Below are positions 1 to 64,000 of a stretch of DNA of 64,000 nucleotides, one piece after another. Under the pieces are notes generated by a model. The model worked only from the letters and a program-made list of their open reading frames with translations, did no database searches and was not told the origin of the DNA. The stretch lies in IMG/VR virus record IMGVR_UViG_3300046323_000587, positions 124,001-188,000 of that record; one strand, given 5' to 3'. The number at the start of each line of letters is the position of its first letter. The first letter of the stretch is position 1. The stretch comes from a virus. The position numbers were made by a program, and so were the translations under genes.

Positions 1-3000
1 TGATTTTAAATCATTCATTTGTTTTTCTAGAAGTTGTTTTTCATCAATAGATAGATTAGACTTAGAAGTTTGTATTAAATAGTTTAAAAATCCAGAACCA
101 TTTTGTTCTTGATGAAGTTCTTGTAATTTAGCTACTTTTGCTTCATCGGATAAATCTTTAAATCTTGGATCTTTTATTGCTTCTAAATAAGAAAGCATTG
201 CCTCTATGTGAGATGTTGAAGTAATATCAAAAGATAAATAAGTATAACAAAGTTTACGAGCAAGAGAATTAAAGTGTTTTTGTTGAGAAGTTCTATTTTT
301 CTCTCTTAAAGCAACTAAAGAAGTCAATCCTTCTATATTAGGTTTTACAGTAGGTACATAGTTAGTAGGTTTATCTGCGTAAGTATTAGGGTTAAGAATA
401 AATTCAAAAGTATTCTTCTTCAATGCTTCAGCCATTTTTAAATAGAAGAATATATCTATATTAACAAGAGCTGTTTCATCTTTATCTAAATCTTTATTTT
501 GTTTTACTTTATCAGTTGATTTTTGTAATACTCCGTCAATTAAACTTACATAACGATAAGAATCTGACTCTGTAAAGAATAGATTATTAGCTAGAACTGA
601 ATTAAATATAGAATTAGCTAAACCTAAACTACTTAATTTAGTATTTGTTGCTTTTGTTACAGCTAAATCTTGTGTAAAAGATAATGCTAATGCAAAATTA
701 ATGCTTGTAGGCACATTTGAATCTTTAACATTTCTTGTTACTGTACTTGTTTTACTAACATCAATAATAGAAGTATCTTCATTTGTTAGTAAATCGTTTA
801 GTCTTATACCAATAAAATTAGAATAAGTTTCTCCATTTTTAGTTAAACGAACTAATCTATTGTTATTATTCTTTTTATTAATTTCTATAAAAGGTTTAAT
901 ACTATCAATAACAGTATTTTGGTCTTGAATTCTTTTTAATAACAAACTTGCTATTTTATATTGTAAATGAAAAATACTTCTATGTTTTTTATCTTCAAAG
1001 TTTGTAGAATCTTCTCTATAATCTAAATTTTCATCTCCATAAATTTCTATAATATAGCTTCTTAATAATTTTGGATTGTTTTTTAATTTTTCTATTCTAT
1101 TGCCTGGAACATAAGTAGCTAGTTGATTTATGCATTTATCATAGTCTTTTTTATTAAAATTCTCCCAAATAGTGTTTTTATTACTAGAAAGAGTTTCTAA
1201 TAAATTAGTATAATACTCTTTATTTTTTTCTATTAATTGGTCTATATTAAGTTTATTGCTTGTACGAGGATTTTTAAATTTTAAATCTCCAATTAACTTA
1301 TTTGCAAAACGTTCTCTTAGATTTTTAATATAACCTTGACCTTTATATTTATCTTCTATTACAATTGAAGCAGATGCACTTCCAGTAAGTTTTACCGCTA
1401 CATAAGAGATATTACTAGCAGTTTTAAAATCAATTAACATTGGAATCAATAGTTGTTCAGATTCACCCGTTTCTAATAAAGCTCTATACATTGAAATAGA
1501 GTTATTACTTACATCTAATGAAAAATATTTATCATAAAGAGCTTTTAATAAATTAAATTGAGTTTCTTGTAAGTTTAAACTATTATTCTCTAAAACAGAT
1601 TTTATATTTTGTCTGAATATTTCTATATCTCCAATAGAAGTTAAAGGTTTCAATCCTGCTACTTCATAATCTATCTCCATTTGTTGAAAAGCCTCTTTTC
1701 TTAATAACTCACTGTTTTTATTTAATAGCAATTCAGCTTTATTTTTAGCTTCTCCAAATATGTTAGCAATCTCTCTAAAAGTAAGATAAGATTCTCCTGT
1801 TGAGATATTAGACAACATTAATTGACCAATAGAAGAGAATTTATGGTGTTCAACATTATCTTCATTTGAATAGTTATCTTTAATTGTAAGACTTTTATCT
1901 GAATGTACTTCTCCTTTACCATTAATAGAAACTATTCTATCAAAAGTTGCATTTACTAACCCTGTAAAATTATTATGAATAACTTTCAATAGATTTTCTA
2001 GTGGTGGATTGTTTTCATCAATAACAAGTACAGTAGTTGAATCACTTGGTAAACTTTCTACTGGATTATCGTCATTATGTTTATTTACAAATGCTTTAAT
2101 ACCTAAGTACAATCTTTTTATTCTATCCTCAACTGATTCTGTATTATAATAAGTGACCACACCTTTAACACCCCCTGCACTTAAAGGATTAGCTTTTTCT
2201 GGATCAAAAAATAATCTAGCTCCAATTAAATCTTGTAATAGTACAGTAGCTTGATTAAATAATGTTGTATCTAAATCTGTTTTCTTAGCTGTATCAGCAG
2301 GAATAGCAAAATCTTTTAAATCCTCTGGTGTAACTTGACTTTCTGCAGCCAATAAATCTTCTTTAGTTTTAGCTAAACCAGAATAATTTACTCTACTTAC
2401 AGTTGATAAAATAGGTTCAGAACTTTGATCTGGATTATCAGAATAAGGTGATTGTGTAACTATTTTTGTTGGTTTAGTGTCAGTATCTAAAAATAAATTT
2501 GTATGTCTAGTTAATTCTATTCTTTCATTTTTAACAATTCCAGAAACATAATGTTTGCCAGATTCGTATTCTATTTTAATAGGATTTAGTGTAGTTTTAG
2601 AATATTTAATAGCTTTTTTAGAATATGTTTTACCGATTGTAGTAAATTCAGTTACTGTATCTGTAACATCTAATTTATTTACTTCTTTTATAAGTTTTAT
2701 TTCTGAATTAATTTTAGATTGAATAACAGGATTTAATTGTTTTTCTATATTTGCTACATTAAATTGAAGCTTTTTAAATTGTTCTTTATTTTGATACTTT
2801 TTAATAGAAGTTTCTTTAAAAAATCTTAGTGCGTTATAGAAATCAACTTGAATGTTTCTTTGAACTTCTTCTACTTCATTTAAAGTCATTGTACTTAAAT
2901 CACTATAATCAAAACTATTAAATGAATTTAAAATTTCTTTTTCTAATAAAAGAAAAGTATCTGATTCTAATTTAGAACCAGATAAACCTTCTTTAATTTT

Positions 3001-3090
3001 TTTATTTATTTCTGAATATATTTTATCAATAAATATATTAGCATTTGCTTTATTAAATTGTTCTATTTTTTGATTTTTACAATCTGCCAT
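1..3090 (-). CDS. Giant virion protein, N-terminal 1030 residues (partial)
   Basis: This frame is open from an ATG at 3090 to the left edge of the window without a stop, so the gene is cut off and its end is outside. The protein starts MADCKNQKIEQ. The start lies one base after the stop of the 3833-aa gene, so the two are translated from one message. It is helical, Lys/Asn/Glu-rich and has no signal peptide. I saw no confident catalytic motif in the visible part; a segment near residue 360 reads VLVIDENN but without a P-loop. In crAss-like phages the giant proteins at the end of the cargo run include the virion-packaged RNA polymerase, whose DxDGD-type motif would lie further on. That identity is a guess from position only. 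The frame and coding nature are secure. Confidence 0.8.
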   Translation of the reverse strand, partial: MADCKNQKIEQFNKANANIFIDKIYSEINKKIKEGLSGSKLESDTFLLLEKEILNSFNSFDYSDLSTMTLNEVEEVQRNIQVDFYNALRFFKETSIKKYQNKEQFKKLQFNVANIEKQLNPVIQSKINSEIKLIKEVNKLDVTDTVTEFTTIGKTYSKKAIKYSKTTLNPIKIEYESGKHYVSGIVKNERIELTRHTNLFLDTDTKPTKIVTQSPYSDNPDQSSEPILSTVSRVNYSGLAKTKEDLLAAESQVTPEDLKDFAIPADTAKKTDLDTTLFNQATVLLQDLIGARLFFDPEKANPLSAGGVKGVVTYYNTESVEDRIKRLYLGIKAFVNKHNDDNPVESLPSDSTTVLVIDENNPPLENLLKVIHNNFTGLVNATFDRIVSINGKGEVHSDKSLTIKDNYSNEDNVEHHKFSSIGQLMLSNISTGESYLTFREIANIFGEAKNKAELLLNKNSELLRKEAFQQMEIDYEVAGLKPLTSIGDIEIFRQNIKSVLENNSLNLQETQFNLLKALYDKYFSLDVSNNSISMYRALLETGESEQLLIPMLIDFKTASNISYVAVKLTGSASASIVIEDKYKGQGYIKNLRERFANKLIGDLKFKNPRTSNKLNIDQLIEKNKEYYTNLLETLSSNKNTIWENFNKKDYDKCINQLATYVPGNRIEKLKNNPKLLRSYIIEIYGDENLDYREDSTNFEDKKHRSIFHLQYKIASLLLKRIQDQNTVIDSIKPFIEINKKNNNNRLVRLTKNGETYSNFIGIRLNDLLTNEDTSIIDVSKTSTVTRNVKDSNVPTSINFALALSFTQDLAVTKATNTKLSSLGLANSIFNSVLANNLFFTESDSYRYVSLIDGVLQKSTDKVKQNKDLDKDETALVNIDIFFYLKMAEALKKNTFEFILNPNTYADKPTNYVPTVKPNIEGLTSLVALREKNRTSQQKHFNSLARKLCYTYLSFDITSTSHIEAMLSYLEAIKDPRFKDLSDEAKVAKLQELHQEQNGSGFLNYLIQTSKSNLSIDEKQLLEKQMNDLKS

Positions 3091-3091
3091 T

Positions 3092-6000
3092 TTATTTACA
3101 ACTTATGTTAGTATTATTATAAATTTTTTGAAAAGATATATTTAAATTCTCGAAATCTTCATCAATTAAATTTCTTAGAAAAAAAGATCTAGCATCTGAT
3201 AAATCACCTAAAGTAGGTTTACTTATTCCTTCATACGCAGCTGATAAACCATTTTCTACTTGATTATTAATTTTATCTAGAAACTCAAATAATGGATATT
3301 CTTCTTTTAATAATCTTTTATTTATATCATCAAAATTAGTTTCTCCATAAATCATTCTAACTGCATCAGAATTAGTGTCTTTTAATTGAGCCATAGCTAT
3401 ATTAAATTGAGACCAATTGCCATTTAAAATAGCTGATTGTGCATCACTAGGTTTTTCAATTAAAGAATTTGCTTTACTTACTTCTTGAATAAAACTATAA
3501 TAAAATTTAGAAAAATCTTGTTTAGGTGTAGTTGGTGTAGATTCTATAATTTCTGTTTCTTGTACAATAGGTAATTCTTTTTTTAATATACTATCTATTG
3601 TATTAGATAAAACTAATTTATATCTTTTTTCATCTTTTTCTATTTCAGTTTGATAAGTATACAATCGATTAGTAGAATCATATATTACAGAATCTGGAAT
3701 AAAATCTAAGTTATAACCTTTATCTAATCTAGCTTTAAATAGTTCATTTGCTCCTTCTCTTATATTAAGAACTATAAATTCTTTACCTTTCAATTTAAAA
3801 AAGATTTCTTTTGCTTCATTTTTTAATGTTTTTCCATCAAGTAAATTTGTAATATCTGAATTAGTAGGTATTCCTAAAACATTATCAGCATAACCTTTTC
3901 TAATTATAGCAATCTTTTCTTGCTTTTCTTTTTCTACTGTATCTTCACTTTCTTTTATTTTCATATCTTGTTTTAATTTACTAACATCTTCCAAAGATAA
4001 GTCAAAAAATCCATAATCTGGACCTTCTTTAAACGTAATATGTGAAGTATCTGTTAATATTCCATAATGTGGCCCTGGCTGTGTACTATCAACAAGTTTA
4101 GTTAGATTCTTTCCTGGTGTGATACCAAAGATACCATTTTTAAATTGTTCTGTTCCTATTAAAGCTGTATGTAATGAACTAAGTAAAGACTTATCTAAAT
4201 CCACTAATTCTTTTATCTTAAAGAAGTTTGAATATAAATTTTGTTTTCCAGCTGCATTTAATTGTAAAAAGTGGTAGGCAGATAAAATTAATCTTACATC
4301 CATAGGATTGATGTTCCTTCCATCACCTTCTAGTTTTTTTATTAATGTTTCTAATTTTTTTTCTAGATTGTCTTTTAAAGTTTCTGCGGAAGGTTCCGAA
4401 TCAAAAAAATCAGCAAAAGGGTTTGACATTCCTTGTTGATAATCATCAATATCTTCTTGAGAAGTATTTTTACTTTCTCCTAAATACTCTCCAATAGCTT
4501 TTAGTATATCAGTTTCAGTTATATTTTCAGGGTCTGTAGTGCTTACTAATTCTAAATTGTATTTAAAATCAAGCTTTTTCCCTAAAAATTTAGTAAGAAT
4601 TTGTTTAAATCCTTTTGATAAATTTTCTTTTAGATTTGGTGTAATAATTAAATCAACTTTTACTCCAAAATCTTTTTTATTTGTAGGGTCTTCTGTTACA
4701 ATTGCTTGAAAGTTGTCATAAATTGTATTAAATGTAGTTTTTCCTTCGTCAGCATAAATTACTGTAATACCTTTATAACCAGCAAAGAATTTTTTAATAA
4801 GGTCTGCTTTATCAGTAACTGTGACAGGTTTTCCACTTGATTCAATAACTTGATTCCCTAATGTAGTTAAAATAAAAGGTCTACCAGTTTTTAAATCAAA
4901 ATTTTGTCCTTTTTTAGATAATCTATCTCTTACATCTTTAGAAGTTTCAGGTTTATCATACCAAACATAAGCACCACTAATTAAAAATTCAGTTCTTTCT
5001 TGTAATTGTTTTAAAGTTGTAGCTTCATTTTCTTTTCTAGTAAATCGACCATTTTTAATTTTTAAAGTTTCTTTTAATTCTGCAACATCTTTCTTTGAAA
5101 TTGTACCTATTACTACTTCATTATCAGATTCTGAAACTTTTTTACCAAAATTATTAGTTGTATCAAAAAATTGATTTTTAATTTCATTTGTTACGTATTC
5201 TCCGTATTTATTATTGTTATAAATACCCCCTAACGAAATTTCTAAATCTTCAACAACAACTCTCCATTCGTAAGTGATATTACCTTCATCTAAATCATTT
5301 AATTCAGTTGAACGTGAATTTACAGAAGCATCAGTTGAAGGATTAAACTTTTTACCAACTAATTTAACTGTAAATGGTTTGCGTACAATAGAATCTATTA
5401 AAATTTTTAATTTTCGTTTTACTTTAAAAGTATCTGGAAAAGCTTTTACTTTCTCTTGTAATGCTCCTACATCAATTTTTCCTGTATAATAGTTTTTTAA
5501 AGATTGAATAAAAGAAATTATCCTCTGTTGTTCTGAATCATTTAATTTATCAGTTATTTCAAGAAATTGTTTTAATCTAGTTACATCAGATAAAGGAATA
5601 TGCCAAATATAAAATCTTGCTGCATTGTATAGCTTAGAGTCATTGTCTAAATTAACTAAATTTCCATTTAAATTATCTTCAAGTAAATCATTTTCTATTT
5701 TCTTTAAATCTTCTCCGGGAATTGGTATAATAGTAATAGTTTGTTTTGGTAATTTTTCGGTTACAGATTTGAATACAACTACTTTATAATATGTTCCTGT
5801 TTTAATGATGCCGTGTGTATTTGATGTAAAACTTTTTAAAAGATTATCCACTGATTCTTTATATCCTTTATCCTCTAGATTAGGTGTAGCAAGCTTTTGT
5901 TTGTCTACATTAGGTATCTGAGTAACTGTTTTACCATCAATTGTAAATTGAATTACTTTATCAACTATTTTATCTTTGTAACGGTTTTTTAAAAATTCTT

Positions 6001-9000
6001 TATCTTCTTTATTTAAATTTAAATCAGAGGCATCAGCATAAGTTTTAGCTTGTTCTATTTTAATAATAATTTTAGGCGTTAATTTGATTTCAAAATCAGC
6101 TTTAGTTAAAGTAGGAAATATTTCTTTTAGTTGAGCTATTCTAAGAGGGTCTAATTGAGCTTCAAGCTCCTTTGTTAGATTCTTATATTCTATATTATTT
6201 AGTGTTCCTTTTAATTTACTTTGTTTTAAAGTTTCTAGTTTCTCTACAATATCTTTTATAGGATTGTTTGTACTTAATATAGACCAAAGATAAGATTCTT
6301 TAAGTTTATTGTATAGTAACTCTATTGTAGTAGTATCTGTACCTTCTGCAAACAATTCATTAAGGTTTAGATTTTCTTTATTGCTTATTACCGCTTTTTT
6401 AAAATCCGCTTTTATTTTTTCAGTAATTTCTTGAGGTGTTTTATCAGAACCTTCATCTTCTTTTATAGGATCTTTTTTTGATTCTTCTTCTACTACATTT
6501 TTATAATAATCTCTAATAAATTCCTCTGCATTAGCTTTATCTAAAATACTTGGTATAGAATAATACTCTCTTTGTTCTTGTTTAGAAAAATCAGTGTTAG
6601 CTAAATCTGGTGTAGTAGTCAAGTCATTACTTTGAAATACAATCTTATCAGTTGCTTTTAAAAGCATAGTATATAAAGGTCTCGATGTAGATAGAGTAAG
6701 ATCATCTTTATTTAAAGCAATGTAAGCGTTTCTATAAGATTTACTTTGAGCTTTTTGTAAAGTAGTTACATAACCTAAATCAATTTGATTGAATCTAGCT
6801 TTAATGCTGCTGTGATAATCTGAAATTGATTTTGATTCTAGTAGATTTTTTAACTCATTTCTTCCATTGCTATCTAAAAAAGGTATTGTTATTGTTCTAC
6901 CTCCCTGTTCTAATGTTACTGTATAACCTGTAAATTTTTTACTATCTAATTTAATCTCCTTTCTATCTTTAAAAAATTCCAGATCTCCCTCTAAAATACC
7001 GTCACTTATTTTATCTACTGTAAAAAAAGTTCCAAGTTTTATAATTTCTGTATATTGTCTATCGATATATTGTTTAATACTTGTTGTAGTAACAATCAAA
7101 TCACCTTTTTCTAATTCTTTTTTTCTACCTAATTTTGTTCTTACTCTTTTATTAAGTTCTTCAGCTCTTTTAATTGTACTTGTAATAATTCTAGTAGAAG
7201 TTAGATTAGCCTTAAAATCTTTTATAAAAGTTTCTAAAAAGACCTCTTCTTCTTTTATAACAGCTACACCTGAGTTAGTTTCTGAATCAAAATTAGACTC
7301 TATTTTTTTAGTTTTAGTGTCTGTTTCAAATATTCTACTTAAATTGTTGTAATCGGCTAGTTTAATTATTTTTGTTTTAAATTCATCAATTCTAACTTCT
7401 TTATTCTTAAAGACTTTACTTTTTTCAGGTTCTGGAATATCTATTGTATCCTTATCGTATAATAAAATAAATTTTCTTCCAGGTTCTATTAAGTTACCTA
7501 TATCGGAATTACTTATATATTCTGATTCAACTATAACTATATAATCATATTTCTTATCTATTGGTCTAGGTACACCTTCTTTTATAACTTTTTTTCCATT
7601 TTCATCTAAATATTCACTAAAAGAAGTAGTAATAGTCATACTTCCAGATATGTCAGCTTTTGTATATAATTCTAAACCAGCATTATTAGGTGATAAATAT
7701 AAAATATTAGAACTTAATTCAGATATTTTCTTCAATATATCAGTTTTATCAGTTTTTGAAGACACATCAACTCTAACAGAGCGAGTAGAATTGGCTATTT
7801 CTTCTATTGCAGCTAAATTAAAGTTTTCTTCTTCATCAGCTTTAACTTTACGTCCTAATTCTGTTGAAGTAAAAGATACTTCTTCTTTAACAAAACCAAG
7901 TAAATCTGTATTTATGTCATAATCAGTTGGTTCTTCTTCTAAAGATTCTTGAGTTTGTATTATTATATCTAAATCATCTGTTGAAAATTCTTTTTTTACA
8001 GGCTTATTTGTAATACTAGATTTAATTTCAGCTTCTTTTTTAGTTGTAGCAGCAGGTTTAGGTTTGTTGCTAGTTTTAACTTTAGTTGATTTACTTGCAC
8101 CAGAATCAGATGTAGGTTCTTTTCTTACTTCAACATTTTCGACACCTTCAACAGGAACTAACCTAACTTTTAATTCTTCTACTTGTTTCTTATAATTAGC
8201 TTTTGCTTTTGATTTAACCTCTTCATTAGATAAAAAAGTAACTTGATACCCACCTAATTCTTTATTTGGTGTCTTTTCTTCTGCTTCTTGTAATCCTAAA
8301 TGTTTTAGAATGTTTTTGTGCTTATTTCTAACAACAATATTAACTCTACGTTTACCTCTTGAAACTGCTGTGATTAGTTTTGTGAGAATATCTAGATGAT
8401 AAAGTTTTTGATCAAAATTTGTACCAATAAATTTATCGTTTACTATTTCATCTTTTGTTGATTTATTATAAGCTTCTTTTATATTATCATAAATAGAAAC
8501 AATATCTAAAAATACAACTTCTTTTTCACTTCCTTGTGCTTGAGAATTTGTATAAGTTAAAATATCGTCTACAACTTCTTCTCCAATTACCATTATTTCA
8601 GATGTATCTATTTCTTTACCTATTCTTTTAAAAGGTTTTATAGCTACATTAGATTCTTTAGCTTTTTCAAACAATTCTTTTTCTTTTGTAGCAGCTTCTT
8701 TATATTTCTCTTTTTCTCCATTAACAAATTGTCCGAATCCATCATCAGCAATAACAGATACTTTAATACCAGAATAATCTTCATCATTATAAGAAATTTT
8801 ATCTTTAAGATTCAAAGAACCTAATATAGCTATTATATCAATAGAAGCATTATCAAATCTAGAATCTAAGGTAGTTATATTATTTTCTAATGCTTTTAAT
8901 CCTATGTTTAAAGTAGCTAAAAAATCAATATTAGCTTTATATCCAATTCTTAAAGAATCTGTCAGAGGTAAAGTTCTAGTAATAAAAGGAATTGAAGTAA

Positions 9001-12000
9001 TGCTGTTATTAGTATATACAGGATATTTATCTGGTTCAGAAGTGTGTGAGATATTTTGAATTTGTTTAGAATCTCCTGTATAAAATATAGGCAATCTATT
9101 CTCAAGATTAGCTGCATTTTGTAACTCTTCTAAAAAATAAATTACATTTTTAGGTATGTTAGTTGCTTCATCATAAAATATTGAATTATAAGTTTCAGCA
9201 AACACTTTAAATTTTTCAATATTACCATCTTTTAAAAATACCTTATAATCTGTTGTTTCTCCATTAATTAAATCAAAAGCTTCTTTTTCAGTTAATCCAA
9301 ATTGTTGTAATAAAGCATTTAAAATACCAAAAGGTTTGTTTACTAAGTTCTCAAATTTTGCTATGCCTAAGTCTCCTAGTTTATCAACTTTATCAACTTT
9401 ATCTTTTAAGTCAAATGTTGATAACATTGAATCAAAATTGCCTTGTTGTATAATATTATTAGATAACAATAAAGTTTTTTTAGTTGAATTTTTATTTATT
9501 AAAGTAAGTAAATATGACATAATCATAGAAGTCTTACCTGTACCGAAAGTACCATCAATAAATATTTGGTTTTTAATAGGGTTGTAAATATCTAAATAAG
9601 CTAATATTTCTTGTTTGTATACTTCCTTATCTTTACCTAATAATACTTCTTTTAATGTTAGATCTGTTACATCTTTATCACTTGTTTTACTATAATAAGT
9701 GCTTTTTTCAAAATCTATTTTATCTCCATTAAAAAAAAGATTTATATTTGAACTTAATCCAAATTGTCTAACTAAAGATTGAAATTCTGGTTCAATTAAT
9801 ATGTCTTCTGTTAAGTCTTTATCAAAATATTCTTTTAATTTAAGAACTTTTGAAGCTAGTATATCAAATTGTTTATTATCTTTTGCTAAATAAAACTTAT
9901 ATGCTTCTAAGATTACTTTTTCTTGTATTCCAATAGGCGCATTTACATTTTCTTTTTCTAAAAGAATAGAAATAGTTTCAAAATATAGTTTTCTGGAATT
10001 ATTAGAAGGAAAATTTAATACTTCAGAAATATAGTGGTACTTAGCAGCTAAATTATATTTTTGTTCTTCTAATAAGTCTTCTGAAATTGTAAATTCACTA
10101 GAACTTTTAAATATACCTGTTGTATTTTCTCTTAATGAACTTAAATTTTGAGAAGTTGTTACACTATTATAAATACCTGATTTTGTAGCAAGATTGTCAC
10201 CAGGATTAATTTTTATTACTTTATTTACACTTGTAGTATATAAATCTACGTGACCGTTATCTTTTAATTCAACTCCTCTTTCTAAAGCTTCTCGTTCATT
10301 GTTTTGATAGTTTATTAAAGCTTCATCAATCAATTCTTTTACTTCTTTTTCTTGTGTTTGATACCAAGAATATAAAGCAGTTTCAAGTTCACTTAAATAA
10401 ACAATATCTTCTACAATAGTTTCTGAACTAATTTTATCAAATTCTTTATCTGGACTGTATTTATCACCTAGTTGGTTTTGTATTTCAGAATCAATACCGG
10501 AAATTAAATTTATTGTAGAGTGTAATACAGCTGTATCTTTTTTTACTACTGTGATAGATTTTTTAATGAATAAATTATCTTTATTATTTTCATTAAAGTT
10601 TTTTCTTTCAGTTAAAAATTTTACAACTCTTTCATTATTTTCTAATATAATTCTAGTTTTTAAATATTCTTTATCAAATGCAGTAAAGAATTGTTGTTCT
10701 TTAGAATCTTTTTGAATTTCTTTTAGTTTAGAATCATAAGAACCATTTAATTCAACTTCTTTTTTAATTCCATTAATAAATAATAATAATTTATTAGAAT
10801 TTTCTAAAAGATTTATAATATTATTAATTTCAGCAACAGAGTATAATTTTAAAGTTCCTTTATCTGAATTTTGAAATGCAGCAACATTATTTGAATCTAT
10901 TTTTTGAAGTATTTCAAATTCTTTTTCTAGTTCTTGTGTGATATCAGTATATTGACTTGCTACTTCACCTGATAAACTTAATCCTTTATCAATTAAAAGA
11001 GTTTGAAGATTTTCAAAGTTTTTTGCTAATTGATTATATTTAGACAATAGATTTTCACTAAGAGTTTTGTTTAACTCAGGAACATCATTTTTATAACTTC
11101 TAATTAATTCTTGTTGTAAAGGTTCTTTTTTAAATTCATTCAAATAAGGATTTTCAGAATCTCTTTTCCATACATTAACCATAGGAATAATAAATTCCAT
11201 AGCAGACATTAAAGCTCTTTGTTTATCTATTGTAGATTGAAGTTTACTTAATTCTGTAGTAACATTAACAGTTTCAGAAGTCAATCCAAATTCTTCAATA
11301 TCGGAATTAAATTGTTTAATGATTTTATTTCCAGTTGAACCAGCATTATTTAATGAATTATCGTTATCAAAATAAAATTTAGAAAAATCAACTTCTGGCT
11401 CTATTTCAATATGTTCTAATAAAGTTTCTTTAAAAAGGTTTTTAAAATCAGTATCTTCAGTTTCATCATCAGAATAAATATTTTCATTTAAGCTTTTAAT
11501 AATATCCGTAAATTTTTTATTTGATATTTTTGTACCTGCTTTTATAACAGTTGAATCAATAAATTCTTTAATAAAAGATTTTTGAAATACTTTATCTTTA
11601 AATGAATCAGTAAATTTATTTACTGAATAAATATTTCCATAATCATCTTCATCTTCTGTTTCAATTACATAATTTGTGTATAGTTCATTTCTTAATTTAT
11701 TATCTAACAGACTCACTTTTTTATCATTCTCCAACACATCTCTACTAACATCATAATTCTTAATAGGATTCAATGAAGCTTCTTTATATTTCTTAAATGC
11801 TAATTTAGCCTTAGTAATCTCTTCTTTACTACTCTCAAACTTACTTGCATCTATCTTACTTCCGTCTTCTGTAAAGTGTCTATGAATATCTGGATTTATA
11901 TTAAATAAAGCTTGATGTAAATAATCTGTAGCTAATTTACCTGTTTCTATATCTCGTTTTTTTCTCAAAACAGCATCAATGGCTTCTTTATTTGCACCAG

Positions 12001-14593
12001 AATCAATAGAACCCTCAGTTCCATCATTACTTGCTAAACCCATTAATTTAGTATGTAATTCAGCTAAATCAGATTTAAAAGTTGTGTAATCAGGAGAAAT
12101 AAAACTATGAAAATGTTCTTTAAATGCTTTTTGAGCAGACTCTACAATATTTTTAGGTACTCCTTGTGTTTCGTATCTATTTTTTAAAGCAACTGAATCA
12201 TTATCAATTTCTTTAATTTGATTAGCAAGACTGTCTAATTGTTTTTTAGTTTCTTCAGCTGTTGTCGGTTCAGTTTCAGATTGTTTTTTATAATCTTTCT
12301 GTAAGTCAAAATATTGTTTAGTCAAACCATTTTTCTTTTCAAATAATTCAGTTTGTTGTTTTGAATATTCTCTTTGAACAAATTGATTTTCAATGCTAGA
12401 TTTAGCAGAAGACATAGTTTTAAACCAATTTCTCATTTCTTTTGCAATCATAGCAGCTTGAGAATCTTCATATTTTCCAGCTTTCTTAAAGATAACTTGT
12501 TTATTATCTTTATCTAATTTTTCAACATCAAAAGAAAGATTTTTATCAAATAATTTACCTTCACGAGCTTCACTATCAACATAATCCATAAAATCATCTT
12601 GTGCTTTTGAATCACCTAAATAATCTACTAATTGTGTTTTAGCATTTTGAGGAAGAGCTTTCCAATCAAATAATCTTTTAGCCATTACACCTCCAGCAGC
12701 ACCAGCAACCATAGACATACCTAATTCTTGCATAAAATGTGTTGGATCTGTATCAAATTTTTTATATGGAAGTTCTTTACCTTTCTCGTCTTTTTGTTTG
12801 TCTTTATATAATGTAGGCAAACCTAAATCAACTAAAGCATTATATCCCATTTTAAATACTTGAGGAATAACTGCTTCTGCACCTTCTTCTAATGCTTCAC
12901 TTAATCCAGAAGCAGTTAAATCAAGAGTTCTAAGTTTTACATTATCATAACCTTTTGTAGCACGATTAGTAACTTTATCATAAATATCAACAAATGGTTT
13001 AGTTACTTTTTTACCCATTTCTTCAACTGTATTAGAACCTACTTTAGCTGATTTCACTCTATCAGTAAATAGACTTCCAATTTTATTAGCAAACCAAGAT
13101 TTCTGTTGAATTGTTTGTCCAGTTTTCAACGCACCTTCTCCAACTACTTCTTTTACAACATCTTTCATAATAGCAGATTGTGCATCCAACCCCATATTTT
13201 TAATAACATCTTGTGCTATATCACTTTTATATAATTTTTTCAAAGCCCAACCAGTTAAAGCAGTAAATGCTACAGCTTCTCCGTCAGATAATTCAGAAGA
13301 TTTTGCAGCTTTATGAGCTTCAGACATACCTAATCCAACATTATATACCTGAGAAAATGTTTTAGCGGTATTAGAAATATTTTTAATTTCTAATGGAGTC
13401 ATTGGAGCATTAGTAAGCCCTCCTTTTAATCCAGATAATAAAGATTTTTCAATTCCTTTGTAATAAATAGGAATAGATGAAATTAATTTCTGTTGACCTA
13501 ATTGTAAATAAACATCTCCTAATAAATTTAACGCATTTTCAACTGTAAATAGTTGTTCTTGTGAATTTCTTGACACACTTGTATTCAATGAAGAAGAACG
13601 ATTTTGAAAATAGTTTAATTTACTATTCATTGACTTATACCAATCTTCTTCTGTATATCCTTTAGATTTAGCTTTTTTTCCATTGATTGCCCAATCATTG
13701 ACATCATCATAAGTTGATTTGACAGATGACACAGCTTCTAATCCCATTTTACCTAATTCAGGAGTTGAATCAAACAAAGATTTAGCTACACCTAAACCAA
13801 AATATACTTGACCAACATAAGGAATAAATGTAGGTGCAATCATTGTAGCAGTTTTAGCAATAGAACCTAGTAAAGATTTATTTTTACCAATTCCAGACAT
13901 ATAAGTATCACCAAGAACACCTGTATCAAATGCAGAAACAAATTCTTTATTTCGTCCTTCTTTATCATCAATATAATAAGTATAAAAGTCTCCATTCTCA
14001 TTAATTTTATAAGAACCATCTTTTTCTTTTGCATAGACTTTAGGATTTAACCAAGTTTCAATGAATCCTTGGTCTTTAACTTTATCTTTGGTTAATTGTT
14101 TTTTACCTGTTGGATCAAATACATAATTATCTATTGCTAGTTTACGTTCATCTTCAGTTCCTTTTGACCATTGATTGATACCTATAAAGCCTTTATTTTT
14201 ACCTAGTTTGACATTAGCTTTATCTTGTTTAGATAAATTCATTAAAACAGTAGGATTTTTAAGAGTTTGAATACGATTCATTTTATTGAAATGAGTTTCA
14301 AATCCTTTAAAACCACCTGTATCAAAAGGATCAAAATCCATTTTAGAGAATTTATTGTATTCTTTTAAATGCTGGTCATAATAATCATCAAATTTCTTAT
14401 CATCAAAAGTTGTATCGTCTTTACTCTTATGAAATGCTGTAATTTGTTTTATTTTATCTAACTTTTTATATTCTGCTTTATCTTTTAAATCAAAATCACT
14501 TGGACGAAGATTATTTTGAAATAAATCTCCTAAACGTTGTGGTTTTTCACCTGTTATAGATGATAATAACCAATCTGGTTTTTGTTCTTCCAT
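3092..14593 (-). CDS. 3833-aa giant polyvalent virion protein with two SF1 helicase-like modules
   Basis: This is a probable ejected internal-virion protein. The N-terminal third is helical, with hydrophobic Ala/Gly-rich segments near residues 245-272 and 625-640 that could contact membranes, then long coiled-coil-like stretches (about 740-1250). A complete superfamily 1 helicase core follows: P-loop GTFGTGKTS near 1680, Walker B FYDEAT near 1808, motif III TGDSKQI near 1839, motif IV LTDSLRIGY near 1865, motif V AQGSEKEVV near 2020, and motif VI TAVSRGKRR near 2076. A Ser/Lys/Pro-rich linker (about 2130-2200) leads to a second, decayed SF1-like module with SSKTDKTD in place of the P-loop, YIVIVESE, KGDLIVT, TLQKAQSKS and RPLYTMLLKA up to about 2645. 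The last 1200 residues are unrecognised. Known crAss-like giants carry RNA polymerase; no DxDGD motif was seen here. Confidence 0.85.
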   Translation of the reverse strand: MEEQKPDWLLSSITGEKPQRLGDLFQNNLRPSDFDLKDKAEYKKLDKIKQITAFHKSKDDTTFDDKKFDDYYDQHLKEYNKFSKMDFDPFDTGGFKGFETHFNKMNRIQTLKNPTVLMNLSKQDKANVKLGKNKGFIGINQWSKGTEDERKLAIDNYVFDPTGKKQLTKDKVKDQGFIETWLNPKVYAKEKDGSYKINENGDFYTYYIDDKEGRNKEFVSAFDTGVLGDTYMSGIGKNKSLLGSIAKTATMIAPTFIPYVGQVYFGLGVAKSLFDSTPELGKMGLEAVSSVKSTYDDVNDWAINGKKAKSKGYTEEDWYKSMNSKLNYFQNRSSSLNTSVSRNSQEQLFTVENALNLLGDVYLQLGQQKLISSIPIYYKGIEKSLLSGLKGGLTNAPMTPLEIKNISNTAKTFSQVYNVGLGMSEAHKAAKSSELSDGEAVAFTALTGWALKKLYKSDIAQDVIKNMGLDAQSAIMKDVVKEVVGEGALKTGQTIQQKSWFANKIGSLFTDRVKSAKVGSNTVEEMGKKVTKPFVDIYDKVTNRATKGYDNVKLRTLDLTASGLSEALEEGAEAVIPQVFKMGYNALVDLGLPTLYKDKQKDEKGKELPYKKFDTDPTHFMQELGMSMVAGAAGGVMAKRLFDWKALPQNAKTQLVDYLGDSKAQDDFMDYVDSEAREGKLFDKNLSFDVEKLDKDNKQVIFKKAGKYEDSQAAMIAKEMRNWFKTMSSAKSSIENQFVQREYSKQQTELFEKKNGLTKQYFDLQKDYKKQSETEPTTAEETKKQLDSLANQIKEIDNDSVALKNRYETQGVPKNIVESAQKAFKEHFHSFISPDYTTFKSDLAELHTKLMGLASNDGTEGSIDSGANKEAIDAVLRKKRDIETGKLATDYLHQALFNINPDIHRHFTEDGSKIDASKFESSKEEITKAKLAFKKYKEASLNPIKNYDVSRDVLENDKKVSLLDNKLRNELYTNYVIETEDEDDYGNIYSVNKFTDSFKDKVFQKSFIKEFIDSTVIKAGTKISNKKFTDIIKSLNENIYSDDETEDTDFKNLFKETLLEHIEIEPEVDFSKFYFDNDNSLNNAGSTGNKIIKQFNSDIEEFGLTSETVNVTTELSKLQSTIDKQRALMSAMEFIIPMVNVWKRDSENPYLNEFKKEPLQQELIRSYKNDVPELNKTLSENLLSKYNQLAKNFENLQTLLIDKGLSLSGEVASQYTDITQELEKEFEILQKIDSNNVAAFQNSDKGTLKLYSVAEINNIINLLENSNKLLLFINGIKKEVELNGSYDSKLKEIQKDSKEQQFFTAFDKEYLKTRIILENNERVVKFLTERKNFNENNKDNLFIKKSITVVKKDTAVLHSTINLISGIDSEIQNQLGDKYSPDKEFDKISSETIVEDIVYLSELETALYSWYQTQEKEVKELIDEALINYQNNEREALERGVELKDNGHVDLYTTSVNKVIKINPGDNLATKSGIYNSVTTSQNLSSLRENTTGIFKSSSEFTISEDLLEEQKYNLAAKYHYISEVLNFPSNNSRKLYFETISILLEKENVNAPIGIQEKVILEAYKFYLAKDNKQFDILASKVLKLKEYFDKDLTEDILIEPEFQSLVRQFGLSSNINLFFNGDKIDFEKSTYYSKTSDKDVTDLTLKEVLLGKDKEVYKQEILAYLDIYNPIKNQIFIDGTFGTGKTSMIMSYLLTLINKNSTKKTLLLSNNIIQQGNFDSMLSTFDLKDKVDKVDKLGDLGIAKFENLVNKPFGILNALLQQFGLTEKEAFDLINGETTDYKVFLKDGNIEKFKVFAETYNSIFYDEATNIPKNVIYFLEELQNAANLENRLPIFYTGDSKQIQNISHTSEPDKYPVYTNNSITSIPFITRTLPLTDSLRIGYKANIDFLATLNIGLKALENNITTLDSRFDNASIDIIAILGSLNLKDKISYNDEDYSGIKVSVIADDGFGQFVNGEKEKYKEAATKEKELFEKAKESNVAIKPFKRIGKEIDTSEIMVIGEEVVDDILTYTNSQAQGSEKEVVFLDIVSIYDNIKEAYNKSTKDEIVNDKFIGTNFDQKLYHLDILTKLITAVSRGKRRVNIVVRNKHKNILKHLGLQEAEEKTPNKELGGYQVTFLSNEEVKSKAKANYKKQVEELKVRLVPVEGVENVEVRKEPTSDSGASKSTKVKTSNKPKPAATTKKEAEIKSSITNKPVKKEFSTDDLDIIIQTQESLEEEPTDYDINTDLLGFVKEEVSFTSTELGRKVKADEEENFNLAAIEEIANSTRSVRVDVSSKTDKTDILKKISELSSNILYLSPNNAGLELYTKADISGSMTITTSFSEYLDENGKKVIKEGVPRPIDKKYDYIVIVESEYISNSDIGNLIEPGRKFILLYDKDTIDIPEPEKSKVFKNKEVRIDEFKTKIIKLADYNNLSRIFETDTKTKKIESNFDSETNSGVAVIKEEEVFLETFIKDFKANLTSTRIITSTIKRAEELNKRVRTKLGRKKELEKGDLIVTTTSIKQYIDRQYTEIIKLGTFFTVDKISDGILEGDLEFFKDRKEIKLDSKKFTGYTVTLEQGGRTITIPFLDSNGRNELKNLLESKSISDYHSSIKARFNQIDLGYVTTLQKAQSKSYRNAYIALNKDDLTLSTSRPLYTMLLKATDKIVFQSNDLTTTPDLANTDFSKQEQREYYSIPSILDKANAEEFIRDYYKNVVEEESKKDPIKEDEGSDKTPQEITEKIKADFKKAVISNKENLNLNELFAEGTDTTTIELLYNKLKESYLWSILSTNNPIKDIVEKLETLKQSKLKGTLNNIEYKNLTKELEAQLDPLRIAQLKEIFPTLTKADFEIKLTPKIIIKIEQAKTYADASDLNLNKEDKEFLKNRYKDKIVDKVIQFTIDGKTVTQIPNVDKQKLATPNLEDKGYKESVDNLLKSFTSNTHGIIKTGTYYKVVVFKSVTEKLPKQTITIIPIPGEDLKKIENDLLEDNLNGNLVNLDNDSKLYNAARFYIWHIPLSDVTRLKQFLEITDKLNDSEQQRIISFIQSLKNYYTGKIDVGALQEKVKAFPDTFKVKRKLKILIDSIVRKPFTVKLVGKKFNPSTDASVNSRSTELNDLDEGNITYEWRVVVEDLEISLGGIYNNNKYGEYVTNEIKNQFFDTTNNFGKKVSESDNEVVIGTISKKDVAELKETLKIKNGRFTRKENEATTLKQLQERTEFLISGAYVWYDKPETSKDVRDRLSKKGQNFDLKTGRPFILTTLGNQVIESSGKPVTVTDKADLIKKFFAGYKGITVIYADEGKTTFNTIYDNFQAIVTEDPTNKKDFGVKVDLIITPNLKENLSKGFKQILTKFLGKKLDFKYNLELVSTTDPENITETDILKAIGEYLGESKNTSQEDIDDYQQGMSNPFADFFDSEPSAETLKDNLEKKLETLIKKLEGDGRNINPMDVRLILSAYHFLQLNAAGKQNLYSNFFKIKELVDLDKSLLSSLHTALIGTEQFKNGIFGITPGKNLTKLVDSTQPGPHYGILTDTSHITFKEGPDYGFFDLSLEDVSKLKQDMKIKESEDTVEKEKQEKIAIIRKGYADNVLGIPTNSDITNLLDGKTLKNEAKEIFFKLKGKEFIVLNIREGANELFKARLDKGYNLDFIPDSVIYDSTNRLYTYQTEIEKDEKRYKLVLSNTIDSILKKELPIVQETEIIESTPTTPKQDFSKFYYSFIQEVSKANSLIEKPSDAQSAILNGNWSQFNIAMAQLKDTNSDAVRMIYGETNFDDINKRLLKEEYPLFEFLDKINNQVENGLSAAYEGISKPTLGDLSDARSFFLRNLIDEDFENLNISFQKIYNNTNISCK

Positions 14594-14665
14594 AATTATA
14601 ATATTTTTTAATAATTTTAATATTTTATAAAATGTAATTAATGAAGGTAATTTAATTTAATTTTT

Positions 14666-16801
14666 TTATTGTTGTTCAGGATTTCCCCAAGCTCCATAAG
14701 AACTACTAGGACTAAATATAGGTGCTGGACCATTAGCTCCAGGGTAAGTTGTTTGACCAGTAGGAATTCTATATTGATATTGATCTGCATTTATTCCTGC
14801 CCCTCCAGGTCCTTGGGTCATATTAGATATATGCACTGATTGTTTAGATACATTAGACTTTAAACCATCTGTAAGTCTTTGTGAATGTTGATCATTAACA
14901 GGTAAAAATACTTTCGTTTCATACACTTTTGCATCAGTTCTTCCTGTCCATTGAGTTTCTACTTTTCCTTCATCAGTTACTCCTATGTGAGTACCGATAG
15001 GAGTTTTTACTTTATAATTAGGTGTGCCGTCAGGATTTAATTCATAAGAAGCTCCTTTTATAGCTTGTTGAGCTAAAGAGTTATCTCTATCTGAAGCTTT
15101 ACCTACATATTTAAATCCTAGACTTTGTGAAGTGTCTTCATCAATTTTTCCATCTGTATCTACATAATTTACAGTAGCAACATTAAATTTTTGAAAAGTC
15201 AAATCTTGTGGAGCACCTTGTCTAACTAAATAATCTTTAACATTTTGTTGACCTTCTGCTGTAAATGTATTATATTTTTGAGGTTCTTTATCAAATACAG
15301 ATTCTTTTATTTTAAGGTATGTTTTTGCTGCTTCTTTGTCTGTTGGTAGATATAACATTGAAGAATTAAAATTAGTTGTACTAAGAACAACATTATTTAT
15401 AGGTAGTTGTATATTAGCTCCATACATACCTGCATTTACTGTACTTCCTGCTTCAGCACTTTTTCCCCAATCTGAATTTTGTAACATTTGTAAAGGCATT
15501 ATTTTACCGTTTTTATCTTGCATACCTAAAGCTCCTTTTACAGTACTTGCTAAAGCTTTAAATTTAACTCCATCTACAACAAATTCTTGCATTTCTTGAT
15601 TCATTAAACCATTTCCGTGAGCTTGATGAAGACCAATTTCTTCTGTTAATTCTTGTCCTCCTGCACCTCTTCCTGAATGTAAGTTACTATAACCCATATC
15701 AATATTTTGAGCAGTCAAAGATTCTGTTTTAGTAGTCTTTTTAGCATTACCATAATCTTGCAATCTTTTAATAGCTGCAACTTCAAGATTCCAATTCATT
15801 AATTGAGCTTTTTCTTCTTCTGACATATTATCTTTAACACCTTCATTAAGATTTATGCCAGAGACTGCAATACGACCAGAAAGTTGATCATTTAATATTT
15901 GACTTTTAACCGCATCCCAATCAGCTTCATCTATATAACCAAATATTGCATTTTTAAATGCTTGTACTTGACCTTTTGGTCCTTCATTAGTTTCACGACC
16001 TCCTGCATTACGTTGAGTACCTGCTGCAATTTGACCAGAAGCAACTTGACCAAATACGCTCAATAGAGTATTATCAGATTTACTTCCACTGGTTTCTATA
16101 TGAGATAATAGTTTTACAACTTTATCTTGAACTTCGCTCATTCCTTTAACATATCCAATAGTTTTATTTAGATCTGGATTAGTTACAGAACCTTTGTAAT
16201 CAAATTCAGTTTTAAATTCTCCTACTGTCATCAAATTACCATATATAGAATCTGGTTTATTTCTATCTAATAAATAAGTGGCATAAGGAACTTCATTGTA
16301 TTTATTTAATGTCTTGTCCCATACAATTACTTTACCATCTTTTGCCATAACAGAACCTTGTGCTTTACGAGATTCAGCTGACTTCCATTGTTCTTCTGTT
16401 TCTTTTTGTTGTCTTAATAAAGTATTAATTTCATCAGGTTGAACTGTTGCGTCTCTCATTAATCTTTTACCTTTATTAGTTTTGAGAGCCATATAATTCA
16501 TATTATCTAATTGATTAATCTTTTGTTGTTTTTGAGCAATGTAAGCATCAACAGCAGCAGTATGTCCTTTTCCGTATAATTCTTTAAGCATATCTTTATC
16601 TAATAAAGAAGATAAATCTGGTGCTTCTGTACGCTTTGTTTGAGCAATATCTTCAACTCCAATCATAGGAACCCCCATACCAACATTAGGCAATTGAGAT
16701 ATAGTTTCAGGTATATACGTATATGATTGATAAGCTCCTCCGGATTGATATTTACTCAAAGGTTTTTTAATCGATTTTAAACTTTTATATAATGATTTCA
16801 T
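14666..16801 (-). CDS. Tagged virion cargo or structural protein, 711 aa
   Basis: I do not recognise the family. The N-terminus is basic (MKSLYKSLKSIKKP) and runs into SKYQSGGAYQ, an N-terminal copy of the GG tag shared by many neighbours. The next 130 residues are helical. The rest is mixed and beta-rich, with Gly/Asn/Thr-rich segments typical of virion proteins and a Pro/Gly/Ser-rich C-terminal tail. It lies between the giant helicase protein (73 bases downstream) and a small gene upstream, in the run of presumed ejected proteins. A terminator-like hairpin sits about 70 bases before its ATG and may lower its expression. A virion protein is likely from position, tag and size; no enzymatic motif was seen. 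Confidence 0.75.
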   Translation of the reverse strand: MKSLYKSLKSIKKPLSKYQSGGAYQSYTYIPETISQLPNVGMGVPMIGVEDIAQTKRTEAPDLSSLLDKDMLKELYGKGHTAAVDAYIAQKQQKINQLDNMNYMALKTNKGKRLMRDATVQPDEINTLLRQQKETEEQWKSAESRKAQGSVMAKDGKVIVWDKTLNKYNEVPYATYLLDRNKPDSIYGNLMTVGEFKTEFDYKGSVTNPDLNKTIGYVKGMSEVQDKVVKLLSHIETSGSKSDNTLLSVFGQVASGQIAAGTQRNAGGRETNEGPKGQVQAFKNAIFGYIDEADWDAVKSQILNDQLSGRIAVSGINLNEGVKDNMSEEEKAQLMNWNLEVAAIKRLQDYGNAKKTTKTESLTAQNIDMGYSNLHSGRGAGGQELTEEIGLHQAHGNGLMNQEMQEFVVDGVKFKALASTVKGALGMQDKNGKIMPLQMLQNSDWGKSAEAGSTVNAGMYGANIQLPINNVVLSTTNFNSSMLYLPTDKEAAKTYLKIKESVFDKEPQKYNTFTAEGQQNVKDYLVRQGAPQDLTFQKFNVATVNYVDTDGKIDEDTSQSLGFKYVGKASDRDNSLAQQAIKGASYELNPDGTPNYKVKTPIGTHIGVTDEGKVETQWTGRTDAKVYETKVFLPVNDQHSQRLTDGLKSNVSKQSVHISNMTQGPGGAGINADQYQYRIPTGQTTYPGANGPAPIFSPSSSYGAWGNPEQQ

Positions 16802-16871
16802 AATTTTTCTTTTATAGTCTTATTGATTATAAACTTATTCTTATAAATATAACAAATTTTGTTATAAACAC

Positions 16872-16902
16872 AAAAATCCTCACTAATCAAAGCAAGGATT
16901 TT
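16872..16902 (-). terminator. Intrinsic terminator between the 113-aa and 711-aa genes
   Basis: On the minus strand the stem AAAATCCT pairs with AGGATTTT around a 14-base loop, and the 3' arm runs into a short T-run (AGGATTTTTG). It lies in the 169-base gap after the stop of the 113-aa gene. The gap also contains a weaker inverted repeat, ATAAC/GTTAT, near 16848-16866. Confidence 0.6.
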
Positions 16903-16970
16903 ATAATATAAATTGTTACAATAATTAGTTATTTTTTAGATTACTGTAATTCAAATAACTTTGATATTTC

Positions 16971-17312
16971 TTATTGTTTTTCTGTAACAGTATTAAAAAT
17001 AGTTTTTAAATCTTCTAATAAAGATACTAAAATCTTATGAATTTTAATAAATTCTGGAACTGCTTCTTTTTTGTTATCAAAACTAAACTCTTTAGAGATT
17101 ATATTTGCATTTTTATCTTTAGAGGTTATATCTTTTATATAAAGTTGGTAAATAGTCTTTTCTTTATTGTGATTTAATATTAATTCAAAGTTTTCTCCTA
17201 AAAAAAATCTAATAAAATCTTCTATTAAAACACTGCTTTCTTCTATTGTTTTATGAGATTTAGATACAATATCTAATAATTGCTCATTTGTAAAATCATT
17301 TTTAATTTTCAT
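16971..17312 (-). CDS. Hypothetical protein, 113 aa
   Basis: Unrecognised. It is a small Lys/Glu/Ile-rich protein, mostly helical at both ends with a short beta segment in the middle (YQLYIKDITS). It has no signal peptide, Cys cluster or GG tag, which sets it apart from its neighbours. The start is a plain ATG 30 bases after the stop of the 388-aa gene. A terminator-like hairpin follows about 70 bases after its stop. It could be a chaperone or a small virion subunit; nothing in the sequence decides. Confidence 0.65.
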   Translation of the reverse strand: MKIKNDFTNEQLLDIVSKSHKTIEESSVLIEDFIRFFLGENFELILNHNKEKTIYQLYIKDITSKDKNANIISKEFSFDNKKEAVPEFIKIHKILVSLLEDLKTIFNTVTEKQ

Positions 17313-17342
17313 TTAGATTTGGATTTAAATTGGTATTATAAT

Positions 17343-18509
17343 TTAATTGCTTGGTCTATTAGTTGGTTGTCCAAAATTATCTTTTGTAATTTTTTTTGTA
17401 GTAGGATTTCTATTCCAACCATCAATAGTATCAGTTTTTGATTCTGTAGTTCCTTCATAATGGTATTTTACTCCTGTAACTCCTTTATTACCTGACCTAA
17501 TAAAATCATCAAAAATAATTCTTCCAGAAGATCCGTTTGATTTATTATTGTTTTTATTATTATTGTTGTTTTTATTATTATTATTATTATTATTATTAAT
17601 AACAGTATTATTAGAAGGCACTTTATTAGGTACTTTATTGTCTGTTGTATTACTAGGAGTATTTGAATTATTATTTGTATTATTTACAACTGGTTGAACA
17701 GGAGTTGGAGTTAGAGTTGGTACTGGAACTGGTTTTGGAGTTATTGTATTACTGATATTAGAGTTAAGAGGTGTAAAAGTATTTGTAACTTCTTTTGTTC
17801 CGTATGAAGTAGTTTGAGGTTTTTCTATTGTACCTATTTGATACATTCCACCAGTAGACGATTTTGCAGCAACTACTCCTGTATTTTTATTAGTTTTATC
17901 ATAAATAGTAGAAATATTGCTATTTTGCATTGGTAGTTTACCTCTTAATACATTTGCTGTACCTGTACCTACTGTTCTAGCAACTTCTTTACCTTTTTCT
18001 GTAAGAGTGTCATAATTATCTATTTCAGTGGCAGCTTTTTGAAAAAATTTACCATTATTATAATTAGAAGTACTCGTACTTAGTTTAGGAGTGAAAATTG
18101 TTCCATTAGCTAACCTATATTTACCATTACCTATTGATTCAGCACCTTGTGGAATAGCTCCTCCATCTTCAAAGAATTTAATATCATATAATTCACCATC
18201 AACTCGACCACCTTTTAAGAATTTACTAAAAGATTTAATTAATTTCATTCCTTTACGAGCTTGAAGGGATTCTGCTTGATAATCTGTTTCTTGTTCAGTA
18301 TAATCATAATCAGGAAGTGTGTCTTGATTTAATGTATCATAACTAATTTGATCTTCTGCTTGTTCATTAAATTGATTGTATTCTTGTTCAGTAGGATTAG
18401 AAGGATCGTATTGTTGAGTAGTATTTAATGGAGTATAACTAACAGTATTGCTAGTTATACCACCACTTTGATACTTATTTTTGTATTTTTGTGATTTCCA
18501 ATTATACAT
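17343..18509 (-). CDS. Tagged cargo protein with poly-Asn linker, 388 aa
   Basis: Unrecognised family. The N-terminus reads WKSQKYKNKYQSGGIT, an N-terminal GG tag. Two more GG segments follow near residues 100-125 (KFLKGGRVDG and KFFEDGGAIP). The region about 235-330 is low-complexity: Pro/Thr repeats, then long Asn runs interrupted by Lys. An ordered Gly/Arg-rich C-terminus (RIIFDDFIRS and after) closes the protein. The composition suggests a flexible linker between two small domains. It lies 22 bases downstream of the 369-aa gene in the cargo run. The poly-Asn stretch is encoded by an ATT/AAT microsatellite and is probably length-variable. Confidence 0.7.
   Translation of the reverse strand: MYNWKSQKYKNKYQSGGITSNTVSYTPLNTTQQYDPSNPTEQEYNQFNEQAEDQISYDTLNQDTLPDYDYTEQETDYQAESLQARKGMKLIKSFSKFLKGGRVDGELYDIKFFEDGGAIPQGAESIGNGKYRLANGTIFTPKLSTSTSNYNNGKFFQKAATEIDNYDTLTEKGKEVARTVGTGTANVLRGKLPMQNSNISTIYDKTNKNTGVVAAKSSTGGMYQIGTIEKPQTTSYGTKEVTNTFTPLNSNISNTITPKPVPVPTLTPTPVQPVVNNTNNNSNTPSNTTDNKVPNKVPSNNTVINNNNNNNNKNNNNNKNNNKSNGSSGRIIFDDFIRSGNKGVTGVKYHYEGTTESKTDTIDGWNRNPTTKKITKDNFGQPTNRPSN
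17541..17603. repeat. ATT/AAT microsatellite encoding poly-Asn
   Basis: The plus strand reads almost pure TTATTATTG/TTTTTATTATTA trinucleotides for about 60 bases. On the minus strand this is a run of AAT/AAC Asn codons broken by AAA Lys codons within the 388-aa gene. Changes in length would be multiples of three and would not break the frame. Confidence 0.85.
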
Positions 18510-18531
18510 TTGATTAGTTTAATTAGATTAA

Positions 18532-19641
18532 TTATTCAACAACTCTTGTTTTGAATTGACCATTAGCTAATTGCATTTTTTCAATTACTTTACCATTAGC
18601 ATTTTTACCAGCTGGAGCCCACTGACCTTGAACATAAAAAAGTTTTCCGTCTTTTCCCATTTGTTGTGTTCTATTTTTGGCATCTTTTACATACGTACTT
18701 CCACTTGTAAAATCTTCTACACTAGGCTCATATTTCTTATCTGTATGAGACATAAAATTTCTTAGTTGTTCTTTTGTAATATTGTTAGCAGACACTCCAT
18801 AATGAGCACCAATTTGTCCTACAACATCTTTAGTAGAAAGATTATATTTTTTTGCAACTTGTTGTAAAGCAGAAGCTAGTTCTGGATGCATTGAATTAGG
18901 GTTAGTTACTTTTTTACCACTAGCATTAAAAGCATCTACTTCAGCTTTTCCTGGAGTGCCTTTTGAATCTAATTGAATTTTCTGTTGTTTTTCAATTAAA
19001 GGATTTGTTCTATTGGCTTGTCTCTTTAAGTTTTCTATTTCTATATAATCATTATGGGCATTTTTATTTTGTAGAGAAGCTAATCTTTGTCTAATTTTAT
19101 CGTCCAAAGCTTGATCATTTATTTTAGGAAAAGCTATTTTCATTTCTTTGTACGCTTTATTGTACATAACTTCAGGATCTCTAGGCCCACTTCTTACAGT
19201 TACCTCATCTAATAACATATTTCCTTCTTCGTCTCTACCAGGAACTGTTCCTGCTGGAGTTTGAAAACTTCTAGTCCTGCCACCTCTACGATACATCTCA
19301 CCGCCATCACCATATTCTTCCTCACCTTCCATCATTTCTTCCTCCATTTCAGGTTGTTCTTGAGAACCTCCACCTAATTGTCCAAGAATTTCGTGTAATA
19401 CACTTGTTACTTGTTGTTTATAATCACTAAAAGATTCAAGATGTTGAGCAATAGTTTTTTCAGGGTCTTCTTGTTTAATTTTAGCTAATTCATCTTCTTT
19501 AAGAGCTGCTTTTGTAGTACATTCTGCAAGATATTCAAACATATCATCAACTAAATCAACTAACATACTCATTGGATCGTGACCTTCTGCCTGATCCATT
19601 GTGTAATCTTCTTGTGGCATTTCTTCTTGTTCGTTATACAT
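18532..19641 (-). CDS. Cargo protein, acidic N-terminus with internal GG segments, 369 aa
   Basis: Unrecognised family. The first 100 residues are very acidic and helical, ending in a Glu/Met-rich stretch, and then comes YGDGGEMYRRGGRTRSF, a Gly-rich variant of the tag. The phrase LLDEVTVR is followed by a helical, Lys/Asn-rich region and a C-terminal beta segment (FYVQGQWAP). The acidic helical part plus Gln/Glu-rich linker resembles the small 122-aa protein upstream, which suggests a shared helical unit. A 14-base palindrome directly precedes the ATG. A virion or cargo role is inferred from context. Confidence 0.7.
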   Translation of the reverse strand: MYNEQEEMPQEDYTMDQAEGHDPMSMLVDLVDDMFEYLAECTTKAALKEDELAKIKQEDPEKTIAQHLESFSDYKQQVTSVLHEILGQLGGGSQEQPEMEEEMMEGEEEYGDGGEMYRRGGRTRSFQTPAGTVPGRDEEGNMLLDEVTVRSGPRDPEVMYNKAYKEMKIAFPKINDQALDDKIRQRLASLQNKNAHNDYIEIENLKRQANRTNPLIEKQQKIQLDSKGTPGKAEVDAFNASGKKVTNPNSMHPELASALQQVAKKYNLSTKDVVGQIGAHYGVSANNITKEQLRNFMSHTDKKYEPSVEDFTSGSTYVKDAKNRTQQMGKDGKLFYVQGQWAPAGKNANGKVIEKMQLANGQFKTRVVE

Positions 19642-19654
19642 AATTTCGAAATTA
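19641..19654. other. 14-base perfect palindrome at a start codon
   Basis: TAATTTCGAAATTA is a perfect inverted repeat whose edge coincides with the first base of the 369-aa gene. It could be a protein-binding site or chance in AT-rich DNA. A related TTCGAT sequence directly precedes the ATGs at 30252 and 49220. Confidence 0.3.
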
Positions 19655-19698
19655 TTTTTGTTATTTACTATTTTGATTATTAAACTAATTATTTAAAA

Positions 19699-19965
19699 CT
19701 AAATTTTCAACCTTAAATTCAAATTTTTATTGTATTGATTAAGTATAAAATTTGATTCTCTATTAAATCTATCTTTGACTTTATCAAAATATTTAGCATC
19801 AAAGTTAGAAGAATTTTTTTGAGATTTATAATATCTTTTAGATATTTCTTGAATAACTTTATTAAATTCTACTGTTGCTTTATGTCTAGCTTTTAATTCT
19901 TCTACTTGTAACTTATGTTGCTGTTTTAATTCTTCTAATATTACTTTGCTACGGTGCGCATCCAT
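19699..19965 (-). CDS. Small coiled-coil protein, 88 aa
   Basis: Unrecognised. A long amphipathic helix (ILEELKQQHKLQVEELKARH) dominates the first half, followed by a basic helical tail rich in Lys, Arg, Asn and Phe. The gene starts 25 bases inside the end of the 1552-aa gene in another frame, which argues for coupled translation, and ends with TAG. It could be an assembly chaperone or a structural peg for the large protein encoded just before it. No other motif was found. Confidence 0.6.
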   Translation of the reverse strand: MDAHRSKVILEELKQQHKLQVEELKARHKATVEFNKVIQEISKRYYKSQKNSSNFDAKYFDKVKDRFNRESNFILNQYNKNLNLRLKI

Positions 19966-22900
19966 TTATATTTATTATTTACTTTACCTCCATATTTAGA
20001 AATAGGTTGCTGTTCTTGCTGTTGTTTAATTGTTGCAATACTTGACATTTTACGAGTTCCGCCTAATTTTCCCATTTGTCTGTTAGCTTGATACACTTGT
20101 TCTGCATTATCAGGATTTTGATTTTGAATATTATTAGCTTCTTCTGTTAATTTTTCATAATTCTTTTTAAAAAGTTCTGCATCTGCTTCATATTTTTTAG
20201 CGTCTTTTTCATATTGAGCTTTTCTAGTTGGATCAGTTTCTTTTTGAGCCGCTTCAAAGTGCATTCTATAATTTTGTCTAGCTGTTTGTTCAGCAGAATC
20301 AGCTTTATTAGCTTCTCTAATTTTTTGTGATACTAATTGAGCTTTTTGATTTTGTTGATCAGTTTGACCAGCTTTAAAGATTGCTTGTTTAGCTTGTGTG
20401 TCTTTCATAAACTTGTTATCTCTGTATCCAGCTAAAATTCTAGCGTGATTAAGCATATATTGACGATCAGCAGTTTTCTTTTCAAATTCTTCTTTAGATA
20501 GATTTTCAGCATTAAGTTGTTGATTAGAAGTAGTTGTGAGTTTATTTTGTTCATTAATTTGATAATCAGATAAAGCTTTTTGTTCAGCTTTTTGAGCTAT
20601 TTGAGCATTACTGGCTTGATTAGCTTTATTAAGATTAGTTTGAGCCATACTAGCATTAATAAGATTTACAGTAGGGTCTGCACTCATATTATTTCTAACA
20701 GATAATGCCATTGCTGATTGTGCATCTGCTTTATTTTGTAACATTTGTTGATAACCTACTTCTGGTGTATAACCTTGTAATTGTTTATCAATAATTTGAC
20801 GGTGACTAATAACAGGCTTATTCCAAATAGATAAAGCTAAATCAGAAGCAAGTTTTAATTCATCTTTACCAATAAACCATTTATCTTTACCTTTTAAATT
20901 TGCATCAATTGGATTACCATCTTCATCATAACCTTCTGTATCAAATCCATCAGTTCCTCCGTGAAGAGCACTATTAACTTTTGTACCATTTCCACTTCCT
21001 TCACTACCTTGAATAGCTGATTGTTGCTGAGATTGTTGTCCATTTGCATCAGTAGTAGCTGTATTAGTTCCATTAGAACTTGCATCAGTAGTTCCATCAC
21101 CATCTCTTTTAACAGCTGTACCAGTAGAAGTACTAGAAGCTCCCGTTCCAGAAGCATATTTAACTTGTTTAGGAGTAATTCCAGCAATATCAACACCAAA
21201 AGCATTTTTAGAGTATTGTGGAGTTACTGCATCAGTTTTAACAAAATTAGAACCTCTAACAGATTGATTAATTTTTATAGCGGATTGTTGTTGTTCAGGT
21301 GTAATACCATCAATAGTTACTCCGTAAGCATTTGGACTGATAGGTAATTGAACAGATTTGTTACTAGTCTTATTAGAAGTTGTGTTAATAGGTTTCGCTT
21401 CTAAGTTTTTTAAATAGGCTTCTTGTGCTTTATTATTAGCTTCAAAATCAACATTTTTGTAAGCTTTTTCGTAAGCAAGTTTTCTTTTTTGAGTTGCTGC
21501 ATCCATTCCTCCAATAGTTGTTCCTAATTTATTAGCTGTTTGTTCAGAATTTCCGAGACTGAGAGGAGTAAATTTTTTAGTTTCTACTGTCGCTAAATTA
21601 CTTTTTTTTTTAGCTTCTTCTAACAACCTTTTCTGTAAATCTAACATAAATTGATTATTAGATAAATAAGAAGGCAATTTTCCAGCTGGATTTTCGTATT
21701 TAATTATACCTCCTTTACGAAATTTATAAAGTTTTTCAAAATTTGGAATAGACTTTTCTATTTTCTTTTTTCTTAGTAGTAATAAATCTTTTTCATATTT
21801 TGAAAGTTTAGGTTTTAATAAATCATTTTCTATATTAGATAGTTCAAATAGTTTTTTATCTGTTCCACTTCTAGTAGGTAAATCACCAACTTTTAAATCA
21901 ATTAATCCTAATCTTTCACTTAAAGTAGTTTTTTTAGGAGTTGATTTAGGTGTATTTGGAACTACAATCTCAGGTTCTACAACACTATTTTTAGCTCCAT
22001 CATCTTTTACAACTTCTGGTTCATTTGCTTTAGGTTTATCATTAGGTTCATAAGTATATTTAGGTTGAGATTTAAACTTATCTGCCACAGCATCTCTAAG
22101 TTTTTTCACTCTTTCCATATTAGGTAAACTAGGCATAGATAAATTATTAGTCCAATCTTTACTATATTTTTCAAAATCTTTTTTCCAAGGTGTATTAGGT
22201 TGAAATTCAGGACTACTAGCTTCTTTATGAGTCACTCCATCAACAGCTTTTGATATTTGATTTCTTCTACCAATTCTATGCAAATCTTTGATATTACCAG
22301 CTAATCCTGTTAATCCTTGTGAAGCATCAGCAACATCTCTCCAATCTAAACCTTCTGGTGTTTGAGATTTATCGTAAAGATTGCTTGCAGTTTGATATGT
22401 GTTGATACCAGATAAAGCACCTAATCCTACCATACCAACAGGGTGAGTTGCAGCTTTTCCTAAATATCTGAAAGCACCTTTACCTGCACCTACACCTAAA
22501 TCTTTTGCACCTTTTGCAATTGTGCCAAGACCAGAACCGACTATATCAAGACCTCTTCTATATTGAGAGCGAACTTGATCAAGATTTTTTCCAGCATTAT
22601 AAACATTCATTGATAATTCAACTGGAACTTCTGGAATACTAACATTAGAATCAATTTTTTTAGCTTGTAAGGCTTCTTTTCTAGCTAAATTAGCTTCATT
22701 AAGAGTTTCTTTTGCAAGATTTCTAGCATCTTTTAAATCTTTAATTTTTTGAGCTTTATCAGATAATTTAGAAGCATCTTTAGCAGTATCAACAAGTTTA
22801 GAAGCAGTTTGACCAGCTTCAACTACTTTTTTACCTTTTGTAAACCAATTAGCAAATGGAACAATTCCAACACCTTCTAATGCTAAATCTCCTGCAGCTC

Positions 22901-24599
22901 CAGCCCATTCTCTTAGACCCCATTTCTTACCTTGTAATTCATCTAATTCTTTTTGGTAGTTAGATTCTCCAATAGACCCTAAAGCACCTGTAACAGCAGT
23001 TACAATGTTAGCTCCTGGTACAAATCCTGCAACATCATTTACAGTTCTAGCTATTTTAGCACCTGCAATAATATTTTTAAGTTCTTCAATTCTTTTAGAT
23101 TTATTATCAGTTGGAGTTGAAACAATTTTACTCTCTGTTTTAGGTGTAGATGCAACACCTACATTTTGTTTAGTAATTTTATTACTTGGAGTCCATCTAA
23201 GTGCACTACCTAATTGATATTTCACAACACCTCCTTTTTTCTTTAATGGAATATATGTAGCACTTTTTCTATTACCCCAATCAACTTGACCAGCAGTAAA
23301 AGGAACTTTATAATTTGCATATTGTGAAGCTATATCTATTATATTTCTAGGTTTACCTATAAATTGTTTATTAATAGCATCTTGAGCAATTTTTGCTTCT
23401 TCTTCTTTTCTACGATAATCTTCTTCAGTTAATTTTCCTACAGAACGTCTCATATCTTCATTCATTACTTGTTCAGCCTTACGTTTAGCGTCTCTTTCTG
23501 CTTTTCTTTTAGCATCAGCAGCTTTTTGAGCATCAGTTCTTGTATCTACTCCAGTTCCTCTACTTCCATCTGTTTTAGTTCCTGTACTAGAACTTCCAGC
23601 TCCGCCTAATAATACACCAGCAGTTTTCTTTTGGTCTTTAACTGGAACCCAAGCAGCATTTGGACCATCTTTTTTTAGTCTAGCGTAAATAACTGCTTTA
23701 TTACTTTCTTTACCTCTATCAGCAGCAGATAAATTTTGATTTGTAGATTCATCGTAAGATACTTTATACTCATAAGGATCTTTTGATGAATTTCTTGAAG
23801 TAATTGATGTAGTAAGTTTATCTACATCATCAAAAGAGTTTACAGCACTATCTGAATGAAAATCATTTATAGGTATTGTTGTATTGGTATCAGTAGTAGA
23901 AGTAGTATCAACAGGTTTATCATCAACTTTTGATTGTGGAACAGTTGTACTTACAGGAGATTCTTCAAATAATACATTACGACCTAGTTTTTGTAAATCA
24001 AGATTAAATTTTTTAGTTCCTCTTTCAAGTGCTTTCTTTTTAGAAGTAAAAACACTTCCCCACAACTTACCAAGAGTTGATTTACCTTCTAATTCAATAT
24101 CTTTAAAATCTTTGCCTAATTTTCTTTTTTCTTTTCCAGTTAAAGATTGTGTATATTCTCCAAGAGTTCTGTTTCCTTGTGTACCTAATTGATATTTTCC
24201 TCTACGATCTTTTGTTATACCGAATTTATTATTAGCTAAATCAATTCTTCTAAAAGACTCTCTGTCAGCTTTAGATAAATTATCGTCACTCACTCCTTCA
24301 ACTTGCATATCATCTTGCAATACTTCATTATAACCTTTTAAAACTGTTTTTTGTTCTTCATCAGTAAGAGCATCATAAGCAGCTTTATCAGAATTGTAAT
24401 CAGTACCCAATCTTTTTAATTTTCCTGGTCTAGAAGGGTCTGGAATCCAATAACCTTCTCTGACTAATTTTTTAGAATTATCTATCGTTCCAATAGAACC
24501 TACATTGCTATTAGTAGCTATATCACCTTCTAATGTACCTCCAGGATTATATTTTCTTTCATTATTCAATTTATTTTTTAAATCTTTATAATTTTTCAT
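19941..24599 (-). CDS. 1552-aa tagged internal virion protein
   Basis: A large probable ejection protein. It carries four copies of the GG tag: N-terminal ERKYNPGGTLEG, internal KKKGGVVKYQLG (about 455) and FRKGGIIKYENPAG (about 960), and C-terminal SKYGGKVNNKYKW. Two Ala/Gly-rich hydrophobic helical regions lie near 520-610 (VPGANIVTAVTGALG) and 715-760, possible membrane-active segments. Two short repeats occur near 1088 and 1131 (NAYGVTIDGITPEQ, NAFGVDIAGITPKQ). The last 350 residues are an uninterrupted Gln/Ala/Lys-rich helical domain, like T7-type ejection proteins in character but without recognisable homology. The tag copies divide the chain into blocks, consistent with either processing sites or docking sites. 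Confidence 0.75.
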   Translation of the reverse strand: MKNYKDLKNKLNNERKYNPGGTLEGDIATNSNVGSIGTIDNSKKLVREGYWIPDPSRPGKLKRLGTDYNSDKAAYDALTDEEQKTVLKGYNEVLQDDMQVEGVSDDNLSKADRESFRRIDLANNKFGITKDRRGKYQLGTQGNRTLGEYTQSLTGKEKRKLGKDFKDIELEGKSTLGKLWGSVFTSKKKALERGTKKFNLDLQKLGRNVLFEESPVSTTVPQSKVDDKPVDTTSTTDTNTTIPINDFHSDSAVNSFDDVDKLTTSITSRNSSKDPYEYKVSYDESTNQNLSAADRGKESNKAVIYARLKKDGPNAAWVPVKDQKKTAGVLLGGAGSSSTGTKTDGSRGTGVDTRTDAQKAADAKRKAERDAKRKAEQVMNEDMRRSVGKLTEEDYRRKEEEAKIAQDAINKQFIGKPRNIIDIASQYANYKVPFTAGQVDWGNRKSATYIPLKKKGGVVKYQLGSALRWTPSNKITKQNVGVASTPKTESKIVSTPTDNKSKRIEELKNIIAGAKIARTVNDVAGFVPGANIVTAVTGALGSIGESNYQKELDELQGKKWGLREWAGAAGDLALEGVGIVPFANWFTKGKKVVEAGQTASKLVDTAKDASKLSDKAQKIKDLKDARNLAKETLNEANLARKEALQAKKIDSNVSIPEVPVELSMNVYNAGKNLDQVRSQYRRGLDIVGSGLGTIAKGAKDLGVGAGKGAFRYLGKAATHPVGMVGLGALSGINTYQTASNLYDKSQTPEGLDWRDVADASQGLTGLAGNIKDLHRIGRRNQISKAVDGVTHKEASSPEFQPNTPWKKDFEKYSKDWTNNLSMPSLPNMERVKKLRDAVADKFKSQPKYTYEPNDKPKANEPEVVKDDGAKNSVVEPEIVVPNTPKSTPKKTTLSERLGLIDLKVGDLPTRSGTDKKLFELSNIENDLLKPKLSKYEKDLLLLRKKKIEKSIPNFEKLYKFRKGGIIKYENPAGKLPSYLSNNQFMLDLQKRLLEEAKKKSNLATVETKKFTPLSLGNSEQTANKLGTTIGGMDAATQKRKLAYEKAYKNVDFEANNKAQEAYLKNLEAKPINTTSNKTSNKSVQLPISPNAYGVTIDGITPEQQQSAIKINQSVRGSNFVKTDAVTPQYSKNAFGVDIAGITPKQVKYASGTGASSTSTGTAVKRDGDGTTDASSNGTNTATTDANGQQSQQQSAIQGSEGSGNGTKVNSALHGGTDGFDTEGYDEDGNPIDANLKGKDKWFIGKDELKLASDLALSIWNKPVISHRQIIDKQLQGYTPEVGYQQMLQNKADAQSAMALSVRNNMSADPTVNLINASMAQTNLNKANQASNAQIAQKAEQKALSDYQINEQNKLTTTSNQQLNAENLSKEEFEKKTADRQYMLNHARILAGYRDNKFMKDTQAKQAIFKAGQTDQQNQKAQLVSQKIREANKADSAEQTARQNYRMHFEAAQKETDPTRKAQYEKDAKKYEADAELFKKNYEKLTEEANNIQNQNPDNAEQVYQANRQMGKLGGTRKMSSIATIKQQQEQQPISKYGGKVNNKYKWMRTVAK

Positions 24600-24626
24600 C
24601 TAAAAATAGGATTTTATTATTTTAAT

Positions 24627-24699
24627 TTAGCTAACACTACTATTAAATTTTATTAGCTAATTCATTAAGACTTTTAAGAAATAATCTAGTATTAGCTAA
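24627..24699. repeat. Three copies of palindromic octamer TTAGCTAA
   Basis: The 113-base gap between the 122-aa and 1552-aa genes contains TTAGCTAA at 24627, 24653 and 24692. The octamer is its own reverse complement. A further copy lies in another intergenic gap at 30394. The same string also occurs inside genes as Leu-Ala-Asn codons, so chance is possible. It may be an operator-like site. Confidence 0.35.
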
Positions 24700-24712
24700 A
24701 TTAACTAATTTA

Positions 24713-25081
24713 TTATACTCTTGGACGAATTTTAAATTTAGTTTTTCCTCCAAATCTTTGCATAGGTGCTGGTGGATTTTGAGTAGCTGGAGATGCTTGT
24801 GGTTGTCCTTGTGGTTGAGCAGCTGGAGCTTCTTGTGCAGGTTGGTCTTCACCTCCACCTTGTTGTTGAATCATTTCCATAAACATTGTAGCACCTTGTT
24901 TTAAAGCATCACAATTATTTTGAGACAAACCAGATTGAAATGCAGCTAAAATTTGTTCCATTGGACTTCCACCTTGTTTTTGACCTTGTGGTTGTTCCAT
25001 TGATTGTTCTGGAGCTTGACCTTGTGACATTGGTTGTTCTACTGCACCACCTTCTTGAAATTTTCTAATAAATGTTCTCAT
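24713..25081 (-). CDS. Small doubly tagged Gln/Pro-rich protein, 122 aa
   Basis: Unrecognised. The N-terminus, MRTFIRKFQEGGAVEQ, is one of the cleanest N-terminal GG tags, and the C-terminus (MQRFGGKTKFKIRPRV) is a C-terminal version, so both halves flank a tiny core. The core is one helical segment (about 42-73) with a single Cys, embedded in Gln/Pro/Gly/Ala-rich linkers. With tags at both ends and little in between, it looks like an adaptor or spacer rather than an enzyme. It lies between two large tagged proteins and has a tandem decamer repeat in its leader. Confidence 0.7.
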   Translation of the reverse strand: MRTFIRKFQEGGAVEQPMSQGQAPEQSMEQPQGQKQGGSPMEQILAAFQSGLSQNNCDALKQGATMFMEMIQQQGGGEDQPAQEAPAAQPQGQPQASPATQNPPAPMQRFGGKTKFKIRPRV

Positions 25082-25094
25082 ATCTTATATATTT

Positions 25095-25123
25095 TATTAA
25101 ATGTTATTAAATGTTATTAAATA
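25095..25123. repeat. Tandem 10-bp repeat in the leader of the 122-aa gene
   Basis: TATTAAATGT is repeated 2.9 times without mismatch, starting 14 bases upstream of the ATG at 25081. One copy per helical turn could place protein-binding sites on one face, or the array may be replication slippage. Confidence 0.5.
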
Positions 25124-25147
25124 TTACTATTAATTTTAAAATCATTA

Positions 25148-26986
25148 TTAATCTTTTGTGTACTCTGGTTTATTAACATAATCTTGTTTATATAACTCAT
25201 TAGCAATAACTTTACCTAAATTAAAATAATCTTTATCAGATTTACTTTTATTGGCAACTTTAGCTAATTTAACTAATTCTTTTGTTTTAATTCTACTAAA
25301 AATTCTTTCTCCACCTTTAAGTTTCATTTGGTGTTCACCTTTATCATCTAAAAGATATAAATTTTGTTTAGATTGTTTACCACCTTCTTGATAATATTTT
25401 TGTTGTAATTGCTTATAAATCATTCCTCCTTGTTTTTGTTTAGGTAAATAAATAAAATGTCCTCCTGTTTTACTTCTAGCGTCCCATTTATCTAAATCTT
25501 CTTTTTCTTGGTAAGGGTCTTTTCTATATATACCATTATCTATAATCCATAAATTTAATCCGTCTGTTTTTTGTTCTTTTTTGAAGGCTTCAAAAGCAGC
25601 TTTTAATTGATCACTATTTCCTGTAACTATTTTATATGCTTTATTATCAGGAGTAGCAATCATTAGTTTATTGTAATCTTTGTGTTCAGGCAAAGCAATC
25701 TTTTTATTATATTTTGTAGAATCTTTTGGTTTATAATAAACTAGGCCTTCTTTATCATCCCAATCTATTTTTTCTGCAAATTTAGGGCTATATGTTTGAG
25801 ATACAAGATAATCATTATCAAAATCATTATATTGACCTAATTTTAAATTACCTGTTTTTTGATTTACTCCAATTAAATAAGCATCTTTTTCAGTTTCTTT
25901 ATCGCTATTTAAAAAACTACGAAAATTTTCAGGCTCTTTAATTTTAGATTTATGTGTAAATGGATTAAATGTAGTAATATAAGTACCTTCGCCTAATGCT
26001 CCTTGACCAACAGTAAATTTATCTTTTTCTGTTTTATTTCTTACAATAAAAGAAGGCTTCTTTTCTTCAGTTTTAGTATCTTCAGTTTTAACTTCCTCTT
26101 TTTTACGTTCCTCAATAACTTTTACTAGATTAGTTCTTTTGTTGTTATCTTCTTCTTTAACTGTATTATCCACTACGACAATAGGTTTTTCAACTTTTCC
26201 TAATCTATAATCAACTCCATTATGTTTAAATGTAACAGCTCCATCACTATCAATATTTACATTAGATTTGTTACCTGTACTTAATTCACTTAATCTTGCT
26301 TGATAAGCGTTTTCTAATTCTTTTCCTTTTTTAGTAGGTTTTTTTACAATATATTTACCAGAAGAATTAACTCTATCTTGTTCATCTTTTGTAGATAAAT
26401 ATCTTTGCATTTTAAACTTACCTTCTGGTAAATCGTATTCAGTAGAATAAGTTTTTAATTTATCTCCTAAGTGATATTTCAATATTCCACCTTTTTTATT
26501 CTTTTCAACAAGATTCTTTAATTTTTTATTTTTATTAGGTTTAACATCAAATACTAAACCATCATTAATACCTCCTTCAGTTATCTCATAACCTCCATTT
26601 CCAGAATTTTTTGGTACTTTTACTTTAACTATTTCAGAATACTTATCTGGAACATAAGGCGTATATTTCTTCATAAGTAATTTATCTCCTAAATTTATTT
26701 TATTATTTATATTTAATTCTAAGGTATGTCTCCCTTTTAATTTATATTCTCCACTATTTCTAGGTGCTTTAATAATATCTGTAACAAGATAATTATCATC
26801 TAAACCAGCTAATAATAAAGGTATAGTAGTATCTTTCATCGTTATATCAGAAACATTATAAAAAAACATACCTTTACTATTATCTAGTTTATGATGATTA
26901 GACAACCCAATTAAAGATTCTTTTTTATTTTCAGGTATCTGTATTATATATTTTATCTTGTTTATATAACCTGATTCAGTTTTCAT
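25148..26986 (-). CDS. 612-aa tagged cargo protein
   Basis: Unrecognised family. The N-terminal 160 residues look beta-rich, with repeated hairpin-like segments. Next comes an internal tag, KKGGILKYHLGDKL (about 165), a Lys/Glu-rich linker (about 275-310), and a mixed domain of about 200 residues. A double tag (KQGGMIYKQ and KYYQEGGKQSKQ) lies near 520-540, followed by a C-terminal domain (LKGGERIFSRIKTKELVKLA). The last domain is similar to the C-terminus of the next gene (646 aa), so the two are partial paralogs. The gene starts two bases after the stop of its upstream neighbour. A virion cargo role is inferred. Confidence 0.7.
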   Translation of the reverse strand: MKTESGYINKIKYIIQIPENKKESLIGLSNHHKLDNSKGMFFYNVSDITMKDTTIPLLLAGLDDNYLVTDIIKAPRNSGEYKLKGRHTLELNINNKINLGDKLLMKKYTPYVPDKYSEIVKVKVPKNSGNGGYEITEGGINDGLVFDVKPNKNKKLKNLVEKNKKGGILKYHLGDKLKTYSTEYDLPEGKFKMQRYLSTKDEQDRVNSSGKYIVKKPTKKGKELENAYQARLSELSTGNKSNVNIDSDGAVTFKHNGVDYRLGKVEKPIVVVDNTVKEEDNNKRTNLVKVIEERKKEEVKTEDTKTEEKKPSFIVRNKTEKDKFTVGQGALGEGTYITTFNPFTHKSKIKEPENFRSFLNSDKETEKDAYLIGVNQKTGNLKLGQYNDFDNDYLVSQTYSPKFAEKIDWDDKEGLVYYKPKDSTKYNKKIALPEHKDYNKLMIATPDNKAYKIVTGNSDQLKAAFEAFKKEQKTDGLNLWIIDNGIYRKDPYQEKEDLDKWDARSKTGGHFIYLPKQKQGGMIYKQLQQKYYQEGGKQSKQNLYLLDDKGEHQMKLKGGERIFSRIKTKELVKLAKVANKSKSDKDYFNLGKVIANELYKQDYVNKPEYTKD

Positions 26987-26988
26987 TA

Positions 26989-28929
26989 TTAAGCTTTTTT
27001 AATTACTTTATTTTTATTGTCAATAGTATTATTCAATAACTGTTGAGTAAATAATTTACCTAATTCAATAGCTTTGATATCTTTTTTGTTATTTAAAAAA
27101 TCATAAGCCATTTTTTCAACTTTATCAGCTATCTCTTTATGAATAATTAACTCATCTACTTCAATTTCTGAATGTTTTTCAGGAATTCCTTCATTAACAT
27201 AAGCAACAACTGGAACTCCTTTACGACCTAAATCTAATTCTTTTGGAATATTATTATTTCTAGCGTGTAATACACCATCAACAATTTTATTTGTTTTACC
27301 AGATAAATCATAAACAATTTGTCCTCCGTGTTTAAATTGTTGATAGCCCGTAGATGGACTGTTTGAACCAGCCTCTTCACTTTGATTTTGAGATTCTTGT
27401 TGATACATTTGTTTAGCTTGCTCTAGTTGTTCGGGTTGTAGAGATTTTAACTTAGCGTCAAACTCTTCTTGTGAACGAACACCTAATTTTTGAGCTAACC
27501 ATTGCATAAACGCTGGATCTGGTTGTTCTTGTGGGACTTCTTGTTCTCCTCCTTCTTGATGCCTAAGTTTTTTTACTTTATTCATAGATCTTTGTAATTC
27601 TAAAGAAGGTTTGAGTAAAGGATTATAATTTAAAATAGATCCAGTCTGACAATTTTCTAATTTTTTATTTAATTTTTTGTTTAGTCTATTGCTTAAATCA
27701 GAATTAGTAGTAAGTTTTGTACCATTTTTCCAAATCCCAAATAATTTTGGATGTTTTTTTTCTCTATAATATTCTTTTGGAATATATTTATGTTCATCTT
27801 CTTTAATTTTATCGAAGTTATTAAAGTTTTTACTAGGTTTTAAAGGTACTCCATTAATAAGAGATTCTCTTTCTTCATCTATTAATTCAAGTAAATAAGC
27901 TTCTGTATCATTAAGTTTTGGTCTATTTGTTAATTGCGTATATTGTCTTTGAAGTTCTTCTAATCTTTTTTGTTTTTTTACTTCATTGACATCTGATTTG
28001 AACTCATTTCCTTTTTGATATTTTATTAATCCTCCTTGAAGGTGTTTTTCAACTAACATAATAATCTTTTTACTTACTTGAGGATGAATTTTTTCTTTAA
28101 GATAATCAATTAATCTTAAACGTTGTTCTAATGCCTTATGTTTTAATAATTGGTTTGTTTCTTCATCAAATACTCCATTATTACGACGATCTCCAATAGA
28201 ATGTTGAATAATCTTGATTTGAGTTGGATGTAATTCTTTTAGTACGTCTGTATCAATACCATCAGAATCAATATCACAAGGTAGTTCAACTTTCATACCA
28301 CGACGAGCCATTTGAGAAGCATATTGAGCAAAATTAGCTTTTTGTTGATTGTCTAATTCTTGTTGCATTGCAGCTTGATTCTTTTTAAGTTTTTCTTCTT
28401 TATCAAATTTACTATCTTGACCTGTTAATTTAGCAAAACCATCTGACAAAGAACCTCCTCCAAGTATATTTAAAGCAGCTCCTCCTAAATTAGTAACTCC
28501 GTCAGCAGCTATACCTAATACAGGAGCAGCAACACTTCCTAAACCAGGAACTAAAGCATTTAAACCTTGTTCTGCTCCCATTTTAATACCAGCAGAAATA
28601 TTCTTTTCTAAGCCATTTTGTTTTTGATTGATTAAGTCTGTTGGAACTACACTACTTAATAATTGTCCTGCCATTCCTGCTAATCCACTACCAGAAGCAA
28701 TATTTCCAGCTAATGAAGCTAATCCAGAAGGGTTTGTACTTGGTGTAGGTGTATTTACTGGTTTAATATCAACTCCTTTTATTGGTTGTTGCCCTAAATT
28801 CCCAACTAATCCTTTTGGTCTAGTTAATTCTAACATATTTACATTAGGCATTTTTTCAGGTAACTTACCAGCAGGTAATTGAAATTTTAGTACAGAACCA
28901 TACTTATTTTTAAATTTATTTGTTATCAT
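26989..28929 (-). CDS. 646-aa tagged cargo protein with hydrophobic segment
   Basis: Unrecognised family. The N-terminus reads FKNKYGSVLKFQLPAGKLP, a variant of the tag. Residues 60-170 are Gly/Ala/Leu-rich (LVPGLGSVAAPVLGIAADG) and could insert into or cross a membrane. Internal tags follow: HLQGGLIKYQKG (about 300), LRHQEGGEQEVP (about 460) and FKHGGQIVYDLS (about 535). The C-terminal 100 residues resemble the end of the 612-aa protein (SEIEVDELIIHKEI, then LGKLFTQQLL). It overlaps the end of the patatin gene by 14 bases. The features fit an ejected, membrane-associated virion protein; the function is unknown. Confidence 0.7.
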   Translation of the reverse strand: MITNKFKNKYGSVLKFQLPAGKLPEKMPNVNMLELTRPKGLVGNLGQQPIKGVDIKPVNTPTPSTNPSGLASLAGNIASGSGLAGMAGQLLSSVVPTDLINQKQNGLEKNISAGIKMGAEQGLNALVPGLGSVAAPVLGIAADGVTNLGGAALNILGGGSLSDGFAKLTGQDSKFDKEEKLKKNQAAMQQELDNQQKANFAQYASQMARRGMKVELPCDIDSDGIDTDVLKELHPTQIKIIQHSIGDRRNNGVFDEETNQLLKHKALEQRLRLIDYLKEKIHPQVSKKIIMLVEKHLQGGLIKYQKGNEFKSDVNEVKKQKRLEELQRQYTQLTNRPKLNDTEAYLLELIDEERESLINGVPLKPSKNFNNFDKIKEDEHKYIPKEYYREKKHPKLFGIWKNGTKLTTNSDLSNRLNKKLNKKLENCQTGSILNYNPLLKPSLELQRSMNKVKKLRHQEGGEQEVPQEQPDPAFMQWLAQKLGVRSQEEFDAKLKSLQPEQLEQAKQMYQQESQNQSEEAGSNSPSTGYQQFKHGGQIVYDLSGKTNKIVDGVLHARNNNIPKELDLGRKGVPVVAYVNEGIPEKHSEIEVDELIIHKEIADKVEKMAYDFLNNKKDIKAIELGKLFTQQLLNNTIDNKNKVIKKA

Positions 28930-29818
28930 TTATAAAATCATTTAATAAAAATTTATTATTGTTTGCAATCATTTCCCAAATAGGTAAATTTTCTATTCGA
29001 TCCATTTCAAGATATTCTTTTTGCAATTCTACATCTACTCTATAATATTTTAAACCTTGTTTTTTATACAAATTAAGTGAATAATCTACTACATCACTTC
29101 CAGCTTTCATAAAACTTTCAATAAGAGGGAATTTACTTTTGTGTATCAACCAATCTAACATACCCCAATCTTCATTATTTACATTTAAGTTAGCTTCCGC
29201 AGAATATCCTGTTCCTAATGATAACACAACTATATTAGAAATATTAATTCCTTTACTAATAGCTTCATTTACAGCTATTTGAGCAGGATTATTTGAAACA
29301 ATTCCTCCATCTATATAAGAATCTTTATCAATTATCCAAGGATTAAAATAGGTAGGAGCAGCAGTAGAAGAACAAATTGCTTCTAAATAAGAGGTAGTAG
29401 AATCTTTATAGGATTTAAATAATTTAACTTTATTTTTAGTAAAATTAAAACTAGTCATAATAAAATCAAATGTACTTTCGGATAATTTTTTATCTATTGG
29501 AATATACTTAGCTAAGGAATTATACAGATTCATATTATCATATTTAGCTCTAATTGCAGAAAATATAAATCTAAATTTTTTTTTGAAAATATTTTTAGCT
29601 TCTTGTTTATATAGTTCTATAATATCTTTCGAAGAATATTTTAACGACAACATTGCAGTTATAATAGAACCAGTAGAAGAACTTGCATATAAATTAAACT
29701 TAGTTGTATCAAAACCAACAGAATCTAAGTGGTCTAACATAACAGCGGGAATAATTCCTTTTAAGCCTCCACCATCAATAGACAATATATAATATTTCTT
29801 ATCAATCATATTTAACAT
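28916..29818 (-). CDS. Patatin-like phospholipase
   Basis: A patatin-family lipid acyl hydrolase of 300 aa, the usual size for a single-domain patatin. The oxyanion-hole motif DGGGLKG is at residues 15-21, the nucleophile elbow SSSTG at 46-50 (Ser48), and the catalytic Asp in DGG at 170-172, followed by the typical NNPA. All three elements of the Ser-Asp dyad site are intact. The nearest well-known relatives by motif are CapV-type phospholipases. There is no signal peptide and no GG tag. ATGs at 29818 and 29809 are both possible starts. It lies between the small 126-aa protein and membrane-segment cargo genes, which suggests a role in membrane damage or entry rather than metabolism. The family is sure; the role is inferred. 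Confidence 0.9.
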   Translation of the reverse strand: MLNMIDKKYYILSIDGGGLKGIIPAVMLDHLDSVGFDTTKFNLYASSSTGSIITAMLSLKYSSKDIIELYKQEAKNIFKKKFRFIFSAIRAKYDNMNLYNSLAKYIPIDKKLSESTFDFIMTSFNFTKNKVKLFKSYKDSTTSYLEAICSSTAAPTYFNPWIIDKDSYIDGGIVSNNPAQIAVNEAISKGINISNIVVLSLGTGYSAEANLNVNNEDWGMLDWLIHKSKFPLIESFMKAGSDVVDYSLNLYKKQGLKYYRVDVELQKEYLEMDRIENLPIWEMIANNNKFLLNDFINDNK

Positions 29819-29871
29819 ATTTAAAAGGTTTAAAATTTGTATTTTGAACTTATAACTTTAAATTTATAACT

Positions 29872-30252
29872 TTAAACAGGTTTAGCATAATTAATTTCTT
29901 GATCATTAATAGTTTTTAAGAATGTCAGATAAAAATTATGTAGATTTTCTGGTTTAATATCACTAGAAGACAACTTTCTATTTTTTACTTGTTGTTGTAA
30001 CCAATTTTGAAACTGTTCAAAATCTCTTTTATCAGGATCAAACATTCCACCTAATTGCATTTTTCTCATAGTTTTTGCAAAATTAGCTCTTTTATTTATT
30101 GTAGAATTAGAAGATTTTAAACCTTGTGAAATACAAGCATCAGTGACTTTTGTAAAACCTTTTTGTTTGCAATATTCAGTAAATTTTCCTTTAGTTTTAT
30201 TTTTATCCATATTTTTTACTGCTTTTTTTAACCAATTATTTTTCTCTATCAT
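29872..30252 (-). CDS. Small tagged helical protein, 126 aa
   Basis: Residues 1-60 form a basic helical unit with two Cys (FTEYCKQKGFTKVTDACISQ) ending in KRANFAKTMRKMQLGGMFDP, an internal GG tag at about 63-75. A second helical unit (FEQFQNWLQQ and after) completes the protein. I have an impression of similar Cys-containing units in other phage virion proteins but cannot name the family. It is set off by a 174-base gap upstream and by 53 bases before the patatin gene. Confidence 0.65.
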   Translation of the reverse strand: MIEKNNWLKKAVKNMDKNKTKGKFTEYCKQKGFTKVTDACISQGLKSSNSTINKRANFAKTMRKMQLGGMFDPDKRDFEQFQNWLQQQVKNRKLSSSDIKPENLHNFYLTFLKTINDQEINYAKPV

Positions 30253-30426
30253 ATCGAAATTTTAATGTAATAATTAAAATAAAGCATTTTAAGAAAGTAT
30301 TTTATAAAAGTAATTTAAAACTATTGATAAAATTTAAGTTTCTTAAAATATTTGAAAGTGTTTGAAAATACTTAAAAAATTACTTGAATTTATTTAGCTA
30401 AGTAAATTATTGTTTTACACATTAGA
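30253..30426. other. AT-rich intergenic gap with TTAGCTAA site
   Basis: This 174-base gap has no ORF. It separates the tail muzzle candidate from the downstream cargo genes. It holds one TTAGCTAA octamer at 30394-30401 and AAGTATTTT/AAAATACTT inverted arms about 70 bases apart. No clear terminator T-run or recognisable promoter was found, but it is the longest gap in this part of the operon and the best place for a promoter serving the cargo run. Confidence 0.3.
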
Positions 30427-33400
30427 TTAACTAAAAGATTCTAAATATTTAGTAACAATAGCTTGTATCATAGAATATTCCATTCCTTCATAAGTAATTT
30501 TTATTCTACAATATTTATCTCTAATTTGTCTATTATTACCAAATACACTTTTAGCAGGATTAATAGAGCCTAATTTATCATTAGTATTTTTATCTATCTG
30601 AATGTAGTGAATATTTTCTCTATACTCGTGATTAGCGTGAATAATACCAACAATAGTAGGATCTAAACTTCCTTTATCGTAAGCATAACGATCTCTATAT
30701 CTTGATAAAATAGGTTGTTCAAGATATATTTTATTAGGGTACGGCAATACATCATCTCTTTTAAATTCATTGTCGTTAGTATATTCTATTTTAGTTGGTG
30801 GAACTTCATTTGCAATTATAGTAAGATTAGTAAATACTTTATGTTGTAATCCATCAACTACTACAAACTCTATAACAAATTCTTTTTGTTCTCCATAATA
30901 ATTACAATAAAGAGGTATTCCAGAAGCAGTAACAGCTGTATGATGTTGCCAAATTTGTTCTGTGTTAGATGTTAAAGGAAAAGAATGTAAATCTCCTGTT
31001 ATAGAAAAGGCTCTTGAAGGATACCAAGTATAATAAGTTGTCCAACGACCATTTCCACCTTGTTGTTCATTCCAAGCAATATGATGTTTAAATGAACCTT
31101 CTTCTTTTGGTGATTTAATTTCAGCTATTTTATATCCAGATATTTTATCTACTGTAACTGGTACACAACTTGTAATTGGTGGTGGTGCCGGTGCATCATA
31201 ATAAAAAGACACATTTGTATATAAACCAAAACCACTATTTCTATCAGAAAGCCACCCTTTATAAGTATTTGTAGAAGAAGGTGGTAGTATAGGATATGGT
31301 GGTAAAGGGATGTTTAATCCGTTAATAGTTAAAGTTATATTACCCAAAGAATCTACTGTCCAAATATGTAAAGATTCTACTCCATCTGGTATAACATAAG
31401 CAGGTAAAGCTGACATAGTGGCTACACCATTAACATAAATTTCAAAACCTCCCCACAGATTTCTAGAATTAATATGTCCAACACAAATGCTATTACCGCC
31501 ATAAAATAATCCTGCCATTTGTGCAGGATAAGCAAACATATTTACAATATATGTAGTTGTATAACTAAAAGTAAAAGCAATAGTAGAAAAATTAGTTGTT
31601 ACTGATTTTCCTCCATCATTTGGGTCTGTTGTATCATAACCCCAACCAGGTGAATTTATATCTATATCAACTGAAGTAGATTGTATATTAGATACTATGC
31701 CACGTATATAGTTAGTTTCTAATGTCAATATACTTCCTCCTATACCACTAATTTGTTCACAACAATAATCTCCTGCATAAATAGTAATTAAATCATAGTT
31801 ATTATTAATAAAAGTAAAATGAACATTATTTTTATTTCCATCATAAAATCCGTACACTTCATTATTCAATAAAGTAATATTTTTATTAACTAATTCATTT
31901 TGTACTTTAACTAACAAAGTTTGCAATCTAAAATCACTTATCAATTGCAATTGACCATTAAATCTCCATATTTTATGATTATTAATATCAACTCCATAAA
32001 TAGATTCTCCAGTTGATACAATACTAAATTGCCATCTAGTTCCGTACCCATTTCCTACATAAGCATTTCTAGAATTTAATACTTGTCCTTCACTTATATA
32101 AATACTTGCAGCTGTATCATTATTTAATAGTTGTCTTTCATCAATAGGTATATAAGATAATTCTCTTTCTTGAATAATGAATAATTTATCTCCTTGAAAT
32201 TCTTTTATAGCTACAATCTCACCATATTGAGAATCATAATCTTGTTTGGAAGAATGTTGAAGATACCTATAACTATTAATAAATGAATTTTTTACATTTA
32301 AATTAGAAAATACAACTCTTGTTTCAAATCTATTTGTAATATAAGGTAAAGAAGTATCTAAAGCTATTGTAAATCTTCCCATAGAGCTGTATTCAAATCC
32401 TATATTTGCTTGTTTAGTTTCTAATAAATTATATTCAGAAAAAGGATTGCTTCCACCAAATGGGTCTCCTTCTCCAGTAGTAAAAGACATATTATAAGGA
32501 AAGAAAGATCTTTTTCTTAATTCTTCTACTTCCACTAATTCAGGTTCCCTAGATGAATAATTGTAATTGTTTTCAGTTACTATTGAAATAGTATAACCTA
32601 ATCTAGTTGTTTTTGCTGATTCATCACTATTAATTTCTGTACGAGACACATTTTTTGCATTATTACGATAAATCTTTTTATATCCAACATTAATAAAACA
32701 ATCACCTTGAAAAGCAGTAATAGTATCATTAGTTAATACATTAAAATTACCAGTTGAAGGTTTAGTAGAAGGAAAGTAGTATCTATCTGTAATAGCAAAA
32801 TATTGTTCATTTGCAGGTTGATACTTATTCTTAAATATATCTTGACGAACAGTTTTATTTAAAAAATCAGTTTTATAGATATTAATTATTCTATTAGATA
32901 CCAAAGTATTTGAAGGATTGTATTCACTAGGTGTAAATCCAGCTAACATACCTTCTTTTCCATCATATAAAGTAGATACATCAGAAGGTACTCCTATATT
33001 GCTAATATCATTGCTGTATCTATTAGTGATAGGATATCTTTCAGATAATTTTACTCCTATATAATCTTCAAATGTAAGTGGATGATAAGTATATTGTCTA
33101 TCATTATCTTCTGCAAAATCATTTATTTTAACTACTGCAGTAAATTCAGCTTGTGAAGAAAACACATTAGGAGATACACCGGCACTATCTTGAAATACAT
33201 AATCTAGTGAAGCTTTAAGATTTCTTTTAAATGTTGGACCTACAAATGTATGAGAAACTGTCTTTAATAAAGAAAAAGTTGAAGAAGTTGAATTATTTTT
33301 ACTATACCTAGTTTTATTAGGGTAATACATTTTTAAATTAGCTTGACCAAGAGTATGTAAATAAAAAGACACTCCAGCTAATTTTTGACTATATATAGTT

Positions 33401-35580
33401 TTATTAACACTTAAATCATTTGAATAAAAAGCAAATCTTTTATATTGTTCCTCAAAAGGTGTCCATCTTCCGTGATATTTAGTTGGACCTAATAAACCAT
33501 TAGTTACTCCCCATTTAGAATCTCCTCCTCCGTTAAGATAAGGATTTTTGCCTACTTCATTAGAATTACCGTCATCATCAGTTTCTTCATCATCTACATC
33601 AGCTTCAAATAAACCCAAAGATTCTAGCATATAACCAAAAGCAGGTATAAATTTACTGTTAGCCATACTAAAATTAGTGGAATTAGGTCTTTTCACATCA
33701 CTTGTATCAAATTCAAAAGCATCAAATTTCCAATGTGCATTACCTACTCCAGCATTATTATAGTTTTGTAATTGAGAGCCGTACAAATCTCCACCTGGTC
33801 CACCTGTATCATAAGGACTTTTATGTAATGTAGGAACTAATAAAGTATCAATCATATAACCTTGTGTTAATACATCTTCTTTACGATTAGTTCTTACCAT
33901 ATAAAAACCAATAGTACCTTCTGGTTGTGGTTCTCCGATTGGAAAATTAAATTTTACACCTAAAACATTAAATTGAGAAGCTTCCAATACACCTGCAAAA
34001 AGATCTCTTTTAGGAAAACGATAAACTCCTTGAACATTTTCTAAATTAGTTGTATCAAATAAATCAATATTAAATGATTTATAGCTATAAGAAGGAGTAG
34101 CAATTGTATCAAAATTATCTATTCCTCTAATTGGTATTACAGGAGAAGTTGAACCATTTGAGTAAATATAAACAATACCAAAAGAGTAAGTCTCTCCTCC
34201 CCAATAACCTAAATTATAATAAATATTGTTAGAATTATTATAACCAAATCTATCTACACTTCCTGAAATAGCATCTAAGTATTCTATATCATATCCACCA
34301 TTAGATTGAGTTACACCAAAAGCAGGTATTTTTTTAATTTCGTAAGTAGTTGTAATTTTATTTGCGTGAAGTTTTAATAGTTCATAATTATATTGACTTA
34401 TTTTAATATTGCCTATAAATAACCTATTTCTAATTTGACAAATGCTTCTAGCTGTATCTACATCAAGAAAATCTACTGGAAAATTATTGAGATCTTCATT
34501 TACTTTATCTTCTTGACCTGTAAAAGTAAATTCATAAAAAGTGTCTGTAATGGGGTATTTTTTTATTATTGTATAACCAAATTGAGCAGAAACTACTTTT
34601 CCATAAGAATATACATAAGATACTTGAACATAAGAGTAAGAAGTATCAATATTATCTAAACGAAATTTAATTACTTTATTTACATTATCTTTTGTATCAT
34701 CTAAACCTTTTCCTCCTCTTGTAGAAACTACACTATTACCGTGAAACATAGATACCATTGAAGACTCTGATACAATATTAGTATTATTTCCATCCACAGT
34801 AGCAAATCTAAAATAAAACTTATAATTTCCAGTTGGAAAACTACCAAGAGTTGATTCTAATAAACCATTAAAAGTAAGTTTTGTAATTAAAGTAGATTGT
34901 AGAACTAATTTAATTGTATTATTGAAGTTTAAAGAAGAATAGAAATTAGTATCTTTAATTTGAGTACGAAATATGATTTTAGCTTTTTTATTAGGTAATA
35001 CTGAAAAAGCAGAATTAACTATTCTAATTGGATTATAGTTATCTGTAAAGACAATATTCATTGAATTATCATAACTCTTTTGCAATTCAACTTCACAAGG
35101 TTGATTAATATTAAAAGTAAACTCTGCTGCATTAAACTCTCCATAATTAATATAATCTAATAATTGAGAATAGTTTGGATTAGTAAGATTACAATAATTT
35201 CTTAATGGGGAATACTGGTCTATAATAGCACATTCATATTCATTTGGTCTGTTTGGATCTTGTAATAAACCTTCATAATCAGGACTAGGAAATGTACCTA
35301 TTTCTCCTCTTCCTGTAAAAGACTGTCTATCAGCATTATATTCAGCTGAAATAATATAAGCAATTCCATCAACATCTTTAACTCCAATACAAGTGTAATT
35401 AGGTTTTAGTTGAGATAAATAAGTATTACCTCTATTAGTTTGAATTACATTTTCGTTTCCTTGATGTGTAATAAATTCTGCATTTTCAGCATAAGTTAAT
35501 ACATTAGGCGGTGTTTGATAATTGCTAAAATCTTGAACTATACCTTCTTCAAAAGTATTTTGTGCTTGTTTTTGTGGCAT
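30427..35580 (-). CDS. Tail nozzle/muzzle protein (beta-propeller), 1717 aa
   Basis: A large, almost entirely beta-strand protein. Its start (FEEGIVQDFSNYQTPPNVLTYA) and repeated strands with Gly-Asp turns match the pattern of podovirus tail-tip tubular proteins (T7 gp12 type; called muzzle in crAss-like phages). A typical propeller stretch is near residue 1160 (DKLFIIQERELSYIPID, then IYGVDINNHKIWRFNG). Residues about 1274-1474 look like an inserted LamG/jelly-roll domain, after which the propeller-type sequence resumes. It sits among two connector-like genes and the 126-aa gene, as expected for a tail-tip gene. The assignment rests on size, strand pattern and position, not on a search. Confidence 0.65.
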   Translation of the reverse strand: MPQKQAQNTFEEGIVQDFSNYQTPPNVLTYAENAEFITHQGNENVIQTNRGNTYLSQLKPNYTCIGVKDVDGIAYIISAEYNADRQSFTGRGEIGTFPSPDYEGLLQDPNRPNEYECAIIDQYSPLRNYCNLTNPNYSQLLDYINYGEFNAAEFTFNINQPCEVELQKSYDNSMNIVFTDNYNPIRIVNSAFSVLPNKKAKIIFRTQIKDTNFYSSLNFNNTIKLVLQSTLITKLTFNGLLESTLGSFPTGNYKFYFRFATVDGNNTNIVSESSMVSMFHGNSVVSTRGGKGLDDTKDNVNKVIKFRLDNIDTSYSYVQVSYVYSYGKVVSAQFGYTIIKKYPITDTFYEFTFTGQEDKVNEDLNNFPVDFLDVDTARSICQIRNRLFIGNIKISQYNYELLKLHANKITTTYEIKKIPAFGVTQSNGGYDIEYLDAISGSVDRFGYNNSNNIYYNLGYWGGETYSFGIVYIYSNGSTSPVIPIRGIDNFDTIATPSYSYKSFNIDLFDTTNLENVQGVYRFPKRDLFAGVLEASQFNVLGVKFNFPIGEPQPEGTIGFYMVRTNRKEDVLTQGYMIDTLLVPTLHKSPYDTGGPGGDLYGSQLQNYNNAGVGNAHWKFDAFEFDTSDVKRPNSTNFSMANSKFIPAFGYMLESLGLFEADVDDEETDDDGNSNEVGKNPYLNGGGDSKWGVTNGLLGPTKYHGRWTPFEEQYKRFAFYSNDLSVNKTIYSQKLAGVSFYLHTLGQANLKMYYPNKTRYSKNNSTSSTFSLLKTVSHTFVGPTFKRNLKASLDYVFQDSAGVSPNVFSSQAEFTAVVKINDFAEDNDRQYTYHPLTFEDYIGVKLSERYPITNRYSNDISNIGVPSDVSTLYDGKEGMLAGFTPSEYNPSNTLVSNRIINIYKTDFLNKTVRQDIFKNKYQPANEQYFAITDRYYFPSTKPSTGNFNVLTNDTITAFQGDCFINVGYKKIYRNNAKNVSRTEINSDESAKTTRLGYTISIVTENNYNYSSREPELVEVEELRKRSFFPYNMSFTTGEGDPFGGSNPFSEYNLLETKQANIGFEYSSMGRFTIALDTSLPYITNRFETRVVFSNLNVKNSFINSYRYLQHSSKQDYDSQYGEIVAIKEFQGDKLFIIQERELSYIPIDERQLLNNDTAASIYISEGQVLNSRNAYVGNGYGTRWQFSIVSTGESIYGVDINNHKIWRFNGQLQLISDFRLQTLLVKVQNELVNKNITLLNNEVYGFYDGNKNNVHFTFINNNYDLITIYAGDYCCEQISGIGGSILTLETNYIRGIVSNIQSTSVDIDINSPGWGYDTTDPNDGGKSVTTNFSTIAFTFSYTTTYIVNMFAYPAQMAGLFYGGNSICVGHINSRNLWGGFEIYVNGVATMSALPAYVIPDGVESLHIWTVDSLGNITLTINGLNIPLPPYPILPPSSTNTYKGWLSDRNSGFGLYTNVSFYYDAPAPPPITSCVPVTVDKISGYKIAEIKSPKEEGSFKHHIAWNEQQGGNGRWTTYYTWYPSRAFSITGDLHSFPLTSNTEQIWQHHTAVTASGIPLYCNYYGEQKEFVIEFVVVDGLQHKVFTNLTIIANEVPPTKIEYTNDNEFKRDDVLPYPNKIYLEQPILSRYRDRYAYDKGSLDPTIVGIIHANHEYRENIHYIQIDKNTNDKLGSINPAKSVFGNNRQIRDKYCRIKITYEGMEYSMIQAIVTKYLESFS

Positions 35581-35586
35581 AGTGGT

Positions 35587-36105
35587 TTATTTATTTTCTT
35601 TATTTACATTAATTTTAATTTTACCTAATTTAATTTCTATATCTGTATTAAATATTTCTACACTACTTGCAATTGTATCAAATAAATTAACTATAATAGT
35701 GTTAATAATATAATAAGAAACATACTTATATTTTCTGACTAATTTAAAAATATAATTTTTTAAAGGAATAAATTTCTTTTCTTCTTGATTAAATGATTTA
35801 TTACAATTTAATTGATACCTTTTATAATTAATATCTTCACCAATTAAATATTCTATTTCATAATATAATTTACCTTCAATACAATTTAAATAATGAAAAT
35901 GATTATATAATATAGAAGAACTCAATTCAATTCTTAAAGATGTTTTTGATAAATCTTTGAATAACAAATTAAAGAAATCTTTTAAAATAGATTTAATTAA
36001 GTTATTTAAAGAAGTGATTTGAAATTCTAATTGAAGTTTAACATCAAATAAAGAATACATTTGATTTAATTTTTTTGTTTGTAATGTAGAAATATCGAAT
36101 AACAT
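35587..36105 (-). CDS. Hypothetical virion-associated protein, 172 aa
   Basis: Unrecognised. The protein starts with a hydrophobic helical region (QITSLNNLIKSILKDFFNLL) and continues with alternating beta segments rich in Tyr, Ile and Lys; it contains two Cys. It lies between a probable connector protein (11 bases upstream) and the muzzle candidate (6 bases downstream), so a minor tail or connector part is plausible. No tag, signal peptide or enzyme motif is visible. Confidence 0.6.
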   Translation of the reverse strand: MLFDISTLQTKKLNQMYSLFDVKLQLEFQITSLNNLIKSILKDFFNLLFKDLSKTSLRIELSSSILYNHFHYLNCIEGKLYYEIEYLIGEDINYKRYQLNCNKSFNQEEKKFIPLKNYIFKLVRKYKYVSYYIINTIIVNLFDTIASSVEIFNTDIEIKLGKIKINVNKENK

Positions 36106-36116
36106 AATATATCTAT

Positions 36117-36800
36117 TTAGTATCTAAAATTATTTCTTTTACCATATTGCCAAATATCTTTTTTCTTTAAGATTTTTCGTAATCCATCAATAAAATTATC
36201 TGTAATATAGTCACTAACTCTTGCTTGATTACAAGCTTTTTGCCATTCAGCTATTGCCATTTGAAGTAAATCAGCTCTTCCAATTCCAGAATAAACTTTC
36301 TTTCTTTGATAATTCATATTACAATAATGAGCAAGTGCAATAGCTGTTTTTTCATCAATCATTGGTAATCCGTTATCATCAGAAGTATATCCTCCATAAA
36401 TAATATGAACTTTAGTTTTATATTGAGAATTAATTTTAACTTTATTTCCAAGAAATTCAAAATTAATTAAATTTCCTTGAAATTCATTTTCACTTACTTC
36501 TTCCATTTGACAACAAGAGTGAGTACCAATAATACTTAATCTTTTACAAGGATGATATTTAGTACCAATAGAAACAGATTTAATTATACCTACATTACAA
36601 GGAAGAAATATATCTCCATTACTATCAGCAGTTCCTTCATAAAGGTATGTAGAAGTATAAATATTACCTATTAATGGTAAAGCTATTTGAGCTGAATCTA
36701 AAATTGTGTTTTCATCAATATCAGTTATTCCAAACATTGTAGAAAGATAGAATTTAACTGAATCAATTGAAACAAGTGTGTGTGTTGCGTTATTTTGCAT
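36117..36800 (-). CDS. Head-tail connector/ring-like protein, 227 aa
   Basis: The N-terminus (VSIDSVKFYLSTMFGITD) and the overall helix-beta-helix layout look like adaptor proteins of the neck in podoviruses. The centre is beta-rich with a Cys pair (THSCCQMEE), and the C-terminal third is helical with a basic tail. The gene starts within the last 11 bases of the topoisomerase gene. With the 219-aa and 286-aa proteins it gives three connector-like genes, now separated by the accessory cluster. The ring/adaptor role is inferred from position and size. Confidence 0.5.
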   Translation of the reverse strand: MQNNATHTLVSIDSVKFYLSTMFGITDIDENTILDSAQIALPLIGNIYTSTYLYEGTADSNGDIFLPCNVGIIKSVSIGTKYHPCKRLSIIGTHSCCQMEEVSENEFQGNLINFEFLGNKVKINSQYKTKVHIIYGGYTSDDNGLPMIDEKTAIALAHYCNMNYQRKKVYSGIGRADLLQMAIAEWQKACNQARVSDYITDNFIDGLRKILKKKDIWQYGKRNNFRY

Positions 36801-37602
36801 TGTTATAAATCAAATATTTTAAAATATAAATTGGTAATTTTCCACCATCTTTAAATGATTCAATATCACCAAATTTGTAATTAAATAAATTGGGATCAAT
36901 ATAAGATTTTTTACAAACATTAGGCGTATTATTAAGATAATGAGAAACATACTCAGCTACTTTTTGTATAGCTTGTTTATATTCTTTTTTAGTCTTAGGT
37001 TTAGGTAATTCTTTAATTGATTGATATGCAAACCAATTAGCTCTGAATGTGCGAAAGTCTTTTGAAGAATATTTAACTGAAATCTTATCTTTAATAAATC
37101 TAGTAAATTCTCTATCTGTTATATTGAATACAGGGGAAATCTTATTAGCTAATACTACTTTAATTAAATCACTAAGATGTTTAGGAAAAGAGAATGTATT
37201 TTGAACATGCTTCTTACCAAGAAAATCAAAATGAGCTAATCCTTTACTAAAACTAATATGTTTAGGTAATAATGTAGTCAATCCATAAGTCTTAACAAAT
37301 TTAGATTTGATTTTTGAACCTGGCATAGGTACAGTCATATAGCCATCGCTTGAGCCTAAGTTCCCGGATCTAATTCCGGTTTGTAGCACTAGAAGCAAAC
37401 CTACTGCACAATTATATTCTTTTGTTGTAGGCCTTCCAGGATTTTTCTCTAAAATTTTGTATAACTTATCAACAATGTTCTTATATTCATTAGCTATCAT
37501 TGCAACACGATTAAACTTAACTTCAGTAGAACCAGTTAAATTACCAAAGAATTGAGTTATCTCTCCATCTATTTTAAATGTTTCTGGTTTTAAATCTTTC
37601 AT
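36790..37602 (-). CDS. Type IB DNA topoisomerase with C-terminal GG tag
   Basis: The sequence shows the type IB topoisomerase catalytic set. Arg78 is in TGIRSGN, followed by YGLTTLLPKH; Lys130 is in FLGKKH; Arg184 is in KDFRTF; and the nucleophile Tyr234 is in NTPNVCKKSYIDP. The Asn-Thr-Pro version is the one found in bacterial and some viral IB enzymes. It would relax supercoils through a 3'-phosphotyrosine intermediate. The enzyme core ends near residue 245 and is followed by SFKDGGKLPIYILKYLIYNN, a C-terminal tag like those on unrelated neighbours. The 813-bp gene overlaps the ADP-ribosyltransferase-like gene by one base (TAATG). Its place among virion genes suggests it is packaged. Family assignment is strong. 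Confidence 0.9.
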   Translation of the reverse strand: MKDLKPETFKIDGEITQFFGNLTGSTEVKFNRVAMIANEYKNIVDKLYKILEKNPGRPTTKEYNCAVGLLLVLQTGIRSGNLGSSDGYMTVPMPGSKIKSKFVKTYGLTTLLPKHISFSKGLAHFDFLGKKHVQNTFSFPKHLSDLIKVVLANKISPVFNITDREFTRFIKDKISVKYSSKDFRTFRANWFAYQSIKELPKPKTKKEYKQAIQKVAEYVSHYLNNTPNVCKKSYIDPNLFNYKFGDIESFKDGGKLPIYILKYLIYNNAK

Positions 37603-39731
37603 TATTTCTTTTTCTTAATTGATTTATCATATTTCTTCTTTATAGCTTCAAATAAATTACGTTGTCTATCAGTCAATTTTTTTCCTTTAATAGCTCCTTC
37701 TTTTAAACTATTAGTAACAATATCTTTACTCATATTAGTTTTATATTCTTTATCATTAGCTTTAATATTAAATTTCTTTAATGATTTAAGTGTACCTCCT
37801 GATTTATAAGTATATTGTAATGGAATTCCTTTATTAAATTTAGTAGGTTTATTAATATTAGGAAATATCTTTTGGTAGTCTAAAATTTCTCCTAAATGAC
37901 TTCTCATTAAAGATGTTCCTTGAGGGTGTTTTGAAGTAGATTTAAGTTTCTTTTTAATAGAACCTCCTTTTGAATGTTGTTCTTTTTGATTATATAAACC
38001 AGAACCAATACCAACAGTAGAACCTCCTATTAATGCTTTATGTATATTAGGATTACTCCAATCCCATTTACCAAGATGTTCACGGAATAGGGATTTGAAT
38101 TGAGTTGGTTTTCTTACTGCAATAGATTCAGCATTTGTAGAAAATTCTTTTCCAATTACTGCATCATAATCTTTATTTCTAGTAGGCTCAGTCAAACTTT
38201 CTTTATTTAAACTATTTATTTGATTTTCTATTTCTTGTTGTTCTTTTAATTTAGCTGTGAATTCTTTCTTTCTTTCATTCATCCAACTATTTTTTGATCT
38301 ACCTGTATTATTTAATATATTTGGTAAATCAGGATAGCCTTTTATGTGAGATTCATAATAACTGTCTAAAGCTTTATCAAACTCTTCTAAATTATCTGAA
38401 TTCTTACCAAATAATTCTTTTGGAGTTTCTCTAATAATTTTATTAGTTTTGTCTGTAAGTTGTTTTTTATATTCTTCTGATGTTCCGTAAAAAGTTCTTA
38501 CAGATTCGTTATCTAAATTTCCAAAACTTCCAGCTGGTTGATCTGGTCTCTCAATATTATTAGTAAAAGGGGTTTTAGTACTTACTAATAAAGGAGAAAT
38601 ATGTTTAGAATTTTTTACATATTTATCAGGTATATATTTATGAGCATTGACACCTTCGTAAATTGATAATGGGTCAAATCTTTTAAGAGATTCTTCATAT
38701 TGTTCTTTTAATTCATTATTTTTTCTATTTAAATGTAAATCTCTTATTATAGAACTTGCTTCTGGAGTATAAGTGTAAGCATATTTTTTATCTGGAGTAG
38801 CCCAAAATAGTTCTAAATTTTTACTATATTCTGGTTTTACACGTACTTCTCCTTTTTCGGCTCTTTCTGAATTTGATTTACTTCCACCTCTATAATAAAT
38901 ATCTTGTACTTTACTACCCTTTAATTCTTTTTGTGCTTGTTCTGATTTAGTAGAAAGATAAAGTGCATCTGCTATATCATCATCTTTTGTATTTAAATCT
39001 TTATAATACTCTCTAGCACCAGGAATTTCATCTTTTATTTGTCCATACAATTTACTACCTCTATCAACTTCAATACCTTGTTCTTTTGCTTGTTTAAGAA
39101 AATCAGTAAACATTTCAGTATTACTTACATAATCTTTAATAACAGGTTTAAATGTCTTTGCAGCATCTCCAGCTAATCCAAATAATGGTAATACTCCTGC
39201 TAATGTCAATGGTGAAATTTTACCTGTTGATTTATATTCTTTCCAAGCATCAGAAGCACCTTTAACATCTCCAATTACTGGTAACATATCTGCAACAGTA
39301 TTAACAATAGATTTACTTACAGCTTTGTTATCCATTGTTTTATCAAGTTTATCTTTTGTATTAGGAACATTCACATTACCTAATGTAGCAGTAGTATTCT
39401 TTTGTCTAGGTAAAAGATTAGCTTCTTGTGATTGTCTTTGAGACATACCAAATCCACTAGCATTACCGCCACGTTCTTTTTCTATACGTCTCTGAATAGC
39501 TAATCTCGTACTCATATCATCACCTTGTTCTTCTGATAGTTTTTCAATCTCTTGTTGTTGTTCTCTTTTATCAGATAATAAACCTTTATTGATTTTAAAT
39601 TCAAAATAGCTGATTGCTCTACTATTTTTATGCTTAATAGCATTAGCATACATATTTCTTTCAACTGGTGAAAGATGCTTATTAGCACCAACTTGTAATG
39701 CTTGTTTATCTCCGTCTTGATATTTATTCAT
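37602..39731 (-). CDS. Polyvalent protein with probable ADP-ribosyltransferase domain, 709 aa
   Basis: The N-terminus (MNKYQDGDKQ and ANKHLSPVERNMYANA) is paralogous to that of the 332-aa protein at 44654-45652. Residues about 145-210 include a hydrophobic segment (LTLAGVLPLFGLAGDAAK). The central part matches the pattern of phage polyvalent ADP-ribosyltransferases: DIYYRGG near 280, LFWATPDKKYAYTYT near 312, and a late DYDAVIGKEF with IAVRKPTQFKSL near 524-545. Two tags follow (HSKGGSIKKKLKS and YKSGGTLKSLKKFNIK), with a Lys-rich end. If the ART assignment holds, it would modify a host protein using NAD. The family match is from motif memory; the residues RSE/HYE were not rigorously placed. 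Confidence 0.55.
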   Translation of the reverse strand: MNKYQDGDKQALQVGANKHLSPVERNMYANAIKHKNSRAISYFEFKINKGLLSDKREQQQEIEKLSEEQGDDMSTRLAIQRRIEKERGGNASGFGMSQRQSQEANLLPRQKNTTATLGNVNVPNTKDKLDKTMDNKAVSKSIVNTVADMLPVIGDVKGASDAWKEYKSTGKISPLTLAGVLPLFGLAGDAAKTFKPVIKDYVSNTEMFTDFLKQAKEQGIEVDRGSKLYGQIKDEIPGAREYYKDLNTKDDDIADALYLSTKSEQAQKELKGSKVQDIYYRGGSKSNSERAEKGEVRVKPEYSKNLELFWATPDKKYAYTYTPEASSIIRDLHLNRKNNELKEQYEESLKRFDPLSIYEGVNAHKYIPDKYVKNSKHISPLLVSTKTPFTNNIERPDQPAGSFGNLDNESVRTFYGTSEEYKKQLTDKTNKIIRETPKELFGKNSDNLEEFDKALDSYYESHIKGYPDLPNILNNTGRSKNSWMNERKKEFTAKLKEQQEIENQINSLNKESLTEPTRNKDYDAVIGKEFSTNAESIAVRKPTQFKSLFREHLGKWDWSNPNIHKALIGGSTVGIGSGLYNQKEQHSKGGSIKKKLKSTSKHPQGTSLMRSHLGEILDYQKIFPNINKPTKFNKGIPLQYTYKSGGTLKSLKKFNIKANDKEYKTNMSKDIVTNSLKEGAIKGKKLTDRQRNLFEAIKKKYDKSIKKKK

Positions 39732-39736
39732 TGTCG

Positions 39737-41884
39737 TTATTTATTTAATAATTTTATATTCTTTAAGAACTTCTGTTTATCAATATTAATCTTATCTTTC
39801 TTTAAATCTTTTAATACATAATCAGAGATTTCTTTTCTATTAGACTTATTTTTCACTTTATTAAGAATTGTAGTAATTCCTGAAATCATTTCTTTAATGT
39901 CTGATGTATTCTTTCCTCCTTTACTATACTTTAAAGGTTTTTTAAGTAACAACTCTTTTGGTTTCTTTACTACTTTGCCTACATAATCTATCAAATCAGG
40001 TTCAATAATAGAGTGAGCTTCGTGTTCAACTGTACCAGGAATTTTATATCTTAGATTGTTCCCAATTTTATCGTACAATATTTGTTTTGGTAGAAAAGAA
40101 AAATCATTAGTATTTTGAATACCAGTAAAGTATTTTGTTAATTCTGGAATATTATCCATTATCCAATCAGCTGAATTTTGATTTGCATTATGATAATTAT
40201 CAATAATTTCTTTTGTATGGCTTGTTTGAGGTTCTCTATTTAATTCATTTCCAATATGAGTTGTTTTACTTACTTTTTGTAAAGCGTGAGGAATTTCACT
40301 AATTAAATCTTGATAAGAATTTGGATTAACTGTAATCTTGTGTTCTATAGGGGTATAAAAAGCTCTTGTATTATTTTTATTTAATTCAATTTCTGGATTT
40401 CCTGATTCTTCTAACAGTTGTTTAATCCTAACTTTATGAGAAGGAAGTAAATTTGAGTTAGACAGCAATTTATTTAAATTATCTTTTGTCATTTGTTTTA
40501 TAGAACTTAACTCTATCTTACTTCCTTTTTGAAATTTCATTAAAAATTTAAGTTTGTTTCCTTTTTTATATATTTGATTTTGTTGTTCTGGTGAACTAGA
40601 CTTATTTAAATAAGAATTTATTCCAACTGCTGGTAAAGCTACTGCTGGTAATTTATTCATTGCAGAAACAAATTTTTTCTTGTCTTTAAGGTAACTTAAT
40701 AAATCTTTTTTATCTTGTGAGAAGTTATTAAAGTTATTGTCTATATCTTGTTCTGTAAGTAATTTATAAGGATCTTTAGGATTTATTTGATGTCTAATTT
40801 CTTGCATTCTTGCGGATATCTCTGTAGGTTTTAAAAGATATTCAGCATTTCTATAGTTTTTATCTTTATCTAAAATTTCATTAAATTCATATAAAGGTTT
40901 ATCTGAATGTAATTTTTTATAATTATCTCGAATATTGTCTAAATCAGTATTTCCATTTTCTGAAAATCCGTCAAGCAATAATTTTTCTTGTTTTGGGTAT
41001 ATTAAATTATTACTTTGAGTTCTATTATGATCTAATTCATGTATTCCAGTATTTTTTATATCTGGCATACTAGGATCTAAAAAAACATTTGTTTCTGCTT
41101 TAACTATTTTATCTGTTGTTTTATTTAAATTAGGTATAGCAGAATATATTTCTTTATTTTCTATTGGAGTATCTCCTAATAAAGGATAGTGTACGCCCAT
41201 ATTACCTTGTAATATATCTTGATCCTTAGTAAGTTGTGGTGTAATTGCATTAGTTCTTTTTCTCATTTTAGCTATATCTTCATTTATATACCCTACTGCT
41301 AAGGCCCTTCTTTCAAATTCTGGACTATTAATTTGTTTTCTGTATGCTTCTGTACCAGCATTTAATTCTTTTTGTGCAGAAGATTTAGTTAAATTATTTT
41401 TTAACTCTAAAGCAGCTTCTTTTACTTCTTTACCAAATTGATTTAATTTCTTTTTAGTTACTGTAACAACTGGTTTTACTACATTTTTAGCTAAATTGGT
41501 TATTTTTTGTACACCTTTTTGAGCTAATTTTTTAACTACTGCTTTACCTAATAAACTTGTACCTCCAGTTAAAGCAGTTTCAGCTATTTGTTCAAAAGTA
41601 TCATCTGGATTAATTTTACCTGTTGCCATACCAGTTTTAGCATCAATTAAGCCTTTATTAATTTTATCTTGTCTAGAGCCTTCTACAACTCTATTTGAAG
41701 CTTCTTTAGCTTTTTGTATCAATTCCCTATTAAGAAATACTCCTACATCATTTTTACCTTTACTAGGATTGTTTTGAGATTCCCATAAAGAACGTGGTTT
41801 GTTGTTTCCTGTACGTTTAATATATTGTTCATAAGTCTCTACTGTTTTAGCAGGAAACTGAAATTTCTTGTATGATTTAATCAT
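39737..41884 (-). CDS. Polyvalent HExxH metallopeptidase-like protein, 715 aa
   Basis: N-terminal SYKKFQFPAKTVE is a half tag. Residues 80-150 contain a hydrophobic to basic segment (GGTSLLGKAVVKKLAQ). The first catalytic-looking domain has GIHELDHNR near 283 (HExxH zinc site), with a distal PTEISARMQEIR that may supply the third ligand. A double tag in the middle (KKGNKLKFLMKFQKGSK, about 450) separates a second domain with SEIPHALQ and VEHEAHSIIEP, resembling another metal-site arrangement. A last tag, LKYSKGGKNTSD, precedes a basic helical tail. Substrate unknown: virion protein processing or cell-wall/host protein cleavage are both possible. The gene overlaps the next upstream gene by 8 bases. 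Confidence 0.6.
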   Translation of the reverse strand: MIKSYKKFQFPAKTVETYEQYIKRTGNNKPRSLWESQNNPSKGKNDVGVFLNRELIQKAKEASNRVVEGSRQDKINKGLIDAKTGMATGKINPDDTFEQIAETALTGGTSLLGKAVVKKLAQKGVQKITNLAKNVVKPVVTVTKKKLNQFGKEVKEAALELKNNLTKSSAQKELNAGTEAYRKQINSPEFERRALAVGYINEDIAKMRKRTNAITPQLTKDQDILQGNMGVHYPLLGDTPIENKEIYSAIPNLNKTTDKIVKAETNVFLDPSMPDIKNTGIHELDHNRTQSNNLIYPKQEKLLLDGFSENGNTDLDNIRDNYKKLHSDKPLYEFNEILDKDKNYRNAEYLLKPTEISARMQEIRHQINPKDPYKLLTEQDIDNNFNNFSQDKKDLLSYLKDKKKFVSAMNKLPAVALPAVGINSYLNKSSSPEQQNQIYKKGNKLKFLMKFQKGSKIELSSIKQMTKDNLNKLLSNSNLLPSHKVRIKQLLEESGNPEIELNKNNTRAFYTPIEHKITVNPNSYQDLISEIPHALQKVSKTTHIGNELNREPQTSHTKEIIDNYHNANQNSADWIMDNIPELTKYFTGIQNTNDFSFLPKQILYDKIGNNLRYKIPGTVEHEAHSIIEPDLIDYVGKVVKKPKELLLKKPLKYSKGGKNTSDIKEMISGITTILNKVKNKSNRKEISDYVLKDLKKDKINIDKQKFLKNIKLLNK

Positions 41885-42668
41885 TGTTGTCTAATTTAAA
41901 TTTATATAAAGAAAATAATTTTCCTCCTTTTGAGTAAGCAGGTATTACAAATGCAGCTCCAGAAAACCCTTTTGCATAAGTATTGTAATCTTTCCACTGA
42001 GCTGTAGACAATTGATTTTTACTATTTGCTTTTGGTTTTGCTGAATATCTTCCCATATCTTGATAAGTAAAATGCAGATCTTTTGGATTTAATTCATAAT
42101 CTTTAATAATTTGTTCTCCTTGTTCTTTTAAAACTTCTGGAATTCCAGATACATCTATACCTATTTGTTTACCATTTTTATCAGTAAAGAGATAAGTTAC
42201 GCTTCCTCCACTAAATCTAGAAAAATTTTGATTTCCTGTACTAGATATACTTGTTTCTTGACCTTTTTTTGTTGGAATATAATTAGATTTTTGTCCAATT
42301 TGCCAACCTGTAGACTTTCCTTTATTATTCCAGTCTATGTTTGCAAAAGAGTTAGATCTAACTGGTAATTTACTATCGTAACCTTCTTCGTCTAAATATT
42401 TTTTGTTATTTAAATCAATTCCTTTTATATCTTTAAATTTTTTATACCTAACTAAATATTCTCCATTGAGTTGTTTTTTATGTTGAGCTATATAAGTATC
42501 GGGAGTTTGTGGAATATCTGGTAAAAATATATCTTCGTACTTAGATTTTACTGGACCACTTTTCCAATCACTATGTTGTTTTGTATTTTTTTGATTTGGT
42601 GTAATGTCTCCGTCCATAATAAAATGAGATACACCTAATACATTATTTAATGTACTATCTTTAGACAT
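41877..42668 (-). CDS. C-terminally tagged protein, 263 aa
   Basis: Unrecognised family. The protein is polar, with a Gly/Ser/Thr-rich middle (SSTGNQNFSRFSGGSVTYLF) and a C-terminal alpha/beta part, ending AYSKGGKLFSLYKFKLDNND, one of the clearest C-terminal tags. Its ATG overlaps the stop of the broken gene upstream, so the two were once a coupled pair. No catalytic residues could be picked out. The tag places it with the presumed packaged proteins. Confidence 0.65.
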   Translation of the reverse strand: MSKDSTLNNVLGVSHFIMDGDITPNQKNTKQHSDWKSGPVKSKYEDIFLPDIPQTPDTYIAQHKKQLNGEYLVRYKKFKDIKGIDLNNKKYLDEEGYDSKLPVRSNSFANIDWNNKGKSTGWQIGQKSNYIPTKKGQETSISSTGNQNFSRFSGGSVTYLFTDKNGKQIGIDVSGIPEVLKEQGEQIIKDYELNPKDLHFTYQDMGRYSAKPKANSKNQLSTAQWKDYNTYAKGFSGAAFVIPAYSKGGKLFSLYKFKLDNND

Positions 42669-43342
42669 TTCGTTTTAATTTAGGTAATACAATTGTTCTT
42701 CCTCCTGTAGAGTTATCAAAAGTTCTTTTAAAAGAGTGTAATTCTCCATTTTTATCTTTAGCAACTCTTAACAATTCATAAGATTCTCTATATTTCTCTT
42801 CAGGTGTTTTTGAATTTGATTTTGAGTTTAGTTTTGAATCTGATTTTGAATTGTTGTTAGAAGTAGATTTTTTAGGCTCTACTTTAATTAATTTTGATCC
42901 TCATCTTTTGTAGTCAATTTATCTCACCCTCGTTTCAATCCTCCTACAACAACAGTAGCGTTATCAGGAGTAAATATCGAAGTAACTCTATTTACAAATG
43001 AAGGTTCTTGATCAGTTTTGCTTGAATTTTTATTCTCGTTTTGAGAGATAAAACTATTTTCTGTAGAACTTTGTTTAAAATTGTTTTGAGTGTTTGGTAG
43101 TCTATTAAGAGTAATAGGAGTAGTTTTTTGTCTATTTAAAATAGATTTATTTAATTCTAATCTATTTTTATTTGTGTTTTCTAAATTATTTTGTTTTAGA
43201 TAATCTTGGTAAGCTTTTTCTGTTTTTGGTCCCCAAGCTCCATTTATTTTTACACCTAAAACAGACTGTATTTTTTTATTTTTTCAACACCATTTTCATT
43301 TATTTTGCCATTATTTTGAAACTTTTCTATAAATTTTTTCAT
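42661..43342 (-). pseudogene. Broken peptidoglycan-binding-like tagged protein
   Basis: Starting at ATG 43342, the frame gives MKKFIEKFQNNGKINENG (a degenerate N-terminal tag) and stops after a run of seven A bases (43271-43277). Restoring one A gives IQSVLGVKINGAWGPKTEKA, a clear peptidoglycan-binding repeat like that in the 85-aa gene at 46829. That second frame meets an in-frame TGA at 42924 and a TAA at 42888. A third frame then continues to a proper end at 42661 (STGGRTIVLPKLKRNV, tag-like). At least two frameshifts and one nonsense codon therefore lie within 680 bases. Either the gene is decaying or the assembly is poor here. An intact product would be about 225 aa. Confidence 0.7.
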
Positions 43343-43665
43343 TGATTTGTTTTAATTAAATTTTAACAAAGTAATACTGATATGAGTTTTACATCATTTT
43401 TTTTACAATATTATAAATTATTTTATTTACTCTTCCTAATAGCTAGTAGCTTTATTTTGAACCTTAGTCAAATCCTTTTATCTTTTCAGTTTCATTTCTA
43501 TTAGTTTTGTAGTTAAGTTTTAGGTTTTAATTAAGATTTAAAAGTAAAGTTTAAAATTAAATTAGAGTTCAATATTTAAAAAGTAAAAGATAAAATAAAT
43601 AGAGTTCTAAATGATAATATATGAGATTTTAATTACTTTATTGAATTAATAGAGTAACCTTATTC
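43343..43665. other. AT-rich intergenic region, no gene seen
   Basis: These 323 bases hold no ORF of note. They lie between the stop of the winged-helix gene and the start of the broken peptidoglycan-binding gene. The sequence is rich in AGTTTTA/TTTAAAA words, with a CTAATAGCTAGTAGC near 43436. I saw no convincing terminator or tRNA. Its length, unusual in this compact operon, fits an insertion of the winged-helix gene with its own flanks, or a promoter region. Confidence 0.4.
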
Positions 43666-44595
43666 TTAATATTTATAATAAGTTTTAATACTAATAAAAG
43701 AAGGAAGATTAATATAAAGACATTGATTACGACCAATGAAACCAGATAAACCAGCTTCTGACATATAATTAAATATGGAAGAGTCATAAACTTGATGTTT
43801 AGTATTAATATAGTTCCTTTTTTCATCAAATAATAAACCAAGTTTTTTTAACTTATTGAAGATATTTTTAGCTTGTTGATAAGTAACAGATTTAAGTTTT
43901 GCTAAAACACTTCTACTTGAAAAAGCAACAGGATTAATTAAATCTTTAAAATTGAATTTAGATAAATTAGAGAAGAAGCGCGAACCATATTTTGTAATAT
44001 AATTATCAAAATTCTCGTTTATATGTTTAGTAAGACGAGAAATGATATTTTTATTAGCTTGATTTAATTTTTGCTCACTAGCTATGAAAATGCCTTTTTC
44101 TTTTAATTCATTCTTAACAATTTTATCAATAATAACTTTTTCTTGTTGTTTTTTATTTTGGTCAAGTGCATCTGCAATTAGAATTTCTTCTAGCATATAC
44201 AAATCACCACAAGGTACTTTTAATACTCTAGTTTTAGCTACAACGATTTCTGAGTTTTCTGACCAAAATTCGTGAGTACGAAACACTTTTTTAGTAGCTT
44301 GAATAGTAAGATTATTTCCATCTAAAGTAACCCAACCAAGAGCAAGAAGATTTTTAATATGTTTTTTGACCCATTGCTCAGATGGTGTACGTAAATCACA
44401 ATCATTTACTACAAATTGATTTATATTTCTAATATCAAGATATTGTGATTTATAGTTTAATATAACACCTCCAACATATAAAGCTTTCAATTTAAAAAAG
44501 AAACAAGTATTACTCATCATAGTATTGTCTAATACCAGATATCTTGATAAACCAACAGGAATAGAAATTTGAGTAACTTGTTTAATTTGTTTCAT
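43666..44595 (-). CDS. Winged-helix DNA-binding protein, 309 aa
   Basis: The N-terminal part is beta-rich. A winged-helix-like segment lies near residues 70-100 (SEQWVKKHIKNLLALGWVTL) and a second near 237-260 (TYQQAKNIFNKLKKLGLLFD), with a Lys-rich helical region between. This resembles plasmid or phage replication-initiation and regulatory proteins, but I cannot name the family. It has no GG tag and no virion-like composition, and it has longer non-coding flanks (323 and 58 bases) than its neighbours. It therefore looks like a newcomer or regulator inside the late operon. A role in transcription or replication is inferred from the fold only. Confidence 0.55.
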   Translation of the reverse strand: MKQIKQVTQISIPVGLSRYLVLDNTMMSNTCFFFKLKALYVGGVILNYKSQYLDIRNINQFVVNDCDLRTPSEQWVKKHIKNLLALGWVTLDGNNLTIQATKKVFRTHEFWSENSEIVVAKTRVLKVPCGDLYMLEEILIADALDQNKKQQEKVIIDKIVKNELKEKGIFIASEQKLNQANKNIISRLTKHINENFDNYITKYGSRFFSNLSKFNFKDLINPVAFSSRSVLAKLKSVTYQQAKNIFNKLKKLGLLFDEKRNYINTKHQVYDSSIFNYMSEAGLSGFIGRNQCLYINLPSFISIKTYYKY

Positions 44596-44653
44596 TTTTA
44601 TTATTTGTTTAAATGTTAAGAGAGTGTTATGATGTAAATATAACTAAAATAAT

Positions 44654-45652
44654 TTATCTTCTTTTGTCGAAACCAAATTTTTTTTGTTCTAGTAACAAAT
44701 ATATATAAGGATTTTCGTCTTGTGTATACTGTTTTTGTAAGGAACTTAATTTATTTAAAATTTCTTCTTTAGAATTTTTATCTATATTTCTTAACTTATC
44801 AAAATCTTTGCTTAAAATTTCTTGTAAATTAGTTTTAAATACAGCTGGAGATCTTTTTTCTAATTCTGGCAATAAATTGAGGTTATTGATATAATCATCT
44901 TTAAGTTTTATTACATTTTTTAAATTATTTTTATCAGATAAAATTTTTAAAAAATTGTCGCTATCTGTAGCAGATTTTGACATTTCAGATAAACCTATAT
45001 CTGAAATATTTTTTATTGGATTAAATTTAGAGCTGATTTGCGAAACTAGTTTATTTTTTAACTGTTTCCCTAAAATAGGTATAGTTTTTGCCCCAACAGT
45101 TATTAGTGATCCTACATCTGTCACTGGTTCAACTAAATTACTTACACCAGATATAGTATTCTCTAATGTATGTTGTTTATTAGCTTCATTTCTTTTTTTA
45201 TTGTATTGGGTTTGTTGATAAAGCTTTAAATCAGGGTCTTTAGTTTTATTTATCTTACGTTGAGCAACATAGTCTTCCTCAGTCTTTTCTGGACGGCCTG
45301 ACACAGCTTCTTTAATATCTGATACAGCTAAACTAATAGAATTTCCTGATAAAGTATTATATAAAGGAATATAAGCTTTCCAAGAATTTGCATTAGATTG
45401 TTTTTCTACTAAATTTGTACCGTCTCTTTGATCTCTTCCAGATAATTCAGAAAGACGTTCAATTTCAGATTGTTGTTCTTTATTATCTTTAACTAATCCT
45501 TTATTAATCTTATTTTCAAAGTAATTTATTAATTTACTATTCTTTTTAGCAACTGCTCCTCTATACATTGCTTGTTCAGTAGCTGATAAATGTTTTTGAG
45601 CACCTTTATTCAAACCACCTAATTGATGTTTTAATATTGATTTTAATTTCAT
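44654..45652 (-). CDS. N-terminally tagged protein, paralog of the ART-like protein N-terminus, 332 aa
   Basis: The start MKLKSILKHQLGGLNKGA is a clean N-terminal tag. The next 60 residues (AQKHLSATEQAMYRGA and INYFENKINKGLVKD) match the beginning of the 709-aa ART-like protein closely, down to EQQxEIExLSE. The remainder differs: a hydrophobic segment near 192-215 (VGAKTIPILGKQLKNK) and a helical Lys/Leu/Asn-rich C-terminus. It looks like a common delivery head joined to a different payload, the exchange pattern of polymorphic effectors. The payload function is not recognised. Confidence 0.65.
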   Translation of the reverse strand: MKLKSILKHQLGGLNKGAQKHLSATEQAMYRGAVAKKNSKLINYFENKINKGLVKDNKEQQSEIERLSELSGRDQRDGTNLVEKQSNANSWKAYIPLYNTLSGNSISLAVSDIKEAVSGRPEKTEEDYVAQRKINKTKDPDLKLYQQTQYNKKRNEANKQHTLENTISGVSNLVEPVTDVGSLITVGAKTIPILGKQLKNKLVSQISSKFNPIKNISDIGLSEMSKSATDSDNFLKILSDKNNLKNVIKLKDDYINNLNLLPELEKRSPAVFKTNLQEILSKDFDKLRNIDKNSKEEILNKLSSLQKQYTQDENPYIYLLLEQKKFGFDKRR

Positions 45653-45656
45653 TGTT

Positions 45657-45974
45657 TTATAATATAAATTTTAATAAAGAATTTAACTTACCTCCTTGTT
45701 TCCAAGTTTTAAATCTTTTATGCCAATATAAAGGACTAAATGGGTCTTTTGCTTTTGAAGAATCTTTACCTCCCATTCTATTCCAGAAGTTATTACGTCT
45801 ATCTTTATTTTTATGTTGAGTAAAATCTTCCATTCCACGAAATCCTCCTGAAACTATTTTATATTTATCACCTTTCTTTGCTAATACCTGCCACTTTTTA
45901 CTTGAATCAGCTGGAGCTGTTTTCTTAACTCCTACTTTATTAAATCCTTTCTTTATATATCTTTCTGGTATCAT
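45657..45974 (-). CDS. Small basic C-terminally tagged protein, 105 aa
   Basis: A compact, very basic domain with KWQVLAKKGDKYKIVSGG, MEDFTQHKNKDRRNNFW, RMGGKDSSKAKD and PFSPLYWHKRF. The strong motif density suggests a conserved family; similar small proteins seem familiar from crAss-like and giant viruses, but I cannot name it with certainty. It ends TWKQGGKLNSLLKFIL, a textbook C-terminal tag immediately after the conserved domain. It lies 14 bases downstream of the metallopeptidase gene. Nucleic-acid binding is plausible from charge only. Confidence 0.7.
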   Translation of the reverse strand: MIPERYIKKGFNKVGVKKTAPADSSKKWQVLAKKGDKYKIVSGGFRGMEDFTQHKNKDRRNNFWNRMGGKDSSKAKDPFSPLYWHKRFKTWKQGGKLNSLLKFIL

Positions 45975-45988
45975 TTTCTATTGATAAT

Positions 45989-46783
45989 TTAATTTATTTT
46001 AAATTTACTTAAAGAAGAAAGTTTAGCTCCTTTCTTAGCATATAATACACTAGATTTTTGTTTGTTGCTTACTAAACCATTCATCATCTCAATAAATTTA
46101 TTATCCTCAAAAGATTTAATTAAATTTCCCAGTTTCAATCCTTTATGTTTTGATTTAATCAATTCTAAATCTTCTAATTTAAACTTATCTTCTGGTTTTT
46201 TGTTAAGAAACTTTCTCATTCCCATTAACTCAGGATATAATTCGTGTTCTTGTCCATTATTAAATTGATCTACTTCTCCAGACTTAGTATAACTTTTAAT
46301 ATAATTCTGTAATTCAGAACTTTCATCAAAATGTGTAGAATGAGTAAATTCGTGAACACTTGTACGAGGAATAGATACAATACCATCACCTAAAAAATCA
46401 TTATATTTCTTAATAGTTTTAGGGAAGACTACAACTTGATGTTTATCTTTTAGGTAAGCTCCTGATACACCTTTATAATGACGTTTAACTTTTTCAATAT
46501 CTTCTTTTGTATATGGTGTATCATTAACAGGAGATTTTAAAAACATTTCTCGTTCTATTTCATCTTCAGGTATAACTGAAACTGTATTTAATTTGTTTTG
46601 AATATTAGATAAAGTTGTATTAGCTTTTTTCTTGTTACCATACAACTTTATCATTTTATCTCTTGTTGTAGGATTATTAAACCAATCTTTTACATAATTA
46701 AGATGTTCTTTTAAATCTGTTTCAGAATTTACAGAAGTATTTTGGACAGATTTTGTAGGTTTATCTTTGTCAAATTTGTTCAT
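45989..46783 (-). CDS. HExxH zinc metallopeptidase-like protein with C-terminal tag, 264 aa
   Basis: The zinc-site motif SVHEFTHSTH is at residues 142-151 (HEFTH 144-148), preceded by a beta-strand segment (VSIPRT) as in many metzincin- or gluzincin-like folds. A downstream ELYPELMGMRKF near 185 may supply the third ligand. The N-terminal 130 residues are helical and probably form a prodomain or substrate-recognition region. The C-terminus AKKGAKLSSLSKFKIN is a tag with one Gly replaced by Ala. The layout matches the split gene at 47770-49220, so they are paralogs. There is no signal peptide, so delivery with the virion is more likely than secretion. Substrate unknown. Confidence 0.7.
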   Translation of the reverse strand: MNKFDKDKPTKSVQNTSVNSETDLKEHLNYVKDWFNNPTTRDKMIKLYGNKKKANTTLSNIQNKLNTVSVIPEDEIEREMFLKSPVNDTPYTKEDIEKVKRHYKGVSGAYLKDKHQVVVFPKTIKKYNDFLGDGIVSIPRTSVHEFTHSTHFDESSELQNYIKSYTKSGEVDQFNNGQEHELYPELMGMRKFLNKKPEDKFKLEDLELIKSKHKGLKLGNLIKSFEDNKFIEMMNGLVSNKQKSSVLYAKKGAKLSSLSKFKIN

Positions 46784-46828
46784 AGCATAAATTTGTTTTA
46801 TATTGATTTTATTTGATTTATACGATTT

Positions 46829-47086
46829 TTATAAAACATTTGATCCAGAGTTTAACTTATTAATATCTTTACTTAAATCAGCTAATATCGATTTAATTTC
46901 AAGTTTATCTTTTTCTGTAAATGGATTGATTTTTTGAATTTTGTCAAAATTAGGTGTAATCTCAGTTGGGTTGTTTAATTTGATTCCTGAAATTGATTTT
47001 TGGTAAGCTTTTTTTGTAATATTGTCCCAAATACCTGTTTGAGAAATGTTGAGATATTTTTGTAATAATTTTATACGCTCTTTCAT
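46829..47086 (-). CDS. Peptidoglycan-binding-like small protein, 85 aa
   Basis: Residues 4-34 (LLQKYLNISQTGIWDNITKK) match the peptidoglycan-binding repeat pattern (LQxxL, GxWDxxT, AYxK). A Pro/Asn linker and a short helical tail follow. It is related to the segment in the broken gene at 42661-43342. There is no catalytic domain, no signal peptide and no clear tag. It could help a virion component stick to the cell wall during entry, next to the metallopeptidases. Confidence 0.65.
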   Translation of the reverse strand: MKERIKLLQKYLNISQTGIWDNITKKAYQKSISGIKLNNPTEITPNFDKIQKINPFTEKDKLEIKSILADLSKDINKLNSGSNVL

Positions 47087-47106
47087 AATTATTAAATTAT
47101 TATTAA

Positions 47107-47766
47107 TTAAGCACTAACTTGTGTATTAGGTCTTGGATGTAATCTCCAATACATTTGAGTGTATTTATTCACCATTCTTCCTATAATATCAGAAACCATC
47201 CAATTAGGTATTCCAGAAGGTGTCTCTCCATCTATTTTACAACAACCAAATTCTTCTAAATCTTTTGGATTAGCAGGAATAAAATCTACACTAATATATT
47301 TAATGTTTTCAGTTGGAGGGTTAAATAAAAACCCATCTTTAAGATTTGGGTGAAACCAGACAAAAGGTTTTGTACGAGTAAATTTACCATAATCTTGTTG
47401 TTTCCAAGTTGGGCCTTTAACTATATTGAATACATATTCTCTATCAACAGTTCCTACAAACTTAATTGGATTTAGAACATATTGAGAAGGTTTAGGTAAT
47501 TTAAAATGTAGTGTATTATTGAAGGAAGATACATTGCAACATAAACTTAAATCTTGACAATCTAATTCTAAACAATTAATAGATTGTATTAATTCATTTT
47601 CTTGTAAAGTACCAGATAAAGATAATTGTTTAATTATTGCATCTCTTTCTACTAATATCTCATCTTGTAATTGTTCGTGAGAATAAGGTTCTTGTAAAGT
47701 TGCTCCTTTTAACCCAGCTAAAATATGATTATTAATTGCAGAAGCTATTTGTTCTAGAGTATTCAT
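47107..47766 (-). CDS. Neck/ring-like structural protein, 219 aa
   Basis: The start is helical (LEQIASAINNHILAGLKGAT), then comes a Cys-containing beta-rich centre and a C-terminal helical part ending YTQMYWRLHPRPNTQ. This layout fits small head-tail connector proteins, and it has no GG tag, unlike its neighbours. It begins 3 bases after the stop of the split metallopeptidase gene. It is probably a core virion gene left between accessory insertions. The role is inferred. Confidence 0.5.
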   Translation of the reverse strand: MNTLEQIASAINNHILAGLKGATLQEPYSHEQLQDEILVERDAIIKQLSLSGTLQENELIQSINCLELDCQDLSLCCNVSSFNNTLHFKLPKPSQYVLNPIKFVGTVDREYVFNIVKGPTWKQQDYGKFTRTKPFVWFHPNLKDGFLFNPPTENIKYISVDFIPANPKDLEEFGCCKIDGETPSGIPNWMVSDIIGRMVNKYTQMYWRLHPRPNTQVSA

Positions 47767-47769
47767 TGA

Positions 47770-48255
47770 TTAAAATTTAATTTTATTAAATGAAGATAGT
47801 ATACCTCCTAATTTAAAAGTCTTATTCATAATTTTTTTAATATTTCTTTTGTTTGTCATTTCGTCAGGTTTAATTTCTCTATTAAACAAAGTATTTGCTA
47901 TTTTAGCAAAGAATTTAGGTTGTTTTTTTGTACTATGATATAATTCATAAGTATCTGTATCTATATCTTCAGAGTTATTTTCTGCTAAATTTTTCAACTC
48001 TTTCCAATTTTTGTTTTTAAATTTTTTTTGTGAATTGTATTTACCTAAATCCTCTAAATTAAACATTGTAGTATATTTTCTAGCCAACCTTTCATCAGGA
48101 ATAGATAAATAATCTTTATAAGGTTTTGTTGGTTCTCCATTTAACTGTTCACTTATTTTTTGTTCGATAGCTAAATTTTTATGTAAATTTTTAATATAAG
48201 CATTTTCATCAGATTCTTTTTTTCCATAGGTAGATTCTAATATATATATATATTT
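47770..48255 (-). pseudogene. C-terminal part of split metallopeptidase, out of frame
   Basis: This frame opens at 48255 inside the TA repeat and has no ATG of its own until MFNLEDLG; a TTG at 48087 is the only earlier near-start I checked. It encodes about 160 residues, including SIPDERLARKYTTMF, which lines up with the third-ligand region of the neighbouring metallopeptidases, and it ends TFKLGGILSSFNKIKF, a C-terminal tag. It is best read as the continuation of the gene at 48237-49220. If the frames are joined, the full protein is about 485 aa. Confidence 0.7.
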
Positions 48256-49220
48256 TTATCTGAAAGATTGTTTCCTCCTCCTGTAGCTGCGTGTGAAAAT
48301 TCGTGAGTACCTAAATATTTATATATATCTTTATAAGTTCTTTCTACATCTTTAGATTTATTGTAGGGACCTACTTCCATAGGAAAAACAAATTCTTTTT
48401 TTGAAGGTAAGTTAATTTTTTTTGTATTATTAGAAAAAATTTGTACGTTAGGAGATGTTAAATTGTCTTTTGGGTAATCTAGCCCTGTATCTTCTAAATT
48501 TTTTAATCTTGTACCTATTTGTTTATCATTATATCCAGCAACTTTATTTAATTTTTGACCTCTTTTCGAAGTATAAAAATCTATCAATCTTTTTTTATCG
48601 GGTTCGTAAGAATCTTTAAAAGATTTTTTATCGGTATAATTTTTTAAATTATAGCCCTCTAATTTTGTAGGTAAAGGTTGTTGAGATTTACCAGTTAATC
48701 TAATAATTTCAGAATCTACATTTTCTTTATGCCAACCAACAAGTTTTTGTTTATATTCTTCAGCATTATTTTTTGCCTCTTTTAAATTTTGAGTTATTTT
48801 TTCTATTTGTTGTTTATCTATAGGATCTAAAGAGTAGTTTTTTGGATCTTCCAATTTTTTAAAAGATTCTTTCCTATTATAAAAATCTAAATCTTTTTCT
48901 AAGTCTTTTACATGATTTGTATACAATGTATTAACATCTGTTGGAGTTTTTTGTTCGGCTTTTAAATTTTCTAATTCATTAAGCAAATTTTCTCTATTCA
49001 TTTTATTCCAAGGGTCTACATTTTCTTGAAATTCTTCTTCAGGTGTATCATAAGTAGGAATATCTGGAGCGTAATAATTATTATATTTATCTTTTGAGTC
49101 TTTTTTAATATTTCTTTTTCCTTTAATATCTACATTTTTTAGTACAATAGTTGAATTTTGTAAAGTTCCATCAGGTTCTTGGTATTTTTTAATTTTTTTA
49201 AAACTATTTAGTTTTTTCAT
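48237..49220 (-). CDS. HExxH metallopeptidase-like protein, N-terminal part before frameshift
   Basis: The start LNSFKKIKKYQEPDGTL is a degenerate N-terminal tag. A long helical, Lys/Glu-rich region leads to YKYLGTHEFSHAATGGG, with the zinc motif HEFSH at 306-310. Only 17 residues later the frame runs into a TATATATATATA stretch (read Ile-Tyr-Ile-Tyr) and stops with TAG at 48237. Related proteins continue for about 110-150 residues after HExxH, and that continuation is found in another frame directly downstream. As sequenced, the product lacks the third ligand and the tag, so it is probably inactive unless the frame is restored. Confidence 0.7.
   Translation of the reverse strand: MKKLNSFKKIKKYQEPDGTLQNSTIVLKNVDIKGKRNIKKDSKDKYNNYYAPDIPTYDTPEEEFQENVDPWNKMNRENLLNELENLKAEQKTPTDVNTLYTNHVKDLEKDLDFYNRKESFKKLEDPKNYSLDPIDKQQIEKITQNLKEAKNNAEEYKQKLVGWHKENVDSEIIRLTGKSQQPLPTKLEGYNLKNYTDKKSFKDSYEPDKKRLIDFYTSKRGQKLNKVAGYNDKQIGTRLKNLEDTGLDYPKDNLTSPNVQIFSNNTKKINLPSKKEFVFPMEVGPYNKSKDVERTYKDIYKYLGTHEFSHAATGGGNNLSDKNIYIY
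48238..48257. repeat. TA dinucleotide run plus T5 at a frameshift point
   Basis: The plus strand reads TAATATATATATATATTTTT. Gain of one base, or loss of one TA unit, would join the HEFSH frame to the downstream frame. The upstream limit is fixed by a stop in the second frame at 48256-48258 and the downstream limit by the TAG at 48237, so the shift must lie within this repeat. Confidence 0.85.
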
Positions 49221-49239
49221 ATCGAATTTAATTTTAAAT

Positions 49240-49274
49240 AAAAAGCCTCAACCCAATGATTGAGTTAAGGCTTT
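49240..49274 (-). terminator. Intrinsic terminator after the 340-aa structural gene
   Basis: Minus strand: AAAGCCTTAAC, an 11-base loop, GTTGAGGCTTT, then TT and an AT tail. The 11-bp stem has a single G-T wobble. It lies 47 bases after the stop of the abundant-looking structural gene and 20 bases before the ATG of the split metallopeptidase gene. Confidence 0.85.
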
Positions 49275-49320
49275 GAATTGATTTGTTTTAATTGTTTGTA
49301 ATAAAGAACTTTAACTAAAA

Positions 49321-50343
49321 TTAAACTTTAAATGCAGCAGCAGCAATAAGAGCAGGAGCAAGTGGAGTTTTATCAAAGAATCTCGGAGCAACAAATTTAG
49401 TAGCATCAACTGTGGAAAGAACTGTCGCACGATTCAAGAAATCAACTACTGGATTTTGATAAGTTACCAAGCAAGAATCATTAACAAAAATTTCAAAGTT
49501 ACCACTTGTTTCAGCAATACCGTTAACAACACCATTACCACCATTTTGATTGATTCCATTATCATAACTTGACCAAGCTAAACTTGAATACAAATCGCCT
49601 TTAATAGGAGTAGTAAAACGATCAATTGAGTATGGCATACGATCTGCTGTATCAATAAACATTGATTTCAAGTTATAATACTCATTTCTACCTGCAAAAC
49701 CAATTACTTGAGAAGGAACTGTTTGAGTATAAGTAATATATGGAGATACTACATTGTCATCACCAAGAAATTCAATTTTAACTAATTTAGCTTGATCAAT
49801 TGCAGTCAAATCTAAAGCAGTCATTGTAATTGTTTTATTAGCTACAACTGTTGCAGAATAAGGAGCAGCAAGAATAGCTGTTAAAGAAGGTACAGTTATT
49901 AAGTTATTTCCATAAGAAAAAGATTGGAAAATCATTGCATTGTAAAGTTTTGCAAGAACAGTATTAGCTGTATCAGCAGTATTTACAACCAATTGAACTA
50001 CCAATTCTCTAGCTGGATCTCCCATTCTAGTAAAATCAGATTCATTTGAAAAAGAATGAAGAGTAGCTTTCATTTTAACAATAGTTCCATTTGGAGTAGA
50101 CGCACTATAAAAAAAGTTACCTCCAGCAATCAACCGATCTACTTGTTTAGTTCCAGCAACACCTCTATTACCAACTACTTTGTGTAATTTGTTAATATCA
50201 AATCTACCAAAACCTTCAACATCCATATAAGTTCCTAAAAGAGCTGTGGAAGGAGCATAATTTGTATCCCAAAATTTTAAGGGGAATAATGTAGCATTGT
50301 TAATTAATACTTGTTTTGTACCTGTACTAATAAATTGTGACAT
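49321..50343 (-). CDS. Probable major structural protein, 340 aa
   Basis: Well-balanced, Ala/Val/Thr-rich, beta-dominated sequence with little Lys, unlike the cargo proteins. There is no signal peptide or enzyme motif; the C-terminus is hydrophobic (PALIAAAAFKV). It is bounded by a strong intrinsic terminator downstream, consistent with high expression of a head-decoration, auxiliary capsid or tail-tube protein. It lies 47 bases downstream of the 286-aa connector-like gene. I cannot choose between decoration and tube protein from the sequence. Confidence 0.6.
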   Translation of the reverse strand: MSQFISTGTKQVLINNATLFPLKFWDTNYAPSTALLGTYMDVEGFGRFDINKLHKVVGNRGVAGTKQVDRLIAGGNFFYSASTPNGTIVKMKATLHSFSNESDFTRMGDPARELVVQLVVNTADTANTVLAKLYNAMIFQSFSYGNNLITVPSLTAILAAPYSATVVANKTITMTALDLTAIDQAKLVKIEFLGDDNVVSPYITYTQTVPSQVIGFAGRNEYYNLKSMFIDTADRMPYSIDRFTTPIKGDLYSSLAWSSYDNGINQNGGNGVVNGIAETSGNFEIFVNDSCLVTYQNPVVDFLNRATVLSTVDATKFVAPRFFDKTPLAPALIAAAAFKV

Positions 50344-50390
50344 AATTTTATTATTATTATTTGTAAATAAATAAATCTATTGATATTAGC

Positions 50391-51251
50391 TTAACCAACT
50401 TGTGGAGGAGCAATACTCATAGATACATTAGGTTGAGATCCTTGTCTAGGATCACTTGCATTCTCAAAAATTAGTATCATCATTTCATTAAGAATTTCTT
50501 GACAAATATAATTTGGAAATTCTAGTGTTGCAGAAGTGTCTGTTGATGAACCTGCTAAAGTTTGATCGTTATATTCTGTGTATGTAAGTTGAATTACTTT
50601 TGGAACTCTGATATAACTAATCTCTATTTTTTCAATAGAAAATTTAGGGTGGTTTCCTGTTAATATTTCTATTTCAGCATTATTTGCACCCGAAATAAGG
50701 TTAGTTCTTACAGTAGTTAAATAAACAGATTGTGCAATATCAGGATTATCAGAAATCAAATATAATACATTAGTATAGCTGGGTCTTTGATAAAAATCTG
50801 TTAATACATACTGATATTGTGAATCTGTAATTCTTCTTGTTTTAATAGCAGGAAATATATCTCCCGGCTGGTAACAATTTTTTTGTTGTATTGCTTTAAA
50901 ATATACATTAACTCTTGTAATATGATAATAATCAAGAGGAAGGAGGAATTTAATACCTTGATTAACTGGTGTAATAGTTACAGCATTAGATTGGTAATGA
51001 TCTAAAATATTACCTGTTACCATAGAAGCTATTGCACTTGTAGAAGATTGAATATTTATTGAGATAGTGGTTTTTAATCTAGATAAATCATCAGTTGCTT
51101 GTTGATTTATTTCAAAACCATTATATTTTTTATTAATGTATTGATTTAAAGCTTTGTTTGCAAAATAATTCCATTCTTCAAGATTAAGAGAAGGAGCATT
51201 GACCTTCTTTTGTTCAATTAAAGAATATTCAAATAACTCCTTTGTTGTCAT
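50391..51251 (-). CDS. Head-tail adaptor/ring-like protein, 286 aa
   Basis: N-terminal helices (TTKELFEYSLIEQKKVNAPS and LEEWNYFANKALNQYINKKY) followed by a beta-rich body and a helical end match the layout of crAss-like ring/adaptor proteins and of the 227-aa and 219-aa proteins here. It lies directly after the head genes, where adaptors are expected. The ATG is 15 bases after a terminator T-run. No tag. The role is inferred from order and architecture. Confidence 0.55.
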   Translation of the reverse strand: MTTKELFEYSLIEQKKVNAPSLNLEEWNYFANKALNQYINKKYNGFEINQQATDDLSRLKTTISINIQSSTSAIASMVTGNILDHYQSNAVTITPVNQGIKFLLPLDYYHITRVNVYFKAIQQKNCYQPGDIFPAIKTRRITDSQYQYVLTDFYQRPSYTNVLYLISDNPDIAQSVYLTTVRTNLISGANNAEIEILTGNHPKFSIEKIEISYIRVPKVIQLTYTEYNDQTLAGSSTDTSATLEFPNYICQEILNEMMILIFENASDPRQGSQPNVSMSIAPPQVG

Positions 51252-51265
51252 TGTATAAGTTGTAT

Positions 51266-51318
51266 AAAAAAATAGTTATAAAATTAATCTACTCATTCAA
51301 ATTAAGCTTATAACTATT
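51266..51318 (-). terminator. Intrinsic terminator before the adaptor gene
   Basis: A perfect 11-bp stem (minus strand AATAGTTATAA / TTATAACTATT) with a 26-base loop, followed by a T-run of about seven. It lies in the 108-base gap, 15 bases before the ATG at 51251. The stem is AT-rich, so termination may be partial. Confidence 0.65.
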
Positions 51319-51359
51319 TGTAATTTATGTTTTTTACTTCAATTAAAATGTATCAATAA

Positions 51360-52274
51360 TTATTTTTTACCTTTTTTAGTTTCTTCTTTTGTGAAATCTG
51401 TTGAAAGTTGATCTTCAAAATGAGAGGAATCATTATGTACTTTAGCTGGATCAATAAATTGTCCGTTTACATACAATTCAGGATACAAAGTTTTTCTCAT
51501 TTCTGACAATACTTTTGCATTTTCTGGATATTTCATATAAGCAACAACTTGATGTAAACCAACTCCTAAAGTAATTTCTTTGAAAGAATATACTTCACCA
51601 ACAATTTTAACAATACTTTTATCAACTAATTGATAAATCATTAATTTATTAGCAGCATCTCTATCATTTTTAATACCTAAAATTCTTTTTACAGTAGTAA
51701 GGTCTTTACTAAATGCCATTTCAGACAAATAATTTCTTATATATCTAGGATGCGTATTATCTAATTTATCTCCTAATAATCTCACTTTTTCAGACAATTC
51801 GTTATCAGATAAAGATTTTACATAATTAATAGCGTCGGCTCTTGCGTCATTTAATTCTTCTCCTTGACGTTGTTCTTTTTCTTCATCAAATACAAAGAAA
51901 TCAGCAGTAGGATCATTTAACATATCTTCATAGCTTAAAGCTATACCTTTACTATGTTGAATCCATTCCCAGTCAATACGGTCTACAATATCAGATAAAT
52001 CTAAATAAAAACCTGGACCAATTGTTCTGCTTGTTACATCTTGATCTTTATCTGTTCCATCTTGAACAACATAAGATACTCTTAATTTTTCTTCTGGAGA
52101 TAAAGTTTTAACTCCCATCATTTTTCTAGTTCTAGTATCTAATCTAGGATTAATAGTAATTTGAGGGATTCCAAAAACAGATTTAAATTGAATAATTCTA
52201 TTTTCTCTTCGTACTCCATAAATTTTTTCATCTTCTGACAATGTATTATCACTTATTTCAAATTTCATATTCAT
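51360..52274 (-). CDS. Head-associated protein, about 304 aa
   Basis: Unrecognised. It has an N-terminal mixed region (IIQFKSVFGIPQITINPRLD), a central segment with many acidic residues (FFVFDEEKEQRQGEE), helical repeats (DNELSEKVRLLG) and a basic C-terminal tail (EETKKGKK). It follows the capsid gene directly and is probably a head component or assembly factor. I place the start at 52274 (or 52268). The longer frame from 52316 would begin inside the terminator stem and add a 14-residue leader (MKYNSYFFNPIKIK) that overlaps the hairpin. Confidence 0.65.
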   Translation of the reverse strand: MNMKFEISDNTLSEDEKIYGVRRENRIIQFKSVFGIPQITINPRLDTRTRKMMGVKTLSPEEKLRVSYVVQDGTDKDQDVTSRTIGPGFYLDLSDIVDRIDWEWIQHSKGIALSYEDMLNDPTADFFVFDEEKEQRQGEELNDARADAINYVKSLSDNELSEKVRLLGDKLDNTHPRYIRNYLSEMAFSKDLTTVKRILGIKNDRDAANKLMIYQLVDKSIVKIVGEVYSFKEITLGVGLHQVVAYMKYPENAKVLSEMRKTLYPELYVNGQFIDPAKVHNDSSHFEDQLSTDFTKEETKKGKK

Positions 52275-52292
52275 TTTAATTTTTATTGGGTT

Positions 52293-52324
52293 AAAAAAGT
52301 AGGAATTGTATTTCAAATTCCTAC
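52293..52324 (-). terminator. Intrinsic terminator after the major capsid gene
   Basis: Perfect 9-bp stem on the minus strand (GTAGGAATT / AATTCCTAC) with an 8-base loop and a run of six T. It lies 73 bases after the capsid stop and only about 20 bases before the next start codon, leaving no room for a promoter. Confidence 0.9.
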
Positions 52325-52397
52325 AATAATTATTTTTTAAATAAATTATTCTTGTAATATATTTCTAAAAAGTAAATCAAATTAAATAATTTAGTTT

Positions 52398-53786
52398 TTA
52401 GATATTTTCTTGCATAATAAAACCAGCATAAGGGTTGAATACAGCTACACCAGAGTAACCAATGATAGATTTAGTTGTACCGTCAAAAGTAGAACCCATT
52501 GTACCAGAAGTCATACCATCAACTCCACCTAAACCTGGCAAAGTACCTTCAATCATTTCACGTCCTTTAAGAGTAAACATAGAAACATTTGCACGTCCTT
52601 CTACCATTGTAGTATCAATAAACAAAGCATAACCATATTTATCATAAATTTCAGAAAGAATTGTATCAACAGTAAAGTTGATAGTATTTCCCATCCATTG
52701 ATAAGCTTTAAATGAACCACCAACTGTAATGTCTCCACCATTTTTAGTCCAGTAATAACCTCCATCAATAGCAGTAGACCTTAATTTATCTTCAAGAGCT
52801 TTAGAAATTTGTTTATATCCAATCCAGTTACAAACTACTGTGATATTATTTCCTGTTGTTTTACCTGTTTTTTTAACAATACTATCAATAGCATCTTCAA
52901 AAATAGAAGTAGTTAATTTTGTGTAGAAAAATTTATCGCAATAACGTTCAATTTGAGCTAATACCCCGTCACCTGAATCTAAAGCAGCTCCTGTAATACT
53001 ATCGTGATCTAAGCAATTGCCGTTAATATCATGGTTATCTCTGCCTAACAACATTGAATTTTCTCTCATATAAAGGAATTGATCCAAGATTGCTTTTGCA
53101 GGTTGCTCCATTTTAAAATATTGTTTATTATCAGCTTGTCCAGCTTCAAAATAAATCATTTTAGCATCATTAGTCCAGCTACCATCAACACGTACACGAG
53201 TAATATATCCACGGTGTTCTTCTAATTTCAACATACCTTTTTGATTACGTTGATCAACAGAACCATCAGATACGATATTTGAACGGAACATAGTTCTACG
53301 ACCTCTTGTGGTGTATTGAGTATTCAGTCCTCTTGACATATCATTGTTTACTAAAACACAAGTATATCTCCAACGATTGTTATTCATTTTTTCTGGCGCT
53401 TGGATAACACGCAATTGAGTTACATTGTCTTCCAAAGAGAAAGTATCATTTGTTGCATAATAATTTTTCTCTAAAATCAATGCAATAGGTTGTCTATTAG
53501 ATCCACTTGAAGTACAATCTTCCATAATCGTTACTTTAGGAATCATATTAGTTTCAATTCTCCAAGTAAATTGCATTGCATTAACAGATTCATAACTAGA
53601 TTTACGATCTCTTACAATAACTCTACCTAAACCTTGTGTAATTGTAGAAATTGTCAAATCTTTTCTTGTTCTAGCCATTAAACCTAGTGCAGTTGTTCTT
53701 TTACCTAAAAGAGAGCTAATATTTTGTATGTTTTGTGTTGTATTCTGCAAATTTTGTGGTAAATCACTTAATTCAATTACTCTCAT
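52398..53786 (-). CDS. Probable major capsid protein, 462 aa
   Basis: Length, position after a scaffold-like gene, and composition fit an HK97-fold major capsid protein of the crAss-like type. The N-terminal helix (LQNTTQNIQNISSLLGKRTT) is followed by GLMARTRKDLTISTI, a beta-rich domain, a long helical segment near 220-300 and a Gly-rich C-terminal region (LPGLGGVDGMTSGTMG). It has a strong terminator right after the stop, as expected for the most abundant virion protein. Identity rests on context and general resemblance, not a search. Confidence 0.75.
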   Translation of the reverse strand: MRVIELSDLPQNLQNTTQNIQNISSLLGKRTTALGLMARTRKDLTISTITQGLGRVIVRDRKSSYESVNAMQFTWRIETNMIPKVTIMEDCTSSGSNRQPIALILEKNYYATNDTFSLEDNVTQLRVIQAPEKMNNNRWRYTCVLVNNDMSRGLNTQYTTRGRRTMFRSNIVSDGSVDQRNQKGMLKLEEHRGYITRVRVDGSWTNDAKMIYFEAGQADNKQYFKMEQPAKAILDQFLYMRENSMLLGRDNHDINGNCLDHDSITGAALDSGDGVLAQIERYCDKFFYTKLTTSIFEDAIDSIVKKTGKTTGNNITVVCNWIGYKQISKALEDKLRSTAIDGGYYWTKNGGDITVGGSFKAYQWMGNTINFTVDTILSEIYDKYGYALFIDTTMVEGRANVSMFTLKGREMIEGTLPGLGGVDGMTSGTMGSTFDGTTKSIIGYSGVAVFNPYAGFIMQENI

Positions 53787-53822
53787 TGTATTATTTTTGT
53801 TTAATTAATTAATCAATTTATT

Positions 53823-54842
53823 TTAAATTGTAATATCATCAATACTTCTAAATCTTTTTTGTTCTGTTGTATTGTTATTTCTTGTATTATTATTTCTGTT
53901 ATTATCTGGATTAATTATATTTTTTCCTTTAGATTGATATTTAGTTAAAGCTTCTTTTGCTCCTTCTATTCTAGCTAATTTAATTTGATTGTTTAAATCT
54001 CCAATAATTTTAGGACCAAATTCTAACCAATAAGCAGCTTTATATTGTTGTTCTGGACTTTCCATTAAATCGTTTATAAAAACTGTATATTCTGGGTCTT
54101 TTTCAGAAGGTTCTAATAATCTTGGTGCAAGATAATCTATAATTTGTTGATTGTTTTCATAACCGTCAATTTCATTTATACTAAAAAAAGAATTGTAAAT
54201 TTGTTGTTGTACTTGTTCAATTTCTTTTTCACTTTCAAGTTCTTGCTGATATCTAATATTTTCTTGTTGATCAAATTCTTGTTCTAATAAAGATTTTCTA
54301 ATTCCATTTACTGTTTTGTCAAAAGAAGAACTGTCTTTCAGTCTAAAATACTGCTCTTCAATTTCAGATTCATCGCAATCAGGACATTTGTTAGCTAATT
54401 CTAGTTTTACCACATCTTCATCTGATAAGGTTGCAATATAACTATCAGAAAAATTATTTGTATTATCTAATACTCCTGCTTCTTTTAATAATTCTGCTAC
54501 TGCTTCTAAATTACCTTCTTTGTAAGCTTGATTAAGTAATTCTAACACTTCATCTGAAGATCCTTCTTCTGGTTGATCACCATTTAATTCTTTCTCTTGT
54601 TTTGAATATTCTGAAATTAATTTATCCATTTCATCATTTTGAGCAGAATCGTAAGTTTTAGTAGAATTATTTAATATACTAAATTCATCTAAACTATTTA
54701 AACCATCTAAAGAAAAAGACTCTTCTTCTAATTCTTTTCTAGAATCAATTTCATTTGTGGAATCATTTATGATGTTATCATTTATTGTATTCAAATCTAC
54801 ATCATCTAAATTTATTGTTTCTATTCCATTGTTATTTTCCAT
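53823..54842 (-). CDS. Scaffold-like acidic protein, 339 aa
   Basis: Very acidic, Asn/Glu/Asp-rich sequence with long predicted helices (YQQELESEKEIEQVQQQI), a Cys pair in ANKCPDCDES, and a basic Asn/Arg-rich C-terminus (NNRNNNTRNNNTTEQKRFRS). An acidic coiled-coil body with a basic tail, encoded 36 bases before the major capsid gene, is the usual picture of a capsid scaffolding protein. No protease motif was found. The call depends on position and composition. Confidence 0.6.
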   Translation of the reverse strand: MENNNGIETINLDDVDLNTINDNIINDSTNEIDSRKELEEESFSLDGLNSLDEFSILNNSTKTYDSAQNDEMDKLISEYSKQEKELNGDQPEEGSSDEVLELLNQAYKEGNLEAVAELLKEAGVLDNTNNFSDSYIATLSDEDVVKLELANKCPDCDESEIEEQYFRLKDSSSFDKTVNGIRKSLLEQEFDQQENIRYQQELESEKEIEQVQQQIYNSFFSINEIDGYENNQQIIDYLAPRLLEPSEKDPEYTVFINDLMESPEQQYKAAYWLEFGPKIIGDLNNQIKLARIEGAKEALTKYQSKGKNIINPDNNRNNNTRNNNTTEQKRFRSIDDITI

Positions 54843-54877
54843 AGTATTGTATTTTAATTTTCATTGTTAATTATTAT

Positions 54878-54912
54878 TAAAAATTTTAGTACAAGATACT
54901 AACTTTGTACTA
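54878..54912 (-). terminator. Weak intrinsic terminator or hairpin before the scaffold gene
   Basis: An 8-bp stem (TAGTACAA / TTGTACTA) with a 10-base loop, followed by AAAATTTTTA on the minus strand. It lies between the 59-aa ORF and the scaffold-like gene, 36 bases before the next ATG. The T-run is not immediate, so activity may be weak. Confidence 0.45.
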
Positions 54913-54917
54913 TAAAA

Positions 54918-55097
54918 TTATACACAACATTTAATAAATGTATCTGCTTGAATTCTATTTCCAAAAGCAATTATAGCTTGTGCATTATTTATTCCAGTTG
55001 TAGTTTGAATAATTGCTAAACTAGCACCAAAAGGAATAACATATTCAGTTTTGACTCCATTTACTTTTTTAATTATTTTTTTATACGTAATCAGCAT
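54918..55097 (-). CDS. Small ORF, 59 aa
   Basis: An ATG at 55097 opens a 59-codon frame ending in TAA at 54918. It reads MLITYKKIIKKVNGVKTEYV, then a hydrophobic PFGASLAIIQTTTGINNAQA segment and an end with two Cys (FIKCCV). The codon use looks like that of the neighbours, and the frame fills a gap that is otherwise too long for this compact operon. It lies directly before the scaffold and capsid genes and could be a small head component. Function unknown. Confidence 0.6.
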   Translation of the reverse strand: MLITYKKIIKKVNGVKTEYVIPFGASLAIIQTTTGINNAQAIIAFGNRIQADTFIKCCV

Positions 55098-55149
55098 ATT
55101 TAAAATTGTTTATAAATATTAAACTAAAAATTCTATTAACAAGATTTTT

Positions 55150-56805
55150 TTAAATTAGAGTCAAAACTTTGGTTTTAGTATCGTAAGTTAATGTTCCTAC
55201 TGAGGTACCTAAATTTGTAGTTGCATCTCCATAACCTGGAGATACAGTAGTTGTAGATTTATTTATAGTTTGAGTATTTACAAGAGTTCCTCCTCCAATA
55301 GAAGGAGTAAATGAATATACAGGAGTAAGAGTTAAACCTGAATATTGTAAAGCTTGTATTGTAATAGCTCCTGTACCAACAGAAGTGTCCCACAAAGCTC
55401 TTATATCTAATTTAATTTGTGAAACTTTTGGATGTTTGGCAATCATAGTTTTAAAATCTATTACAAAAAATTCTTCTTTTGTTGTTGTAATATTAGGAGA
55501 ACTTCCGCACCATACAGCATAAAATATATTATTTCCACTAATATTTTCTTTTAATTGAACATCTGTTGCAAATCCAGCAATAAATCCACTATTAGGAATA
55601 CGCTGTTCCATATAAGGAGTAAATTGAGAAAACATTAATCTAGTAAGTAAAACTGTTGTAGAACTAGCTGCTGTCCAAGTAAATTTTAAAATGACTAAAT
55701 CTGTTGCAGGCCCAGGTATACATTTACCTTGAGTATTAGCAAGAGTTTGTTTATTTGCACTAAACCAAGTAGTTGCTTGAAGATCTGCGTCTGCTTGTGA
55801 AACTAAAGAAGTAAATTGACCTAATGTTGTAGAAATTGTTTCTGAACTTCCAACTAATGGAGCACTACAATTATTTTTTTGTACTAATTCTGTTATTACA
55901 ACACTTCTATAAGTAACAATATCAATACAATTTAATCCAGCTTTTGCTTGTTGAGTAGCTAAATTTAAAGCTTGATTATCAGCATCAATTTGAGATATAT
56001 AAGAATTAATTGTACCTGCTGATACAGTTGATGTATTACTACTAGGTTGTTTACCTGCTCCACAGTTTGCTGTAAAAGTTTGATCGGTATTAGTATATGT
56101 AATAGGTGTACAAACTCCTTGAATATTGGCTATAGATTGTCTAGTTCTATTTAATTCTGCAATAGCTTTATTATCTGCATCAATTTGTGAAACGTAAGAT
56201 TGAAAAGAATTTGCTGCAATATTAACTGTAACATTGCTAGGCGTTGTATTAATTGGACAAGTACTTCTTAGTAATGTAGAAGTTTGTAGTACATTATAAA
56301 ATATTGGTAATGGAGTACAAGTACCTTGAGCATTTGCTAAATTTTGTTTATTGTTATTCAAGTAATTAATTGCTAAATTATTTGCTTCAATCTGAGTTGC
56401 TGCTTTAAATGTATTTGCTGCAATTGTAATTGTTTCATTAGAACCTATATAACCAATAGCACAATTATTTCGTTGAATTGTTGTAGTTTGAATAACATTT
56501 CCAAAAGAAATTGAGCACACAGTTTCATCTTTTTTAGTTCTATTATCTAATAATATTTTAGCTTCTTCTATTGTTGAAGATATTAAATTAGCTAAATTAG
56601 TAATAGAAATTGAATTTGGTATTATAGTTAAAATGCTTTTTTCTTTTGTTATTGTTTCTAAATCTGTATATGTAAAAAATCCATCGTTGAGTCCACTACA
56701 AGTATAATTCTTCCAAGCAAATGATTTACGAGATTGCAAAGATTCAATTGTAATTGTAGTACAAGGATTAGATTTAATACAAGAATAATTAATTTTAGTT
56801 ATCAT
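55150..56805 (-). CDS. Tail-appendage protein with four DUF5977 repeats, 551 aa
   Basis: After an N-terminal part of about 105 residues come four tandem units of 60-70 residues (about 107-168, 169-238, 239-298, 299-367). Each has a Cys near the start, a beta region, SQxDADxxA and ANxQGxC; this is the DUF5977 pattern known from Bacteroidota surface and phage proteins. The third unit lacks the final ANxQGxC (ends KAGLNCIDI). The last 180 residues form a different beta-rich domain (VILKFTWTAASSTTVLLTRL), perhaps the receptor-binding tip. It lies at the end of the adhesin group. Confidence 0.75.
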   Translation of the reverse strand: MITKINYSCIKSNPCTTITIESLQSRKSFAWKNYTCSGLNDGFFTYTDLETITKEKSILTIIPNSISITNLANLISSTIEEAKILLDNRTKKDETVCSISFGNVIQTTTIQRNNCAIGYIGSNETITIAANTFKAATQIEANNLAINYLNNNKQNLANAQGTCTPLPIFYNVLQTSTLLRSTCPINTTPSNVTVNIAANSFQSYVSQIDADNKAIAELNRTRQSIANIQGVCTPITYTNTDQTFTANCGAGKQPSSNTSTVSAGTINSYISQIDADNQALNLATQQAKAGLNCIDIVTYRSVVITELVQKNNCSAPLVGSSETISTTLGQFTSLVSQADADLQATTWFSANKQTLANTQGKCIPGPATDLVILKFTWTAASSTTVLLTRLMFSQFTPYMEQRIPNSGFIAGFATDVQLKENISGNNIFYAVWCGSSPNITTTKEEFFVIDFKTMIAKHPKVSQIKLDIRALWDTSVGTGAITIQALQYSGLTLTPVYSFTPSIGGGTLVNTQTINKSTTTVSPGYGDATTNLGTSVGTLTYDTKTKVLTLI

Positions 56806-56810
56806 TGAAA

Positions 56811-57659
56811 TTAATATAAATCAATTAAATTAGGAGTTGCTTGATTACTGATAGTTGCATCAAATGTACCAGGAGTAACTAAATTTCTTAATACCAAACC
56901 TGTATAATTACCATCATCAAAACTATAATGAATAGTTCTAGCAGCCATTACTGTTGCAGGATAGTGTGTTGCATATAAATTAATATCATTAGTTCCTCTA
57001 TTAAACATCTGACGAACTTCATTAGGTGTAATTACATACCCTTCACAAATCATAAAATCTGCCATGTGAGAATTATTAACTATAAAACTAGAAGTTGCAA
57101 AACCACCGTTAATAGGAGCTGCATCTCTTAAGGTTCTTAATAATCCTGCATCATATTGAACTTTTGTTAAATTAGATTGTGTATTTACTCCAACACTGTC
57201 AATATCAATCCCATTAAGATATACTTTAAGATTGTTTACATTATAACCATTCCCACCCTGATTAGTGACCACTATATGATCCATTTTTGTATCGTTTTGT
57301 CTAGTTAGTGTCAGTGTAGTCGTTTTTAATATAGATGAATTAGTTGGTTCGTTACTCCAGAATATTCCGTCTGAATATATAATTAGTTGCAATCTATCGG
57401 TAGCTAAAGTAGTTGATCTTCTAGAACTTATAGATTGAAGATTTTTTCCCCAAAATGAGATAGAAAAAGTTACATCAGGCCTTAATCTATCAATAGCTGT
57501 ATATCCATTAATATTAAGATATTCTCCATTAGAATTAGTTGCATTTCCTCCTGAAGTAATTACTCCTCCTGTACTATTCATTCTTAGACCTCTACGAAAT
57601 ACTCTAGCTTGGTCATTAGACTCCATTTTATGTTCTACGTATTTGTTTCCTGTTGCCAT
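56811..57659 (-). CDS. LamG/concanavalin-like adhesin, 282 aa
   Basis: The sequence follows the laminin-G/concanavalin jelly-roll pattern: TFSISFWGKNL (about 62-72), then DHIVVTNQGG, NNLKVYLNGIDIDS near 142-158, and a final MADFMICEGYVITPNEVRQM, which matches the usual closing strand and helix of such domains. Residues 1-60 form a short attachment region. It probably binds cell-surface sugar. Gene spacing of 5 and 21 bases shows it belongs to the appendage operon. Confidence 0.75.
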   Translation of the reverse strand: MATGNKYVEHKMESNDQARVFRRGLRMNSTGGVITSGGNATNSNGEYLNINGYTAIDRLRPDVTFSISFWGKNLQSISSRRSTTLATDRLQLIIYSDGIFWSNEPTNSSILKTTTLTLTRQNDTKMDHIVVTNQGGNGYNVNNLKVYLNGIDIDSVGVNTQSNLTKVQYDAGLLRTLRDAAPINGGFATSSFIVNNSHMADFMICEGYVITPNEVRQMFNRGTNDINLYATHYPATVMAARTIHYSFDDGNYTGLVLRNLVTPGTFDATISNQATPNLIDLY

Positions 57660-57680
57660 AATGTGATTGATTAAAAGTAA

Positions 57681-58835
57681 TTAAACATAATTGAAAGTAA
57701 ATGTAATGTTTGTAGTTGCTATATTTTTAGCTACAATATGTAATGTATAGTATCCGCTATTAGAAATAAAGGCTGTATCAATTGCAGTGTTAAGTGCTGT
57801 TAATGTTGTCAAAGTGTAAGTAGTAAAATTAGAAGAATAATTATATAAAACTTCAATACTAAAATTAACAAAATCAAAGGTTAGTACATCGATTTTAGTA
57901 TTAAATCCAACTAATGTTTCTAAAGAAATTCCTGTATTTGCATTATAGACAAATACTCCACTATTTGTCACTATTTCTGGAAAATCATATTGAAATAATA
58001 TACTTTCATCAAAAATTGAGTTAGAATAATTTTGTAAGTAACAAGTTAAATTAAATGCTCTTTGTCTTGTAGCTACAATAGTTTGTAATTGATTAAATGT
58101 TTGACTAAGATTAGTTTGAGGCAAAGTTCCTGTTTCAAGATAATCAAATAATACCTGAGAAGTATTAGATATATCTGTACCCAATAAAGTATTATACAGT
58201 TTTAAATTTGCTATAGTATCTCTAGCTATATTAAGTGTTTCTTCGTTTGAATCCGCTCTAAAATGTATTGTATGGTTATATTTATTAATAGATTGTAATT
58301 GAATAATATTTGTAGGTAATACAGAGCATAAATTTGATATAACCATACCAGTAGGTGGAACTAAATTAAATATAAATGTTTTGTCTGGATCAACTGTTAA
58401 AGAATAATTTATTGTTGTAGTAAATGAGAGTGTTGTTGTTAATATTCCAGAAGCAAAAGAAAAAGTCCCGCTAGGAAAAAACCCGCCTGTAAAATCTGCT
58501 ATAACCGCTGGATTTACTCCTCCAGAAGAAACATTCCAAGTACCAGAAAAAGACGAAGTAATATCTCCTGTTCTAGTTATTGTAAAAGTATAAGTATCTC
58601 CTTCTGTTGTTCCAGATGTTTTAGTTGCACATAATACAGTTAAAGGACAAGTTCCTGTGTTACCAACCAAAATTCTACTTGCATTTAATGTTGTAGCTAA
58701 ACTAATATCTATATTTAATGCTATTGCTAATTGAGCATTTGTTAAAGGATAAGCTAGTCCAGAAGTATTTAAAGAAATTCCATTAATTGTGTCTCTAACT
58801 TGTGTATAATAACTATCTCCATTATTAAAAGGCAT
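57681..58835 (-). CDS. Calx-beta-containing appendage protein, 384 aa
   Basis: It begins MPFNNGDSYYTQVRDTINGI, then an alpha/beta unit (NAQLAIALNIDISLATTLNA) shared with the 583-aa neighbour. A Calx-beta-like domain is at about 75-180, with EGDTYTFTITRTGD and VNPAVIADF. The rest (about 180-384) is beta-rich with a helical segment near 235 and no known domain. Shared N-terminus and different C-terminus suggest a common attachment part with a variable binding tip. No catalytic residues were seen. Confidence 0.7.
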   Translation of the reverse strand: MPFNNGDSYYTQVRDTINGISLNTSGLAYPLTNAQLAIALNIDISLATTLNASRILVGNTGTCPLTVLCATKTSGTTEGDTYTFTITRTGDITSSFSGTWNVSSGGVNPAVIADFTGGFFPSGTFSFASGILTTTLSFTTTINYSLTVDPDKTFIFNLVPPTGMVISNLCSVLPTNIIQLQSINKYNHTIHFRADSNEETLNIARDTIANLKLYNTLLGTDISNTSQVLFDYLETGTLPQTNLSQTFNQLQTIVATRQRAFNLTCYLQNYSNSIFDESILFQYDFPEIVTNSGVFVYNANTGISLETLVGFNTKIDVLTFDFVNFSIEVLYNYSSNFTTYTLTTLTALNTAIDTAFISNSGYYTLHIVAKNIATTNITFTFNYV

Positions 58836-58874
58836 AACTATTTAATTTAAATTTTTAAAGTAATATTTTTAATA

Positions 58875-60626
58875 TTAATAATATAATGTATAAAATTGAA
58901 CAAACCAACCATCATTTCCACTTGCATTCAATTGTCCACTAATATTAAGTGTAACTTGTGAACCTATTGCAGCTGAATTGAATCCTGAAAGCAATAATAA
59001 TTGTTGATAAGTTCCTCCTGATGGTATTGTATTATAAGTAGTTTTATTAAAATTTGCTACCGCATTAAGATTTGGAATTGTGTTGACAGGAGTCAAAGTA
59101 TTGGAAATATAAGTTACATTAGAACCTGTTAAATTAGAAGAAACATTTGTGTTTCCTCCATAAAACATAAGGAATTCATTAGCTGCTGTTCCCGCAAATA
59201 TTTCACATACTACCACTATATTATTATAGTATCTACCATCAGTAGGTTCTAATATAGTATATCTTTCTGGTGTATATGTAACCATTGCATTAGATGTTCC
59301 ACCTAAAACTTGATTGTTTTTATATACAATATTATCAGGAGAATACATTGATACAAATTCTGTAGTGACTGTTGAATTAATTGTAATAGGTAAACTAATA
59401 TTTCCACTAGCTCCATTTAGTCCTAGTTGTTTTACACTATTTAAATAAATAGCTTTTGTCCATTGAGTTGGATTAGGTAAATAATTTAAAAAATAATTAC
59501 TTCCAATATTAATATTAGTTACAACTCCGTTAGCAGGAGAAGTAGTACCTAAACCTGTATTTCTTTGAGTTACTGTATAACTATATTTTACAAATACTAT
59601 ACTAAATGTTGTATTGGTTAATATTGATGAGCTTACAAAATTAGTTGGAAACGGAACTCCTCCATAATAATTATCAGTAGTTGCTACTCCATTTATTGTA
59701 GAAAATGGTAAATCTCCTTGTGTTTGATAAGCAACTTTATATCCTGCATTTGGTGTTACAGTTGTAGTAAAAGTTGTTCCTTTATCCCAAGTATAAGATC
59801 CAATACTTTGATTAGCTACCGTACCATTAGCAGTTGTTTCAAGTTTCACTATAATAGTTTCTTTAACAAAAACTACATCAATAGTAATATCAGAAATTAC
59901 TGTAAAAGAAATATTTTCATTAATAGAGTTTGTAGTTACAAATGTACTTCCAATATAATAACCAAGTATTTTTTGATATGGATTTGTAATATTAGCTGTA
60001 ATAGAAAATAAAAATCCAGATTGAATTGTAGTTGCTCCTAACATTGTTACAGTACCTGAACCAGCAGCGTTACCCGATTTAGTTACTGTTACAGTATAAA
60101 ATTGTATTTGTTGTATAACTCCTGAAATATTTCCACAAGTATTCATTTGTGCAGTTGGAGGAGTAATAGATATTGAAAAAGTTTTATCTAATAAAGTTCC
60201 AGTTAAAGTTGTATTTGTAACTATTGAAATAGTTTTTATTAACTCATTAGCATTAAATACAACACTTCCAGTTATAGCAGAGGCAAAATCAGAAGCAATT
60301 GCTGGATTTACTCCTGTGCCTATAATAGTCCAAGTAACTGGAACTTGATCTCCTAGACTACCTGTTCTAGAGATATCAAAATTTAATGTATTTCCTTCTA
60401 ATATAGTTGGGGCATTTGAAGATAAACAAAATAAACTTACTGGACATTTATTAGAATCAAATTTAACTACACTGTCTTTAATTTGTTGTGCAACAGTTAA
60501 ACTAACTCCAAGCATAAAAGAGATACTCTCTGCTGTTGAACTTGGAGTTATAGGATAACTTGTTTTTATTCCATTACTTACTGTCTTAATAGACGAGTAA
60601 ATCATATTTCCTGTACTATAAGGCAT
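58875..60626 (-). CDS. Calx-beta and InlB-repeat appendage protein, 583 aa
   Basis: The N-terminal unit and Calx-beta-like domain (EGNTLNFDISRTGS, VNPAIASDFA) are paralogous to those of the 384-aa neighbour. From about 180 there are several beta repeats of the divergent InlB B-repeat type: TVTKSGNAAGSGTVTMLG, TTANGTVANQSIGSYTWDKG with VTPNAGYKV, and YTVTQRNTGLGTTSP. A separate beta-rich C-terminal domain (about 435-583) may be the tip. Such repeats build extended stalks. It is the longest complete appendage gene here. Confidence 0.75.
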   Translation of the reverse strand: MPYSTGNMIYSSIKTVSNGIKTSYPITPSSTAESISFMLGVSLTVAQQIKDSVVKFDSNKCPVSLFCLSSNAPTILEGNTLNFDISRTGSLGDQVPVTWTIIGTGVNPAIASDFASAITGSVVFNANELIKTISIVTNTTLTGTLLDKTFSISITPPTAQMNTCGNISGVIQQIQFYTVTVTKSGNAAGSGTVTMLGATTIQSGFLFSITANITNPYQKILGYYIGSTFVTTNSINENISFTVISDITIDVVFVKETIIVKLETTANGTVANQSIGSYTWDKGTTFTTTVTPNAGYKVAYQTQGDLPFSTINGVATTDNYYGGVPFPTNFVSSSILTNTTFSIVFVKYSYTVTQRNTGLGTTSPANGVVTNINIGSNYFLNYLPNPTQWTKAIYLNSVKQLGLNGASGNISLPITINSTVTTEFVSMYSPDNIVYKNNQVLGGTSNAMVTYTPERYTILEPTDGRYYNNIVVVCEIFAGTAANEFLMFYGGNTNVSSNLTGSNVTYISNTLTPVNTIPNLNAVANFNKTTYNTIPSGGTYQQLLLLSGFNSAAIGSQVTLNISGQLNASGNDGWFVQFYTLYY

Positions 60627-60673
60627 TTTATAATAGATTCAAATTAATTTATTTATTTGTTGAGTGTTTTTTC

Positions 60674-61624
60674 TTAAGGCAATGTAATACAAGATTGACT
60701 TCCTGACCAAGCTAATGTAAAAGGAGTAAAAATTATATCAATTACTTGTGATGTAGTAACATTAGTAAATGTATAAGTACCTGATTTCATTTTAGCAGAA
60801 GCTCCTGTTAAGTATGTAGATAATATATTTACTTCAGGTGCAGCAATACTTTGTATTGTATTTACTAAAATAGAAGTAACCACTAAATTTGGAGCATTAG
60901 AATCAAAATCTATAACAAAAGTGTTAGGAAAAGCGTTAATTATATGAACATTAATAGGAGTAAATTTAGAACTTGTTCCTCCTCCTATAAGATTCACTGT
61001 AATAGTTAATGGACTTGTTGAAGCTAATACTAAATTAGATATAACACAATCAACTGTACTACTAACAACTATCTTATATTCTGTACCTGCGACTAACCCA
61101 GTAATATTAAACTGAACATCAGTAGTAAAATTAGTTGAAATTAGTGTATTGGTAGAATTATTGTAAGTTTCTATTTTATATGTATTAATACCAATGTTAT
61201 TCCAACCAATTAATATACTAGAAGAAGTTTGATCTAATATTTTTATGTTAAGAATTGACGTTAAATCTTTTGGTAAAAAAGTATTGATTATTTCTTCACG
61301 ATATTTAGCAAAAAGATTTGTATCACAATTAGAAGAGCAATTTAACTTATAACAGTCATTATAAATTTTAGTTAATATTTCATCTGTTAAACAACAACCA
61401 TTATCTAAATAATCTGAAATTATTTTTTTTATCATTGCTGATAAATTTATTAAATAATGTAATTTATTTATTTCATTGTAATATTGTTTAACAGGTTTAC
61501 CAATATATTCTAATTTTTGTGCGTCTATAATATATTGATAAGCATCTGAAAATATCTTGTTGTAAAGTGTATAAGTAGATTGTTCTAGTTGTTCTATTAA
61601 ATAATATTTACAAAATGTTGTCAT
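60674..61624 (-). CDS. Fibronectin type III appendage protein, 316 aa
   Basis: Residues 1-120 are helical with several Cys (NGCCLTDEI, DCYKLNCSSNCD). A fibronectin type III-like domain follows (about 125-200): ILDQTSSSILIGWNNIG, YKIETYNNS, and FNITGLVAGTEYKIVV. The C-terminal 110 residues are another beta domain (TITVNLIGGGTS onward). The start overlaps the stop of the upstream gene by one base (TAATG). It probably pairs structurally with the upstream Cys-rich protein, whose C-terminus is also helical and Cys-rich. Confidence 0.75.
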   Translation of the reverse strand: MTTFCKYYLIEQLEQSTYTLYNKIFSDAYQYIIDAQKLEYIGKPVKQYYNEINKLHYLINLSAMIKKIISDYLDNGCCLTDEILTKIYNDCYKLNCSSNCDTNLFAKYREEIINTFLPKDLTSILNIKILDQTSSSILIGWNNIGINTYKIETYNNSTNTLISTNFTTDVQFNITGLVAGTEYKIVVSSTVDCVISNLVLASTSPLTITVNLIGGGTSSKFTPINVHIINAFPNTFVIDFDSNAPNLVVTSILVNTIQSIAAPEVNILSTYLTGASAKMKSGTYTFTNVTTSQVIDIIFTPFTLAWSGSQSCITLP

Positions 61625-64000
61625 TATTTACAACCACAGTTAGAAGTTAAATTAGAGTTACTAGAATTATTAGAAAAAGAACTATTAGAAAAAGTTGTAT
61701 TACCTGATTCAACACATTCTTTTGTTTTACAAGGAATACAAAGCTCTTCAAGTTTTTTTCTTAAATCATCTAACTTAGTTATAGTAGTCAATTTATTTGT
61801 AATATCAATTTCTGTATACACTTGATTCAATTTTTGTTCTTCTTGTACTAACATCATATACATTTGATACAGTGCCATAATTTTATTAGTTTTATACTTT
61901 GTATCTTCACAAATTTTATCGTTACACGTATCATTAGAACAACAAATAGCTTTACTTAAAAAATCAGTATAACATTTATCAATAGCACAAAATACATATT
62001 CTAATTCAACCCAATTATCAGTAGCAATAGTAGTATTTAAATAATTTATTTTATACACACCATCTTGAAATGTATAATCCTTTGTCAAAGAAGAATTGAG
62101 TGTAAATTGGTCTATTTGAGTAAATACGCCATTAATAGATTTATTAATAGTAATTGTATAGTTATTTGTAGGGCTATTATTTACAAATTTATATTTAGTA
62201 CAATCACAAAGAGTTGTAGTATTATAACAATCTTTTAATAATTCAACTGATTTACACGTATTGATTAACAATTCTTTTACAGTTTTAGTGCAACAATTTG
62301 TATGAGTTGCAATAACTTTACCTGCGCCTAATTTATCTAATGTGAGACTATAATTGAAATTAGCTAATACAATAGGTGTAATTAAAGGATCAGGAACTAC
62401 ATAAGTTAATTTTTTTGCAACATTTTCTAACCAAGTTGAAGTTTTATAATTCCAAGAATAATATTGATAAATTAATGTAGAAGTTTGACCAACAACACAA
62501 GTTACAGCAGGAGTTGTAATTAAATCAATTAAAGTATCTGGATGAGCTACTTGAGTAACTAAATCATCACAATAACCTTCTGACCAATACCATTCTTCTA
62601 TCGAATCTTGTTTATCGTTATTTGGATCAAGAGAAGTTGGAATTATGTTTAGTACACTGTTTACAGGATAACAACAATTTAATACAGGTAGTTCTATAAT
62701 AGGTTTATAGTCTAATATATTAAATGTATATTCATACCAATCTGTTTCAAATTCAGTTTTTGGTGTAGGAGTTGAATCACAACCACAACTATCTGTTTTA
62801 ACGTAAGAAACATATTTTAATTTAGTTCTTAGTGTTTGAATACCAGTTGAACAAGCATCTGTTGTATAGCAACTTCCAGGTTTAGAATTAAAACAACTAT
62901 TCCATACATTTGAAGTCTTCTTTTCAATATAAAAATCTATTTTATCAATTAAACAAGGGTTTGTTATCTTACTATCATCACAAACAGTATACAATAAATT
63001 ACAATTTTGTTGTGTATTAAAATTTAAAGTAGGTTTTATAGACTCTAAATAAAATGAAATACTTTCTTGATAAGGTGTAACACCAGTAACAAGTATACCA
63101 TTAATAAATGTTGTAGCAGTGCCTGTAAATTGGTTTTTATGTTGCTGTAAAGGCCAAGCATTAGTAAATCTTCCTGTTAATTTAAAATCAGCTGTAAAAT
63201 AAGTTAAATTAGGAATAAAATTAGGAGTAGGAATAGTGCATATACTAGAACTGCCATAAGTATAAGTGTATCCGATATTGCTAGATTTAAAATAAATGGT
63301 AAAAATATTGTTTGCTTCTGTTGTAATGTAATATTTATTGTTTTGATAACACGAAAATATTTTAGTACCAGAAGTAGATTCAACTTTTGTAATATTTGGT
63401 GAAGGTGTTTCATATAAATAAGCGGATAAATTAAATGATTGTCCGATAGCTTCAAAAATTAATGGGCTAGTCCCTCCACAATTTGCAATTAATCTATATT
63501 CAAATCTAGTACGATAAATACAAGTTGTTTCAGTTAAACCTTTTACAATTTTTTGAGAATTTAATGGAACATAATCTACAATTTCCCAAAGTGAAGTAGT
63601 AGTATTAAATTTTTCTATTGCAATTCTTCCTCTTGTTATATTTGGATTTTGCATCCAAGTTGTATTTGATACAGGTATAGAATGTGTGTGAGAATTTGTA
63701 CTTTTAGTTGTTACGTCAATAAAATTAATTGAAGTAGTACCTGCAATTCTTTCATAAATAACTTTAGGTTCAATTACTTCATAATTTATAGTTAAATTTT
63801 GTAAATCACACGGAGTAGTAGCTGAAAATAGAGTTGAAATTGCATTAAAAGTTGTTGAAGAATTTATACTTATTGGATTTGAAGGAACCCAAACAATAGG
63901 TGAAGGAAAGGGTCCAGGACACACTGTATTCACATTAGAAGTTAACGAAATTAAATGAGCACCTGAACCTCTTGCTACTGTAATCCAATTATTTGTAATA
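61624..64000 (-). CDS. Cys-rich appendage protein, partial at the right edge
   Basis: The frame is open up to the window edge: the codons beyond the GTG at 63933 continue as coding-like sequence (ITNNWITVARGSGAHLISLT), so the true start is outside and the GTG is not needed. The visible 790 residues are beta-rich and Thr/Asn/Cys-rich, with many Cys pairs (TCIYRTRF, CGCDSTPTP, CCTKTVKELL). Near the C-terminus are a helix (KIMALYQMYMMLVQEEQKL), a coiled coil and a Ser/Asn-rich tail ending NCGCK. It is probably a large tail fibre or adhesin subunit; no specific domain was named. Confidence 0.7.
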   Translation of the reverse strand, partial: ITNNWITVARGSGAHLISLTSNVNTVCPGPFPSPIVWVPSNPISINSSTTFNAISTLFSATTPCDLQNLTINYEVIEPKVIYERIAGTTSINFIDVTTKSTNSHTHSIPVSNTTWMQNPNITRGRIAIEKFNTTTSLWEIVDYVPLNSQKIVKGLTETTCIYRTRFEYRLIANCGGTSPLIFEAIGQSFNLSAYLYETPSPNITKVESTSGTKIFSCYQNNKYYITTEANNIFTIYFKSSNIGYTYTYGSSSICTIPTPNFIPNLTYFTADFKLTGRFTNAWPLQQHKNQFTGTATTFINGILVTGVTPYQESISFYLESIKPTLNFNTQQNCNLLYTVCDDSKITNPCLIDKIDFYIEKKTSNVWNSCFNSKPGSCYTTDACSTGIQTLRTKLKYVSYVKTDSCGCDSTPTPKTEFETDWYEYTFNILDYKPIIELPVLNCCYPVNSVLNIIPTSLDPNNDKQDSIEEWYWSEGYCDDLVTQVAHPDTLIDLITTPAVTCVVGQTSTLIYQYYSWNYKTSTWLENVAKKLTYVVPDPLITPIVLANFNYSLTLDKLGAGKVIATHTNCCTKTVKELLINTCKSVELLKDCYNTTTLCDCTKYKFVNNSPTNNYTITINKSINGVFTQIDQFTLNSSLTKDYTFQDGVYKINYLNTTIATDNWVELEYVFCAIDKCYTDFLSKAICCSNDTCNDKICEDTKYKTNKIMALYQMYMMLVQEEQKLNQVYTEIDITNKLTTITKLDDLRKKLEELCIPCKTKECVESGNTTFSNSSFSNNSSNSNLTSNCGCK

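Follow-up and report, generated by a model that had tools for sequence, protein, structure and literature searches.

The giant protein of 3,833 amino acids encoded by a crAss-like phage combines an intact SF1 helicase (module 1) with a second, degenerate helicase module (module 2), which is with near certainty of the Dda type. The full picture, i.e., an intact SF1 module 1 and a dead Dda-type module 2 that were acquired separately and reside in a giant virion cargo protein, with module 2 acting as a DNA-holding partner, is an evenly balanced proposal. The DNA analysed here, referred to as the window, comprises 64,000 nucleotides (bases 124001-188000) of a 226,480-base IMG/VR virus record, and its features are collected in Table 1.

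Table 1. Features of the window. Positions are window coordinates; residues are those of the 3,833-aa giant unless stated otherwise, whereby residue n starts at window position 14593-3(n-1).
Feature	Position	Residues	Strand	Basis or remark
Neighbouring giant ORF, 3,655 aa, continues beyond window	1..3090	1-1030 of 3,655	-	RNAP DxDxD signature
Giant ORF, 3,833 aa, one unbroken frame	3092..14593		-	in transcription/cargo gene block
Module 1, all SF1 motifs intact	8294..9628	~1656-2100	-	motifs, BLASTP, relatives
Module 1 Walker A GTFGTGKT	9530..9553	1681-1688	-	sequence motif
Module 1 motif FYDEAT		1806-1811	-	sequence motif
Module 1 motif IFYTGDSKQI		1836-1845	-	sequence motif
Linker, 135 residues, low complexity, K+E 29%, S+T 19%	7859..8263	2111-2245	-	between modules 1 and 2
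Module 2, degenerate Dda-type SF1B helicase	6614..7846	~2250-2660	-	HMM, BLASTP to G034, AF2 and Foldseek
Degenerate Walker A SSKTDKTD	7739..7762	2278-2285	-	K2283/T2284 kept, glycines gone
Degenerate Walker B YIVIVESE	7520..7543	2351-2358	-	Asp replaced by Val2355, Glu2356 kept
Degenerate motif III KFILLYDKDT	7445..7474	2374-2383	-	Gly replaced by Tyr2379, Asp2380 kept, Gln replaced by Thr2383
Module 2 motif NKRVRTKLG		2481-2489	-	
Module 2 motif KGDLIVT		2496-2502	-	
Degenerate motif V TLQKAQSKS	6737..6763	2611-2619	-	T2611, Q2616 kept; His, Gly gone
Degenerate motif VI RPLYTMLLKA	6653..6682	2638-2647	-	Arg finger replaced by Lys2646
Crassvirus muzzle protein	30427..35580		-	PF25731, E 7e-36

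The virus is a crAss-like phage with a genome of 226 kb. This placement follows from the muzzle protein, and the marker set of crAss-like phages (Crassvirales) is complete, comprising the MCP, portal, TerL, muzzle and a giant with the DxDxD motif of the RNAP. PHROGs family matches were obtained for the major head protein, the portal and TerL, and TerL matches 149 phage records, with crAss-like and gut phages as the best among the matches listed (about 27-34% identity). In the neighbouring 3,655-aa ORF, the DxDxD signature of the RNA polymerase reads GSDYDIDK and is located at residue ~2203. For crAss-like phages, a gene block for transcription has been described that encodes large proteins with several domains, one of which carries the DxDxD motif (PMC7886860); gp47, gp49 and gp50, the giants associated with the RNAP in phicrAss001, are carried as cargo in the virion (PMC10172136). 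Like these three cargo proteins, the 3,833-aa giant has thousands of residues and is encoded after the muzzle gene and beside the DxDxD polymerase giant; due to this position it is assigned to the transcription block. Going by gene position only, it is probably an RNAP-associated cargo protein packed into the virion and injected together with the DNA. In the literature examined on crAss-like cargo giants, no description of a pair of a live and a dead helicase was found.

Sequence searches against Pfam, PHROGs and the PDB, performed with the whole protein and with each module, resulted in no significant match, making module 2 invisible to routine annotation. Similarly, tblastn against the INPHARED phages gave no match for the two-module region and only matches with E > 0.3 for module 2 alone, and tblastn in 32 crAss-like IMG/VR records and five binned genomes gave none. 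The only other known copy of the giant is present in one identical second contig. The N-terminal ~900 residues are homologous to giants of MT835470.1 and of the IMG/VR contigs G004, G006, G007, G008 and G021, of which the first four were read with TAG=Gln and the last with TGA=Trp.

Module 1 carries all SF1 motifs as proposed in the preliminary description of this DNA, with motifs I, II, III, V and VI intact and conserved in the orthologues, and QGSE and SRG motifs present in addition to those given in Table 1. BLASTP matches the giant of MT835470.1 to module 1 as well as to the N-terminal part, and in MT835492.1 (TAG=Q) the same parts are divided between two ORFs. Each of the seven relatives examined contains a single helicase, in which Walker A is intact and motifs V and VI can be recognised. 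Since one intact copy is found in each of them, module 1 is the helicase that this family of proteins had ancestrally.

The second set of SF1 motifs, which had been reported to follow in the same order, was recovered with all quoted motifs in place. For its assignment, a profile HMM for Dda-like SF1B helicases was constructed from 35 phage sequences from viral contigs, leaving out module 2 and the helicase of a 2,342-aa giant of the same genome. This HMM scores module 2 with 54.5 bits in one collinear match covering profile positions 93-409 of 439, compared to at most 8.8 bits for 1,000 shuffles of module 2 and 0.6 bits for the reversed sequence. A TerL profile used as negative control yields 1.8 bits. 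Moreover, BLASTP aligns residues 2281-2655 to the intact C-terminal helicase of the 2,057-aa giant of contig G034 with 24% identity and 48.5 bits; here, the best of 1,000 shuffles scores 30.8 bits, and no window of the giant taken outside module 2 exceeds 26.9 bits. The collinear core is shared with T4 Dda (PDB 3upu) and with Dda-like phage SF1B helicases such as those in the giants of G034, cr118_1 and cr50_1, which provide the best matches of module 2 by HMM, BLASTP and Foldseek, and the region inserted into domain 2A, which in Dda forms the SH3-like 2B domain, appears to have a counterpart in module 2.

The AlphaFold2 model of module 2 predicted without relatives reached a pLDDT of only 33.7 and was discarded, whereas prediction with 31 relatives resulted in a RecA-like model (pLDDT 70.8, pTM 0.65), which is partly circular as the relatives guide the model. 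In this guided model two RecA-like domains and the SH3-like 2B insertion appear, which the unguided model fails to produce. Foldseek found T4 Dda (3upu) as the best PDB match of the guided model (E 7e-23, TM ~0.6), followed by other Dda structures, RecD2 and RecD, and among viral models it placed crAss-like giant "DNA helicases" at ranks 2-4. The preliminary description had made its reading dependent on a predicted RecA-like fold of module 2; on this point the unguided model is uninformative, and the guided model, being shaped by the relatives, is consistent with a Dda fold and does not constitute independent proof of it.

In a comparison with 31 relatives, in all of which Walker A is intact, module 2 deviates from what characterizes a Dda helicase at the catalytic motifs I, II, III, IV and VI. 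All three P-loop glycines are replaced (V2277, K2280 and D2282), the arginine of motif IV is substituted by K2411, and the residues of the DNA-contact motifs (Ia, III and part of V) are largely gone, while Y2620 is kept at motif V. It had been stated before that the P-loop glycine and the motif VI arginine are missing, which is correct, but the Walker A lysine and threonine remain, and the Walker B aspartate, the motif III glutamine and the motif IV arginine are lost in addition. The suggestion that the second module is dead is thereby borne out at the level of its motifs: module 2 is, as judged from these residues, a degenerate Dda descendant and not a working Dda helicase, and it is almost certainly ATPase-dead. 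The retention of K2283, T2284, E2356, D2380 and Q2616 might be taken as a sign of an ATPase operating with non-standard motifs; this is highly improbable, as the aligned Dda-like relatives keep the Walker A glycines, the Walker B aspartate, the motif III glutamine and both arginine fingers, whereas module 2 has lost them all and carries an aspartate immediately before the Walker A lysine.

The location in one protein and the same motif order would fit a module 2 that arose as a tandem copy of module 1 and decayed afterwards, and the preliminary description had accordingly called it a duplicated helicase. This was not supported by the comparison of the two modules. BLASTP of module 1 against module 2 gave no match, an HMM of the family of module 1 scores module 2 with -4.4 bits while shuffles reach up to 7.1 bits, and the Dda HMM prefers module 2 over module 1, for which it yields 22.4 bits. 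Furthermore, when the whole giant is compared by BLASTP with the Dda-like helicase of G034, the match falls on module 2 and does not include module 1. A duplication with decay is thus very hard to reconcile with the data, and module 2 is most probably not a copy of module 1; the missing similarity to module 1 and the preference of the Dda HMM rather show that a Dda-type helicase was recruited separately.

In the tree, module 2 forms a branch of 5.4 changes per column, too long to single out one Dda-type helicase as its source. The Dda HMM found no match outside the module 1 region in the giants of the relatives, and module 2 appears to occur only in this giant among the relatives examined. In a whole-giant alignment, G006 and G021 seemed to match module 2 weakly, but this was rejected as gap-filled noise, with the motifs absent. 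In other contigs, giants that bear the RNAP have a Dda-type helicase at their C-terminus or close to it; among the giants surveyed, no other dead Dda-type copy was seen. The genome of the phage encodes at least two intact Dda-type helicases elsewhere, one as a 533-aa protein and one inside the 2,342-aa giant, which lies further along the transcription/cargo block and also contains an ART-PolyVal domain. With these intact helicases available, a loss of the motor function in module 2 is possible, and module 2 might have been free to lose it.

For the function of module 2, we favour a role as dead DNA-holding partner of module 1, similar to the arrangement in TraI, over a decaying spacer and, further behind, a sequence-sensing switch. 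The preference for a TraI-like partner rather than a mere spacer is tentative, falls short of an even chance and draws on analogy. The 2A/2B half of this module has a basic pI of 9.5, which fits a DNA-holding role, and the loss of several DNA-contact motifs disfavours a canonical ssDNA track. If module 2 was instead a decaying remnant serving as spacer or passive linker only, its very long branch, the loss of most motif residues including those contacting DNA and its absence from all relatives examined would be expected, and the giant would still have to stay in frame due to the ~1,100 residues that follow module 2. However, the whole core is collinear over ~300 profile positions at the score given above without a large deletion, and the frame is open with a coding-like GC content at the codon positions, so that we regard the spacer as somewhat unlikely. 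Two further measures considered as signs of selection on the fold were dropped: the hydrophobic core is retained to 80%, compared to 36% in fixed-alignment shuffles but to a mean of 69% and a maximum of 77% in realigned shuffles, and conserved residues are retained at 15 of 49 positions, with a mean of 11.3 and a maximum of 15 in realigned shuffles.

The DNA-holding proposal has its closest counterpart in TraI, the relaxase of the F/R1 plasmids, in which ssDNA is bound, next to the active domain, by a vestigial SF1B domain that is devoid of Walker A and Walker B and may separate the strands of the duplex (PMC5422253). As in the giant, a dead and a live module of helicase fold are joined by a linker in one polypeptide in the context of DNA transfer (PMC5422253). 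TraI differs in that both modules are RecD2-like, the dead one comes first and a relaxase domain is present, whereas in the giant the dead module comes second, the modules belong to different subfamilies and the context is that of a phage RNAP; an HUH relaxase domain was not found in a Pfam scan of the whole giant, in which no family reached E <= 1 and which a very divergent domain may escape. Very long multidomain proteins are also known as polyvalent proteins of phages and conjugative elements (PMC5512222), but unlike in these, the polyvalent signature domain was not detected by the Pfam scan in the 3,833-aa giant, the ART-PolyVal domain being located in the 2,342-aa giant of the same block.

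The reasoning above also bears on the resemblance to AddB-type arrangements put forward in the preliminary description. AddB and RecC belong to enzymes that repair DNA ends, and the fold of their inactivated domains is of the SF1A type. These domains scan for Chi and, like module 2, have a helicase fold that does not work as a motor and accompanies a live helicase (PMC4824097). They are unlike the giant in being SF1A-type and separate subunits that recognize Chi in DNA-break repair. The comparison therefore holds for the way of working and not for kinship, and the vestigial SF1B domain of TraI is nearer (PMC5422253). Nevertheless, this re-use of inactivated SF1 folds as scanners of ssDNA sequence (PMC4824097), together with the RNA polymerase encoded by the neighbouring gene, would be compatible with module 2 being a sequence scanner or regulatory switch, e.g., for early promoters, that acts on module 1 or on the polymerase. 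As its DNA-contact motifs are degraded, we consider such a scanner improbable and retain the DNA-holding partner as the preferred reading.

As a summary, the component parts of the giant are of known kinds, while the pair of a live SF1 and a dead Dda-type helicase within a phage transcription protein that is probably injected was not found in the databases or the literature searched, most subscription journals lying outside that literature. Degenerate helicases of this type escape routine family searches and are recovered by a purpose-built profile. Dead helicase domains partnering live ones, as in TraI, RecC and AddB, have informed the ideas on strand splitting and sequence sensing in motors. 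An injected transcription protein in which a live SF1 motor and a recruited dead Dda-type part, either DNA-holding or sequence-sensing, arose independently of TraI and RecBCD/AddAB and pull in or open the phage DNA for the virion RNAP is, taken as a whole, a rather unlikely scenario. If true, the pairing of two SF1 subfamilies in such a protein would represent an independent origin of the live/dead design, and it would point to a DNA-remodelling step in the early transcription or DNA entry of crAss-like phages.

The most conserved region of the 3,833-aa giant protein among its relatives is the N-terminal quarter (residues 1-985), which contains hydrophobic stretches around residues 240-290 and 630-650. 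These could represent membrane or channel helices. In several relatives encoding homologous giants stop codons are read as amino acids, i.e., TAG as glutamine in the contigs G004, G006, G007 and G008 and in MT835492.1, and TGA as tryptophan in contig G021. The phage studied here and MT835470.1 use the standard code. The virus record of this phage (226,480 bp) exceeds the range of 145-192 kb given for Zeta, the largest crAss-like group (PMC7886860).

Two further large ORFs are encoded in the same genome, at locus L008, and a patatin-like phospholipase gene closely follows the muzzle gene, surrounded by tail and cargo genes.

Coordinates and domain matches of the features discussed
Feature	Location	Strand	Domain match
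3,833-aa giant	window 3092-14593	-	
Patatin-like phospholipase	window 28916-29818	-	PF01734, E 2e-24
2,342-aa giant	L008:4614-11642	-	ART-PolyVal (E 9e-5, below curated cut-off) and intact Dda-type helicase in one protein
1,445-aa ORF	L008:11662-15999	-	weak 2OG-Fe(II) oxygenase (E 2e-6, below curated cut-off)

Moreover, giants of approximately 2,000 to more than 4,500 aa in other contigs (loci L183-L187; contigs G034, G036, G041, G037 and G038) carry the DxDxD motif of RNA polymerases (RNAP) and also include an intact Dda-type helicase, which is C-terminal or nearly so. They are polymerase-helicase fusions.

Follow-up and report, generated by a model that had tools for sequence, protein, structure and literature searches.

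The window, a stretch of 64,000 nucleotides, belongs to a 226-kb crAss-like giant phage related to Crassvirales, in which Crass-type capsid, ring and muzzle proteins are present in order. The major head protein matched phrog_11589 (E=7e-19), the ring protein matched CrAss_Ring_2 (E=3e-11), and the muzzle protein matched the profile of cluster 27 (E=1.8e-70), which itself matched PF25731 (E=1.9e-27). Along the minus strand, a short peptide tag recurs in proteins that are otherwise unrelated. The first-pass annotation had listed 15 such peptides and claimed at least 16 tagged proteins. All 15 were exact translations from the minus strand at the reported ends or interiors, and with the additional sites the count in the window came to 16. 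Of the listed peptides, five are C-terminal or nearly so, with 12 to about 18 residues to the stop; another five fall within residues 1-24, and the other five are internal. The additional sites are N-terminal in proteins of 646, 709, 715 and 327 aa, internal in a 126-aa protein, and C-terminal in the proteins of 122 and 1552 aa.

The 711-aa protein (14666-16801), with the N-terminal tag LSKYQSGG (16736-16759), is encoded next to a giant RNA polymerase-like gene. Its position matches that of cluster 14 of the relatives, whose members likewise begin with the tag, and its similarity to the cluster 14 profile (probability 32%) is suggestive only. The 388-aa protein (17343-18509) has YKNKYQSGG at the N-terminus (18459-18485) and aromatic-x-x-GG sites at 18207-18227 and 18159-18179. 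In the 1552-aa protein (19941-24599), ERKYNPGG near the start (24537-24560) is accompanied by internal tags at 24183-24200, 23208-23234 and 21681-21713 and by a C-terminal SKYGGKVNN (19944-20000); a 1554-aa protein starting with MSQAIRKYQTGG takes its place in MT835470. The 122-aa protein (24713-25081) begins with FIRKFQEGG (25046-25072), ends with RFGGKTKFKIRPRV (24716-24757) and is homologous to cluster 26 (hhalign probability 97%), where the N-terminal [KR]F(M)Q-x-GG tag was found in 13 of 13 members and a GG[KR]L C-terminus in most. The 612-aa DUF192-like protein (25148-26986; E=1.8e-4, under the Pfam cut-off), the C-terminal part of which matched the cluster 15 profile, carries GGILKYHLG internally (26465-26491) and a second site, QQKYYQEGG (25379-25405).

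Further along, the 646-aa protein (26989-28929) has the N-terminal tag VLKFQLPAG (28867-28893) and the internal sites GGLIKYQKG (28009-28035) and KLRHQEGG (27547-27570); its C-terminus matched cluster 16 (probability 99%), whose members begin with MYKKIKKFQSGGG, MRKIMKFQWGN and the like. A segment running from GKFTEYC to RKMQLGG (30046-30189) lies in the 126-aa protein (gene at 29872-30252). The topoisomerase IB-like protein (36790-37602; PF01028, E=1.4e-16) ends with GGKLPIYILKYL (36811-36846). The two long proteins beside it begin with the tag: the 709-aa protein (37602-39731) with MNKYQDGD (39708-39731), together with a late internal GGTLKSLKKF (37755-37799), and the 715-aa protein (39737-41884) with YKKFQFPAK (41846-41872), together with KGNKLKFLMKFQKG (40523-40564) and LKYSKGG (39914-39934). 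They are followed by C-terminal GGKLFSLYKFKLDNND (41880-41927) in the 263-aa protein (41877-42668), N-terminal SILKHQLGG (45614-45640) in the 332-aa protein (44654-45652), and C-terminal GGKLNSLLKFIL (45660-45695) in the 105-aa DUF5754 protein (45657-45974; PF19058, E=4e-9). The 264-aa zincin-like protein (45989-46783) ends with GAKLSSLSKFKIN (45992-46030); its HExxH motif (HEFTH) was read directly off the sequence, and a Pfam peptidase search returned no match. Finally, a frameshift splits a peptidase-like gene that carries GGILSSFNKIKF at its 3' end (47773-47808) and IKKYQEPDG (49167-49193) at the N-terminus of its 327-aa front part (48237-49220, HEFSH motif). The 1552-aa and 105-aa proteins gave no tblastn matches in public phages, and the accessory proteins had no relatives within the comparison set.

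That the shared tag is real is confirmed, while its function is what we infer below. Among 2,477 ORFs of 16 related phage records, K[FYH][QE].GG was observed 57 times, compared to 2.0+-1.4 when residues were shuffled and 2 when the proteins were reversed, and 32 times in the first 30 residues, where 0.23 were expected; the matches are partly non-independent because some records in the set are near-duplicates (G000/G001; G004/G005/G018). At the DNA level, the pattern AARTWYCARNNNGGNGG gave 41 matches in 27 records and the reversed pattern gave 2, and with a slightly wider pattern, 33 protein clusters contributed 76 distinct contexts. When viral and genome contigs were scanned more loosely at the DNA level, with a variable gap, the search was too permissive and returned mostly redundant families, and only its in-frame crass-like cases were kept. 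The constant core was corrected to [ILV]-x-K-[FYHL]-Q-x-G-G, located N-terminal of GG. This core, about [ILV]-x-K-[FYHL]-Q-x-G(-G), usually lies in the first 5-20 residues and is at times repeated inside a long protein. Among 40 late N-terminal tags identified when GG was not required, 25 had xGG and 11 had a single G or PxG (KYQEGD, KFQWGN and KFQLPAG are examples without GG); accessory tags on the other strand, such as KLQQGN and KYQKGK, also lack it.

C-termini carry a related basic form, GG-[KRI]-[LI]-x-x-[LF], with a bias of its own, roughly [FYW]-[KR]-x-G-G-[KRI]-[LI]. Its statistical support is weaker (a loose pattern gave 48 against 20+-4), and an aromatic residue occurs at -3 of the C-terminal GG in 27% versus 17% (p=0.049). 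The first-pass annotation had regarded the C-terminal and N-terminal versions as two halves of one element. GGIIKYENPAG, GGILKYHLG and, in MT835470, GGIIKYQEPA agree with this, but the observations do not require such a reading. The tag codons vary synonymously, with Gly mostly GGA or GGT, and therefore selection acts on the peptide. A nucleotide-level signal (GGAGG, Shine-Dalgarno-like) was ruled out by the synonymous variation of the Gly codons and by the lack of a consistent start codon downstream.

The tag is biased to late cargo genes, and as had been noted, the core head and ring proteins are without it: none was found on the capsid, portal, terminase, ring or muzzle proteins. Early genes are almost free of it, and the RNA polymerase subunits lack it. 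In record G000, 11 of 66 late ORFs carried it, compared to 1 of 168 others; among the late ORFs, it was present in 10 of the 26 from the cargo zone and in 1 of the remaining 40. Part of the tuning of the pattern had been done on these very sites. Over all phages, it was found in 44/899 ORFs on the strand of the MCP and in 8/1,578 others. It marks a cargo cassette in synteny, located between the genes for the muzzle and the RNA polymerase, together with varying accessory enzymes. The latter are diverse, including topoisomerase IB, DUF5754, zincin-like, HD, glucosaminidase and, weakly, L,D-transpeptidase/YkuD proteins. Hydrophobic hairpins could be read from the sequence of some accessory proteins.

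Clusters 26, 14 and 16, late families unrelated to one another, keep the tag at the N-terminus in 13-14 divergent phages, whose capsid proteins are only about 30% identical and whose tag codons differ. Other crass-like phages, L264 (ring 1, E=1e-57; muzzle, E=5e-44) and L233 (muzzle C-terminal domain, E=1e-6), have the tag after the muzzle gene, and accessory proteins of L260 (Crass capsid, E=8e-22) are tagged at both the N- and C-terminus. The strict KFQxGG form is absent from crAss001 and phi14:2. Beyond this group, a start of I-x-K-[FY]-Q-x-GG was seen in several phage families as well, which may reflect a broader function or chance. No such tag was reported in the literature searched.

A link to a known virion protein comes from the 126-aa protein, a segment of which is homologous to residues 365-434 of the PhicrAss001 cargo protein C1 (gp45; cluster 44 versus gp45, hhalign probability 99%, E about 1e-18). 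Its KMQLGG aligns with AFGG 425-428 of gp45, so that a GG motif is found at the same place. A virion component seen by mass spectrometry and cryo-EM, gp45 is thought to exit N-terminus first (PMC10172136), and AFGG 425-428 lies inside its continuously modelled 425-552 domain. Its coordinates are deposited as 7qog, 7qoi, 7qoj, 7qol and 8ckb, a muzzle-bound helix of 14 residues being unassigned. In contrast to the tagged proteins of the window, gp45 is a single protein of 842 aa in which the strict KFQxGG tag is lacking and repeated aromatic-x-GG sites occur in the looser form only, and tagged accessory enzymes are not described in the text consulted on PhicrAss001. The segment from GKFTEYC to GG is internal in gp45 and in a fused 1307-aa protein of G008, and free-standing in the window and several relatives. 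Fission of larger proteins, which the first-pass annotation had invoked, is thus supported in this one case, but tag halves left after fission do not explain the tag in general, since the same families keep it at the N-terminus in many phages. By eye, the 612- and 646-aa proteins (clusters 15 and 16) had seemed homologous to domain 425-552 of gp45, which is bound to the portal, but hhalign supported neither this nor a homology of gp46 to cluster 14. One of two bound gp45 segments started within 5 residues of an aromatic-GG motif by regex, and this was not used as evidence.

We consider it rather likely that the peptide is a short sorting tag placing structurally unrelated proteins in the virions of crAss-related phages, and the tagged proteins are probably carried inside the particle. 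Docking and cleavage had both been suggested at the outset, and docking appears to fit the sequences better. A common internal partner would recognise the tag during head assembly, with the glycines as a hinge between tag and cargo, and any protein acquiring the tag would be packaged too and afterwards leave together with the DNA. The most plausible partners may be a very acidic putative scaffold or the C1-type cargo that lines the portal and tail barrel. The putative scaffold, encoded beside the capsid gene, has a net charge of -36 to -57 in 15 of 15 phages; the tags are basic. More tentatively, cargo loading could be modular, with one peptide code, at either end or internal, directing an open-ended set of effector enzymes to one conserved receptor, and genes joining the virion proteome by gaining the tag.

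At N-terminal sites, conservation is low behind GG, and aromatic residues precede GG there and, more weakly, at C-terminal sites. This could also be expected of a processing site, where a protease of the phage or the host would cleave behind Gly-Gly (with about F-Q-x-G-G preceding the cut). Short propeptides at the N- and C-terminus would be removed in this way and long cargo polyproteins divided, in the manner of T4, SPN3US or adenovirus-type maturation. Fused proteins with tags between units, as in G008, and the short cleaved propeptides on SPN3US head proteins (PMC10052503) are consistent with such cutting. However, we regard it as doubtful: the 11 late N-terminal tags with a single G or PxG lack the diglycine, a Pfam scan found no peptidase family in ten conserved late families, AFGG of gp45 lies inside a continuously modelled domain, and the main text of the crAss001 structure paper does not mention cleavage or a protease.

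It is unlikely that the tag is instead an ejection or translocation signal, read on exit through the tail barrel or while crossing the host envelope and not during loading. Although an N-terminal, short and basic peptide, the presumed N-terminus-first exit of gp45 and the hairpins of some accessory proteins would suit such a signal, the tag is also internal and C-terminal, and the RNA polymerase subunits, which must likewise be ejected, are without it. Tags that cluster in a single gene neighbourhood and consist of G, K, Q and F/Y, which would suit flexible basic linkers, could finally be a lineage-specific sequence habit with no shared function, spread by recombination among neighbouring cargo genes. 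We find this very improbable, as the N-terminal position is conserved on unrelated families despite the low capsid identity and the differing codons.

As a sorting tag, the peptide would be a sequence-only predictor of virion-carried, injected proteins among the unknown proteins of crass-related phages, a very abundant group. If it loads foreign proteins, it would provide a handle for packaging chosen proteins into Bacteroidetes phages and a direct test of cargo selection by crass-type heads. Encapsulin cargo-loading peptides, which are short, stand at the terminus on a flexible linker and bring enzymes into a shell of HK97 fold, would offer one parallel, but that shell is empty whereas the phage head is filled with DNA. 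Diglycine protease substrates of the adenovirus/ASFV or bacteriocin leader type differ in requiring the Gly-Gly that those 11 of 40 tags lack. In SPN3US and PhiKZ, several packaged and ejected proteins carry N-terminal extensions cut by an identified prohead protease (PMC10052503); these are mostly 111-254 residues long (two of 20-24), whereas the present tags have about 10. The internal proteins of T4 are highly diverse and injected, and share only a short peptide that loads them into the scaffold core (PMC3012670). The T4 peptide is N-terminal and removed by the prohead protease, whereas the present tag is distinct in sequence (K-F-Q-x-G-G), occurs also internally and C-terminally, and is found without a peptidase among the ten late families. 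In both, a short peptide is common to otherwise unrelated proteins, packaging in the present group being known only for the gp45 homologue, and the tag looks like an analogue of the T4 capsid-targeting sequence for cargo loading.

The short peptide of approximate form [ILV]-x-K-[FYHL]-Q-x-G-G, here called the tag, was found wherever the first-pass annotation had placed it, and with further sites 16 proteins in the window carry it at their N-termini, in their interiors or, as a GG-[KRI]-[LI]-type form, at their C-termini. The core head and ring genes lack it, as had been stated, and so do the muzzle genes. We searched the ORFs of the window phage, 13 related IMG/VR records (two in part), MT835470 and MT835492, translating TAG as glutamine wherever late genes clearly opened by doing so. 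With search patterns tuned in part on the window's own examples, K[FYH][QE].GG occurred 57 times, compared to 2.0 in shuffled and 2 in reversed proteins, and 32 times within the first 30 residues, compared to 0.23 expected; the DNA-level pattern gave 41 matches versus 2 with a reversed control. A stricter 29-base pattern for M-K-x-I-P-K-[FY]-Q-x-G had only five matches in 2.9 million viral contigs, and three of these contigs were already among the relatives sampled. The recurrence of the tag is not due to chance and is not limited to the window phage; statistical support is very strong for the N-terminal form and only moderate for the C-terminal form. Its glutamine codon is TAG at 14 of 76 sites. 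TAG encodes glutamine in late genes of most relatives (G002-G020 and MT835492; contigs L007-L009 and L069 onward), a reading not needed for the window phage. Full-text search of the open-licence literature found no paper with the peptide (KFQxGG and variants), which may be described elsewhere.

The parent virus record is 226,480 bp long, and the window covers its positions 124001-188000. Its major capsid protein matches a crass-type capsid family (phrog_11589, E=7e-19), with 34% and 29% identity to those of the human-gut phages MT835470 and MT835492; its identity to the capsid proteins of named Crassvirales is about 22%. One ring protein has a match to CrAss_Ring_2, and a 1717-aa protein matches the relatives' muzzle cluster by profile. 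Capsid, rings, muzzle, cargo cassette and giant RNA polymerase-like genes follow one another as in PhicrAss001.

Among the relatives, the tag is kept on unrelated protein families (clusters 26, 14, 16, 79, 63 and 44). All 13 members of cluster 26 (roughly 105 aa) carry [KR]F(M)Q-x-GG N-terminally, and they usually have GG[KR]L close to the C-terminus; the tag was detected by pattern in 12 of 14 members of cluster 14 (roughly 630 aa), and is N-terminal or internal in cluster 16 and internal in cluster 79 (roughly 1400 aa). Capsid, portal, terminase, ring and muzzle families and RNA polymerase subunits had none, barring isolated loose matches. The first-pass annotation took the tag for a packaging or virion-protease signal. 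The strict form is in 44 of 899 capsid-strand ORFs versus 8 of 1,578 others in all sampled phages, the G018 fragment, without a capsid gene to set strand, being placed among the others. Two further crass-like contigs, L264 and L233, have the tag directly behind the muzzle gene. Near terminase and portal genes, the conserved late family at L006:7551-8102 (cluster 41) weakly resembles chaperonin 10 (E=8e-4, under the Pfam cut-off). Several phage families outside the crass-like set (contigs L180, L190, L216 and L229) begin MKKKIRKFQEGG or MRRIIQKYQEGG; this may be chance, or a similar tag may be in broader use.

In the window, tag-bearing genes are inserted between capsid and muzzle, including a DUF5754 protein (C-terminal tag), HExxH zincin-like proteins and proteins of 263, 332 and 709 aa with no assigned family. 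Also among these inserted genes, a tagged late gene at 36790-37602 encodes a topoisomerase IB-like protein with a eukaryote/poxvirus-type core (PF01028, E=1.4e-16) and a C-terminal tag. A frameshift divides the peptidase-like gene at 47770-49220 (HEFSH): its 327-aa front is tagged at the N-terminus and its end, of roughly 98 aa, at the C-terminus, which suggests a single protein tagged at both ends. The cargo cassette also holds a patatin-like phospholipase with no obvious tag (28916-29818; PF01734, E=2e-24). In relatives, an HD-domain protein starts with MRVIPKYQEGD, a glucosaminidase-domain protein with MKVIPKLQQGN and a YkuD-like protein (weak match) with MVKKYQKG. The 1307-aa protein of G008 (L136:9850-13773) has two histidine-motif enzyme-like units with a segment of the type of gp45, a PhicrAss001 protein, between them, and appears to be a fusion whose units are separated by tags. 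In L260 (IMGVR_UViG_3300031705_000078), a crass-type capsid gene adjoins three adjacent accessory proteins that all have a GG-plus-hydrophobic C-terminus, two of them also clearly tagged N-terminally; one looks ADP-ribosyltransferase-like by eye.

A 126-aa window protein shows homology to gp45 residues 365-434 (hhalign probability 99%, E about 1e-18), its KMQLGG aligning at AFGG. gp45 is cargo protein 1: mass spectrometry detected it, and cryo-EM resolved part of it on the portal and within the tail barrel (PMC10172136). Cleavage at the tag by a Gly-Gly protease is unlikely, because the matching gp45 site lies within a continuously modelled segment and because 11 of the 40 N-terminal tags on late proteins have a single G or PxG where GG would stand, leaving [ILV]-x-K-[FYLH]-Q-x-G as the core when GG is not required. 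No peptidase family was found among ten conserved late families scanned, and the article on the crAss001 structure contains neither 'cleav' nor 'proteas' in its main text. That the tag is an ejection signal seems quite improbable.

We favour, with some reserve, the reading that the tag acts by docking. In each of the 15 phages the capsid gene's neighbour encodes a strongly acidic protein (net charge -36 to -57). Since the tags are basic, docking onto this putative scaffold is the simplest guess for the partner. The T4 internal proteins are likewise diverse passengers sharing one peptide, the capsid-targeting sequence (PMC3012670), and the window phage and its relatives have the same pattern of many unrelated passengers with one common peptide.
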